Shown piece after piece: positions 1-64,000 of a DNA stretch of 64,000 nt. The translations under genes and the position numbers were made by a program. Where the stretch lies: assembly GCA_003116995.1 (NCBI GenBank), contig BDSL01000050.1:310001-374000 (forward strand). The letters run 5' to 3'. This stretch comes from Yamagishiella unicocca. Its lineage: Eukaryota; Chlorophyta; Chlorophyceae; Chlamydomonadales; Volvocaceae. A model generated the notes under the pieces. It saw only the letters and a list, made by a program, of their open reading frames with translations, ran no database searches and was not told where the DNA came from. Position 1 is the first letter of the stretch. Each line of letters opens with the position of its first letter.

Positions 1-159
1 AGGATTTACCAAGGAAGAAGGCGGGTTGGGCATCCCGGCTTTTAGTCGACAGGAGCGCTTGTTTCCGTATCCCCTCGGGTTTCCTCCTTTGCCGTTCTTT
101 TATGTAAACCCCCTCCCCGCCATTCTCCCCACCCACTCTCCGTCCCTTCCTGTCTCCAG

Positions 160-556
160 GTGGACTCACTTCGACCCCAAGGTCCTCGACACGATCCGCG
201 AGATCCGCACGCCAGATGCCGTACGCACCCGGCTGTCCAAACTGTGCGCCCAGGAGCTCAACGGCGTACAGAACGTGCCCGCGTACCTTTACACGCTGCT
301 GTCCAAGCGCGGCAAGACCGCCAAGCAAGCCGCCGCGCAGAAGCAAATGCAGGAGCTGACCCTACGGCTGGCGGCGGCGCAGAGCGTCGGCGGCGGCGGC
401 CTGGGCGGGCTGGGCGGGCTCGGCATGGGCCTGGGCGGCCACGGCGCGGGCGCGCCATACGGTGCCGGCGGGCCGTACGGCGGGCCGTACGGCGGCGGAG
501 CCGGAGCTGGCGGTTACGGCGCGCTGGGCGGTTACAGCGGAATGTTCGGCATGTGA
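160..556 (+). CDS. 3' terminal exon of an unidentified gene with Gly-rich C-terminus (5' partial)
   Basis: The exon follows a pyrimidine-rich stretch and a clear acceptor (tgtctccag, AG at 158-159) and runs to TGA at 554-556, about 132 codons; the first base completes a codon from an exon outside the window. Residues 1-60 look like a small helical domain (FDPKVLDTIREIRTPDAV ... NVPAYLYTLLSKRGK). The pattern of an acidic/Leu helix followed by V-N-x-x-AYL and basic residues resembles the small helical domain of hnRNP Q/R-type RNA-binding proteins, but this is only a resemblance. A Lys/Gln-rich helix follows, and then a Gly/Tyr-rich tail (GGPYGGPYGGG, GGYSGMFGM) of the kind common in RNA-binding proteins. 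No RRM is visible in this exon. No TGTAA poly(A) signal was found nearby. The exon is well supported; the function is not. Confidence 0.6.
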
Positions 557-1114
557 TGATGGGAGGAGGTGTCGCAAGGCTTGGATTTGGTTTGTGAGAA
601 AAACATGTACGATGGTGGGACGAGAAATGATTCGTACGACAATTGTACGGATGGCAGCGAGCAGGCGTTGCGCCGGCCCAGGGTGCGGCATTAAGGAGCA
701 GGAGAGAGCAGCGCGTGCGTTCGCAGCGTTCCCTTGCACGAGCCGTGACGGACGGTGACGGGCGCGCAAGGCGGGGAGGACCACCGGGGCTGCGCGTGCG
801 GGCGCTCTTTCGCTCTTTCGTCCCCTTTTCGTGCAGCAGTGGCGGCGGCGGCGACGGCAGTTGAAGACTGTTCGTACACGACCCTGGTGGCGCCCCTGCC
901 GCCAGGATAAAGGTTGCTGTATCGTTTTGAGGTGGAAAAAAACCGGGGAGGTGGGGGAGGCGAGAGTGACTGTGGGTGAGCCATTGGGGCGCGTGAGGGG
1001 GGTGTATAAAACGCAACGTGGCGGGGGGGTGCAAGCAGCGACACCAGGACTGGGTGTTAGTTGCCGCAATCTTCATTTGAGGGGGTCACATAACAGTACG
1101 ACGGTTGGGTACTT

Positions 1115-1139
1115 GGTTGGTTAGTTGGTTGGTTGGTTG
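1115..1139. repeat. (GGTT)n microsatellite
   Basis: Interrupted tandem GGTT units (ggttggttagttggttggttgg). Confidence 0.85.
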
Positions 1140-2676
1140 TGGTCACGTTTACGCATGCAGCGACGATCGCTCAATTAGGACACTGATACTCCCTAGGGCA
1201 GGCCAGGACCGCATGGACTCGTGCGCTGCCAGATGCAGCTTGCATTCGTGTTTGCATCGTGCTTTAAACCTTTCGGGCGACTTTATACGGGGGACTAGCG
1301 GAACGGGCGATGCTAGGACGGGGACTTAAAACGAGCAGAGCTCGTGAGGGGCTGGCAGCGCCTCGGCTGTGCCGTTGGTACGGCAGGTGAGACCTCAGAT
1401 CTGTCATACCGTGCGTCGCCCACCAACGCGCGAGGGTTGGGGTGGGGGGTGGGGGTGGGGAAGGGCAGTCGACGCATCACGGGCACATACGAGCCATTAG
1501 TAAGGCGTACGTATGGTCGGACGGCAGGGGCATTAGTAGTAGTAACCACCACCATCAGATCCGTAGCCACCGGGTCGCAGCGCTGTTTTTACCGGTAGTC
1601 GTTTTGGTCGTGTTCGTGTGGCCAGCCCATTTTAGCTGTTTACAAGGACGCCGCATTCTTTCCTGTGGCTTGACCATTTTAGCTGTTAGGGAACGCCCGC
1701 ATTCTTTTCCTGTCTTCTTAGCGCGGCGCTGTCGACCCTCCACTCCACGCATATAAGGCCCTTTTGTGCAACCCCAGGAGGGGAGGGGAGAGAGGTCCAG
1801 GAGGGGAGAGCGCTCCTGGTGGCCACATGTTGCACACGTGGGATTGGTGGGTCGTACTTATCGGCTCGTCGAGTCGTACAAGTACGACACGACGGTTGCA
1901 ACGATCACGTGACCCTCCCATAAACGTCCCCCGGGTCTGCGGGCGAGTTGGGTTGTTGCTGGTGAGGAGAGAGGTTGTGCGCAGGCGGTCATTGCCGCGG
2001 GACATTGGGAGACCTTTTCGGCCGGTCGGCATGTGCCGTACCTCCCCCGTCCGCGTCGTTGTAGTCGTTGCCAACTGAAGCGGTTGCGCCAACAACGTCG
2101 AGTCGAATAACCCTGCGGGGGGTTGCTTTCCATTTGCCGACCAATGGGGAGTTCAATTTGTGGGCGGTGTTCTTTTCCGCGCCAACACCACCCGATGTGG
2201 GTATCTCTTCTCTCTACAGGTCTGCGCCCTTCATGGGGGGTTTCTAAGAGATAGTTGCGCGTTTGCGTAGGTTCGTTTGCGTCGTACGCCAGCCTCGTTG
2301 GGCGTGCGTGTGTGCGCGACAAATGGAGGCGTGTGTACAACAAGAGGTACTACAACACATGTGTACGACAAGTGGCACCAAAACACGTGTGTACGACATC
2401 ATTGCAGCATGACCAAGCCGTTTACATCGACCCTTGGCAAGGCAAACATGAGACAAGAGAATCTGCCGGGGCTGAGACTCTGTAATTCAAATCGCATCCA
2501 CTTGAGTCGTGTGAAGATGAGTCCGTCCATTTCTACCTAATCCATGTACGCGCCGCCGACCCCCACGGGTCCGCAACAAGGCGAGAGGTGCTTGTCGAGC
2601 TCGCTACCGGTCGTGCGGCAGATGGAAACGCGCCGTAGCAGCACCCACCAACGCAACCCGGAAACTTGAGGAGCAC

Positions 2677-2734
2677 CCAATCCATACGCCTGCGTCACCC
2701 ACGCGCTCCAATCCACACGCCTGCGTCACCCACG
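2677..2734. repeat. Two-copy 31-bp-period tandem repeat
   Basis: Two 27 bp copies (2677-2703 and 2708-2734) differ at one base; the core is cgcctgcgtcacccacg. Confidence 0.85.
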
Positions 2735-3378
2735 GGGCCCGCGGCCACCGCGGCGCCCTTCCCGCCGCCACCGCCGCGTGTAAAACACATCCTCAGCCAC
2801 GTCGTGCAAACGATCAGGGCGATCACGCCACATCCGACAGCAAGCGGAAAGCAACCGCCACTACGTGGCGCCGGTGCTGCTGCTCCTCCATTCTTGCGCC
2901 AGAGGCGCTCCTCATTCTTGCGCCAGAGGCAGCTGCCCCGCGACCACGACCGGCGTGCCGCCCTCTCCGTGCTCTACTCCTCATCCGCCACCCCGGCCCC
3001 ACTCCACGCCCTCCCGCCTCCCGCAACAACTGCCGGGCGTGCGTCGTCTGCGACCCGCAGCGCCTGTGTTCGGGTGGGTTCCCTGCAACATTACCCTCCC
3101 CGCAACCGGCCGCCTGCCCTGCGCTAACACCCCGGCTGCGTGCGCTAACACCCCGGCTGCATGCGCTCCGTCGCCCTCGCTGCACATCCTGCGCAGACCA
3201 AAACACCCCCCCAACATACACACACACATCCACCACCCCACTGCTCCGATGTGAACCCTTCCCCTCGGTCCCCTCAATGCCCCACCGGCTCGCCCGCCCC
3301 CCCACCGTTGGCCACAGGCCCCCACCCATCCAGGGTTTCCTCACCACTACCCCGCCCCACCCAGGTGCTGCTGCTGCT

Positions 3379-6300
3379 CTACATGATGGGCAGCGCTGCC
3401 GTGCCCAGGCGCTCCGCCAGGGCCACGTGCGCCCGCAGCAGGTCGGACAGGTAGGTGACGATCATCGAGTCCTGAGCGCGAGGACGAGGAGGAGGACGAT
3501 AAGGGGTAAAGACGAAAAGGGGTGAAGACGACAAGGGGTGGGACGATAAGGGGTGGGACGATCAGGGGTAGAGACGATAAGGGGTGGGACGATCAGGGGT
3601 AGAGACGACAAGAGGTGAAGACGACAAGGGGTGAGTACAAAGGCTCAAGACAAGGGGTCAGAACAAGTACGGGATGGGTCCGGTCCGGTTATGCCATCTT
3701 GGGTCAGCTTTGCAGCCAACTGCAGGGTCCCGCTGCATCAATTGTAGCCTAGGCATCACCGGTTGCGCTCCTGAAGGATAGTGTCCACCTTTCCGGCGTC
3801 TCTCCTGCCGCCCCCGCCAGCCGGTTCCCCCCCGCCATTGCCATGCGACTGCCGGGGGGCCCCGACCCGTCTCGCGCGGGTTTTAGAATCCCGCGCGGTG
3901 CCGTACGGCTCTCGCCCGACAACAACATCCGCTGATCCGCGCCCTCCCGCACTTGCCCTTGCCGCTCCTCCCTTCACCCGATATATACCTTTCGATATCC
4001 CTCCCTTCACCTGATACATACGTCTTGATATGCCTCCCTTCACGTGATACATCCTTTTCGACATGCCTCCCTACATACTTTTGATATCCCTCCCTTCACC
4101 CGATACATCCCTTCGATACACCTGTCTTCACCAGATACATATTCCCCGCGGCCGACTGCTTCGGGAACAAGATGCGAGGTTTCCGGCACCCAATCTGTAC
4201 ATATTCGACGGGGTTTCGGAGCAGCGAGTTCTGTACGTATTCTACGGGGTTTCGGAGCAGCGAGTTCCGCACCTGCACGCTCTCGTTGAAGAGGCGCTCG
4301 AAATCTGGGCGAGCCAGGTGCGGCACCATCGCAAGAGTATCCGCCAGGTACCGGCCGATGGCGGGGTCTTTGGTGGTCTTCCCGGACTGCGGGGCAGCGG
4401 GAGGGGCGGGGGGCCGTGAAGACCCGGTTACACGACATAGTGCGTCTGGAGGGGGAGGGGGTTGGGAAGCGGGGGGGAGTGCTGCTCCCTGCGAGCCAGA
4501 CTGCGGGGCAGCGGGAGGGCTGGGGGGCCGAGAAGACCCGGTTACAGGACATAGTGCGTTTGGAGGTTGGAAACTAGGCTGGCGCATGGGTGGTGGAGGT
4601 GGGGCTTGGGGCAGCATCATGGAGGGCGCGAGCGGAGCGCGAGCGGCGAGGGGAGTCAGGATAGGGCTCAGTGTGTAGGGGTTCTGCCGGGGTGCCGAAG
4701 CACACCCGCATCAAGAACCCACGTCAAGAAGCCGCGTCAAGAAATGTCTGGAAGTTCCTAGAAGCAGACGCAACCCCCTGCCACTGAGCTGGACCCCTGC
4801 ACCTCCACCCTGTGAACAGCCAGCCAGCTGGCTCCCTCCGCATCACCTCCGCACCCTTTAACACACCTGTGTTGAAAAGGGTCTGCCCATTCTAGCCCCC
4901 TCGTGTCCCTCCGACCCCCTTCACCCCCTCCCCCCCGATCCACATACGTACAACATGCTCGGGAGCAAACCGTTAGCGAGCCAAACCGTCTGTCTGAGAC
5001 GCAGACAGCCAATGGTGGACCATGGACCCCTGACTGCGACCCACCCAATACAAGCCGCAGGGTAGTGCAGAAGAGACGCCAGCCACCCGTGCCCACTGCT
5101 GTGCTGCCGCAACGGCCGAGTTTGCTTATACCCGAGCACACGGACCCCCGCACAATGAGGAGGATCATCCCGCAACCCAGCACACCGGCTGTCCTACCCA
5201 AAACCGCGCCTCGCCGTCCCACGCGCCGCCCACCCCGGCACAATTTCAGCGAAGACCCGCGGTGGACACATTTCTGCCGATGCGTACACGCGATGAGGTG
5301 AGATGAGCATGGGCATTTAGTGAGACTTGTTCAGACAACAGAGCGGTAACTTTCTGCGCATCACCGTCGCCGCACGGCTCAAACACTGGCGATCGCTCCG
5401 GGGGGCCTACAGAAAAGAACCGGATACTCGACGGTTCCGGGTGTGTGTGGAATGACCGGATACCAGCTTTGGGCTGCCCTGGCGGGGACAAGACATCCCA
5501 CTCTGCTCTCCGATGGACGAAATTTCGCCCCTCACAGTCCCAACCGAGGTGGCCCAAGCCAGATGGCCCAACCCAGATGGCCCAACCCAGATGGCCCAAG
5601 CCAGATGACCCAACCCAGATGGCCCAACCCAGATGACCCATTCTGCACCCACCACGACGCTCTCCACGTAAGTCGAAGCGCGCGCCACCAGTTCCGCTAG
5701 GCGGCTCATGGACGCCGCCAGGGTCTCCGTCTCGTCGGTGAACGACTTGTTGGCTGCCTCCTTCTTGTTCTCCGGGCTGGGGTCGTTAAACCCCGTGAGC
5801 ATCAGCTCGGCTAGCAGGGCGGAAGTGGAGCAAGGCAGGATACTGGGTCGGCGGCCAGGGACGGCACGGAAGAGGCTCCAGGGGGCGCAGGGGCGTAGGC
5901 ACGTTCGCGCCGTCAGCCTGCCGCACGCCCAGGCCTACCTCAGGGCGGTGGCCAGCCTTAGACTGAGGGTGCCGATGCATGGGTCTAGACGGGAGCAAGG
6001 GGTGCCACCAACCAACAACATGGCCGTAGGCTCAAACCTACTGCTTTCCTGCCCGCACACCCGCCGAGGCCCCCGACATCATTTCGCCAACCCACCTCCA
6101 ACGCGCTCAATGTCACCAAAGATCGTGTCGCAGGGAATTTCCACAAACTCCGTGGCCAGGACCTTGTCGCCCAGGGCCAGTGTGCGCGACGTGTACGCCT
6201 GGACGCTGAACTTCTCGTCTTTGAGCGTCGTATCGACGACCATGTGCACCTGAAGTCATTATTGCGTATATCATATTCAGCCGCTGCTTGCCGAGAACAA

Positions 6301-6781
6301 CCCCGCTCCTCTCGCTGGGAGTGTCAATTGCCAGCCGCCAACTCACTGGGTGTGTGGACTCCTTGCTGTAAAACTCCTGGATCAGCGCATCGCTGTTGTA
6401 GAGCTCAGAACCGGTAGCAAACCTACGAGACGGTGCGCGTGAGACTCCCTGTTCTGCTTGCTTGGCGCGCAAAGGCACTTGCTGCCGCCGCGCTTACCAG
6501 CCCACAATGGCCTCGTGCGGGGCCACTTTTTGATGCAGATCAAACATCGTCTTGTGATGGACAACATCCACCATGACTTGCTCCGAGCTCTCGTTGTGCG
6601 GCACCACATAGCAGTTCTTCACCTCGATCACATTGTCAACGACAACGCCTAGTAGAGTGCCGATCACGCGGTCTTGGTGTTCCTTTCGCCTCGTGTAGGC
6701 ATCGCAAATTGCAAAGAGGACTACCGGGTGAACCTTGACGGAAACACTGCTGGCGCTGGGCAAGAGCACTGTCGCTGCCAT
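3379..6781 (-). CDS. EIF3F: Eukaryotic translation initiation factor 3 subunit F (MPN-domain protein)
   Basis: Non-catalytic MPN subunit of the eIF3 complex, which helps load 40S ribosomes onto mRNA in the cytosol. Exons on the - strand: 6781-6498, 6422-6347, 6249-6096, 5810-5653, 4386-4273 and 3471-3379. All have GT-AG borders and compatible phases, giving 292 aa, the usual length for plant eIF3f. Family marks: VHPVVLFAICDAYTRR, RVIGTLLG, VPHNESSEQV (the eIF3f signature in place of a JAMM metal site), HPVHMVVDTTL, DIERVG, and the C-terminal helices GRYLADTLAMVP and VTYLSDLLRAHVALAERL. The HxH of active MPN+ proteases is absent, as expected for this subunit. The start ATG sits in gcgcgATGGcag with no upstream in-frame alternative. 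The exon 3/4 junction joins G|CC as Ala (ERVG-AELM); an apparent exon near 5950 does not fit the phase. The fourth and fifth introns are filled with minisatellites. Confidence 0.95.
3485..3640. repeat. Minisatellite (gacgataaggggt family) in last eIF3f intron
   Basis: About ten degenerate 13-17 bp units: gacgataaggggt, gggacgatcaggggt, agagacgacaag. They lie just upstream, in gene sense, of the last exon's acceptor. Confidence 0.85.
3966..4150. repeat. About 33-bp minisatellite in last eIF3f intron
   Basis: Five to six degenerate copies built on ccctcccttcacccgatac followed by atacctttcgatat. Confidence 0.85.
4196..4267. repeat. Two-copy 36-bp tandem repeat next to a splice donor
   Basis: Units 4196-4231 and 4232-4267 share tcggagcagcgagttc. 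The array begins five bases inside the intron from the donor of the fifth eIF3f exon (exon end 4273). Confidence 0.85.
4383..4565. repeat. Direct duplication (about 69 bp, 114-bp offset) spanning a splice acceptor
   Basis: Copies 4383-4451 and 4497-4565 share ctgcggggcagcgggagg and gaagacccggttaca. The first copy includes the real acceptor of the fifth eIF3f exon (ccccgcag before TCCGGG). The second carries a matching pseudo-acceptor (ccccgcag before TCTGGC). Confidence 0.85.
5550..5640. repeat. 14-bp minisatellite in an eIF3f intron
   Basis: Six to seven copies of agatggcccaaccc with few variants, close to the donor of the exon ending at 5653. Confidence 0.9.
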
Positions 6782-9700
6782 CGCGCAAGCCTGGGTTAAG
6801 CAACTCGGTTATGGGATCAATTGTGATAGTAATGTGCCGTCATATGTGGAAATGAGGAATGGCAGAAATGCACGTAGTCAAAGCGCGGCGGCGCCTGTGT
6901 GCCGTACACTTTGGGGCAGCCTGCATACTCCTGCCATAATAGCCTGCGTGAAGATGAAAATAAACGTTAATTATGGGTACATAGTAGCTTACCTAAATGA
7001 GCCTGGGAAGTAATCACGACCGCGGCTCGCTCGAAAGGCAAAAAGCAAAGAGTTCGGACGACAAAGTATATCGAAAGCATACGTTCGGAATCCTTACTAT
7101 AGTGGCTGCGATTGCGTGGATTCGTAGTGTCCGGCTATGTCGCAAGTACCTAGGCCAAGGTGCCGGTACTCCTGGAAGCCCGGGGTCCCGGCTCATGCCA
7201 ACGGGCAACTAGGCTCTTTGCCGCTGGCAGCTTTGGGGCGCTTTGGGCCCGAGGGGGCCGAGCGTCCTTATGTGGCACTTAAGGCGTTTCACATGGCAGC
7301 AACCGCCCTCAACCGCCAGCGCTCTCACAACCCTGGGCGCGCCCTGTGAAAATCCTTGAGGTGCTGTACTAAAACCCAGCGCAGTCAGTCAATCCCCTCT
7401 CATGGTATGTGTCTCGTTGCTTGGGGATCCAAGCTGCCCCCAGGGTCCACCTAGGTCCCCCCTGTGCTGGTTCGTACAGGTTCGTATCGACGGACAGAAC
7501 ACATGTCGATATCCCCGGTAGCCCTCACTGGCCCTCGCTGGCCTGGCTGGAATGATTTATCCAAAGTCCCCTGGGAGCTGCATCCCGCTTGTTGTTTTCG
7601 CCTTCTAGGGACTTGTCGATCCACTTTAGCTCCGACAGGGCTAAAAAGATGGGTTTTCCGGGGGTTGCCGTACTTCACCCTCTCCCTACCTGCATTGTTT
7701 ATTATCGCCCCGGTGGGGCTCTAGCAGAGTGTGTAACGGAGTCTTTGCAGAAAACCATGGTTTTCCTTGTAAAGTCGGAAAACCGATACGTTTTCCCACA
7801 CGTAGCAGCCTGCTGATACGGTCCATGACCAAGGGGCAAACCATTCCCCGCCTTTACTAGCTACTTGTAGCTTCCACATTTCACAGAGGACGTCTTCTTG
7901 GCAGAGCCCTAGCGATGCTGTGACGGCGCATGGTTAAAGGCACGTTAAGGTCGTGCTGGGGTCGAGCTGGGTCGAGTGTGATCCATATACTTGTTTGGCG
8001 GGGAAGGCTTGGGGCAACCGATGGAGGCGACCAGGCATTCGCCAGCATACGTGTGTAGTGATGCATGTCAAGGAAGTAGTTCATGATATCGTCATCACGG
8101 CTGCTTGTTCTGTAAGGCACAGGAAGGCACAGACGAAAACTCACTAGCACACGGGGTGTCCCTTTGCAAGTGCGACCTTTCTTCGTGAACAAGTGCAAAG
8201 CTTCCCCTTCACCGTAACACATCGTAACACGCCCATTACAGCTGTGAACTCATATGTGCTGTGCAAGGCATTATAGCTGTGAACTCATATGTGCTGTGCA
8301 ACGCAGAACAAATACCAGTCGAGCTCCCCCCCAGGGCGCGTCAGTTTACTGCGCCAGTTTTATATAGGAGCTTTGGGGTAACATGGGGACTTTTGCGTAG
8401 CCGTAACGGCTGTCAGGACCAGCGCCCAACCAGGACACAGAGCAGGCATAGTCTTGGTAGCCTTGGGGTCAAGGCGGAGCTGTGAGGGGGGGCTGGGACG
8501 CTTTAGAAATTCGCTTAAGCATGCCTGCTAGAACCGTAATGGAAATGCAGGCCCTGAGCCGAGAGGCGCCCAACGTCCCGAAAACGGGTGAGCACAAGCT
8601 GCCGGTTGCCGACAAAAAATGCTCGAGGTTCAAGTGTGCAGCAAATGTGCGGTAGCAACTAAAGAAACCATGAAGCACAATAACCGCGGATAAAACTGGT
8701 AGAAATCTAACGCCTTCGCGGGGGTGGACTGGCGCCGTTGTTCAAGGTCACTTGTCCTTCAAGTCATCGATAGCATCTTACCAGGAAGAAGCATGTAGCC
8801 GTCATGCAGCTCATGCATGTCACAAACTGCGTTGTGGAACTGAGACCCATCGTTCATGTTACAATGCTGCATCGGGTGCCTCTCGTACGGCGCCCGCAGT
8901 TGGCGCTCTAGGCAGCTTTCATTTTACACAACCCCAATACTTACACCTATACTCATATAGACGTGCACGTTTACGGCAGTACCTATTGTTTCAGTCTGAA
9001 CGCTCTCTCCCGCTCTCATAGTAGGGCCCCAAGCTTGGGTGCCAAGCGCCCAGCGTCTAGCAGCCGGGAGGCTGATCTCAGCATATTGAGCATAGCAAGC
9101 TGGAACGCTGGCGGCCTGAACAGCCGGCGCAAGAATGAAGGGCATACGAGAGGTTGGTGCGAAAGGGTTGAGGGACGGGCTGTACCCCTGCATACTAGCG
9201 GCGCGGCTGAGGGCCTCAGCGCGTTGGCCTTCCGCTTCAATGTGTGTTTGGCCGTCGGCATGGCGGCGAGCTGCGGGGCGGCGCAGGGTTGTGGGCCTAC
9301 CGACACACACCGGCGGTCATGATGCCTCTTCCCCCTATCGCGTCTGTTGCCAGCGGCAAGTAGGGACCCCGCACCCTGCAACACACCTCCGTACTATCCA
9401 TATAGGATGTTGCGATGTATCGGCCGGTTTTGTGGGACGGCCCTGCGGTGTTCGTTGTTGAGTCACACGCCATTTCCCCGAGGCCGCATCCTGGCAAGGG
9501 CCGGGGTGCGGCTGCGACCCGAACCCGACGCGCCAACAACCCTCCCTAGTCACGGTTGTACCATGCCCGCAAATCTTTTGGTATTTGAGGATCGACCTTA
9601 CGCGCTTGAGCGTGGCGGCACATGTCGCGCGGTACCAAGCAGCGGTACTGTCTGTGCGCAACCGCGGCACTTACAAGCCATGCAGTTCAGCAATTTCCCG

Positions 9701-10328
9701 CGTTGTTGACTTGTGTCAACACGATGTAGGTTAGGACTCAGCCGGCGGGGAAGTTTGTGGCAGACCTGGCACAACCCTTATTTTCGACAACGCTTGCGAA
9801 TAGGCTCGGACTGCCGCTCTTGAAACTGCGGCGCAAGCACGGGCGGCACACGCTTTTTAACTACTGATCTATCCAACATACAGCATATTAGCATTATCGG
9901 TGATGTATTATTTCACCTTCCACTTGGCGCTTACGCCAACACGGCCCCGACGTCAGACAACCGTCACAAGCACTCTACACCACACCGTACTTCCTTCATA
10001 GCCTTAACTTTGAAACAACGAGTTGCAGAAGCGCGATCGGGCGCTACTGTCGGCCTAGCTGTGATTCTCACCCGCGACGCGACGCCGTACAATTTGGATC
10101 TATGCCGTACTGTCGTCTACCCCCACCCCTTAGATACCATGGCCCCGCACTGCCGTTGATGGGCGCTCGCAATCTCGCCCATTGGCGAAGAGCTCAAAAG
10201 TCCCCGCCGCCCTCTGGGCGGTTTGACACGGGTGGTCTGGGCCCTGACGTGGCCTGCCGTACGGCTACAGCTTACTCGTGACCTGACCCACATCCCGCCT
10301 TCGACCCGTGCCCACGTCGCATCACCAG
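6782..10328. other. 3.5 kb with no recognisable gene; flanks the eIF3f and JmjC 5' ends
   Basis: This stretch lies between the eIF3f start codon and the first supported JmjC exon, which point away from each other, so both promoters should be here. It has more A+T than its surroundings (for example 6950-7100 and 9850-10000). Open frames are short and unlike known proteins. One stretch (9068-9139) translates as a peptide resembling the start of a LINE endonuclease, see findings. The first exon of the JmjC gene probably lies in the last part. Confidence 0.5.
8231..8303. repeat. Two-copy tandem repeat of about 36 bp
   Basis: The core agctgtgaactcatatgtgc followed by tgtgcaa occurs twice in tandem with two mismatches before the core. 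Confidence 0.85.
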
Positions 10329-13300
10329 GTGTACACCACCGAGCAGCTGTACGAGCAGCTCCGGCCTCGGCTGTCCGTGTCTGACGGATGGCTGTCGCAG
10401 CATCACCCGGGGCTGCTGCGGGCGGCGGACGCGATGGTTGAGGCGCTGCAGAAGAAAGAATCGTACGGCGGCGGGGTTGCGCAGGTACGACATGCGTACG
10501 GCCGGCCGTCGGAACGCGGGCGTGCCAGGTCGAGTCGCAGAGTGCGACTGTGACGCAACCTCCCATGCCTTGACGGTCACGAAGCGAGCGGTCAACGATA
10601 CATGCCCCAGCCAGGAGGGGTCCCTCCCCCCCCGCCTGTGAAATGATGAGACTGCTTGCTCCGAGCAGACGCGGCGGCATCCGTTGGCGCCAACTGACCT
10701 TGTGCCGTACGGCTGCCGTGCTTGCCGTGCTGTCGTACTCCATCAACCGCAGCGCGCGGTTCACCTGGCGGCGCACCTCAAGAGCACGGACCCTATGCTG
10801 GCGGACTGGCTGGAACGCCAGGCGGCCACAGCTGGAGCGGCTGGGGTTCCCGGGGGCCCTGGGGGGCAGGCTCGCGGCGGCAACCGTGACGCCGCCAACA
10901 AGGCCAAGAAGGCCGGCGAGGGAGGCAAGTCGGACGCAGCCAACTCAGACACGGACCCGGTTGCGGGGGAGAAAGGCGCCAGCCCCGAGAAGAGCGCTGC
11001 CTCTGCCAGTACGGCACTGGAGTACCTGACCACGACGTTTGGTGAGTGGAGCAGAGGGAGGGGGAGGGCGGGAGGGAGGGGGACGTGCGTTTGGACCCCA
11101 ACCGTCGCCCCACCAACGGCCCCAACCAACCATCAACCCCCGCTGGGCCTCTTCGACTCATGCCGCAACTGCCACAACTGCCGCACCCATCCGCTGCCAT
11201 CACCTGCCGCACCTCACTCACACCGGCCACCACCCACCCACCACATCGACCCAACGGCCTTTGCTTCACCCGGACTCCCGAACTAACCAAACCAGCGCCT
11301 CGACCGTCTCTGCGTCACCAACTGCCAACCGCCGCACCCACCCCAACCGCCAACCGCTGCCCTCTCCAGCCCACCTTCGCGAGCAGCGCACCCTGGTGAT
11401 GGGCGATAAGAAGGACCGGCTGTTGAAGGAGGTCGCGGGGCTGAGGCAGCTGCGGACGGGCAGCATCAACGTGCTGCGCGGGGCGAATAGCTCCGAAACC
11501 ACCATGGCGCAGATGCTGGCGGCGCTGAAGGCGGCGGACGCGGACGAGCACGGCGGCGCGGCGCAGCCAATGGAGGTCGACGGCGCGGCGGCGGCGGCGG
11601 CGGCGGGTGGCAGCGGCGCCAAGCGGGAGGGCGGCAGCGGCGCGGCGGCTGGCAAGGGAGCTCTGGACAACCTCACCTGCATTGTGTGGGAGGACTGGCG
11701 GGTGCGCGGGGCTGGGTGGGGTGGAGTCGAGGGTGGGGCTGGGTCGGGTGGAGCCAAGGGTGGGGGGCGGAACGGGGTAGGGGTATTGCGGGGAGCATGG
11801 CACTGAAGAGACGGGCCGGGGGAGGGCTGTTGATGCCTACTGTCTAAAGCGGCGCAGCGACGGGGAACCGAAAAGGGCGCCGTGACAGGCTCGCAATACA
11901 CACCCACCCCCTGGTTCCCCCGGCGCCAAGTCTCTCCGTCCTACCTTACCCGTCCCGACCCGACCCGCCCGCCCCCCACCCCCCGAACCCCGCAGGTTCC
12001 GGAGCGCCTCGATGCGCTGCTCCGGTCCGGTGACACGGCGTGTGTGTATGTGGAGGTGCACTGCAGGTGGGGTGAGGGGCCGGGGGACAGGGGGGCGACG
12101 TTGCGCATGGAGGGGGAGACAGAGGTAGCGAGGAAGCCGGTGGAAACGGCAGCGGAGGCATGGGGGGGATTAGGGAAGTGTGCTGGTCGCAACGACGGAT
12201 GTGGCCGGTACCGTACGAGTGCACCACCACCACCACCACCACCACCACCGCCACCATCTTGTCCGGTTGCGCCTACATATCCGTCCCCTACATTTGCGGT
12301 CCCCCCTACATATCCTTTTGGCATCAACCCAACAACACACGTCGCCTGCCTGCCTGACTGACTCGGCCCGTTTCCCTTTGTTTCGCTCCAGGGATGGCCC
12401 CGAGGACACCCGCTTGGCCATGCGGCTGAGTACCTTCGTGTCCCTGGCGCTGTGCAACCAGCGGCTCATAGGTGGGGCGTGAGAGGAGACCCGTGGGTCG
12501 GCACAGCTGGGGGCGCCGCGGGGAGGGGGCGGCAGGGACGAAGCGGGGCTTGGTAGGAACGCGTCCCAACCCCGCCCCAGCCTCTCCTCCCCCTCCCCCT
12601 CCCCCTCCCCCTCCCCGTTTCGCTTGTATGTACCAATTCAGTTCTCCCTAATCGGTTTTTTCTTTTCACTGCCTGCGTCATGCCCCCCGCACCTCCCGTT
12701 CCCCCACAGCCGAGTTGTACCAGGATATGTTCATCACCCCTCAGCGAGCAGCCGCCGCCCGGCCGCAGCGCAAGCGCCAGCGGACCGCCGCCGAGGAGAC
12801 GGTGCAGACGCTGGACGAGTCCCCCGACTCCCTCGACTTCGTGGACTTTGTGGAGGCGCTGCACCGCCGGATGCCGCTGCGGTGCGGCTGGATGTACGCC
12901 AACGCCATCATGCCGTCGGCGGTGGAGTGGGACAGGGTGTTTGGGCGCAAGGTGGGCCCTGTCCGGGGGGGTGGGTTTAGGGTTTCGAGGAAGACCCGGT
13001 CGGGTGGGTGGGTGGGAGCGGGGGGGAGAGAGGGGACGTGCGGTGAGGGTAAGGTTAGGCACAGCCGCGGAGGCTGGGATGGACGAGGGTGGGGGGGGGT
13101 TGGCGGGTAGGGGCGGGTAGGGGCGGGGCGGGTAGGGGGGGGTCGCGGCGGCGAGGTCGTTGTGGACGGCGTACCCGGTTGGGCGGTTCACCGCCTCTTG
13201 AAAGGAAGGTCCCATTAGTAAGCATTAGTCACTTCATGCGTATGTACGACATGCCGTTTCCCGCTTTCGGCCCCCCGCCAGGCCGGTCGCCTCAGCGGGC

Positions 13301-16300
13301 TGTACGACGGCGGCCCCGAGCTGGACGCCCTGGGTCGCGCCTGCCTGGCGTTCCACCACACCCGCCACGAGTCACCGGTTCTGGACGTGCACATGCTGGC
13401 CTCGCACCTGCGGCAGCAGCAGCAACAACAACAGCAGCAGCAGGACGGGGAGGTGCCCTCTGCAGGTGCCTCACCACCGCCCGAGGCCTCCCAGCAGCTG
13501 CAGCTGCAACAGCAACAGCAAACCAACAGCAGCTGGCCTCTCCACGCGGTCCAGCTGGCGGCGACGTCAGCGACGTCGTCGTTGGCGGTGCCGGCGGCGG
13601 CGGCGGCTGGCGCCGCCGCCGCCGCCGCCAGCGTCGAGCCGGCGCATCCGCACGACGGCGGCCACCTTCGAGCGCCGGTTACTAGCACGAGCACTAGTAC
13701 GACAAGCGGTGGCGGCGGCGCCGGCCACTCGGCGGCGCCGCTGCCGGCGGACGTCGACGGCGGCGGCGCCGTCAGCGCCCCAGTGGCGGCGGTTGGCTCC
13801 GGCCGCGCCGATAGCGGCGCCAGCGGCCACGGTTGCGGCGGCTGCTCGTCGGCCGGCGCGGCCGGCGACGGCGCGGTGAGTGGGTCGGCGGCTGAGTGCG
13901 ACATTGCGACCCGTGGGTCGGCCGCGACGCGGTCGCTCATCTTGCAACGGCCCGGCGAGAACGGCCGCGGGCTGGATTTGGGTCACCTCAGCTGTTGTTG
14001 CATACCGGCCGCGCCCCTTTCTGACGACTTCCTGGGTGAGCTGATTCGCCAGACGACGGCGGGGCAGGCGGCGGCGGAGGTGGCGGCGGCGGCCGCCGCC
14101 GCCGCGGCCCTCAGGGCTAGCAAGTGCGCCGCCGCCGCCGCCGTCAGCGGCGCCAAGTGCCAGGGCACGTGCGCGGTGGAGGCCGCTGTCGCAGCGGCTG
14201 CCGCCGCCGCCGCCACGGCGGCTGCCGCCGCCGTGTACGTGTCCCTTGTGGAAGATGAAGAGGCGGAGGAGCTCTTTGAGGCTGTGAACGAGGAGCTGAT
14301 GGCGGTGGAGGAGGCGGCGGAGGAGGCGGAACGGGAGCTGCCGGAGGTCAAGCTCGAGTCGGAGGGCGGCGGCGCCGCCGCCGCCGCCGCCGCCGCTACC
14401 GCGGCGCCTGCTGGCGGCGCCGCAGGCCGCGGGGCGCTCCACTTGAAAGGCGCCTTCTCCCACCGCATGCAGCTGCTGCCCGGCGTCTTCTTCCCCTACT
14501 ACATCGGCAGCCAGGCCTTCACAAACACGGCGGTGAGCATTTCTTTCAGCAGGAGAAGGGGTGCCCGCGCGTATGGGGCGCCAAGGGGGAAGGAAATTAT
14601 GTGAGGGGGGGGAAGGGGGGCCGGCGACCGGGTTCCACGACATGGGAGACCGGGTTACACGACATTGGAAGTGCAGTGTGTGGAAGGGAGGGGTAGGGGA
14701 TGCCTGGGGGCTTAGGTTGTGCACGCTGCAGGTTTTGGTCTTCGGTCGCGCGCCACGCATGCCTCGCTTTACCTTGTCGCCCTGCCACCACCACCACCTG
14801 CACCGCCTGCTCGGAACCCGCGCCTCTCAACTTTTGCTCCCCCCTTCACCTCCCCCCGCCTCTCCCACTCCACTCCGTCGCCCTCCCAGTGGCACGTGGA
14901 AGACTTCCTGCTGCAGTCCATCAACCTGATGCTGGTGGGGCGGCCCAAGGCCTGGTGGTGGGTGCCGCGGGACAAGGAGATGGTGTTCCGGGAGTACCTG
15001 GAGGACCAGTGGGACACCGAGGAGTGAGTATTGGGGGAGAAGGGGAGGGGAAGGGGGGGCGGAAGGTAAGGGGAAGGGGGAGAAGGGGAAGGAGAAGGCC
15101 AGGGGGAGGAGAAGGGGAGAAGGCCAGGGGGGGGAGAAGGGGAGGGGGAGGTGAAGGGGAGGGGGAGGAGAAGGCGAGGGGGAGGAGAAGGTGAGAGGGA
15201 GGGGGAGGAGATAGAAACAGGGACATAGGAGTGAGGGGAGCAGGTAGTGGGATGCGGCGGGGGGCTCTAGGAGTGAAAGGGGAGGTAAGGAGTGAGGGGG
15301 AAGGTAAGGAGTGAGGGGGGAGGTAAGGAGTGAGGGGGGAGGCTGCATCCGAGCGGGCCGGTACGGTTTGGGTGTGCGGCAGGGAGGGGTATGGCGTGTT
15401 TTGAGAGGTTGGGATCAGGGTTGCTGCAGAGGCAAGGGGGGGGAAGCTCGCGACAGGAGTGGTGTGGGATGGATGAAAGGTAATGGCGAGGTAGTGGCAG
15501 CGATAGCCTCGTCCCGTAGGAGTGGTTGGCCGAGCCCCGCACCAATTGGGTATAGCGCTCCCTTCCCTACCCGCTTCCCGCTCCGACTCACCCCAGAGTC
15601 CGCAACTCGTTTCCGCGCCCCTCTCCCACAACCAACCCCGCCATTCCCCCGCTCTGCTGCCTCGCTCTCTCTCTCCCTCCAGCATCTACACCAAGTCGGT
15701 GCCGCTGGCCTCGGTGCCGCTGGAGAAGCTGGTCAAGATGGGAATCAGACGCAGCGTGCAGCTGCCGGGAGCCATCTTCATAACCAGCCCAGGTGGGTCG
15801 GGCGAGAGAGGGGGAGAGAGGGGGCAGAGAGGGGGCGACAGAAGGGGGAGAGAGGGTCCAGGGGTCCAGACAGGGGGAGGGAGCGTGAAGGCCGGGACTC
15901 CCCCCCCCCCGGGACGAGACTCGACCTCCGGATTTCTTAACCTAAACAACCAAGTCGTCCAGCATGCAACTCCGCCCGCCCGCCCGGCCCCCTCCCCCCC
16001 CACACACGGGCCTCCTCGCATAACCCTCACCCCTTCCGGCCCCCTCCCGCCCCCCTCCACAACCGCAGGCTACGCCTTCCACACGACGCTGTCCTCGGGT
16101 TGGTCCATGGCGGACTCCGCCAACTTCATGGCCAACGTGGTGGGCAAGGTGAGGGGAGCGGAGGCGGGGAGGAGGGGCGGCAGGGTGCCCTGGCAGCTGG
16201 TTTCGGGGCTAGGAAGGGGCGAGGCATGCAGTCCACCATTGCGGGCCGGCAGGAGCGGACTCTCCGGGTAACACAGGCAGCGGGGACAAACGCGCCCCCT

Positions 16301-17220
16301 CCTTGCAACACACCACCACCACAGCCGTGTCCCCGTCCCTGTCCTGTCGTACGTCGGTTCCCCATCCCCTGCCTGTCGTACGTCGGCGGTTCCCCCTGCA
16401 GGACATGCACGTGCTGGAAGACGAGCGGCCGCTGGAGCAGTACCCGGAGGCGGAGGGGCGCACCAGCACCGGCGAGTGGGTCCGCTTCACCATGCGGCGG
16501 ATCGAGGAGCTGCGCGCGCACAACAACCCAGCATACACGCCGCGGCCTCTGCAGCGGCCGCGCTTGGAGGCGGCGGCGCGCCGGGCGGCGGCCGCCGCCG
16601 CCGCCGCGGCCGCGGCCGCAGAAGTCAAGGCGGAGACGAAGGAGGAGGAGGAGGAGGATCCTCTCGTCGCTGTGCCGGCGTCTGCGGTCAAGAGTAAGAG
16701 CAAGGTGGAGGACAGCCCGCAGCAGCAGCAGCGGCAGCGGAGGCAGGAGGAGCGGAGGCGAGAGTCGGGGCCGTCGCGGCCGTCGCGGCAGCAGTCGACG
16801 CCGGTGGCACAGCGAGGGGCTGCGGCGACTGAGACGAGAGGTGGCGCGGCGGCGGAGCGGCAACGGCAGCAGCAGCAGCTGCTGCCGGAGCAGCCCGCGC
16901 GGGCGGACGGTCAGGGTGACGCTGCGGGGGCTGGGGGGCTGCTGCCGCAGGGCGCGGGGGGGCTGGAGGTGGGGGTGGAGGTGCAGATGGTGGCGCAGCC
17001 GCAGCAGCAGCCGCAGCAGCAGCCGCAGCAGCAGCCGCAACAGGAGCAGGAGGGGCAGGAGGCGCGGCATCAAGGGCAGGACCAAGGACAGGAGCAGGAC
17101 GCGCGGCGGCAGGAGGGCGAGCGGGGGCTTGCGCTGGTGAAGGCGGAAGCGGCGGAGGGGGAGGCGGAGGCCATGGGGGTTGTGGCGCTGGAGGTGCAGC
17201 GGCGTGTGGAGGTGGTTTGA
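10329..17220 (+). CDS. JmjC-domain protein, probable Fe(II)/2-oxoglutarate histone demethylase (first exon not found)
   Basis: Exons: 10329-10484, 10753-11041, 11370-11701, 11996-12066, 12392-12471, 12710-12951, 13282-14532, 14890-15023, 15683-15792, 16069-16148 and 16402-17220. Phases agree throughout and give 1,187 aa before TGA 17218-17220. Numbering from 10329, a JmjC fold spans about 780-910: FFPYYIGSQAF, then WHVED with iron ligands H809 and E811, GRPKAWWW with the 2-oxoglutarate Lys, and GYAFHTTLSSGW with the second iron His, H893. H893 lies 14 residues before the Asn of SAN, the spacing of the KDM4 GYH...STN segment. The full metal triad suggests an active nuclear dioxygenase. No JmjN or PHD domain is visible. 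Low-complexity inserts include poly-Q, Ala runs and a Gln/Arg-rich tail with PQQ repeats. An optional in-frame intron (13876-14052, 177 bp) is possible inside the largest exon. No ATG precedes the first exon in frame, so the start is upstream and unknown. Confidence 0.85.
12222..12255. repeat. (CAC)n microsatellite in a JmjC intron
   Basis: Tandem CAC triplets with one CGC interruption, between the exons ending at 12066 and starting at 12392. Confidence 0.9.
12583..12617. repeat. (CTCCCC)n tract in a JmjC intron
   Basis: Tandem ctcccc units upstream of the exon that starts at 12710. Confidence 0.85.
13414..13443 (+). repeat. Poly-glutamine run in the JmjC protein
   Basis: Ten consecutive Gln codons (CAG x3, CAA x3, CAG x4). 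The mixed codons lower slippage. More Gln-rich stretches follow near 13498-13535. Confidence 0.95.
15028..15345. repeat. Polypurine tract of about 320 bp in a JmjC intron
   Basis: Almost pure G/A on the + strand, with nested tandem units such as ggggagggggaggagaagg. At the 3' end there are four copies of an 18-19 bp unit (ggtaaggagtgagggggg). It lies between the two exons that supply the first and second halves of the JmjC metal site. Confidence 0.9.
16996..17049 (+). repeat. PQQ-repeat in the JmjC C-terminus
   Basis: Tandem Gln-Pro-Gln-Gln codons (cagccgcag repeated), giving a Gln/Pro-rich tail. Confidence 0.9.
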
Positions 17221-17248
17221 GCGGGGCGCAGGCCGGCTGACCGGCCAG

Positions 17249-17274
17249 CTGGCTGGCTGGCTGGCTGGCTGGCC

Positions 17275-17316
<42 letters not shown>
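17249..17316. repeat. (GGCT)n microsatellite just after the JmjC stop codon
   Basis: About 16 units of ggct with a few ggcc variants, starting roughly 28 bp past the TGA. It probably lies in the 3' UTR. Confidence 0.9.
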
Positions 17317-17317
<1 letters not shown>

Positions 17318-17447
17318 CTGTATGTTTTGTATCTCTACTACTCAGGCAGGGCCAGTCCATCCTGGTGCCTAGGTTTGGGGCTCCGGCGCTTGGATCGGCG
17401 TCTGCCCCGTGGGGGGCCAATTTAAAATTTAAACGGCCAATCTAGAT

Positions 17448-17492
17448 ACGGCCATTCTACGGCCGTTCTACGGCCTTTCTACGGCCATTGTA
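17448..17492. repeat. 12-bp tandem repeat (tacggccnttc)
   Basis: Four units: tacggccattc, tacggccgttc, tacggcctttc and tacggccattg. An AT-rich palindromic word (aatttaaaattt) lies just upstream. Confidence 0.85.
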
Positions 17493-18702
17493 CAGGACAG
17501 GGACGTGACATGACATAGCGCATGACGGTACTCGATTGGAAACATGACGGGCCTTATGACACGCGAGAGGCACGAGGTTTGTGGCCCTACCCGGGTGGAG
17601 CCGCCGCTCTGTCGGCTGACTTTGCAAATCATTGCGCCGCCCGGCCTTTGACCCGGGGTCGGTGGCGGGGGCAGGTCGGTGGCGAGGCCAGGTCTGCGGG
17701 CCGCAGACATTGTGGCGTGCGATGCGGGGCGCGCGCGTTTGCTCGGCGTTTTCTCGGTTGGCGGCTGTGCGGATGGATGTGGAGGGCTGAGAAATGCCCT
17801 GCGGGTGCGCATGCGCACACCGCCAAAGTATCTGCGCAGGGGTGGGGCGAGGAGATCCTGGTGTGCGGGAGGGGGAGAGAGGGAGGGGCTGTCTGCGGCA
17901 GCGTAGGCGGAGGGAGCAAAAGGGAAAGCCGGGAAGGACCCGGGCGGGAATGGGCGGGCGGCAGCGCAAGGCCAGCTGGGCCAGCGGGCTCTCGGAGGGG
18001 CCAGGCGAGGCGAGGCTGAGCAGCGGCCGGATGTAGGTCTCGGGTAGGGTATGAACGACGGGTTGTGAACACTGCCCTGGACGTACGACATGTACGGCGG
18101 CGATGCTCTTGCGGATGGGACGGGTCCGCCAGGGCCGGCCAGCAGGCCGTTTGTCGTTGGGCCCTGCCGGAAGGTGACTCGACAACCGACAACCGACGGT
18201 TCCAACCTTCCCCAAATTCGTTGGGGAGCTAAACAGCTAATAATTTGGGTTGGGGGTTGAGACGAAACCCGTAGGCAAGCACTGGCTTGCATTGGGGTTG
18301 GGATGGGGTGGACTGGGCATTGATGGGAATACACAAGGAGGAGAAGGGAACCGGCTACCTACCCCCCCCTTCCCGCTACCTACCCCCGCCTCCCTTTGAC
18401 TGGGGGCGTCAACTGAACTACCGCTAGACGTACAATGGCGGTGGCACGAGGTGATGCTGCGGCTGCGTGAGGCAGGGAATCTGTGCGCGCGCGCGCAACT
18501 GCTGCGCAGGCCCCTGCAATCAAGGCGTGGCGTGTAGATGCGGAGTGGATGTGGTTGGCGTGTAGGATTGGGGGCGGAGGCGCCCCGCGGGGGCGGGCCG
18601 AGCTGGGCGGCTCCTAGGGCGCCCCTCGTGCCGCTGTCCACCCCAACAGGGATGATGTTGGCGGAATGGCGGGCCCGCTGTCGGGGGCATTGCGCGCGGT
18701 GG

Positions 18703-18770
18703 TCTGTACGACCTTGTCAGTGTGGCCTGTACGACCTTGTCAGTGTGGCCTGTACGACCTTGTCAATGTG
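18703..18770. repeat. Three-copy 25-bp tandem repeat
   Basis: Three near-identical units with the core ctgtacgaccttgtcagtg; the last has a for g. Confidence 0.9.
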
Positions 18771-21028
18771 CTGGGGTGTTAAGTAACTAACTAACTAACT
18801 GCGAGCGCTATGTAGGCCGGTGTGGGGCCGGGGGGTTGGGGGAAGGGGGGGGCCTAATATAGGTCGGGACTGCGGCGCCTGGCAAAGCATCGGCAGGGGA
18901 GGTTGAAGGCGCGGGATTGTGCGAGGAGGGTGTGTGTGTGTGATGGGCGGGACGAGGATCGGCGCGTACGACAATGGGCGATACGAATGCTCAAAGGTGG
19001 ACGCTGTAAAAACGACCGCTGGCTGGATGGCGGTTGCAGGGCCGCTGGGCCCTGGACAAGAGGGCGGTGCTGCGGGCTGCCGCCGGTTTGGGACGGCCGC
19101 GCGCGGCGATCCCGGGCGGGAACGGAAAAGAAGAGGAAGAGATTTGGGTTTCCCTGTTGGAAGCGGAACGTGAAAGCGCCGGCAGAGTGACTCAGCCAGG
19201 TAGTGATGCCCAAACAGCAGCGACAAGCTTGGAAAAAATATAAGCAAGATGCACTCGCCTTGACTGGGTGACGTGACAGAGACGATCCCTGCTGCCACTG
19301 GACGGGCGCGGCGCCGGGCGTGATTAAGGCAACGAAGCATTTCCTGGGGCCGGGGGGGGGCAGGGCACCGCTTCCAAGCTAAGCTGAGCGGCCAAGCGGC
19401 TCCAAGCTGGTGCTAGCGGCCAGACGAGTTGTCCGGGTCGGGCTGTGTGGAGTGAAGAGGTGCCCGTGCGCGGGGCTCTTCTTCTTTGGGGGGCCGGGGG
19501 GGTAATGAGAAGAAACTGGATAGGAAACCGATTACTACATACCGGTAGCAGGAGGAGGGTACGAGAAGAAACCCGTGGGTCGGCAATCGATAGAAAACCC
19601 GATCAGGAAGCCGTTTGGTACACGCGCTTGGAGGTGCATGCTGGAGGACAAGGTTTAGGTAACGAAATCCGGAGGTCGAGTTTCTACCCCGGCTGCTATG
19701 CTGTGCTCAGAACGAACGGAAACAAGGACTTCGCGCGGTATAGGGAAACATTTTGAGGGCCCCGGTTGTGGGTACATGGTGGAGAACTTCGTGTGGTGGC
19801 TCGACATGCTAGAGCGAGACTCGTCTCGTCGAAGCCCAAACCCGCCCGAGTAGGAGGGTGGGTGGGTGCGGTGGGGGGATAGCGTGAAGCGGGGGGGTGG
19901 TCCCCTCCAAGGGGCCACCCTCCTCAAGCGCACGCGCGGGAGCCGGAGCCCGGCCCGCTTCCACGACTGGAGTCATCGCGGTGTACTAGCTCGTCCATTA
20001 GTATGCATGCGGCGCACATATGCTGCCACGCCCATTCCAGGTGTGCGATTCGGTGTGCTAAGATGTACAGTGTGGACTTCGAGCGCCGACATGTCACCCG
20101 GGAACAGCCTCATATAACGGTAATTACGTTCTTCTTGATAATTCTTTACAGCAAACAGACAGCTAAGCTATAGCGCGCCTCGCATGACCGCGTCCTCCAG
20201 CTCTTTCAGGAGGCGCCGGCAGGCGATCGAGCAACGTCCAGCCAAAACGATCGCGCCTGGCCTGGGCTTGCAATTCCATTCCACTATATCTATGCACAAC
20301 GCAATTTTTAGAAGTCTGCAACACCCGTTGCATCTGCTCTATTAAATGAGGCCGCCCTGGCGCCAGCTAACTCCCTCTTCCCATTTCCTTCCTTCTGCAT
20401 GTTCATCTGACCCGGCCCACCCCTGGACCACTAGCAGCGAGCGGCGCGTCATCGGCCACCACCACCACCACTAGAGGAACCGGGCACAACGCCACCCCCT
20501 CCTTACTGCACACGAAGATATACGACACACGCATGCAAACACACGAACGGTAGTGCTGCGCAAATGAGCGCACACGAAGAATCCAACAACATCCCCCCCC
20601 CCCTCACCACCATCACAGGTGTTAGTAAGCTCTTGCAGACACACGCTAGCGACGAAATCGACGAGCTGGTGCATCACCGTCTTGGACCGGTCCGTCTACG
20701 AATCGAAGAACGAAAACCGTTGTAACCGGTAACAACCCCAACTACCAACAACGAGTCAAACCTCCACGAGTCCCTTTCTTTGCTCCGGGCGGGCGGGGCC
20801 GCCGGTCCTGCGCGGGCAGCAGCCCGAGCGGCTCTGTGCCCGAGCGGCAAGAGGCGCGGGGCTCGCTGCCCGCTCGTCGACGGGCAGGAACGTAAATCAA
20901 TTATGGCGATTGTTTCAGCGCACGTCACGAAAAAACGTGTCATCAAAGCCTCGCATGTTTCCGAAAATAATGTTTCATCGAAGCCTCGCATACGTTGACA
21001 CCCACATGTGCAGCAATCTCTTAATCTC

Positions 21029-21062
21029 TTGTTGTAACGGTAATAAGACACCGTTACAACAA
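21029..21062 (-). promoter_or_regulatory. Hairpin carrying TGTAA, likely poly(A) signal of pherophorin gene A
   Basis: Perfect inverted repeat: ttgttgtaacggt at 21029-21041 and its complement at 21050-21062, with an 8 nt loop. Each arm contains TGTAA on one strand. TGTAA is the usual poly(A) signal of volvocine algae. On the - strand it falls at 21058-21054, about 270 nt after the stop codon of gene A. The assignment is inferred from position and motif. Confidence 0.5.
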
Positions 21063-21325
21063 CAACCAGCGCAGAGCCGCAGCCACGACCACCCGTACCA
21101 CCCTAATCGCCAGCGCACCGTAAAACCCTGTCCACGTCAGCTGCGCTACGACACCACAGGACACCTCAGCACGCGTGTGGTGTGTCTCTTTAGTCGGCGG
21201 TGGCGACAGGTACGGCAAGTACCTGCACTGCGACGGGGGCGTGTTGGCTAAACGCCTGGGCCGCTGTGCCGCTATGCACTCTTCTATAACCTGCAGCGCT
21301 CGTCTCTCCCGTCTCCCGTCTACAT

Positions 21326-24300
21326 CTACGTCTCCGACCACTTCACAGCCCCAGCGCTCGCGTCGTTGCCGTCACGCTGCCCTGCGCCGTCCTCCCCCCC
21401 TCCAGGGAGGGCCGCCCCGTCGCCCGCCCCATCGGGCCCCCCCCTGACGCCCGGCCCTACATCCCCTGCTGCCTCAGCCGCCTCGCCGCCAGCAGCCGCC
21501 GGCTCCTCCTTGAAGGCCTCCGGTTCCGGAGCTTGCAGCTTGACGGCTTCCGGTTCCGGAGCTTGCAGTTTGACGGCCTCCGGTTCCGGAGCTTGCAGCT
21601 TGACGGCCTCCGGTTCCGGAGCTTGCAGCTCAAACAGCGGATTCGGCACGTCTATCGTACCCCCGGGCTGCAGCTCGCCCCCGTCACTGCTCCTAGGCGG
21701 CGGCGGCGGAGGTGCAGCAGCAGCAGCCGCAGCCCCTACCGCAACCATCACATCCCCGTCCTCTTCGGGGCCGCGCGGGGGCGGCGGCGGCGGCGGCGAC
21801 GGCGACGGCGGCAGCGCGTCCACCGTCACCGACACCGCCGTGCCTGCCGCCGCCGCCGCTGACGGGTCCATGTCGATGACGTGCGGGGGACCGAAGGCAT
21901 CCAGCTCGCCCGCCGCCGGCGACCACCGCCGCCGCCGGTAGTGCACCACCACCGACACCGTGATCAGCAGCACCAGCGTAAAGCCGACGACGAAGCACAC
22001 GATGATCGCGATCTGTCGAAGGCAACAGGCCGCGGCGCCGGAAGCGCGCCGGACACCGGTTTGGCATCGCGAACAGCAGCTAGTCAGTTTATTTCTCCAT
22101 TCATTTGTTAGTTTGTTTATTGGTTTGTTGGTTGCAGCGCGGGAAGGAAAGTAATATCAACAGCCTGGCACGCAGGGAAAACTGGAAAGCAGGAGCGAAG
22201 GGCAATTATGACCCGGCAGCACATGTTGCGTGCGCTGCCGTGCGCCCCCTTCGCGCGATCGCTTGCTTACCTGGCTGTTCGACAGGGCGTTGCCGTTTTG
22301 CTGCACGTCGGGACTCCCGCTGCCGCGGCTGTCGCTCTCCTGCAACGAGCCAGTCGGCGACGGCGTGCTGGGCAGCACCTCCTCCGCAGTGCCTACAGGC
22401 GCCGTCGCACCTGGCGCAAAGGCGCCGTCCACGATGGCCACACCCTCATCGCAGCCCTCCCGAGACACCAGCTGCATCACGCACGTGTCGGGGGCCTGGT
22501 CCGTCAGCGCGCCCTGCGCGCAGATCTCCGCCAGCGACAGCACGCTGGGCAGGCTGAACACCAGGGACAGCCGGGACGAGGCGCCGGCCCGGATGGCGCC
22601 GCGCGGCAGCGTGAGCGCGCCGCCGCGGACGAACAGCCCCAGCGGCGACTTGAACGTGTTAGCGGTGGGCGAAGCCGATGCGGCCTGCAGCTGCGCAGCC
22701 GCGGTTTCGGAGAGAAGCAGCCGCAGGAAGAGGGGCTGCGGAAGGTCGGCGAGCCACTCGGCGCAGCTGCCGCCGCCGCCGCCGGCGGCGGCTGCGGTGG
22801 CGGCGGCGGCTCGGAGGCGAACCGATACGATGGTGCCGTTCGCGCTGGCAACGTAGGAGCGCTTCACGGTGGCCTGCAAGCAGCCCTCCGAGCCGAAGAG
22901 CGGAAGCTCGCCCACGGGTAACGCCACGGGACCAAGGCCGGCGGAGCAGGCAGAGGCGCCGACGGCGAGGGCTTGGCTGCCGGGACCGGTGAGGTCCGAG
23001 GGCAAGGACGTGGAGGCGATTTCGGAGGAGCCCCACACGGCGACGCTGGCGCCAGCGCCGAGGCTGCTGGAGGGCGCTTGGGCGAGGCGTCGCCGCCGCT
23101 GGCTGAGGCGGTGGCGGGCTCCCCCCTCCTCCTGGGGGAGCCCCCCTTCCGCACTGCTCGTCCGAGGCCACGTGAGGGTGTACATCACGGACGAGCCGGC
23201 CGCGACGGTGTCCACGATCGTGACGGTCGGCAGCGGCGCCTGGGTGTACGGAATCGCCTGTACGACCGCCGTGACGCCGTCCTCCGAGGTGCGGGCGGCG
23301 GCGACGCCGCCGACGTCGACGTCGGCGGCGAGCAGCGCCGCGTCGACGACGAGGCTCCAGCCGAACACCGCCGCGCCCGACTCCGACGCGCTGACCAAGT
23401 ACGACACGGTCACCTGGGTCGCGGTTTCGGAGCTGTCGTACACGGACATGTCGTAGCCGGTGGAGGCCCAGGGCACGACGTCTTCGGGTACGGGCACGGG
23501 AATGGACGCGCCGGACGGCAGGGCGCTGGGCACTGGGGGCCTGGGCGTGGGAAGGGGAGGCTGGGCGGGGGGCTGTGCCGGGCGGTAGGCTGGGGGTTGG
23601 AAGGGGAAGGTCGGCTTCGGGCGCGAAGGTGGTGAGTGGCTTGGTTGTCCGTATGTGGGTGTGGGGGCGGGTGGCCGATCCTTGGAGGGGGCGATCGGCG
23701 GTGCGGCTTCGGGGCTCGGTACCGCTGGTGGGGACGGGCGGGTGGGCGGGGGCGGGGGCGAGGGCTCCAGTCGTGGGCTGGGCGGCAGCGGTTTCGGTGG
23801 CGTCGGTTGCGGGCTGGGCGGTGGCGGATTCGGTGGCGTCCGTTGCGGGCTGGGCGGCGGCGGTTGTGGTGGTGTCGGTTGCGGGCTGGGCGGCGGCGGA
23901 TTCGGTGGCGGCGGTTGCGGGCTGGGCGGCGGCGGTTGTGGTGGTGTCGGTTGCGGGCTGGGCGGCGGCGACATCGCCGGCTCCAGTTGTGGGCTGGGCA
24001 GCGGCGGGGCGCCAGGCTGGGCGCCAGGAGGTGAGGGAGCTTCGATCGGTGGGTTGGACGGTTGGGGCGACAGCGGTGGTGGACTGGGCAAAGTTCGCGA
24101 TGGTGCGTTGGGACTGGGCGGACTGAGCTCCAGGGAAGGCGGCGACGAGGGCAGGGGAGCCAATGGACTTTCGCCTGGCTGAGGGGGGGGCGGGGAGGGG
24201 GTCTCCGGGGGGTTTAGGGGCACCCCCGGAGGGGGGGTGCTCGAGGGCGACTCTGTCGGTTGGTCGGGGCTGCCGACTGGTTGCTGGGGAGTGGAAGGAG

Positions 24301-27300
24301 AAGGCGGGGGTCGAACTGGGGTCCAAGCGCTGGGCTGCAGGGGAGCAGAAGGGGACCCGTCGGCGGTGGGCTGCGCGGGTGAGCTGGTGGGCCCGGGTAG
24401 GATGGCGCTGGGGCTGGGGCTGGGCGGTTGGGAGGGCGGGGACGGCGGGGCATGCATGGTATCAGGGCTGGAGCCCTGGCCGCTGGCAGGTGGCTGATGA
24501 GGGGGGGACGTGGAGGGCACTGGGGGCCGCGAGGAGAGAGGCGGAGGATAGCTGGGCGGAGGGGCATTCAAGCCGGGTGGGCGTCGGGGGCCTTCTACAG
24601 GACCCGGTAGGCTTGGGCTGGCTTGTGGATGCTGGGGGGGTGAAGAGGTAGGTCCGGGTAGGGTAGGGCTGGATTCCGGCTGCTGGGGGGTTGAAGGGGT
24701 AGGTCCGGGTAGGGTAGGGCTGGATTCCGGCTGCTGGGGGGGTGAAGGGGCAGGTCCGGGTAGGGTAGGGCTGGACTCCGGCTGCTGGGGCGGTGAAGGG
24801 GTAGGTCCGGGTAGGGTAGGGCTGGATTCCGGCTGCTGGGGGGATGAAGAGGTAGGTCCGGGTAGGGTAGGGCTGGATTCCGGCTGCTGGGGGGATGAAG
24901 GGGTAGGTCCGGGTAGGGTAGGGCTGGATTCCGGCTGCTGGGGGGGTGAAGGGGTAGGTCCGGGTAGGGTAGGGCTGGATTCCGGCTGCTGGGGGGTTGA
25001 AGGGGTAGGTCCGGGTAGGGTAGGGCTGGATTCCGGCTGCTGGGGGGGTGAAGGGGCAGGTCCGGGTAGGGTAGGGCTGGATTCCGGCTGCTGGGGGGCC
25101 AAAGGGCTCAGTTGCTGTGGCGATGAAGGGGGGTTCTTGAGCGGACTCGGCGCCTTTGAAGGCTTCGGTGGAGGCCGAGGTGGCCGAGGTGGGCGGTACG
25201 GTGGCGGTGATGGCAACAACGGCAGTAATGGCAGTGACGGCGGGAAAGGCTTGGGGAAAGGCGGGGGCTTCTTTGGGCTTGGAGGCTTCCTTGGGCTTGG
25301 TGGTTTCTTAGCCGCACTCGGCGGGCTACTGCCTGGCTGCTGGGTAGGCGACGGTGATGGTGCAGTGGGGCTGGTAGCGGTACCAGGACCTGGTGTGGGA
25401 AGGGCAGGACTGTCCGGCCGCCCGGAAGGGGGAGATGGCCGTGGTGGTGACGGTGATCGCCGAGGGGGCGGGCGACGGCCAGTCGGGGTACTAAGCGGCA
25501 TTGGAGGTTGGCTAGTGGCAGGGGGACTAGGGGAAGCGCCTGGGAGTTGTGATGGAGGAGGCAGCACCGCTGGTGGCAAGGGAGGAGTCGATGGTGACTG
25601 GCCGGATGGTGAAGGGGATGGGCTGTCCACACCTGGGCTTGAGCCTGGCTGGCCCGATGGTGAAGGGGATGGGCTGTCCACACCTGGGCTAGAGCCTGGC
25701 TGGCCCGATGGTGAGGGTGAAGGGGATGGGCTGTCCACACCTGGGCTAGAGCCTGGCTGGCCGGATGGTGAAGGAGATGGGCTGTCCACACCTGGGCTAG
25801 AGCCTGGCTGGCCCGATGGTGAGGGTGAAGGGGTTGGGCTGTCCACACCTGGGCTAGAGCCTGGCTGGCCTGATGGTGAAGGAGATGGGCTGTCCACACC
25901 TGGGCTTGAGCCTGGCTGGCCCGATGGTGAGGGTGAAGGGGATGGGCTGTCCACACCTGGGCTAGAGCCTGGCTGGCCGGATGGTGAAGGAGATGGGCTG
26001 TCCACACCTGGGCTAGAGCCTGACTGGCCTGATGGTGAAGGGGATGGGTTGTCCACACCTGGGCTAGAGCCTGGCTGGCCTGATGGTGAAGGAGATGGGC
26101 TGTCCACACCTGGGCTAGAGCCTGGCTGGCCCGATGGTGAGGGTGAAGGGGATGGGCTGTCCACACCTGGGCTTGAGCCTGGCTGGCCTGATGGTGAAGG
26201 AGATGGGCTGTCCACACCTGGGCTAGAGCCTGGCTGGCCCGATGGTGAGGGTGAAGGGGATGGGCTGTCCACACCTGGGCTGGAACCTGGCTGGCCCGAT
26301 GGTGAAGGGGATGGGCTGTCCACACCTGGGCTAGAGCCTGGCTGGCTGGATGGTGAAGGGGATGGGCTGTCCACACCTGGGCTTGAGCCTGGCTGGCCTG
26401 ATGGTGAAGGAGATGGGCTGTCCACACCTGGGCTTGAGCCTGGCTGGCCCGATGGTGAGGGTGAAGGGGATGGGCTGTCCACACCTGGGCTTGAGCCTGG
26501 CTGGCCCGATGGTGAAGGGGATGGGCTGTCCACACCTGGGCTTGAGCCTGGCTGGCCCGATGGTGAGGGTGAAGGGGATGGGCTGTCCACACCTGGGCTT
26601 GAGCCTGGCTGGCCCGATGGTGAGGGTGAAGGGGATGGGCTGTCCACACCTGGGCTTGAACCTGGCTGGCCCGATGGTGAGGGTGAAGGGGATGGGCTGT
26701 CCACACCTGGGCTGGAACCTGGCTGGCCGGATGGTGAAGGGGATGGGCTGTCCACACCTGGGCTAGAGCCTGGTTGGCCCGATGGTGAAGGGGATGGGCT
26801 GTCCACACCTGGGCTAGAGCCTGGCTGGCCGGATGGTGAAGGGGATGGGCTGTCCACAACTGGGCTAGGGCCTGGCTGGCCTGATGGTGAAGGGGATGGG
26901 CTGTCCACACCTGGGCTTAAGCCTGGCTGGCCTGAAGGAGATGGGCTGTCCACACCTGGGCTAGAGCCTGGCTGGCCCGATGGTGAAGGAGATGGGCTGT
27001 CCACACCTGGGCTAGGGCCTGGCTGGCCTGATGGTGAAGGAGACGGGCTGTGCACACCTGGGCTTGAGCCTGGCTGGCCCGATGGTGAAGGAGATGGGCT
27101 AGCTTCACCTGGGCTAGGGCCTGGCTGGCCTGATGGTGAAGGAGATGGGCTGTCCATACCTGGGCTTGAGCCTGGCTGGCCCGATGGTGAGGGTGAAGGG
27201 GATGGGCTGTCCACACCTGGGCTGGAACCTGGCTGGCCTGATGGTGAAGGAGATGGGCTGTCCACACCTGGGCTTGAGCCTGGCTGGCCCGATGGTGAAG

Positions 27301-30300
27301 GGGATGGGCTGTCCACACCTGGGCTAGAGCCTGGCTGGCCCGATGGTGAGGGTGAAGGGGATGGGCTGTCCACACCTGGGCTGGAACCTGGCTGGCCCGA
27401 TGGTGAAGGAGATGGGCTGTCCACACCTGGGCTAGAGCCTGGCTGGCCCGATAGTGAAGGGGATGGGCTGTCCACACCTGGGCTTGAGCCTGGCTGGCCC
27501 GATGGTGAAGGAGATGGGCTAGCTTCACCAGGGCTAGGGCCTGGCTGGCCTGATGGTGAAGGAGATGGGCTGTCCATACCTGGGCTTGAGCCTGGCTGGC
27601 CCGATAGTGAGGGTGAAGGAGATGGGCTGTCCACACCTGGGCTTGAGCCTGGCTGGCTGGATGGTGAAGGGGATGGGCTGTCCACACCTGGGCTTGAGCC
27701 TGGCTGGCCTGATGGTGAAGGAGATGGGCTGTCCACACCTGGGCTGGAACCTGGCTGGCCCGATGGTGAGGGTGAAGGGGATGGGCTGTCCACACCTGGG
27801 CTTGAGCCTGGCTGGCCCGATGGTGAGGGTGAAGGGGATGGGCTGTCCACACCTGGGCTTGAGCCTGGCTGGCCCGATGGTGAAGGGGATGGGCTGTCCA
27901 CACCTGGGCTTGAGCCTGGCTGGCCCGATGGTGAGGGTGAAGGGGATGGGCTGTCCACACCTGGGCTTGAGCCTGGCTGGCCCGATGGTGAGGGTGAAGG
28001 GGATGGGCTGTCCACACCTGGGCTTGAACCTGGCTGGCCCGATGGTGAGGGTGAAGGGGATGGGCTGTCCACACCTGGGCTGGAACCTGGCTGGCCGGAT
28101 GGTGAAGGGGATGGGCTGTCCACACCTGGGCTAGAGCCTATCTGGCCGGATGGTGAAGGGGATGGGCTGTCCACAACTGGGCTAGGGCCTGGCTGGCCTG
28201 ATGGTGAAGGGGATGGGCTGTCCACACCTGGGCTTGAGCCTGGCTGGCCTGAAGGAGATGGGCTGTCCACACCTGGGCTAGAGCCTGGCTGGCCCGATGG
28301 TGAAGGAGATGGGCTAGCCACACCTGGGCTAGGGCCTGGCTGGCCTGATGGTGAAGGAGACGGGCTGTGCACACCTGGGCTTGAGCCTGGCTGGCCCGAT
28401 GGTGAAGGAGATGGGCTAGCTTCACCTGGGCTAGGGCCTGGCTGGCCTGATGGTGAAGGAGATGGGCTGTCCATACCTGGGCTTGAGCCTGGCTGGCCCG
28501 ATGGTGAGGGTGAAGGAGATGGGCTGTCCACACCTGGGCTTGAGCCTGGCTGGCCCGATGGTGAGGGTGAAGGGGATGGGCTGTCCACACCTGGGCTGGA
28601 ACCTGGCTGGCCTGATGGTGAAGGAGATGGGCTGTCCACACCTGGGCTTGAGCCTGGCTGGCCCGATGGTGAAGGGGATGGGCTGTCCACACCTGGGCTA
28701 GAGCCTGGCTGGCCCGATGGTGAGGGTGAAGGGGATGGGCTGTCCACACCTGGGCTGGAACCTGGCTGGCCCGATGGTGAAGGAGATGGGCTGTCCACAC
28801 CTGGGCTAGAGCCTGGCTGGCCCGATGGTGAAGGGGATGGGCTGTCCACACCTGGGCTTGAGCCTGGCTGGCCCGATGGTGAAGGAGATGGGCTAGCTTC
28901 ACCTGGGCTAGGGCCTGGCTGGCCTGATGGTGAAGGAGATGGGCTGTCCATACCTGGGCTTGAGCCTGGCTGACCCGATGGTGAGGGTGAAGGAGATGGG
29001 CTGTCCACACCTGGGCTTGAGCCTGGCTGGCCCGATGGTGAGGGTGAAGGGGATGGGCTGTCCACACCTGGGCTGGAACCTGGCTGGCCTGATGGTGAAG
29101 GAGATGGGCTGTCCACACCTGGGCTTGAGCCTGGCTGGCCCGATGGTGAGGGTGAAGGGGATGGGCTGTCCACACCTGGGCTGGAACCTGGCTGGCCCGA
29201 TGGTGAAGGAGATGGGCTGTCCACACCTGGGCTAGAGCCTGGCTGGCCCGATGGTGAAGGGGATGGGCTGTCCACACCTGGGCTTGAGCCTGGCTGGCCC
29301 GATGGTGAAGGAGATGGGCTAGCTTCACCTGGGCTAGGGCCTGGCTGGCCTGATGGTGAAGGAGATGGGCTGTCCATACCTGGGCTTGAGCCTGGCTGGC
29401 CCGATGGTGAGGGTGAAGGAGATGGGCTGTCCACACCTGGGCTTGAGCCTGGCTGGCCCGATGGTGAGGGTGAAGGGGATGGGCTGTCCACACCTGGGCT
29501 GGAACCTGGCTGGCCTGATGGTGAAGGAGATGGGCTGTCCACACCTGGGCTTGAGCCTGGCTGGCCCGATGGCGAAGGAGATGGGCTGTCCACACCTGGG
29601 CTTGAGCCTGGCTGGCCCGATGGTGAAGGGGATGGGCTGTCCACACCTGGGCTTGAGCCTGGCTGGCCCGATGGTGAGGGTGAAGGGGATGGGCTGTCCA
29701 CACCTGGGCTGGAACCTGGCTGGCCCGATGGTGAGGATGAAGGGGTTGGGCTGTCCACACCTGGGCTTGAGCCTGGCTGGCCCGATGGCGAAGGGGATGG
29801 GCTGTCCACACCTGGGCTTGAGCCTGGCTGGCCCGATGGCGATGGTGAAGGGGATGGGCTGTCCACACCTGGGCTTGAGCCTGGCTGTCCGGATGGTGAA
29901 GGATATGGGCTGTCCACACCTGGGCTTGAGCCTGGCTGGCCCGATGGTGAAGGAGATGGGCTGTCCATACCTGGGCTTGAGCCTGGCTGGCCCGATGGTG
30001 AGGGTGAAGGAGATGGGCTGTCCACACCTGGGCTTGAGCCTGGCTGGCCCGATGGTGAGGGTGAAGGGGATGGGCTGTCCACTCCTGGGCTAGAGCCTGG
30101 CTGGCCTGATGGTGAAGGAGATGGGCTGTCCACACCTGGGCTGGAACCTGGCTGGCCTGATGGTGAAGGGGATGGGCTGTCCACACCTGGGCTTGAGCCT
30201 GGCTGGCCCGATGGTGAAGGGGATGGGCTGTCCACACCTGGGCTAGAGCCTGGCTGGCCCGATGGTGAGGGTGAAGGGGATGGGCTGTCCACACCTGGGC

Positions 30301-33300
30301 TAGAGCCTGGCTGGCCTGATGTTGAGGGTGAAGGGGATGGGCTGTCCACACCTGGGCTAGAGCCTGGCTGGCCTGATGGTGAAGGGGATGGGCTGTCCAT
30401 ACCTGGGCTTGAACCTGGCTGGCCCGATGGTGAGGGTGAAGGGGATGGGCTGTCCACACCTGGGCTTGAGCCTGGCTGCCCCGATGGTGAAGGAGATGGG
30501 CTGTCCACACCTGGGCTTGAGCCTGGCTGGCCGGATGGTGAAGGAGATGGGCTGTCCACACCTGGACTTGAGCCTGGCTGGCCCGATGGTGACGGTGAAG
30601 GGGATGGGCTGTCCACACCTGGGCTTGAGCCTGGCTGGCCGGATGGTGAAGGAGATGGGCTGTCCACACCTGGGCTAGAGCCTGGCTGGCCGGATGGCGA
30701 GGGTGAAGGGGATGGGCTGTCCACACCTGGGTTTGAGCCTGGCTGGCCCGATGGTGAAGGAGATGGGCTGTCCACACCTGGGGTAGAGCCTGGCTGGCCG
30801 GATGGTGAGGGTGAAGGGGATGGGCTGTCCACACCTGGGCTTGAGCCTGGCTGGCCCGATGGCGAAGGAGATGGGCTGTCCACACCTGGGCTTGAGCCTG
30901 GCTGGCCTGATGGTGAGGGTGAAGGGGATGGGCTGTCCACACCTGGGCTAGAGCCTGGCTGGCCTGATGGTGACGGTGATGGAGATGGGCTGTCCACACC
31001 TGGGCTAGAGCCTGGCTGGCCGGATGGCGAGGGTGAAGGGGATGGGCTGTCCACACCTGGGCTAGAGCCTGGCTGGCCGGATGGTGAGGGTGAAGGGGAT
31101 GGGCTGTCCACACCTGGGCTAGAGCCTGGCTGGCCGGATGGCGAGGGTGAAGGGGATGGGCTGTCCACACCTGGGCTTGAGCCCGGCTGGCCGGATGGTG
31201 AGGGTGAAGTTGATGGGCTGTCCACACCTGGGCTAGAGCCTGGCTGGCCCGATGGTGAGGGTGAAGGGGATGGGCTGTCCACACCTGGGCTTGAGCCTGG
31301 CTGGCCCGATGGTGAAGGAGATGGGCTGTCCACACCTGGGCTGGAACCTGGCTGGCCCGATGGCGAAGGGGATGGGCTGTCCACACCTGGGCTGGAACCT
31401 GGCTGGCCTGATGGTGAAGGAGATGGGCTGTCCACACCTGGGCTGGAACCTGGCTGGCCTGATGGTGAAGGAGATGGGCTGTCCACACCTGGGCTTGAGC
31501 CTGGCTGGCCTGATGGTGAAGGAGATGGGCTAGCCACACCTGGGCTTGAGCCTGGCTGGTTGGCTTCACTGGGTGAGGGACTCGGCACTTCAGGGCCAGA
31601 GCCTGGTGGTTGGAAGGGGTAGGCCGGTGGGCTGAACGCTTCTGGTCCTGGCTGGTCTGGAGCCGGAGGTGGTGGGCTTGGGACATAGGGGCCCGAGCTT
31701 GGCGGATACGCTGGGGACGGTGTTATGGGTACTCCGGGGTTCAGCCCTGGCTCGTTGCTGGGCGACGGTGATGGGCTCGACACCTCTGGACCCATACCCG
31801 GGGGATTTGCGGGGCGTGGGGATGGGCTTGGCACACCAGGGCTGGAGTCTGGCTGGTTGGATGGCGGAGGAGACGGGCTGATCACGCCCGGGCTGCTCGG
31901 AGGGGGGTCTGAGGGTGAAGCTGATGCCGGCACCGGCATGGCTGCTGGGCTGCGACCGGGCTGCAGACTGGGTGCAGGTGACGGATAAGGAAGGCCGGGA
32001 GATGTTCCGGCCGGCATGGGAGGCACTGGGTTGCTGCCAGGCTCGCGAGGGGGTGTTGGGTTTGGTGGCGGCGGCGCCGGTGGCGGCGGTAAAATCGGCG
32101 ACGCCGGGGGGCTCGGAGCTGGAGGTGGTGGTTTCGGAGGCCCACGTGCTTCCGGCGGCAGATCCATGCCACCCAGCAGGCAGCAGTCGCCCGCGGGAGG
32201 CAGCCCTGAGTTGAAGACTGCGAACTTGCAGTTGGCCTCGCTGTAGCAGAGCTGCCCAATGGTGGCGCAGGGGAAGCCTAGCTGCAGGCAGACCTCCGAC
32301 CCAACTGCCACGGAGGCGTTCCACTCGAGGTTTGAGATCTTGAGCAGCGCGGAGGGGCCGAGGTCCGTGATCCACTGCCACGCCTTGCCACTGCGACCGT
32401 TGATGCTCACGCCGCGAACGGATCCAGCGCATAGGGGATCTGCAGGGGGGCCAGAGGCGGGTCGGTGGGTCGGTGGCCGCACAAGGCGCATGCGTCACGC
32501 GCTGTACTGGGCTTGGCGCCGGCTGGTCGGTCCGCAGCTCGTGGCCATGTTATGCTGCTCCGTGCCCACCCGAACCGAACCCCTGTTCGAGCCCACGCGC
32601 GAGTCCCCCCAGTAGACCCTTGTGCAGGGGCCAGCAGCCACCGCTGAGCTACCCTAGCGTGGTTGATGTACACCTAGGCCCCGTCACAGGGTGCTGACCC
32701 ATGGGGGCAGCAAATCCTCAAGAAGCCTAGCGACAGCCCCTGGGCCCCCCTCACGCCGTGGATTCGCGGATTCTCTTATCAAACCCCCTCACCCGAGTCC
32801 AGCTCCAGCTTGTGCAGGTCGACTGTCATCGACTCGCAGCAGCTCCGAGAGCGGGTTTCGTTGCGTATGCCATCACACGAGCGGACCTGCTCCACCCGGA
32901 AGCAGCTGCGAATGGTGCCGTCTCTCTGGGGATGGGGGGGCGGCGAGAGGACCCGGTTGGGGGGGGGGGAGGCAACCGCCGAACACCAGCCATGGGGGGG
33001 GGGCAAAGCAAGGGGCCCAAGCTTGGGGCCACGGGGTTACTTGCTAAACTCCAAACTCCAGCCCATGCCCGGCGAACCTCGCACTCCCGCACAATCCATG
33101 CCCAAGTGGCGGCTTGGAACCCCCCTCAAGTCCACCACTACTAGCAGTCGCGAACACCCTGTCCGCCGCCCTGCACGTACCAACACTCTTGTGCTATTAA
33201 ACACCAAATCGTACGGGTTGTTGGAGATGCCGCGACCGCATCGGCAGTACGGGAACTGTGCTCGGCTGCAACAGGGGAGAGAGAACATGTGCCCAGGGAG

Positions 33301-34153
33301 CATGGTGGCAGGCGCGGGGGAGGGGGTGGTGAGAATACCCGGTTACACGACATAGGGCGCGGCGGCGGGGGTGGCGAGAATACCCGGTTACACGAAATAG
33401 GAGACGGGAGGACGGAAAGTAGCCGGCGAATAGTTTTTGCACGCGCGCGGGTGGGTATGCGAGGAAACCCGCAGGTCGGCACTGACGACTGAAGACCGAA
33501 ACCGATTGTGACGCGCGCGGGAGGGGGAAGGGCGTGGGCAGTGAGAGGCGCGCTTGGCACGAGAGGTCTTGGGGAATGGGAACCGGCTGGAGGGTCATTC
33601 GGGTGCAAGTGGTAGCTGCATGGAGGCGACATGGGCGCAGGAACAGTCCGCTATAAGGCCCACTGCACTTGCAGGGGCCTATGGCCGGTAAGTCGTAACC
33701 GTCTGGTCTGCGCATGGACGTCTGGTGTAACAGCCACATGAAGGCAATCAGCCCTCTCAGGCGGCGCACTGCGCTCCTTTTGGCGTTGTCGCTCATCCAT
33801 TAAACGCACCTGACCAGGGCCGCGGAGTCGTAATCCCAGTCATAATTGATGTAATCTTCGGCGTTGATCTCTCCTTGGCCCACCGCAAGGGCAGCTAGGC
33901 CTGCAGGAGTGCGCGAACGTATGGGCAGGAGAGAAAACCGCCAATTATAAAAGCGAGGTCGGGAAGTGACACGGCAGGCCGGGACAGCCACAGCATCGCA
34001 AGGGCCAGTACATAAACTTATGGTGTAAGCGATGCAAACATGTAAGCGGCAGAGCTCGTCGTACGACGGACCGAGTCGCTAACCTGCAAGCAGCGCCAGC
34101 AGTCGCGCCCCAACGGCCGCCCAACGGCCCTTTGGACCACGCCGCTGGCGCAT
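21326..34153 (-). CDS. Giant pherophorin A: signal peptide, pherophorin domain, Ser-Pro repeat rod, C-terminal ectodomain, TM helix, cytosolic tail
   Basis: Exons (- strand): 34153-34084, 33900-33810, 33265-33181, 32925-32793, 32439-22271 and 22012-21326. The phases fit, giving 3,744 aa. Exon 1 plus the start of exon 2 encode a signal peptide (basic RQRRGPKGR, then ARLLALLAGLAALAVG). The pherophorin domain (about 54-218) shows FPYCRCGRGISNNPY, CFRVEQVRSC, CCESMTVDLHKLEL, CAGSVRGVSINGR, LLKISNLEW, CLQLGFPC and a final DCCLLG. A rod of about 2,880 residues follows, then an ectodomain from about 3104 (PWASTGYDMSVYDSS ... GALTDQAPDTCVMQL). The TM helix is at about 3517-3541 (IIVCFVVGFTLVLLITVSVV), then HYRRRR and a tail of about 200 aa. 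Pherophorins build the volvocine wall and matrix and are normally soluble, so the TM anchor is unusual. An ATG at 33796 gives a rival first exon, but it lacks a good signal peptide and lies in an intron of this model. Gene B is its paralogue, on the same strand and 2.4 kb upstream in gene sense. Confidence 0.88.
21511..21630 (-). repeat. Four 30-bp repeats in the cytosolic tail of pherophorin A
   Basis: Four tandem 30 bp units (21511-21540 through 21601-21630) encode LQAPEPEAVK x3 and a variant ending AFK. The units are nearly identical, which suggests recent expansion. The product is an acidic/basic helix-prone repeat on the inner face of the membrane. Confidence 0.93.
24640..25098 (-). repeat. 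51-bp repeat (PQQPESSPTLPGPTPSP), nine copies
   Basis: Nine tandem 17-residue units, plus a degenerate tenth on the membrane-proximal side, lie in the rod of pherophorin A. The positions after LPGP vary (TPS, APS, TSS). Confidence 0.93.
25597..31553 (-). repeat. Main rod repeat of pherophorin A (GQPGSSPGVDSPSPSPS), 51/57 bp
   Basis: About 6 kb of tandem units of 17 or 19 residues, differing by one extra Ser-Pro; roughly 110 copies by length. Ser-Pro alternation dominates, the pattern that in plant proteins favours arabinogalactan on isolated hydroxyprolines. Variants (SPGEAS, SPGMDS, SPVVDS, SPGVHS) recur at spaced intervals, which shows higher-order blocks of several units. Tyr is almost absent. 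Confidence 0.95.
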
Positions 34154-34200
34154 ACAGCTTGATTCCTGCGTGTTAAAAGATGTGGGCGCGTTAGACCGTT

Positions 34201-34324
34201 CGATACTGGAGTATCGGCTGTCGTCAACGCGAGGCCAAATCCGATGCGCAGTTCACTGGGCAGTGAACGCCTGTAGTGACCCAGATATGCTGCATATTCG
34301 GTATGGTGCGATTACAGCGTAATC
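34201..34324. promoter_or_regulatory. Cluster of four perfect palindromes 48-171 bp upstream of the pherophorin A start codon
   Basis: 34201-34216 cgatact-gg-agtatcg; 34251-34268 gttcactg-gg-cagtgaac; 34285-34297 atatg-ctg-catat; 34310-34324 gattac-agc-gtaatc. They fall in the promoter or 5' UTR of gene A. The function is unknown. They could be dyad sites for regulators, RNA hairpins or remnants of a small element. Confidence 0.4.
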
Positions 34325-35762
34325 ACATATGCTGTTCTCGCACAGCAACATTTGGTGCTGTTGCTGCTAGACCGGGGCAGTTAGTGTTGCACGATTGGCG
34401 GCAACCGACACCCAACTTGACCAGTCTACATGAAAGTGGTGTAGTCTAAAGAAATCCCTATCAATATCCACACGGAGACAATTTTGGCGTTGCTCAGGGT
34501 TGACGCGCTGACGGTCCACGAGCCCACAGAATAACGCAGTCTCACCATTGACCGAGGAAACAGGATTAGCAGTGGTACCACATCGCGAACGTAATCGAAT
34601 TACACTGGTAAGGGATGTCGCCACGAGAATGCTCTTGCAAATGAGGAACTGCCGAACCGTAGTGGCGGGCGGGAGCAAAGTCACTCTCCTATACGCGGTG
34701 TGCTAAAGTCAAATTACCATGCAACGACAGCAGCAATATAATTCATCTAGTCAGTATGGTAACACCAGCAAGCATGCAAGCTTGTCCAGAACGTTGCGCA
34801 CAGGTATACGGCAAGCGCGGTTCGTACACTGCGCAAACACAAGCAAAGTACTACAGGTATACCTATGACCTCTTTTAGTATGCAATACACTTCAACTCAA
34901 ATGAAGCATCGCTGCCACCTTTGGTCCGGAGTTCGGGAGGGCACTACGTAGCGCGGGACCTAGGCTCACCTGAGCCGGCAGGCGGTGTGTCAGCGAAAAA
35001 AGATATACAAATCACACATGACCTCAACTGAAACGGCTGAACACGTGAGGTCAAGTGCACATCCGCTACTGCGTATGGACAGGCTGCCGTTCGGCGTCCA
35101 TGCGCACATAGTCGCCGGCCACTCCTTCAGAAGATTACGACAGGCACCCCCCGGAACACTGCCAACAGCACAAGCGTGAAGAGATGATGCGAAGCCCTCG
35201 TAAAAGATTTAAACGAAGATGGAAAGCGCAAATGCAGATACTAACCGTCGACACTAGTCATGCGTAGAGAGTTATTTTTACCACCATCTCGGCAGCGCAA
35301 TTAAAACGCACCGCAGAAAGACTTGCGTCCAGTTGAAATAAGGGCTGCATCCGCCCACATTTCAATCTGATATCTTTTATGTCGCCTGCTCCCTGTCCTA
35401 ATTTGCCTGTGTCCCCTGCCCGATGTTCCAAGTTCCAAGCTACCGGTGATAACCGGCAACCATCCATGCGGCATGCTCATCTGCGCAGCGCAGCGCATTT
35501 TCGCACAAACTGCCCCTATTCGGCGCCCTGACCCCCCGCTCCCGTTGACAACAACTGAACACCTCGAAACACCCCCCGCCACGCCTCGTATCTCCCGACA
35601 CGCAATGCTCAAGCCCTAAGGGCGTTCCAAAATGCCCCAACGCAGTGCAACACGTGCATCCCCACAGAAGAATGGCTACCTACTTCGCCTAAAGCACTGG
35701 CACGAATCGGCAACACCCCTGCCGCGACTCCAAGAACGGAGCCGTAATGCGGCTTGTGTAAT

Positions 35763-35850
35763 ACGTGCGGCTCCACCTGCCCCTTCCCAGATTGGCGGCT
35801 CCACCTGCCCCTTCCCAGATTGGGTGGCTCCACCTGCCCCTTCCCCCAAA
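35763..35850. repeat. About 29-bp minisatellite, three copies
   Basis: Three copies of ggctccacctgccccttccc with short variable ends. A two-copy 31 bp repeat (aacaatacgcgccgtgtcca) follows at about 35870-35930. Confidence 0.88.
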
Positions 35851-36079
35851 TCCGCTGCGTCCCAAGAAACCCAAACAATACGCGCCGTGTCCATCAAACC
35901 CAAACAATACGCGCCGTGTCCATCACAGACACGACCTGGCTGCCTACAACAAACACACACACGAACTTCACAAGGCAGCCGGGGACCAGGTCCCATGAAT
36001 CCTAAAACACCGCACGCTCACGCCTGAGATACACACCAAAACAGACAAGCACACGAGAAACCGATCATAATGTCGGGCG

Positions 36080-36188
36080 TCACAAACACACACAAACACA
36101 CATAATAAGTACACACAAACACACACAAACACACACACACACATAATAAGTACACACAAACACACACAAACACACACACACACACACA
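36080..36188. repeat. CA-rich array with internal duplication
   Basis: cacacacaaacacaca tracts; a segment starting at ataataagtacacac is duplicated in tandem. Confidence 0.88.
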
Positions 36189-36366
36189 TCACGGCAGCCT
36201 TGGCCGCTCGCTTGGCCCACAGTCAAGGTCAACACCGCATCACTTCCTCGGTCCGCAAATCCGGCACGGCGGCGCAGCGAGGGACGGGGCTCAGCCCAGG
36301 GCGCGCTGCGGGCTGCGCTGCGCTGCGACAGCAGGTGGGCCCGCGCGAGTACCGGTATTGCGCTCT

Positions 36367-36538
36367 GCTGGTTGGGACAAACGCCCAGGTGGCTGGAACA
36401 AACGCCCAGGTGGTTGGAACAAACGCCCAGGTGGTTGGAACAAACGCCCAGGTGGTTGGAACAAACGCCCAGGTGGTTGGAACAAACGCCCAGCGGGTGA
36501 GTATTACGCTCAGCTGGTTGGAACAAACGCCCAGGTGG
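36367..36538. repeat. 21-bp minisatellite abutting and entering the 3' end of pherophorin B
   Basis: Six tandem copies of aacaaacgcccaggtggttg lie downstream of the stop codon, in gene sense. A seventh copy lies inside the coding sequence, where it encodes the C-terminal TWAFVPT. Confidence 0.92.
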
Positions 36539-39500
36539 CCGGGCCCTGCTGGTCGGCTGTCGCCGCCAGCAGGTCCGCGCTCGTCTGCTGCAGCAGCACC
36601 GGCCTGGGGCTCCGCGCCTCCGGCAGGTCAATGTACGGCGCTCCGGCCGCGACCGCCTGGTGGGACTCCACGACCGCGCCGCGCGGCTGCTTTCCCCCGG
36701 CGCTGCTGCCGCGAGAGGCGCCCATTGGCGCCGAGGACGACACCGCGCCGGCGGCAGGCGGCGGCATGTAACCGTGCCCGGCGGCGTCGGCCGTCGCCAG
36801 CACGTTGTATGACACCGTCTGGCCGGCGCCGCCCTCGCTGTCGGCGTGGCTCATGGTGAACTTCCGGCGCCGGTGCACGAAGAGCGCTACGACGATGATG
36901 ATGAGAACAACGAAGCCCACCACAAGGCACACCACCAGCGCAATGTGGCCGTGGCTGAGGCCGCCGCCGCCGCCGCCGTCGCCGTCGCCTGGCGAGCTGA
37001 CGTCGGGGGACTGCGGCGCGGGCGGGATGGGCGGGCTGGTCCACGGGTCCACGATGGGCGTGCCGCCGATCGGCACGTTCTCGCCGCCCACCACCTTTGC
37101 GAGACCGGACTGGCACATCGCCTCCGCCAGCAGCTGCAGCACGCAGGTGTCCGGCAGCTGGTCCTCCAGCGCGCCCTGCTGGCACACGTCGTTGACGGCG
37201 GCAGCGCCCGGCACGGCCAGGTCGAACACGAACAGCGTGCCGTCGCTCACTCGGAAGGGAACGACCAGGGAATCGCCCTGGAAGAAGAAGGCGGCGGCGG
37301 GGGAATACCCGGCCTGCTGCACCGCAGCGACGGCGGCCGCGCCCGCAAGGCGCACCGCCACGAACGCCGGCGACGCCAGGCCGGCAAGCCAGTCGCCGCA
37401 GCCGGCCGCGGCGGAGGCGTTGCCGTACAACTCCACGGTGATCGCCGTACGGTTGGTCGCGGCAGAGTACGACTTGCGCAGCGCGGTGGAGACGCAGGCG
37501 CCGGCGCCGATGAGGGGCGAGGCGGGCGGCTTCGGAGCGCACTGAGCGGCGCCGGACGCGAGGGCGGCGCTGCCGGGTCCGGACAGGTCCGAGGGCAGCG
37601 TGGTGCTGGCTCGGAAGGTGTCGGACCATACCAACGTCGCCAGGTCGTACCCTCGCTGCGGCGGCGGCGGCGACTGCGGCTCCTGCCGCAGCTGCCTGCT
37701 GCGCAGCCGGCGCGTCGACGCCGCCGGCGCGGCGGCCGTCCGCGTCTTCCGAAACGTCAGCTCGTACAGCACCACCGAGCCGCCCGTGATCTCGTCCAGG
37801 AACGTGAGCGTCGGTACGGCGGGCTCCGTGTTCGGGATGACCTGTACGGCAGTGGTGCTGCCGTCGCCTGCGGTCTTGGTGGCGGTGACGCTGGCGACGT
37901 CGAGGTCGTCGCCGATGACCGCGGGGTCGAGGTTGATCTGCCAGCCGCGCAGCCCGGGGGCGAGGCTAGGCACACCGATAAGGTACGTCACCTTGTAGTG
38001 GGTGGCGTTGTCCTGCGAGTCGTACGTCGACATGTCGTACCCGGTGGATGTCCACAGTACGACGGCCTCGGGGATGTCGAAGGGCGGGAAGGGCGGCGGC
38101 GACGGCGGCGGCGGCGACGCCGGCGCTGATGGTGGGGATGGCGGCGGTGGCGGTGACGCTGGCTCTGCCTCCTGTGGGGGCGACGGGGGTCGCAACCCGC
38201 CAGATGGCATCAACGGGATCGACGGTGGCGATTGTTGCGGGTAGGATGGCGGCGGCGGAGGGAGCATGGAATGAGGATACGACGGCCCTGGTGGCGGCGA
38301 CGGCGGCGGGTGGCCGTACGTGGGTACGGGAGCCTGCGGCGGCGGCGGCGAGCGGCCGTACGCGGGTACGGGAGCCTGCGGCGGCGGAGACGGCGGGTGG
38401 CCGTACATGGGTACGGGAGTCTGCGGCGGCGGTGATGGCGGCTGCGGCGGCTGGCCATACGACGGTACTGGGATCGGCGGTGGTAGCGGCGGATACGCTG
38501 GCGATGGCGGTGGCACGAGCTCGGCCGGAGGCATAGGTGGCGAGGTGGCGCCATACGGGGGGGCAGGAGTTGTGGGTGGGGCCGGCTGGGTGGGATATCT
38601 GGGCGGTGAGGAGTGGCCAGGATGTGCCGGCGGAGGAAGCGGGGGTTCGATCACTGGTGGGGGCTGGGTGACGTGAGGTGAAGGCGGCTGGAGCGGTCCG
38701 AGCGAGGGTGACGGCGAGGGCGGGGGTGAGGCCGATGAGGAGGGTGGCATCGGATAAGAAGGCGGTATTCGTGGAGGCGGTTGCGCCAGCGGCGCCGTAG
38801 GGGGTGAAGCTGGCGGCGGGATGAAGGACAGGGGGATATCCCGAGAAGGGTCCGGCGGGGGTGGAGAGGGTGGCGTGGGATTCGGCGGCGTTGACGGAGA
38901 TGGTTGTGCAGGCGATAACGTCGGCGGTGACGTCGGCGGCGCCGCTGGCGGTGCCGTTGGCGGTGCCGTTGGCGGTGCCGTTGGCGGTGCCGTTGGCGGT
39001 GCCGTTGGAGGCGCTGTCGGCGGCGCTGTCGGCGGTGCCGTTGGCGGTGCCGTTGGCGGTGCCGTTGGCGGTGCCGTTGGCGGTGCCGTTGGCGGTGCCG
39101 TTGGCGGTGCCGTTGGCTGTGCCGTTGGCGGTGTCGTTGGCGGTGCCGTTGGCGGTGATGTCGGCGGCTCCGTCGGTGGTGACGCTGGCGGCGGGATGAA
39201 GGCCAGAGGGATATCCCGAGACGGGTCCGGCGGAGTCGGAGAGGGTGGCATTGGATGAGGCGGCGGCGCCATCGGAGACGACATTGGTGACGGATGAGGA
39301 GGAGGAGGGCGACTGAATGATGGCAAAATACCAGGCGGGTCCGGATGGAATGGGGGCTGCGGCGCAGGCGGTAGTACGCTTGGCGACGGCGTCGGCGCGC
39401 TGCCGTACGGCGGTGGCGGCGGCGATGCCGGCTGGCCGTATGGCGGTGCATTCGACGGCGGCGGGGGCGAATCCGCGTAGGACGGAGGCTGCGGCGCAGG

Positions 39501-42500
39501 CGAGAGGACGCTTGGCGACGGCGTCGGCGAACTGCCGTACGGTGGTGGCGGCGGCGATGCCTGCTGGCCGTATGGCGGTGCATTCGACGGCGGCGGGGGC
39601 GAATCCGCGTAGGACGGAGGCTGCGGCGCAGGCGGGAGGACGCTTGGCGACGGCGTCGGCGAGCTGCCGTATGGTGGTGGCGGCGGCGATGCCTGCTGGC
39701 CGTATGGTGGTGCATTCGATGGCGGTGGGGGCGAATCCGCGTAGGACGGAGGCTGCGGCGCGGGCGGGAGGACGCTTGGCGACGGCGTCGGCGAGCTGCC
39801 GTACGGTGGTGGCGGCGGCGATGCCGGCTGGCCGTATGGCGGTGCATTCGACGGCGGCGGGGGCGAATCCGCGTAGGACGGAGGCTGCGGCGCGGGTGGG
39901 AGGACGCTTGGCGACGGCGTCGGCGAGCTGCCATATGGCGGTGGCGGTGGCGATGCCGGCTTGCCATATGGCGGTGCATTCGACGGCGGCGGGGGCGAAT
40001 CCGCGTAGGACGGAGGCTGCGGCGTAGGCGGGAGGACGCTTGGCGACGGCGTCGGCGAGCTGCCGTACGGCGGTGGCGGCGGCGATGCCTGCTGGCCATA
40101 TGGCGGTGCATTCGACGGCGGCGGGGGCGAATCCGCGTAGGACGGAGGCTGCGGCGCAGGCGGGAGGACGCTTGGCGACGGCGTCGGCGAGCTGCCGTAT
40201 GGTGGTGGCGGCGGCGATGCCTGCTGGCCGTATGGTGGTGCATTCGATGGCGGTGGGGGCGAATCCGCGTAGGACGGAGGCTGCGGCGCGGGCGGGAGGA
40301 CGCTTGGCGACGGCGTCGGCGAGCTGCCATATGGTGGTGGCGGCGGCGATGCCGGCTGGCCGTATGGCGGTGCATTCGACGGCGGCGGGGGCGAATCCGC
40401 GTAGGACGGAGGCTGCGGCGCGGGTGGGAGGATTCTTGGCGACGGCGTCGGCGAGCTGCCATATGGCGGTGGCGGTGGCGATGCCGGCTGGCCATATGGC
40501 GGTGCATTCGACGGCGGCGGGGGCGAATCCGAGTAGGACGGAGGCTGCGGCGTAGGCGGGAGGACGCTTGGCGACGGCGTCGGCGAGCTGCCATATGGCG
40601 GTGGCGGTGGCGATGCCGGCTTGCCGTATGGCGGTGCATTCGACGGCGGCGGGGGCGAATCCGCGTAGGACGGAGGCTGCGGCGGAGGCGGGAGGACGCT
40701 TGGCGACGGCGTCGGCGAGCTGCCGTACGGCGGTGGCGGCGGCGATGCCGGCTGGCCGTATGGCGGTGCATTCGACGGCGGCGGGGGCGAATCCGCGTAG
40801 GACGGAGGCTGCGGCGCAGGCGGGAGGACGCTTGGCGACGGCGTCGGCGAGCTGCCGTACGGTGGTGGCGGCGGCGATGCCGGCTGGCCGTATGGCGGTG
40901 CATTCGACGGCGGCGGGGGCGAATCCGCGTAGGACGGAGGCTGCGGCGCAGGCGGGACGACGCTTGGCGACGGCGTCGGCGAGCTGCCGTACGGCGGTGG
41001 CGGCGGCGATGCCTGCTGGCCGTATGGCGGTGCATTCGACGGCGGCGGGGGCGAATCCGCGTAGGACGGAGGCTGCGGCGCAGGCGGGAGGACGCTTGGC
41101 GACGGCGTCGGCGAGCTGCCGTACGGTGGTGGCGGCGGCGATGCCTGCTGGCCGTATGGCGGTGCATTTGACGGCGGCGGGGGCGAATCCGCGTAGGACG
41201 GAGGCTGCGGCGCAGGCGGGAGGACGCTTGGCGACGGCGTCGGCGAGCTTCCGTACGGCGGTGGCGGCGGCGATGCCTGCTGGCCGTATGGTGGTGCATT
41301 CGACGGCGGTGGGGGCGGCGATGCCGGCTGGCCGTATGGCGGTGCATTCGACGGCGGCGGGGGCGAATCCGCGTAGGACGGAGGCTGCGGAGCAGGCGGT
41401 AGGACGCTTGGCGACGGCGTCGGCGAGCTGCCATACGGTGGTGGCGGCGGCGACGCCTGCTGGCCGTATGGCGGTGCATTCGACGGCGGCGGGGGCGAAT
41501 CCGCGTAGGACGGAGGCTGCGGCGCGGGTGGGAGGACGCTTGGCGATGGCGTCGGCGAACTGCCGTACGGTGGTGGCGGTGGCGATGCCGGCTGGCCATA
41601 TGGCGGTGCATTCGACGGCGGTGGGGGCGAATCCGCGTAGGACGGAGGCTGCGGCACAGGCGGTTGGACGCTTGGCGACGGCGTCGGCGAGCTGCTGTAC
41701 GGTGGTGGCGGCGGCGATGCCTGCTGGCCGTATGGCGGTGCATTCGACGGCGGCGGGGGCGAATCCGCGTAGGACGGAGGCTGCGGTGTAGGCGGGAGGA
41801 CGCTTGGCGATGGCGTCGGCGAGCTGCCGTACGGCGGTGGCGGCGGCGATGCCTGCTGGCCGTATGGCGGTGCATTCGACGGCGGCGGGGGCGAATCCGC
41901 GTAGGACGGAGGCTGCGGCGCAGGCGGGAGGACGCTTGGCGACGGCGTCGGCGAGCTGCCGTACGGCGGTGGCGGCGGCGATGCCTGCTGGCCGTATGGT
42001 GGTGCATTCGACGGCGGTGGGGGCGGCGATGCCGGCTGGCCGTATGGCGGTGCATTCGACGGCGGCGGGGGCGAATCCGCGTAGGACGGAGGCTGCGGAG
42101 CAGGCGGGAGGACGCTTGGCGACGGCGTCGGCGAGCTGCCATACGGTGGTGGCGGCGGCGACGCCTGCTGGCCGTATGGCGGTGCATTCGACGGCGGCGG
42201 GGGCGAATCCGCGTAGGACGGAGGCTGCGGCGCGGGTGGGAGGACGCTTGGCGATGGCGTCGGCGAACTGCCGTACGGTGGTGGCGGCGGCGATGCCGGC
42301 TGGCCATATGGCGGTGCATTCGACGGCGGTGGGGGCGAATCCGCGTAGGACGGAGGCTGCGGCACAGGCGGTTGGACGCTTGGCGACGGCGTCGGCGAGC
42401 TGCTGTACGGTGGTGGCGGCGGCGATGCCTGCTGGCCGTATGGCGGTGCATTCGACGGCGGCGGGGGCGAATCCGCGTAGGACGGAGGCTGCGGCGTAGG

Positions 42501-45500
42501 CGGGAGGACGCTTGGCGATGGCGTCGGCGAGCTGCCGTACGGCGGTGGCGGCGGCGATGCCTGCTGGCCGTATGGCGGTGCATTCGACGGCGGCGGGGGC
42601 GAATCCGCGTAGGACGGAGGCTGCGGCGCAGGCGGGAGGACGCTTGGCGACGGCCTCGGCGAGCTGCCGTACGGCGGTGGCGGCGGCGATGCCTGCTGGC
42701 CGTATGGCGGTCCATTCGACGGCGGCGGGGGCGAATCCGCGTAGGACGGAGGCTGCGGCGCAGGCGGGAGGACGCTTGGCGACGGCGTCGGCGAGCTGCC
42801 GTACGGTGGTGGCGGCGGCGATGCCTGCTGGCCGTATGGCGGTGCATTCGACGGCGGCGGGGGCGAATCCGCGTAGGACGGAGGCTGCGGCGCAGGCGGG
42901 AGGACGCTTGGCGACGGCGTCGGCGAGCTTCCGTACGGCGGTGGCGGCGGCGATGCCCGCTGGCCGTATGGTGGTGCATTCGACGGCGGCGGGGGCGAAT
43001 CCGCGTAGGACGGAGGCTGCGGAGCAGGCGGGAGGACGCTTGGCGACGGCGTCGGCGAGCTGCCATACGGTGGTGGCGGCGGCGACGCCTGCTGGCCGTA
43101 TGGCGGTGCATTCGACGGCGGCGGGGGCGAATCCGCGTAGGACGGAGGCTGCGGCGCAGGCGGGAGGACGCTTGGCGACGGCCTCGGCGAGCTGCCGTAC
43201 GGCGGTGGCGGCGGCGATGCCTGCTGGCCGTATGGCGGTGCATTCGACGGCGGCGGGGGCGAATCCGCGTAGGATGGAGGCTGCGGCGCAGGCGGTAGGA
43301 CGCTTGGCGACGGCGTCGGCGAGCTGCCATACGGTGGTGGCGGCGGCGATGCCGGCTGGCCATATGGCGGTGCATTCGACGGCGGCGGGGGCGAATCCGC
43401 GTAGCACGGAGGCTGCGGCGCAGGCGGTAGGACGCTTGGCGACGGCGTCGGCGAGCTGCCGTACGGTGGTGGCGGCGGCGATGCCGGCTGGCCGTATGGC
43501 GGTGCATTCGACGGCGGCGGGGGCGAATCCGCGTAGGACGGAGGCTGCGGCGCAGGCGGGAGGACGCTTGGCGACGGCCTCGGCGAGCTGCCGTACGGCG
43601 GTGGCGGCGGCGATGCCTGCTGGCCGTATGGCGGTGCATTCGACGGCGGCGGGGGCGAATCCGCGTAGGATGGAGGCTGCGGCGCAGGCGGTAGGACGCT
43701 TGGCGACGGCGTCGGCGAGCTGCCATACGGTGGTGGCGGCGGCGATGCCGGCTGGCCATATGGCGGTGCATTCGACGGCGGCGGGGGCGAATCCGCGTAG
43801 GACGGAGGCTGCGGCGCAGGCGGTAGGACGCTTGGCGACGGCGTCGGCGAGCTGCCGTACGGTGGTGGCGGCGGCGATGCCGGCTGGCCGTATGGCGGTG
43901 CATTCGACGGCGGCGGGGGCGAATCCGCGTAGGACGGAGGCTGCGGCGCAGGCGGGAGGACGCTTGGCGACGGCCTCGGCGAGCTGCCGTACGGCGGTGG
44001 CGGCGGCGATGCCTGCTGGCCGTATGGCGGTGCATTCGACGGCGGCGGGGGCGAATCCGCGTAGGACGGAGGCTGCGGCGCAGGCGGTAGGACGCTTGGC
44101 GACGGCGTCGGCGAGCTGCCATACGGTGGTGGCGGCGGCGATGCCGGCTGGCCATATGGCGGTGCATTCAACGGCGGCGGGGGCGAATCCGCGTAGGACG
44201 GAGGCTGCGGCGCAGGCGGTAGGACGCTTGGCGACGGCGTCGGCGAGCTGCCGTACGGTGGTGGCGGCGGCGATGCCGGCTGGCCGTATGGCGGTGCATT
44301 CGACGGCGGCGGGGGCGAATCCGCGTAGGACGGAGGCTGCGGCGCGGGTGGGAGGACGCTTGGCGACGGCGTCGGCGAGCTGCCATACGGCGGTGGTGGC
44401 GGCGATGCCGGCTGGCCGTATGGCGGTGCATTCGACGGCGGCGGGGGCGAATCCGCGTAGGATGGAGGCTGCGGCGTAGGTGGGAGGACGCTTGGCGACG
44501 GCGTCGGCGAGCTGCCGTATGGCGGTGGCGGCAGCGATGCCGGCTGGCCGTATGGTGGTGCATTCGATGGCGGTGGCGGCGAATCCGCGTAGGACGGAGG
44601 CTGCGGCGCAGGCGGTAGGACGCTTGGCGACGGCGTCGGCGAGCTGCCATACGGCGGTGGCGGCGGCGATGCCGGCTGGCCGTATGGCGGTGCATTCGAT
44701 GGCGGTGGCGGCGAATCCGCGTAGGACGGAGGCTGCGGCGCAGGCGGTAGGACGCTTGGCGACGGCATCGGCGAGCTGCCGTACGGTGGTGGTGGCGGCG
44801 ATGCCGGCTGGCCGTATGGCGGTGCATTCGACGGCGGCGGGGGCGAATCCGCGTAGGACGGAGGCTGCGGCGCGGGTGGGAGGACGCTTGGCGACGGCGT
44901 CGGCGAGCTGCCATACGGCGGTGGCGGCGGCGATGCCTGCTGGCCGTATGGCGGTGCATTCGATGGCGGTGGCGGCGAATCCGCGTAGGACGGAGGCTGC
45001 GGCGCAGGCGGTAGGACGCTTGGCGACGGCGTCGGCGAGCTGCCGTACGGTGGTGGCGGCGGCGATGCCGGCTGGCCGTATGGCGGTGCACTCGATGGCG
45101 GTGGCGGCGGTGATGCCGGCTGGCCGTATGGCGGTGCATTCGATGGCGGTGGCGGCGAATCCGCGTAGGACGGAGGCTGCGGCGCAGGCGGTAGGACGCT
45201 TGGCGACGGCGTCGGCGAGCTGCTGTACGGTGGTGGCGGCGGCGATGCCTGCTGGCCGTATGGCGGTGCATTCGATGGCGGCGGGGGCGAATCCGCATAG
45301 GAAGGAGGCTGCGGCGCGGGTGGGAGGACGCTTGGCGACGGCGTCGGCGAGCTGCCATACGGCGGTGGTGGCGGCGATGCCGGCTGGCCGTATGGCGGTG
45401 CATTCGACGGCGGCGGGGGCGAATCCGCGTAGGATGGAGGCTGCGGCGTAGGTGGGAGGACGCTTGGCGACGGCGTCGGCGAGCTGCCATATGGCGGTGG

Positions 45501-48500
45501 CGGCAGCGATGCCGGCTGGCCGTATGGTGGTGCATTCGATGGCGGTGGCGGCGAATCCGCGTAGGACGGAGGCTGCGGCGCAGGCGGTAGGACGCTTGGC
45601 GACGGCGTCGGCGAGCTGCCATACGGCGGTGGCGGCGGCGATGCCGGCTGGCCGTATGGCGGTGCATTCGATGGCGGTGGCGACGAATCCGCGTAGGACG
45701 GAGGCTGCGGCGCAGGCGGTAGGACGCTTGGCGACGGCGTCGGCGAGCTGCCGTACGGTGGTGGCGGTGGCGATGCCGGCTGGCCGTATGGCGGTGCATT
45801 CGACGGCGGCGGGGGCGAATCCGAGTAGGACGGAGGCTGCGGCGCGGGTGGGAGGCCGCTTGGCGACGGCATCGGCGAGCTGCCATACGGCGGTGGCGGC
45901 GGCGATGCCTGCTGGCCGTATGGCGGTGCATTCGATGGCGGTGGCGGCGAATCCGCGTAGGACGGAGGCTGCGGCGCAGGCGGTAGGACGCTTGGCGACG
46001 GCGTCGGCGAGCTGCCATACGGTGGTGGCGGCGGCGATGCCGGCTGGCCGTATGGCGGTGCATTCGACGGCGGCGGGGGCGAATCCGCGTAGGACGGAGG
46101 CTGCGGCGCGGGTGGGAGGACGCTTGGCGACGGCGTCGGCGAGCTGCCGTACGGCGGTGGCGGCGGCGATGCCGGCTGGCCGTATGGCGGTGCATTCGAC
46201 GGCGGCGGGGGCGAATCCGCGTAGGACGGAGGCTGCGGCGTAGGCGGTAGGACGCTTGGCGACGGCGTCGGCGAGCTGCCGTACGGCGGTGGCGGCGGCG
46301 ATGCCTGCTGGCCGTATGGCGGTGCATTCAACGGCGGCGGGGGCGAACCCGCGTAGGACGGAGGCTGCGGCGTAGGCGGTAGGACGCTTGGCGACGGCGT
46401 CGGCGAGCTGCCGTACGGCGGTGGCGGCGGCGATGCCGGCTGGCCATATGGCGGTGCATTCGACGGCGGCGGGGGCGAATCCGTGTAGGACGGAGGCTGC
46501 GGCGCAGGCGGTAGGACGCTTGGCGACGGCGGCGGCGAGCTACCGTACGGCGGCGGCGGCGGCGATGCCGGCTGGCCGTATGGCGGTGCATTCGACGGCG
46601 GCGGGGGCGAATCCGCGTAGGACGGAGGCTGCGGCGCAGGCGGTACGACGCTTGGCGAAGGCGTCGGCGAGCTGCCATACGGCGGTGGCGGCGGCGATGC
46701 CTGCTGGCCGTATGGCGGTGCACTCGATGGCGGTGGCGGCGGTGATGCCGGCTGGCCGTATGGCGGTGCATTCGATGGCGGCGGGGGCAAATCTGCGTAG
46801 GACGGAGGCTGCGGCATAGGCGGGAGGACGCTTGGCGACGGCGTCGGCGAGCTGCCATATGGCGGTGGCGGCGGCGATGCCGGCTGGCCGTATGGCGGTG
46901 CATTCGACGGCGGCGGGGGCGAATCCACGTAGGACGGAGGCTGTGGAGCAGGCGGTAGGACGCTTGGAGATGGCGTCGGCGAGCTGCCGTACGGCGGTGG
47001 CGGCGGCGACGCCTGCTGGCCGTATGGCGGTGCATTCGACGGCGGAGGGGGCGAATCCGCGTAGGACGGAGGCTGCGGCGCGGGTGGGAGGACGCTTGGC
47101 GACGGCGTCGGCGAGCTACCATACGGCGGTGGCGGCGGCGATGCCTGCTGGCCATATGGCGGTGCATTCAACGGCGGCGGGCGCGAATCCGCGTAGGACG
47201 GAGGCTGCGGCACAGGCGGTAGGACGCTTGGCGACGGCGTCGGCGAGCTGCCGTACGGCGGTGGCGGCGGCGATGCCGGCTGGCCGTATGGCGGTGCATT
47301 CGATGGCGGTGGGGGCGAATCCACGTAGGACGGAGGCTGCGGCGCGGGTGGGAGGACGCTTGGCGACGGCGTCGGCGAGCTGCCATACGGCGGTGGCGGC
47401 GGCGATGCCTGCTGACCGTATGGCGGTGCATTCAACGGCGGCGGGGGCGAATCCGCGTAGGACGGAGGCTGCGGCGCAGGCGGTAGGACGCTTGGCGACG
47501 GCGTCGGCGAGCTGCCGTACGTCGGTGGCGGCGGCGATGCCGGCTGGCCGTATGGCGGTGGCGGCGGCGATGCCGGCTGGCCGTATGGCGGTGCACTCGA
47601 TGGCGATGGGGGCGAATCCACGTAGGACGGAGGCTGCGGCGCGGGTGGGAGGACGCTTGGCGATGGCGTCGGCGAGCTGCCGTACGGCGGTGGCGGCGGC
47701 GATGCCTGCTGACCGTATGGCGGTGCATTCAACGGCGGCGGGGGCGAATCCGCGTAGGACGGAGGCTGCGGCGCAGGCGGTAGGACGCTTGGCGACGGCG
47801 TCGGCGAGCTGCCGTACGGCGGTGGCGGCGGCGATGCCGGCTGGCCGTATGGCGGTGCATTCGATGGCGGTGGGGGCGAATCCGCGTAGGACGGAGGCTG
47901 CGGCGCGGGTGGGAGGACGCTTGGCGACGGCGTCGGCGAGCTGCCGTACGGCGGTGGCGGCGGCGATGCCTGCTGACCGTATGGCGGTGCATTCAACGGC
48001 GGCGGGGGCGAATCCGCGTAGGACGGAGGCTGCGGCGCAGGCGGTAGGACGCTTGGCGACGGCGTCGGCGAGCTGCCGTACGGCGGTGGCGGCGGCGATG
48101 CCGGCTGGCCGTATGGCGGTGCATTCGATGGCGGTGGGGGCGAATCCACGTAGGACGGAGGCTGCGGCGCGGGTGGGAGGACGCTTGGCGACGGCGTCGG
48201 CGAGCTGCCGTATGGCGGTGGCGGCGGCGATGCCTGCTGACCGTATGGCGGTGCATTCAACGGCGGCGGCGGCGAATCCGCGTAGGACGGAGGCTGCGGA
48301 GCAGGCGGGAGGACGCTTGGCGACGGCGTCGGCGAGCTGCCGTACGGCGGTGGCGGCGGCGATGCCGGCTGGCCGTATGGCGGTGCATTCGATGGCGGTG
48401 GGGGCGAATCCACGTAGGACGGAGGCTGCGGCGCGGGAGGGAGGACGCTTGGAGATGGCGTCGGCGAGCTGCCGTACGGCGGTGGCGGCGGCGATGCCGG

Positions 48501-51500
48501 CTGGCCGTATGGCGGTGCATTCGATGGCGGTGGGGGCGAATCCACGTAGGACGGAGGCTGCGGCGCGGGTGGGAGGACGCTTGGCGACGGTGCCCTTGGT
48601 ACTGAAGCCGGTTGAGGAGAAGGAGGGCGGTTTTCTGATGGGATAATTCCGTCAGGCGGATCCATCGTGCTTGGAGAAGGGTACGGCGGGTTGCCTGGGT
48701 AGCCGGGTGGCGGCGCCAAGGGAATGGAGGGGCTTGACGGCCGTGACGGGTAGGCAGGTGGATACGACGGCGGTGGGCTGTCAACCACCTCTGGCGGGTC
48801 GTTCGGTGGCGGCAAGGCCGGCGGCGGTAAGGCTGGCGGCGGTGAGCCTGGCGAAGGTCGCGGTGTTGGTGGCGGCCGTGGCGGCTTCGGCGGCCGCGGC
48901 GGGCGGCTGAGTGGCGGGCTTGGAGGGCTTGGTGGCGCAGGTGGCGGTAGCGGAGGGCTTGGCGGCGGCGGCGGCGGCGGCAGAAGTGGCGGGTTGCCTG
49001 GGTAGCCGGGTGGCGGCGCCAGGGGAATGGAGGGGCTTGATGGCGGCGGCGGGTAGGCAGGTGGATACGACGGCGGTGGGCTGTCAACCACCTCTGGCGG
49101 GTCGTTCGGTGGCGGCAAGGCCGGCGGCGGTAAGGCTGGCGGCGGTGAGCCTGGCGAAGGTCGCGGTGTTGGTGGCGGCCGTGGCGGCTTCGGCGGCCGC
49201 GGCGGGCGGCTGAGCGGCGGGCTTGGAGGGCTTGGTGGCGCAGGTGGCGGTAGCGGAGGGCTTGGCGGCGGCGGCGGCGGCAGGAGTGGCGGGTTGCCTG
49301 GGTAGCCAGGTGGCGGCGCCAGGGGAATGGAGGGGCTTGACGGCGGCGGCGGGTAGGCAGGTGGATACGACGGCGGTGGGCTGTCAACCACCTCTGGCGG
49401 GTCGTTCGGTGGCGGCAAGGCCGGCGGCGGTAAGGCTGGCGGCGGTGAGCCTGGCGAAGGTCGCGGTGTTGGTGGCGGCCGTGGCGGCTTCGGCGGCCGC
49501 GGCGGGCGGCTGAGTGGCGGGCTTGGAGGGCTTGGTGGCGCAGGTGGCGGTAGCGGAGGGCTTGGCGGCGGCGGCGGCGGCGGCAGAAGTGGCGGGTTGC
49601 CTGGGTAGCCGGGTGGCGGCGCCAGGGGAATGGAGGGGCTTGATGGCGGCGGCGGGTAGGCAGGTGGATACGACGGCGGTGGGCTGTCAACCACCTCTGG
49701 CGGGTCGTTCGGTGGCGGCAAGGCCGGCGGCGGTAAGGCTGGCGGCGGTGAGCCTGGCGAAGGTCGCGGTGTTGGTGGCGGCCGTGGCGGCTTCGGCGGC
49801 CGCGGCGGGCGGCTGAGCGGCGGGCTTGGAGGGCTTGGTGGCGCAGGTGGCGGTAGCGGAGGGCTTGGCGGCGGCGGCGGCGGCGGCAGGAGTGGCGGGT
49901 TGCCTGGGTAGCCAGGTGGCGGCGCCAGGGGAATGGAGGGGCTTGACGGCGGCGGCGGGTAGGCAGGTGGATACGACGGCGGTGGGCTGTCAACCACCTC
50001 TGGCGGGTCGTTCGGTGGCGGCAAGGCCGGCGGCGGTAAGGCTGGCGGCGGTGAGCCTGGCGAAGGTCGCGGTGTTGGTGGCGGCCGTGGCGGCTTCGGC
50101 GGCCGCGGCGGGCGGCTGAGTGGCGGGCTTGGAGGGCTTGGTGGCGCAGGTGGCGGTAGCGGAGGGCTTGGCGGCGGCGGTGGCGGCGGCGGAAGTGGCG
50201 GGTTGCCTGGGTAGCCAGGTGGCGGCGCCAGGGGAATGGAGGGGCTTGATGGCGGTGACGGGTAGGCAGGTGGATACGACGGCGGTGGGCTGTCAACCAC
50301 CTCTGGCGGGTCGTTCGGTGGCGGCAAGCTCGGCGGCGGTAAGGCTGGCGGCGGTGAGCCTGGCGAAGGTCGCAGTGTTGGTGGCGGCCGTGGCGGCTTC
50401 GGCGGCCGCGGCGGGCGGCTGAGCGGCGGGCTTGGAGGGCTTGGAGGGCTTGGTGGCGCAGGTGGCGGTAGTGGAGGGCTTGGCGGCGGCGGCGGTGGCG
50501 GCAGAAGTGGCGGGTTGCCTGGGTAGCCGGGTGGCGGCGCCAGGGGAATGGAGGGGCTTGATGGCGGCGGCGGGTAGGCAGGTGGATACGACGGCGGTGG
50601 GCTGTCAACCACCTCTGGCGGGTCGTTCGGTGGCGGCAAGGCCGGCGGCGGTAAGGCTGGCGGCGGTGAACCTGGCGAAGGTCGCGGTGTTGGTGGCGGC
50701 CGTGGCGGCTTCGGCGGCCGCGGCGGGCGGCTGAGCGGCGGGCTTGGAGGGCTTGGTGGCGCAGGTGGCGGTAGCGGAGGGCTTGGCGGCGGCGGCGGCG
50801 GCAGAAGTGGCGGGTTGCCTGGGTAGCCGGGTGGCGGCGCCAGGGGAATGGAGGGGCTTGACGGCGGCGGCGGGTAGGCAGGTGGATACGACGGCGGTGG
50901 GCTGTCAACCACCTCTGGCGGGTCGTTCGGTGGCGGCAAGGCCGGCGGCGGTAAGGCTGGCGGCGGTGAGCCTGGCGAAGGTCGCGGTGTTGGTGGCGGC
51001 CGTGGCGGCTTCGGCGGCCGCGGCGGGCGGCTGAGCGGCGGGCTTGGAGGGCTTGGTGGCGCAGGTGGCGGTAGCGGAGGGCTTGGCGGCGGCGGCGGCG
51101 GCGGCAGGAGTGGCGGGTTGCCTGGGTAGCCAGGTGGCGGCGCCAGGGGAATGGAGGGGCTTGACGGCGGCGGCGGGTAGGCAGGTGGATACGACGGCGG
51201 TGGGCTGTCAACCACCTCTGGCGGGTCGTTCGGTGGCGGCAAGGCCGGCGGCGGTAAGGCTGGCGGCGGTGAGCCTGGCGAAGGTCGCGGTGTTGGTGGC
51301 GGCCGTGGCGGCTTCGGCGGCCGCGGCGGGCGGCTGAGTGGCGGGCTTGGAGGGCTTGGTGGCGCAGGTGGCGGTAGCGGAGGGCTTGGCGGCGGCGGTG
51401 GCGGCGGCGGAAGTGGCGGGTTGCCTGGGTAGCCAGGTGGCGGCGCCAGGGGAATGGAGGGGCTTGATGGCGGTGACGGGTAGGCAGGTGGATACGACGG

Positions 51501-54500
51501 CGGTGGGCTGTCAACCACCTCTGGCGGGTCGTTCGGTGGCGGCAAGCTCGGCGGCGGTAAGGCTGGCGGCGGTGAGCCTGGCGAAGGTCGCAGTGTTGGT
51601 GGCGGCCGTGGCGGCTTCGGCGGCCGCGGCGGGCGGCTGAGCGGCGGGCTTGGAGGGCTTGGAGGGCTTGGTGGCGCAGGTGGCGGTAGTGGAGGGCTTG
51701 GCGGCGGCGGCGGTGGCGGCAGAAGTGGCGGGTTGCCTGGGTAGCCGGGTGGCGGCGCCAGGGGAATGGAGGGGCTTGATGGCGGCGGCGGGTAGGCAGG
51801 TGGATACGACGGCGGTGGGCTGTCAACCACCTCTGGCGGGTCGTTCGGTGGCGGCAAGGCCGGCGGCGGTAAGGCTGGCGGCGGTGAACCTGGCGAAGGT
51901 CGCGGTGTTGGTGGCGGCCGTGGCGGCTTCGGCGGCCGCGGCGGGCGGCTGAGCGGCGGGCTTGGAGGGCTTGGTGGCGCAGGTGGCGGTAGCGGAGGGC
52001 TTGGCGGCGGCGGCGGCGGCGGCGGAAGTGGCGGGTTGCCTGGGTAGCCAGGTGGCGGCGCCAGGGGAATGGAGGGGCTTGATGGCGGTGACGGGTAGGC
52101 AGGTGGGTACGACGGCGGTGGGCTGTCAACCACCTCTGGCGGGTCGTTCGGTGGCGGCAAGCTCGGCGGCGGTAAGGCTGGCGGCGGTGAGCCTGGCGAA
52201 GGTCGCGGTGTTGGTGGCGGCCGTGGCGGCTTCGGCGGCCGCGGCGGGCGGCTGAGCGGCGGGCTTGGAGGGCTTGGAGGGCTTGGTGGCGCAGGTGGCG
52301 GTAGCGGAGGGCTTGGCGGCGGCGGCGGCGGCGGCAGAAGTGGCGGGTTGCCTGGGTAGCCAGGTGGCGGCGCCAGGGGAATGGAGGGGCTTGATGGCGG
52401 CGGCGGGTAGGCAGGTGGATACGACGGCGGTGGGCTGTCAACCACCTCTGGCGGGTCGTTCGGTGGCGGCAAGGCCGGCGGCGGTAAGGCTGGCGGCGGT
52501 GAACCTGGCGAAGGTCGCGGTGTTGGTGGCGGCCGTGGCGGCTTCGGCGGCCGCGGCGGGCGGCTGAGCGGCGGGCTTGGAGGGCTTGGTGGCGCAGGTG
52601 GCGGTAGCGGAGGGCTTGGCGGCGGCGGCGGCGGCAGAAGTGGCGGGTTGCCTGGGTAGCCGGGTGGCGGCGCCAGGGGAATGGAGGGGCTTGACGGCGG
52701 CGGCGGGTAGGCAGGTGGATACGACGGCGGTGGGCTGTCAACCACCTCTGGCGGGTCGTTCGGTGGCGGCAAGGCCGGCGGCGGTAAGGCTGGCGGCGGT
52801 GAGCCTGGAGAAGGTCGCGGTGTTGGTGGCGGCCGTGGCGGCTTCGGCGGCCGCGGCGGGCGGCTGAGTGGCGGGCTTGGAGGGCTTGGTGGCGCAGGTG
52901 GCGGTAGCGGAGGGCTTGGCGGCGGCGGTGGCGGCGGCGGAAGTGGCGGGTTGCCTGGGTAGCCAGGTGGCGGCGCCAGGGGAATGGAGGGGCTTGACGG
53001 CGGCGGCGGGTAGGCAGGTGGATACGACGGCGGTGGGCTGTCAACCACCTCTGGCGGGTCGTTCGGTGGCGGCAAGCTCGGCGGCGGTAAGGCTGGCGGC
53101 GGTGAGCCTGGAGAAGGTCGCGGTGTTGGTGGCGGCCGTGGCGGCTTCGGCGGCCGCGGCGGGCGGCTGAGCGGCGGGCTTGGAGGGCTTGGTGGCGCAG
53201 GTGGCGGTAGCGGAGGGCTTGGCGGCGGCGGCGGCGGCGGCAGAAGTGGCGGGTTGCCTGGGTAGCCGGGTGGCGGCGCCAGGGGAATGGAGGGGCTTGA
53301 CGGCGGCGGCGGGTAGGCAGGTGGATACGACGGCGGTGGGCTGTCAACCACCTCTGGCGGGTCGTTCGGTGGCGGCAAGGCCGGCGGCGGTAAGGCTGGC
53401 GGCGGTGAGCCTGGAGAAGGTCGCGGTGTTGGTGGCGGCCGTGGCGGCTTCGGCGGCCGCGGCGGGCGGCTGAGTGGCGGGCTTGGAGGGCTTGGTGGCG
53501 CAGGTGGCGGTAGCGGAGGGCTTGGCGGCGGCGGTGGCGGCGGCGGAAGTGGCGGGTTGCCTGGGTAGCCAGGTGGCGGCGCCAAGGGAATGGAGGGGCT
53601 TGACGGCGGTGACGGGTAGGCAGGTGGGTACGACGGCGGTGGGCTGTCAACCACCTCTGACGGGTCGTTCGGTGGCGGCAAGGCCGGCGGCGGTAAGGCT
53701 GGCGGCGGCGAGCCTGGAGAAGGTCGCGGTGTTGGTGGCGGCCGTGGCGGCTTCGGCGGCCGCGGCGGGCGGCTGAGCGGCGGGCTTGGAGGGCTTGGTG
53801 GCGCAGGTGGCGGTAGCGGAGGGCTTGGCGGCGGCGGTGGCGGTGGCGGAAGTGGCGGGTTGCCTGGGTAGCCAGGTGGCGGCGCCAAGGGAATGGAGGG
53901 GCTTGACGGCGGTGACGGGTAGGCAGGTGGGTACGACGGCGGTGGGCTGTCAACCACCTCTGGCGGGTCGTTCGGTGGCGGCAAGGCCGGCGGCGGTAAG
54001 GCTGGTGGCGGTGAGCCTGGAGAAGGTCGCGGTGTTGGTGGCGGCCGTGGCGGCTTCGGCGGCCGCGGCGGGCGGCTGAGCGGCGGGCTTGGAGGGCTTG
54101 GTGGCGCAGGTGGCGGTAGCGGAGGGCTTGGCGGCGGCGGCGGCGGCGGCAGAAGTGGCGGGTTGCCTGGGTAGCCAGGTGGCGGCGCCAGGGGAATGGA
54201 GGGGCTTGACGGCGGCGGCGGATAGGCAGGTGGATACGACGGCGGTGGGCTGTCAACCACCTCTGGCGGGTCGTTCGGTGGCGGCAAGGCCGGCGGCGGT
54301 AAGGCTGGCGGCGGTGAGCCTGGCGAAGGTCGCGGTGTTGGTGGCGGCCGTGGCGGCTTCGGCGGCCGCGGCGGGCGGCTGAGCGGCGGGCTTGGAGGGC
54401 TTGGTGGCGCAGGTGGCGGTAGCGGAGGGCTTGGCGGCGGCGGTGGCGGCGGCGGAAGTGGCGGGTTGCCTGGGTAGCCAGGTGGCGGCGCCAGGGGAAT

Positions 54501-57500
54501 GGAGGGGCTTGACGGCGGTGACGGGTAGGCAGGTGGGTACGACGGCGGTGGGCTGTCAACCACCTCTGGCGGGTCGTTCGGTGGCGGCAAGGCCGGCGGC
54601 GGTAAGGCTGGCGGCGGTGAGCCTGGCGAAGGTCGCGGTGTTGGTGGCGGCCGTGGCGGCTTCGGCGGCCGCGGCGGGCGGCTGAGCGGCGGGCTTGGAG
54701 GGCTTGGTGGCGCAGGTGGCGGTAGCGGAGGGCTTGGCGGCGGCGGCGGCGGCGGCAGAAGTGGCGGGTTGCCTGGGTAGCCAGGTGGCGGCGCCAGGGG
54801 AATGGAGGGGCTTGACGGCGGCGGCGGATAGGCAGGTGGATACGACGGCGGTGGGCTGTCAACCACCTCTGGCGGGTCGTTCGGTGGCGGCAAGGCCGGC
54901 GGCGGTAAGGCTGGCGGCGGTGAGCCTGGCGAAGGTCGCGGTGTTGGTGGCGGCCGTGGCGGCTTCGGCGGCCGCGGCGGGCGGCTGAGCGGCGGGCTTG
55001 GAGGGCTTGGTGGCGCAGGTGGCGGTAGCGGAGGGCTTGGCGGCGGCGGTGGCGGTGGCGGAAGTGGCGGGTTGCCTGGGTAGCCAGGTGGCGGCGCCAG
55101 GGGAATGGAGGGGCTTGACGGCGGTGACGGGTAGGCAGGTGGGTACGACGGCGGTGGGCTGTCAACCACCTCTGGCGGGTCGTTCGGTGGCGGCAAGGCC
55201 GGCGGCGGTAAGGCTGGCGGCGGTGAGCCTGGCGAAGGTCGCGGTGTTGGTGGCGGCCGTGGCGGCTTCGGCGGCCGCGGCGGGCGGCTGAGCGGCGGGC
55301 TTGGAGGGCTTGGTGGCGCAGGTGGCGGTAGCGGAGGGCTTGGCGGCGGCGGCGGCGGCGGCAGAAGTGGCGGGTTGCCTGGGTAGCCAGGTGGCGGCGC
55401 CAGGGGAATGGAGGGGCTTGACGGCGGCGGCGGGTAGGCAGGTGGATACGACGGCGGTGGGCTGTCAACCACCTCTGGCGGGTCGTTCGGTGGCGGCAAG
55501 GCCGGCGGCGGTAAGGCTGGCGGCGGTGAGCCTGGCGAAGGTCGCGGTGTTGGTGGCGGCCGTGGCGGCTTCGGCGGCCGCGGCGGGCGGCTGAGCGGCG
55601 GGCTTGGAGGGCTTGGTGGCGCAGGTGGCGGTAGCGGAGGGCTTGGCGGCGGCGGTGGCGGTGGCGGAAGTGGCGGGTTGCCTGGGTAGCCAGGTGGCGG
55701 CGCCAGGGGAATGGAGGGGCTTGACGGCGGTGACGGGTAGGCAGGTGGGTACGACGGCGGTGGGCTGTCAACCACCTCTGGCGGGTCGTTCGGTGGCGGC
55801 AAGGCCGGCGGCGGTAAGGCTGGCGGCGGTGAGCCTGGCGAAGGTCGCGGTGTTGGTGGCGGCCGTGGCGGCTTCGGCGGCCGCGGCGGGCGGCTGAGCG
55901 GCGGGCTTGGAGGGCTTGGTGGCGCAGGTGGCGGTAGCGGAGGGCTTGGCGGCGGCGGTGGCGGCGGCGAAAGTGGCGGGTTGCCTGGGTAGCCGGGTGG
56001 CGGCGCCAGGGGAATGGAGGGGCTTGATGGCGGCGGCGGGTAGGCAGGTGGGTACGACGGAGGCGAGGCCGGCGGCGGGGGCCTCATCCTTGGTGGATGC
56101 AGGGCCGGCGGCTGCGGCGAAGGAGGGCGGCTTTCGGATGGTAGGATGCCGTCCGGTGGATCCGCGATGGGGCTTGGAGGCCTTGGTGGAGAGCGCGGCT
56201 TTGGAGGGCGCCTCAGCGGCGGGCTCTGAGGGCTTGGAGGGCTTGGTGGTGTTGGCGGAACGTGCGGGTTACTGGGAGGTGGTGCGAATGGAGGCGAGGG
56301 GCTTGCGGGGGGCGAAGGGTTCGATGGTGGGTATGCTGGGGGGAACGGGTGGTCTGGTGGGTGCGCCGGCGGCGGGCTGGTAACCAACTCTGGTGGACCG
56401 GGTGAGGGGCTCGGCGGCGGCGAGGCCGGCGGCGATGAAGTGGGGTTAGGGCTGGGCGGGGGCTGCGGAGGCTTGGGCTCGGGGCTGGGCGGCGGTGGCG
56501 AAGGAGGCTGAGGGCTCGGAGGCAGTGGTGGAGGACTGGGAGGGGGCTGTGGAGGCCTGGGCTCGGGGCTGGGCGGTGGTGGCGAGAGCGGCTGAGGGCT
56601 CGGCGGCGCTGGGGAAGGGTTGGATGGTGGCAATGACGGCGGCGGGTATCCTGGTGGCGAGGGGCTGCTCGGTGGAAAGAACGGATTCGGCGCTGGACTT
56701 GGGGTTGGAGACGGCGGCATTGGGGAAGGCCGTGGTGGCGGCGGCGGCATGCGAGGCGGCTTGGGCTCGGGGCTGGGAGGTGGTGGCGAGAGCGGCTGAG
56801 GGCTTGGAGGCAGTGGTGGGGGACTGGGAGGGGGCTGCGGAGGCTCGGGCTCGGGGCTGGGCGGTGGCGGCGAGAGCGGCTGAGGGCTCGGAGGCAGTGG
56901 TGGGGGATTGGGAGGGGGCTGTGGAGGCTTGGGCTCGGGGCTGGGCGGTGGTGGCGAGAGCGGCTGAGGGCTCGGCGGCGCTGGGGAAGGGTTGGGTGGC
57001 GGCAATGACGGCGGCGGGTATCCTGGTGGCGAGGGGCTGTTCGGTGGAAAGAACGGATTCGGCGGTGGGCTTGGGGTTGGAGACGGCGGCATTGGGGAAG
57101 GCCGTGGCGGCGGCGGCGGCGTGGGAGGCGGGTTGGGCTCGGGGCTGGGCGGTGGTGGCGAAACCGGCTGAGGGCTCGGAGGCAGTGGTGGGGGACTGGG
57201 AGGGGGCTGTGGAGGCTTGGGCTCGGGGCTGGGAGGCGGTGGCGAAACCGGCTGAGGGCTCGGAGGCAGTGGTTGGGGACTGGGAGGGGGCTGTGGAGGC
57301 CTGGGCTCGGGGCTGGGCGGTGGTGGCGAGAGCGGCTGAGGGCTCGGCGGCGCTGGGGAAGGGTTGGGTGGCGGCAATGACGGCGGCGGGTATCCTGGTG
57401 GCGAGGGGCTGTTCGGTGGAAAGAACGGATTCGGCGGTGGGCTTGGGGTTGGAGACGGCGGCATTGGGGAAGGCCGTGGCGGCGGCGGCGGCGTGGGAGG

Positions 57501-60500
57501 CGGGTTGGGCTCGGGGCTGGGCGGTGGTGGCGAAACCGGCTGAGGGCTCGGAGGCAGTGGTGGGGGACTGGGAGGGGGCTGTGGAGGCTTGGGCTCGGGG
57601 CTGGGAGGCGGTGGCGAAAGCGGCTGAGGGCTCGGAGGCAGTGGTGGGGGACTGGGAGGGGGCTGTGGAGGCTTGGGCTCGGGGCTGGGAGGCGGTGGCG
57701 AAACCGGCTGAGGGCTCGGAGGCAGTGGTTGGGGACTGGGAGGGGGCTGTGGAGGCTTGGGCTCGGGGCTGGGCGGTGGTGGCGAAACCGGCTGAGGGCT
57801 GGGTGGGGGACTGGGCGGTGGTGATGACGGCGGTGGATACCCTGGTGGGGGTGGGGACGACGGCTCCGGAGCAGGGCTTGGGGCTGGAGGTGGTGGTGAT
57901 GGGGAGGGTGGTGGAGAGCGTGGAGGGGAGCGTGGTTTCGGAGGCGGCCGCGGATTCTTAGGCGGTGGAGACAACGACAGCGGCGGCGACGCCTTTGGTG
58001 GCGGCAGGAACGGCGGTGATGGGCTGAGGGGAGCCGGCAGCGGCGGCGAAAGGATCGGCGACGGCGGCATCGGCGACGTGGGAGGCGCCATCGGTGGCGG
58101 CGACGGCGTCGGTGATGGGGGCGCGTTAGGCGGGGGGGATGACGGTGGTGGAACAGATGGCGGATCAACAGGTGGTGGCGGCGACGGTGACGGAGGTGGC
58201 GGCCCAGGCGGAGGTGGCGGCGCCGGTTCTGGGCTCGGGACGGGCGGCAGCGGTGGCGCCGGCAGCGGCGGCTGAGCATTGGGCGGGGGTCGTGACGGCG
58301 GCGGCCTTGGTGCCATGGGCGATATGGGCGGAAGGCTGGGTGGCGGTAGCACCGGGGGTTCGGGCCTCGGGGGGCTTGGGCTCGTTCCGCTTGGAGGAGA
58401 GGCGGGTGCCGGAAAGAGCGGCGGTGATGGGGCCTGCGGCGACGGCGAAGCGGGTGGAGTCGCCGGGCTTGGGAGCACGGGCGGTGGCGGGGATGGAGAT
58501 GGGGACGACGCCGGAGGGGAGCGAGGCGGGGGTCGCGATTTGGGAGGCGGCCTCGGCGGGTTGGGTGGCTTCGGCGGCGCCGACAGAGGAGCTGGCGGCG
58601 GGGTAGGGGGCCTCGGCGGCGGCGATGCGGCGGGCTTCGGGGGAGGTTTTGGAGCCCTGGGAACCTTCGGGAATTTAGGCGGGGGACGAGGGTTTGGTGG
58701 AGACTTTGGGGACTTCCTAGGAGATGGCGGTAGCGGGGCCGGCGGGGGCGGCGGGCCGGCAGAGGCAGGCGGCGCGTCCGGTGTTGGTTGCGGTGGTGTT
58801 TGGGGTTCGGTTGGTGAAGGTTGGGATGGGGACGGCGCAGGGCTGGGCGTAGAGGGTGAGGGCGGGGGGGGCTGGGCGGCGGCAGCTGTGGCGGCGAGGG
58901 CGGCGGAGGGCTGGGCGGCGGCAGCTGTGGCGGCGAGGGCGGCGGAGGGCTGGGCGGCGGTAGCTGTGGCGGCGAGGGCGGCGGGGGGCTGGGCGGCGGT
59001 AGCTGTGGCGGCGAGGGCGGCGGAGGGCTGGGCGGCGGTAGCTGTGGCGGTAAGGGAGGCGGAGGAAGAGGCGAGGGCGCCGGAGGATGCGGCGAGGGAG
59101 GCGGAGGACGCGGCGAGGGAGGCGGAGGATGCGGCAACGGCACGGACGGTGATGAAGGGGCGCTTGGAGGCGGGGGGTTGGGAGAAGGCCGTGGCGATGG
59201 AGGTGGGCTCTGGAAGCCGGACGGAGCTAGCGGCGAGCTTGGCGGCGGCGGCTGCGAGGGAGCCTCCAGTGGCGTTGACCCCGGCTGGGGGCTCGGCGGC
59301 GGCGGCGACGGCGGCACGGGGCTCGGCGGCGGCGGCGAGGGCGGGATGGGGCTCGGTGGCGGGGGCGAAGGGGGGATGGGGCTTGGTGGGGGTGGACTCG
59401 GGGTAGAGCTTCGCCTGGCGGCGGCGGGGGATTAGCCTCCGGTGGCCGCGTCGATGGGGTGCTAGGTGGCGGAGATGGCGGCGGCGAGTGAGATGCTGGC
59501 GGAGATGGGGGGCTGGTTGGCGGAGGTGGCGGCGGCGAGTGAGATGCTGGCGGAGGTGGGTTATTCTTCGGAGGTGGCACACCCAGCTGGGGGCTGGGTG
59601 GTGGTGGTGGTGGCGGCGGCGGCGGCGGCGACTGCGCCCTAGGCGGCGGTGAGGGATCCGTCCGGGGTGGCGGTGGCGGTGGCGACACCGGCTGACGGCT
59701 GGCTGGAGGCGGTGACCGCACCCGCGGCGATGGCGGCGAGCGCGCTTGCGGTGGCGGCGACGGGTCCTCCACTGCTGGCGGCGATCCTGGCGGAGGACTG
59801 GCTGGCGGCGGCGACGGCGGCAGCGACGGCGGCGGCGGCGATCGATTCTCCTCTGCTGGCGGCGATCCTGGCGGAGGACTGGCTGGCGGCGGCGACGGCG
59901 GCAGCGACGGCGGCGGCGGCGATCGATTCTCCTCTGCTGGCGGCGAACCTGGCGGAGGACTGGCTGGCGGCGGCGGCGAGGGATTTTCCTCTGCTGGCGG
60001 CGATCCTGGTTGGCGGCTGACTGGCGGCGGCGACCGCACCCGCGGTGATGGGGGCGACCGTGCCCGTGGCGGCGGCGGGGAATCTCCCTCCGGTGGTGGT
60101 GGTGGTGAAGACTCTTGCGGAGGATTTGCTGGCGGCGGCGGGGAATTTCCCTCCGGTGGTGGTGGTGGTGGTGGTGGTGACGACTCTTGCGGAGGATTTG
60201 CTGGCGGCGGGGGCGGCGGCGGCGGCGGCGAGCGAGCTGCTGGCGGCGGCGGGCTGTCCGCCTGAGGTGGCGACGCCGGCGGGGGGCTGGCTGGCAGCGG
60301 CGACGATGGCGCTCGCGGCAGTGGCGGCGGCGAGGGATCCCCCAGTGGCGTTGACCCCGGCTGGGGACTCGGCGGCGGCGGCGACGGCGGCAGGGGGCTC
60401 GGCGGCGGAGGCGAGGGCGGAATGGGGCTCGGTGGCGGGGGCGAAGGGGGGATGGGGCTTGGTGGTGGGGGGCTCGGCGGCAGAAGCTCGTCGGATCGGC

Positions 60501-63500
60501 CCAGTGGGTCTTCCTCCTGATTTGCTGAAGTCAGCGGTGTTGTGAGGGTACGCGGAGACGGCGGCGAGTTACCTTTCGGTAGCGGCTGTGCCGGCGGCGG
60601 CGCTTTTGGGTTGGGACTTTGCGGGGGTGAGGCCGGTGGGGGGTCGACGGGCAGGCGGCCCGGCGGCCCGAGCGCCGCCTGTGTCCCGCCGACGGGTGGT
60701 GCAGTGACTGGAGACGGCGACGAGATCTCTCGCGGCAGTGGCGGCGGCGGTGGCGGCGTCGTCGCGCCCATCGGTGGGCCCAATTCCAAGTCCCCAAACA
60801 TACAACAGTACGACCCGTCGACCGGTAACCCCGAGTTTGACCACACGGAGAACCTGCAATGGGGGGGTGGAAGGGACGGAGGAGCGGCCGCGATGTTGGG
60901 CCCTTGCACCCCCCCAGCGCATCCCCCCACAAGGGAACTACATACACCCCGTTGACCCGGTACGACATGACCCGGTACGACATGACACGGGTGGTACGAC
61001 ATGACACGGATGGTACGACACGGGGCGGCGCTGCGCATGGTGTTCAGCTGCGATCCGGCTTCGTCCGTACTGCGTACTGCAAAGTACCGTGCAGTGTGGG
61101 GCCGCGGCGACCCCGTACCGCGTACACGGCAGGCGGGTACTTCGCGGCATATGTATGCCGTAGATACGTCAGCGCCCCAACGGGGCGCGTTACGTTGGGA
61201 TCAATACCAACCGCCCGTTCACCGCCCGACCAAGATGACGCGACCGTACGAGTCGCAGAGTACGGCAGCCCGCAAACGCCGTACTCCTCACCGTCAAGCC
61301 ATCCCAAAGGGTGCCCCAAGCCCGCCCTTTCACAGGGCGCCCCTCACGGACAGGGACCTCTCCCGCCCCCCGCTGCCGTAATCGAGCGACCCTCGCCACC
61401 TGGTCCAGGATTCTAGCCGTGCCCGCACCGGAGGGGCTCCACCAGCGACGCAACGAACCCTACGCGTCGCACGCGTCCCGTACTTCTCCCCTTCGCCTCC
61501 CCCCTCCCCTCCCCAAAACACACGCACACACACATACACAAACACACACACACACACACGCGCGACCCCTGTACGACACCGTTTTCAGTTGGCCCCCCTC
61601 CCTCCGTTAGCCTGGCCCGAGCCCAGCCCCCCAGGCGGCCTCGCACCCCCTGACCTGCCAGACGGCTCGTTGTAGAAGAGCTGCTCCAGGGAGGGACAGG
61701 GGCCGCCCAGCCTGAGGCAGAACTCCGTCTGCAGAGCCTGCGAAAGGGGGGGTGGGAGGGGGGAGGCGACGCGCCGGAACGCAGCCAGCCGAATGGAGGC
61801 CTGGGGGAAGCGTGTTTTGGTCCATACATGCCCTCATTCCACAGGCGTGTTCTTCCCCAAATCCAAGTAAAGCAAACAAGCCCTCCAACCATCAAACGCA
61901 GGCCGATCGAATCCATACGATGCCGTCTGGCCGATTCGCCCCCTCAGAGGGACCGTTCCGCTCCCTTGACCCGCCGACTACTGGTGTGGGGCTTTGGCCA
62001 TCATCCGCCGTATGGGCCAGAGGCTGGCTGGAGGTGGAATCCAGGCCGCTAGGTCCCGTCCGCTCCGAAACCTGCCGTACAGTAGACACTAGTGCCGTAC
62101 AGTACATACCTGCGTGTTGCTGAGGTTGAGGCCTGTCTGCTTGAGCACAGCGGAGGGTCCCGCCTTCGTCACCCACGTCCACTCGTTGCCCGGCGCGCCG
62201 TTGGTGGCGCTGCTGAGGACGCTGCCCTGGCATTGCGGATCTGAAAACGCACGCGCACCGCAGCAGTCGCAGCAGCGGGGTCGTCAGTAGCAGCAGCAGA
62301 AACACCAGCAGCATTAGCAGCAGCGGGGTCAGTAGCAGCAGCAGAAACACCAGCAGCAGTAGCAGTAACAGCAGCAGCAGCAGCAGGGCCAGCGCCAGCA
62401 ATAGATAGGCGGGAGGGTTTGCCGTAAAGGCCTTGAAGCTCAGGCCTACAAAGCTGGCTCAGCTGGCCCAGCGACTGGCCCAGCGACTGGCCCAGCGACT
62501 GGCCCAGCGACTGACCCAGGCGGTAGTCAGGTCCATTGCCTAAGATGCGAGTACTTCCTAGACCGTGTACCGGTATCGACCCCACACAGCCGGCCCTGCC
62601 CTGCGGGACCCTGCGGGGCCAGCAGCACTGGCGGGAAGTGCCCTTTGGACCGGCAGGCCACCCCACAGGCAGCACGACACCGGGGGTGTGCCCCCCCCCC
62701 CACAGTCGAGTTACCGGTTTTTTACTTATAACCCCCACAGGCAGGCCACGTTGTGGGGATGGTGTCACCCCCACCGATATACCGGTATCTTCATCGCCCT
62801 TGGTTTGTCGGCCATGGATTCGCGGATACCATTATCTACTCTGAACGACAGCAGGCAGCACAGCACTGGGGGGGTGTCCCGCGGCCCGGTAATGCCTTCC
62901 TGCACGCCCTCTTTGGGCCCCAGACCCAACCCCGTGTTCGTTCGTTCACCCCCTAGGCTCCTCTTTACGCCGCATGAGGGAGGCCATAAAACCCTAAACC
63001 CGAGGGTCAACTCTGAAGGTCGGCCGGCCTCACCTATCTCCAGGTATATCTTGTGGACACCTCGGAGCACCTCCCGGCAGCACAGCCCCGGTCTCGCCTC
63101 TAGGCCGTCGCAGGATCTGGAGGAGGTTAATCGGAGGCACACCTCCAACGTGCCATCGCCCTGCAGCCCGGATGGTGAGGTAGCGGGCAGGGAGCGGGCG
63201 CAGGTTTGGGTGGGGATGGGTTTGACAGTTTGAATGCATCACAACAAGCGGCCATGAAATGTTAAGCTGTGTTCCGGTGGCGCTGGCCGGGCCACCCAAA
63301 CCTCAAGTGCTGCAGCCGACCCCACAGGTATCCTCTGACACCCCCTTTCCCCAGTTCTCCAGCATGCATCTCAAATCGTCTGTTCTAAACGGTTTCTTCT
63401 CGCATCCACGGGTCTTCCTCGAACCCCACAACCAAACTGCGGCAACCCAGTCTTGCAAGCGCAAAAATGCAAGCCAGCGCGCAACCACCTGCCATTCCGA

Positions 63501-63738
63501 CCTGACCCAGGCTACATAAGGACCTTGGAGTATCCCCATTGAGTAGCGACGCCAAGATAACCTCCGAACCCTTCTCGCATCGTAACCCGGAAAACCCTAC
63601 ACCCCTTCCGAACCCTTTTCACAGTGTAACCCCAATCCCCAAGTCCGGCTCACCATCGGCGTCTTGCGGCTTATAGTGAGGCCGTACGGATTACTAATCG
63701 TGCCCTTAGCACAGCGGCCGTACGGGAACGCCGGGTGG
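36510..63738 (-). CDS. Giant pherophorin B, membrane-anchored paralogue of A (5' partial; two apparent frameshifts)
   Basis: Exons in the window (- strand): 63738-63654, 63160-63034, 62240-62110, 61737-61655 and 60853-36510; the signal-peptide exons lie beyond the edge. Pherophorin domain: FPYGRCAKGTISNPYGL, LEVCLRLTSSRSCDG, CCREVLRGVHKIYLEI, CQGSVLSSATNG, WTWVTKAGPSAVLK, CLRLGGPC, RFSVWSNSG and YCCMFG. The first exon is 85 bp with the same phases as in gene A. The last exon (24.3 kb) encodes a Pro-rich rod of over 7,000 residues. An ectodomain follows (WTSTGYDMSTYDS ... GALEDQLPDTCVLQLL), then a TM helix (ALVVCLVVGFVVLIIIVV), HRRRK and a tail of about 115 aa ending at 36510. The visible product would be about 8,250 aa. 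The frame shifts at G tracts 59400-59403 and 58864-58871; each is explained by one missing base. Read literally, translation would stop at 59227. FPYG replaces the usual FPYC/FPFC cysteine. Sequence error is the likeliest cause of the shifts; a decaying gene is the alternative. Confidence 0.82.
38930..39190 (-). repeat. 12-bp repeat (APPT) in pherophorin B
   Basis: About 20 tandem ggtgccgttggc units encode APPTAPPTAPPT near the membrane-proximal end of the rod. This is the shortest-period array in the gene. Confidence 0.93.
39347..48597 (-). repeat. 132-bp (44-residue) Tyr-containing rod repeat of pherophorin B
   Basis: Roughly 70 tandem units of the form PPPPYGSSPTPSPSVLPP ... PQPPSYADSPPPPSNAPPYG. 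Each has three regular Tyr residues (PPYG, PPSY, PPYG) in an extensin-like SPPPP context. Some units carry an extra PPYGQPASPP module. Longer-range duplication is visible, for example near-identical blocks at about 41280-41790 and 41990-42500 (708 bp offset). Confidence 0.95.
48660..56075 (-). repeat. About 303-bp (97-104 residue) rod repeat of pherophorin B
   Basis: About 25 tandem units containing DPPEVVDSPPPSYPPAYP, SIPLAPPPGYPGNPPL, a long PPPPPPPSPPLPPPAPP run and RPPRPPKPPRPPPTPRPS. Unit length varies between 291 and 312 bp, always by multiples of three. Basic PRPPKPPRPP blocks alternate with Tyr-bearing blocks. A 918 bp block at 49826-50743 recurs at 51044-51961. Confidence 0.95.
56400..57860 (-). 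repeat. 372-bp higher-order repeat with nested SPEPKPPQPPPSP units in pherophorin B
   Basis: Three long units, marked by NPFFPP ... SPSPPGYPPPSLPPPNPSP near 56629, 57001 and 57373, are separated by shorter units such as SPPPPSPEPKPPQPPPSP. Periods are multiples of three. Confidence 0.88.
58871..59050 (-). repeat. 39-bp repeat (PPSPPQLPPPSPP) in pherophorin B
   Basis: About five tandem 13-residue units. The proper frame here lies one base off both the upstream and downstream segments, see the frameshift findings. Confidence 0.85.
59773..60010 (-). repeat. 81-bp (27-residue) repeat in pherophorin B
   Basis: Two full copies and partial flanking copies encode SPPPGSPPAEENRSPPPP followed by SLPPSPPPA. 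They lie in the rod segment nearest the pherophorin domain. Confidence 0.87.
60954..61022. repeat. Tandem ccggtacgacatga repeat in a pherophorin B intron
   Basis: Four degenerate units (acccggtacgacatg x2, acacgggtggtacgacatg, acacggatggtacgac) between the exons ending at 61655 and starting at 60853. Confidence 0.88.
61508..61562. repeat. (CA)n tract in a pherophorin B intron
   Basis: Interrupted cacacaca run. Confidence 0.88.
62262..62398. repeat. CAG-rich compound repeat in a pherophorin B intron
   Basis: Runs of cag/agc triplets with a larger duplicated block (agcagcggggtc ... cagaaacaccagcagca). It lies in the intron upstream of the exon 62240-62110. Confidence 0.87.
62465..62520. repeat. 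12-bp repeat (cagcgactggcc) in a pherophorin B intron
   Basis: Four to five near-perfect tandem copies. Confidence 0.9.
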
Positions 63739-64000
63739 CTGCGGCAGTGGGCGCATCGAGTGGCAGTTGGCGGCAGCAGGGAGGGTTTGGGTCCCATTGG
63801 GGGAGGGGGATGTGCAACGAGGAGGGGCTGCGCGGGTTTGGGGTCCCATTTGGGGGGTTTCGGGGAAGACCCGTGGGGGGTTTGAAGAGAATCCGTGGGG
63901 GGGTGGGGGTCTAAGGCAATCCGCGAACCCACGGCCGGCAAACCAAGGGCATTGGCGGAGGGGGGGGTGCGATGAGGAGGGGCTGCGAGGGTGTCTCAGG
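63739..64000. other. Intron of pherophorin B running to the right edge
   Basis: It follows, in gene-upstream direction, the acceptor at 63739-63741 (tgccgcag). By comparison with gene A, the next two exons should carry the signal peptide. No fitting exon is visible in these 262 bases. Confidence 0.5.

What the first reader, a model, noticed from the sequence alone, without database searches (positions are those of the whole stretch)
21326..63738. Tandem pair of giant membrane-anchored pherophorins
Both genes combine a pherophorin domain, a rod of thousands of residues, a shared C-terminal ectodomain, one strong TM helix (22012-21926 in A; about 36960-36870 in B), a basic stop-transfer cluster and a cytosolic tail. 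Seen in sequence: the two share order, strand, intron phases and C-terminal motifs. Established: pherophorins are secreted, matrix-forming glycoproteins with Pro-rich rods. Inference: these proteins tether the cell wall or matrix to the plasma membrane over very long distances and may report wall state through the tail. I know of no described volvocine protein with this full plan.
Basis: partly seen in the sequence, partly recalled or inferred. Interest (0 to 1): 0.88.

Follow-up and report, generated by a model that had tools for sequence, protein, structure and literature searches.

The report
Giant membrane-anchored algal matrix protein pair
Two neighbouring genes of a green alga appear to encode enormous proline-rich rods with a matrix-protein domain at one end and a single membrane anchor at the other, a likely physical link between the cell and its surrounding matrix whose anchor half also occurs in a single-celled relative.

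Summary
The observation largely holds. A spliced model of gene A (33265-21326, minus; 3,690 aa from its first resolved exon) gives a complete pherophorin domain (PF12499, E=1.2e-27), a 2,879-aa Pro/Ser rod, a ~370-aa ectodomain, one TM helix and a 205-aa tail. B (63738-36510) has the same order (PF12499 E=3.5e-19; rod about 7,570 aa; TM; 121-aa tail), but the assembly changes frame twice inside its rod, so B's full-length chain is inferred. Repeat copies in both rods differ mainly at synonymous sites in the predicted frame. The ectodomain matched no Pfam family; one six-frame search found it only in A and B in this genome. It recurs with the TM, basic cluster and a GAVxW tail end in two Chlamydomonas schloesseri proteins with consecutive locus tags; a TM-plus-tail tree pairs A with one and B with the other, so the pair is probably older than the Chlamydomonas-Volvox split. 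Those relatives lack PF12499, so pherophorin plus TM is shown only here. Best reading: type I membrane-anchored matrix tethers, working like MST3 or SAG1; not MST3-like by the tests run, SAG1 homology untestable here. Signal peptides unresolved; signalling is speculation. New variant of a known kind.

The parts
33181..33265 (-). A, first resolved exon: N-terminal part of the pherophorin domain (FPYCRCGRG...), phase-2 acceptor, phase-0 donor
   Evidence: PF12499 on the spliced domain
32793..32925 (-). A exon 2: middle of the pherophorin domain, phase-1 donor
22271..32439 (-). A exon 3: rest of pherophorin domain, Pro/Ser rod (array of 17- and 19-aa units at 31559-25598 plus other repeats), C-terminal ectodomain
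22271..23506 (-). A ectodomain (IPVPVPEDVVPWASTGYDMSVYDSS...), with RRRRLAQ candidate cleavage site
22013..22270 (-). A intron 3 (258 nt, GTAAGC...GACAG, phase 0) directly before the TM
   Evidence: homologous junction in P0001
21944..22012 (-). A transmembrane helix IAIIVCFVVGFTLVLLITVSVVV, followed by HYRRRRW
21326..21943 (-). A cytosolic tail, 205 aa, ending AGAVKWSET and stop
33810..33900 (-). A, candidate upstream exon (GLAALAVGQGEINAEDYINYDWDYDSAALV) with a phase-2 donor; start codon and signal peptide not found
   Evidence: unproven
63654..63738 (-). B first resolved exon of the pherophorin domain (FPYGRCAKG...)
63034..63160 (-). B exon 2 of the pherophorin domain
62110..62240 (-). B exon 3 of the pherophorin domain
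61655..61737 (-). B exon 4 of the pherophorin domain
58877..60853 (-). B exon 5, first part: end of pherophorin domain and start of rod; Pro-rich frame changes at about 59400 and 58877
36510..58876 (-). B exon 5, main part, one frame: rod (303-bp and 132-bp repeat arrays), ectodomain, TM, tail, stop
36945..38084 (-). B ectodomain (PFDIPEAVVLWTSTGYDMSTYDSQ...)
36876..36944 (-). B transmembrane helix IALVVCLVVGFVVLIIIVVALFV, followed by HRRRK
   Evidence: helix in model
36510..36875 (-). B cytosolic tail, 121 aa, ending QGPATWAFVPTS and stop

Best explanation
A and B are an old tandem pair of type I membrane glycoproteins. A pherophorin domain at the outer tip binds matrix glycoproteins or glycans; a hydroxyproline-rich polyproline-II rod of up to 0.9 micrometre (A) or about 2.2-2.3 micrometre (B) spans the inner matrix; a conserved beta-rich juxtamembrane ectodomain, one TM helix and a short tail with conserved motifs hold it in the plasma (or ciliary) membrane. 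They act as long tethers or rulers between cell surface and matrix, and may be cut at the Arg-rich site inside the ectodomain. Shown from sequence: domain order, splice-site fit, frame constraint in the rods, TM, conservation of the C-terminal half with C. schloesseri. Inferred: secretion, Hyp modification, topology, tethering, and that B is one chain. Speculative: cleavage, signalling.
For: PF12499 in both; rods constrained in the predicted frame; ectodomain homology A-B, B-P0001 E=1e-47 and A-P0002 E=2e-62; TM with neutral or acidic outer side and net +2 to +6 in the 15 residues inside, in 4 of 4 sequences that reach the TM; splice-to-TM junction that fits P0001; relatives P0001/P0002 with consecutive locus tags and equal contig length, and TM+tail tree pairing A with P0001 and B with P0002 (AU 0.991 against 0.009 and 0.009). 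Precedent: MST3, 8,572 residues, likely tethers mastigonemes by a membrane domain, and free PPII helices span hundreds of nanometres (PMC11015965, passages). Pherophorin domains are thought to be lectin-like (PMC6313938, PMC4235416, passages).
Against: No signal peptide was resolved in either gene. B needs two frame changes inside its rod, and no TGTAA (the volvocine poly(A) signal, recalled) follows B's stop for 1.9 kb, against 268 nt in A. The three relatives have no PF12499 match, so the pherophorin tip is not shown to be conserved with the anchor. The ectodomain tree does not settle the pairing: AU 0.674 for A with B, 0.376 for the pairing of the tail. A first pairwise BLAST of B (with part of its rod) against P0001 gave no useful alignment; with the ectodomain alone it did. 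No expression or localisation data.
Confidence: 0.6

Rival explanations
1. They are gamete or ciliary adhesion receptors of the sexual-agglutinin type: the rod holds an adhesive head away from a ciliary or gamete membrane, and the precursor is cut so that the C-terminal part stays in the membrane, as for SAG1.
For: SAG1 is cleaved into the N-terminal agglutinin and an integral-membrane SAG1-C65 (PMC4362204, passages); MAR1 is single-pass with a long tail and PPSPX repeats (PMC8777248, passages). PPSP followed by non-Pro occurs 11 times in A and 62 times in the three pieces of B. An Arg-rich RRLAQ stands in the ectodomain of A, P0001, P0002 and P0003, 4 of 5 sequences; B has RQLRQ.
Against: No agglutinin sequence could be compared here. 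SAG1/SAD1 are called multi-pass in one review. Both genes sit together in one genome and their relatives seem to be neighbours in C. schloesseri, whereas SAG1 and SAD1 act in opposite mating types.
Confidence: 0.2
2. They are ciliary-shaft proteins like MST3, the axis of mastigonemes.
For: Same gross plan and size class for B (about 8,256 aa by count; MST3 8,572).
Against: The MST3 P13...P11(XXP)3 motif occurs 0 times in A and in the three pieces of B; longest Pro run 5 in A and 11 in B. One TM helix, and no PKD family hit in the parts scanned (whole A ORF, B ectodomain to stop, A tail).
Confidence: 0.05
3. The functional product is a secreted matrix protein: A by retention of intron 3 (stop at 22157 before the TM) or by shedding, B because its reading frame is really broken or its two parts belong to two transcripts.
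For: The A ORF stays open through the donor to a stop at 22157; two frame changes in B.
Against: TM and juxtamembrane residues are conserved between A, B and two C. schloesseri proteins. At both B sites the sequence is one base shorter than a neighbouring in-frame copy, one of them in a run of C, as expected of an assembly slip (sequences printed, compared by eye). The main B frame is constrained.
Confidence: 0.12

Closest known systems
Pherophorins (PF12499; e.g. SSG185, PhG of Volvox carteri)
   Same: PF12499 domain; Pro-rich rod after it
   Different: Typical members are dumbbells with globular pherophorin domains at both ends and rods averaging 89 aa in V. carteri (PMC9818292, passages); here the C-terminal globe is another domain, with TM and tail, and rods are 2,879 and about 7,570 aa
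MST3 of Chlamydomonas mastigonemes
   Same: Giant (8,572 aa) Hyp-rich rod, C-type lectin domains near the N-terminus, C-terminal membrane domain (PMC11015965, passages)
   Different: MST3 ends in a PKD2-like multi-helix domain and has P13/P11(XXP)3 repeats; neither found here. B's rod and unresolved first exons were not scanned for C-type lectins
Sexual agglutinins SAG1/SAD1 and MAR1
   Same: Hyp-rich region on the cell or ciliary membrane, integral-membrane C-terminal part (PMC4362204, PMC8777248, passages)
   Different: Homology of heads not testable here; no pherophorin domain is mentioned for them in the passages read
HYH02_003632 and HYH02_003633 of Chlamydomonas schloesseri (uncharacterised)
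   Same: Rod, same ectodomain, same TM, juxtamembrane cluster and GAVxW tail end
   Different: Much shorter rods; Cys-bearing repeats of 135-165 aa with no Pfam match instead of PF12499
Yeast wall sensors Wsc1/Mid2
   Same: Single TM with an O-glycosylated extracellular region, cited as analogues for algal channels with Hyp-rich domains (PMC6704257, passages)
   Different: No homology tested

Membership tests
Pherophorin family | PF12499 domain | tested here: met
   A E=1.2e-27, B E=3.5e-19
Pherophorin family | Second pherophorin domain at the C-terminal end of the rod | tested here: not met
   No PF12499 in either ectodomain at E<=1; profile-profile probability 0.12 of 100
Pherophorin family | Pro-rich rod between globular ends | tested here: met
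Pherophorin family | Soluble, secreted, no TM (recalled as typical) | tested here: not met
   TM helices in both models
MST3-like | PKD2-like C-terminal membrane domain | tested here: not met
   No such Pfam hit in the C-terminal parts; one hydrophobic helix
MST3-like | P13...P11(XXP)3 repeats | tested here: not met
   0 in A and 0 in the three pieces of B
Sexual agglutinins SAG1/SAD1 | Sequence homology of head domain | not testable with these tools
   No agglutinin sequence at hand; paper not held
Sexual agglutinins SAG1/SAD1 | Cleavage into adhesin and integral-membrane part | tested here: inconclusive
   Only a conserved Arg-rich site seen
Sexual agglutinins SAG1/SAD1 | Gamete-specific expression | not testable with these tools
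   No expression data
Ectodomain-TM-tail family with HYH02_003632/003633 | Ectodomain homology plus TM and juxtamembrane basic cluster | tested here: met
   B against P0001 E=1.3e-44 and 1e-47; A against P0002 E=2e-62; alignments

The most novel reading that the evidence does not exclude
A and B are the long-missing plasma-membrane receptors or linkers for the volvocine matrix: an ancient tandem pair, possibly working as two partners, that physically couples a micrometre-thick extracellular matrix to the cell and reports its state through conserved tail motifs, with the matrix-binding tip swapped to a pherophorin domain on the way to multicellularity.
Probability: 0.22. Interest if true: 0.82.

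Novelty: new variant of a known kind. Interest (0 to 1): 0.52.

Why it matters
How volvocine cells are joined to their matrix is open: the wall-integrity paper whose passages I read proposes sensors but reports no homologues of the plant wall receptor kinases (CrRLK1L, WAK) in Chlamydomonas (PMC6704257). A gene pair with a matrix-protein tip, a rod as long as matrix zones are thick, and a cytosolic tail gives a directly testable candidate, and the different tip domains in C. schloesseri and in this genome suggest a route by which anchors were re-aimed.
Full report
What is in the window. The window lies in a 133-Mb genome of 1,415 contigs. A search with PF12499 gave 161 matches there, not all of them listed; one listed match lies in this window, in A. 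V. carteri has 118 and C. reinhardtii 35 pherophorins (PMC9818292, passages), so I take this to be a volvocine alga rich in pherophorins; the species was not determined.

Gene models. A: exons 33265-33181, 32925-32793, 32439-22271, 22012-21326, introns of 255, 353 and 258 nt, 3 of 3 GT-AG. B: exons 63738-63654, 63160-63034, 62240-62110, 61737-61655 and 60853 to the stop at 36510, introns of 493, 793, 372 and 801 nt, 4 of 4 GT-AG. The spliced N-terminal domains match PF12499 over positions 1-147 (A) and 1-138 (B) of 148. Two introns match in position and phase (0 and 1), and the first resolved exon of each has a phase-2 acceptor, though the exon before it is not proven. B has two more introns (phases 0 and 2); A has one more (phase 0) at the TM. 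No first exon or signal peptide was resolved.

The rods. A's rod has 2,879 residues, 34% Pro and 29% Ser; B's main frame has 6,930, 51% Pro, about 7,570 if the two pieces upstream are counted. At 3.1 angstrom per residue for PPII (PMC11015965, passage) these would be 0.9 and 2.2-2.3 micrometres if fully extended. Long open frames alone mean little in such repeats, since other frames are open too. The better test is how repeat copies differ: single differences from the consensus codon are synonymous in 183 of 195, 120 of 153 and 34 of 41 cases in the predicted frame (28-30% expected), and in 1-18% in the two other sense frames; one antisense frame reaches 75-90%, below the sense value in each array. 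Units without the standard length or anchor were dropped: 93 of 109 anchors of the A array were used, 35 of 52 of the B 44-aa array and 15 of 23 of the B 101-aa array. Copies are related to one another, so these are not independent events.

A weak point of B. In the assembly the Pro-rich frame changes at about 59400 and 58877. Coding runs up to both points from both sides, so introns do not fit; in each case the sequence is one base shorter than a nearby in-frame copy (by eye). I read this as probable assembly slips, but it is not proven, and a broken B is possible. Downstream of the stops, a TGTAA lies 268 nt after A's but only 1,906 nt after B's (that TGTAA is the volvocine poly(A) signal is recalled).

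The C-terminal half. The ectodomains of A and B share 36% identity over 376 aa. No Pfam family, no solved relative by sequence, no relation to pherophorin domains at this sensitivity. In this genome one protein search with B found four places at E<=10: B, A, A's TM exon, and an unrelated TM protein. Outside, three searches (candidates capped) found three relatives: P0001 = HYH02_003632 and P0002 = HYH02_003633 of Chlamydomonas schloesseri, and P0003, an unnamed ENA protein that stops inside the ectodomain. Pairwise, B matches P0001 at E=1e-47 and A matches P0002 at E=2e-62; an earlier comparison that included part of B's rod gave no useful alignment. The 4 of 5 sequences that reach it have the TM, a basic cluster inside, and a tail ending in GAVxW (A, P0001, P0002) or PATW (B). 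A's splice junction puts the TM exactly where P0001 has it. On TM plus tail, the tree joins A with P0001 and B with P0002 (AU 0.991; others 0.009 each); on the ectodomain, A with B (0.674) and that pairing (0.376) cannot be told apart and only the third is rejected (0.022). The tail alignment is short and low in complexity, so an origin of the pair before the Chlamydomonas-Volvox split is likely rather than shown.

What differs from relatives. P0001, P0002 and P0003 carry no PF12499 match at E<=1, although a source names P0002 a pherophorin-domain protein. P0001 and P0002 carry Cys-bearing repeats (the likeness between the two proteins' repeats is weak, 19-24%), and P0003 resembles P0002 there. 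Their gene models may lack true 5' exons. So the anchor module is old and the tip may have been exchanged.

How it may work. Shown: order of parts, TM, frame constraint, conservation. Inferred from known families: Hyp glycosylation and PPII rods; lectin-like binding by pherophorin domains; type I topology from the basic cluster. The lengths suit matrix layers: the V. carteri gonidial vesicle layer is about 1 micrometre and can stand up to 8 micrometres from the cells, while the C. reinhardtii wall is 200 nm (PMC9818292, passages). The Arg-rich RRLAQ site in a variable loop, present in A, P0001, P0002 and P0003, with RQLRQ in B, could be cut by subtilisin-like convertases, which have been proposed to act on Chlamydomonas pherophorins (PMC6313938, passages), giving a SAG1-like two-part protein; this is a guess.

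Comparison with the known. MST3 shows that giant membrane-anchored Hyp proteins exist; SAG1 and MAR1 show that Hyp-rich membrane proteins serve adhesion. None has, in the passages I read, a pherophorin tip with a single-pass anchor. I found no paper with pherophorin and 'membrane-anchored' (0) or 'single-pass' (0). The 11 papers with pherophorin and 'transmembrane' were seen as a listing with the starts of abstracts; passages were read in two of them, where, in the passages shown, the two terms concern different proteins. Searches were read as listings, with passages from PMC9818292, PMC11015965, PMC4235416, PMC10762512, PMC8777248, PMC8835621 and PMC4362204. Subscription papers, including the agglutinin sequence paper, were not available.

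Noticed in passing
window 6497-6808, minus: MPN/JAB-domain exon (PF01398, E=9.2e-21), which reads by eye like an eIF3f-type subunit (name recalled).
   Followed up: partly
window 14716-15024, plus: JmjC-like exon (PF02373, E=8.6e-5, 23.4 bits against a cut-off of 24).
   Followed up: partly
window 22157-22271, minus: Retention of A's intron 3 would give a TM-less protein with a stop at 22157: a possible secreted isoform.
   Followed up: no
window 62300-62410, minus: CTG-type repeat in a B intron encodes Leu runs that mimic a TM helix; an automatic gene model could take it for one.
   Followed up: no
L011 (G000:C8:600782-601186, minus): Single-pass protein whose TM and tail resemble B's in composition and are followed by a kinase-like GQGGFGVVYRG motif; a receptor-kinase candidate.
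   Followed up: partly
P0001, P0002, P0003: Cys-bearing repeats of 135-165 aa without Pfam match in the relatives; possible undescribed extracellular domains.
   Followed up: partly
window 33810-33900, minus: Acidic, Tyr-bearing candidate exon (EINAEDYINYDWDYDSA) before A's pherophorin domain with a fitting phase-2 donor.
   Followed up: partly
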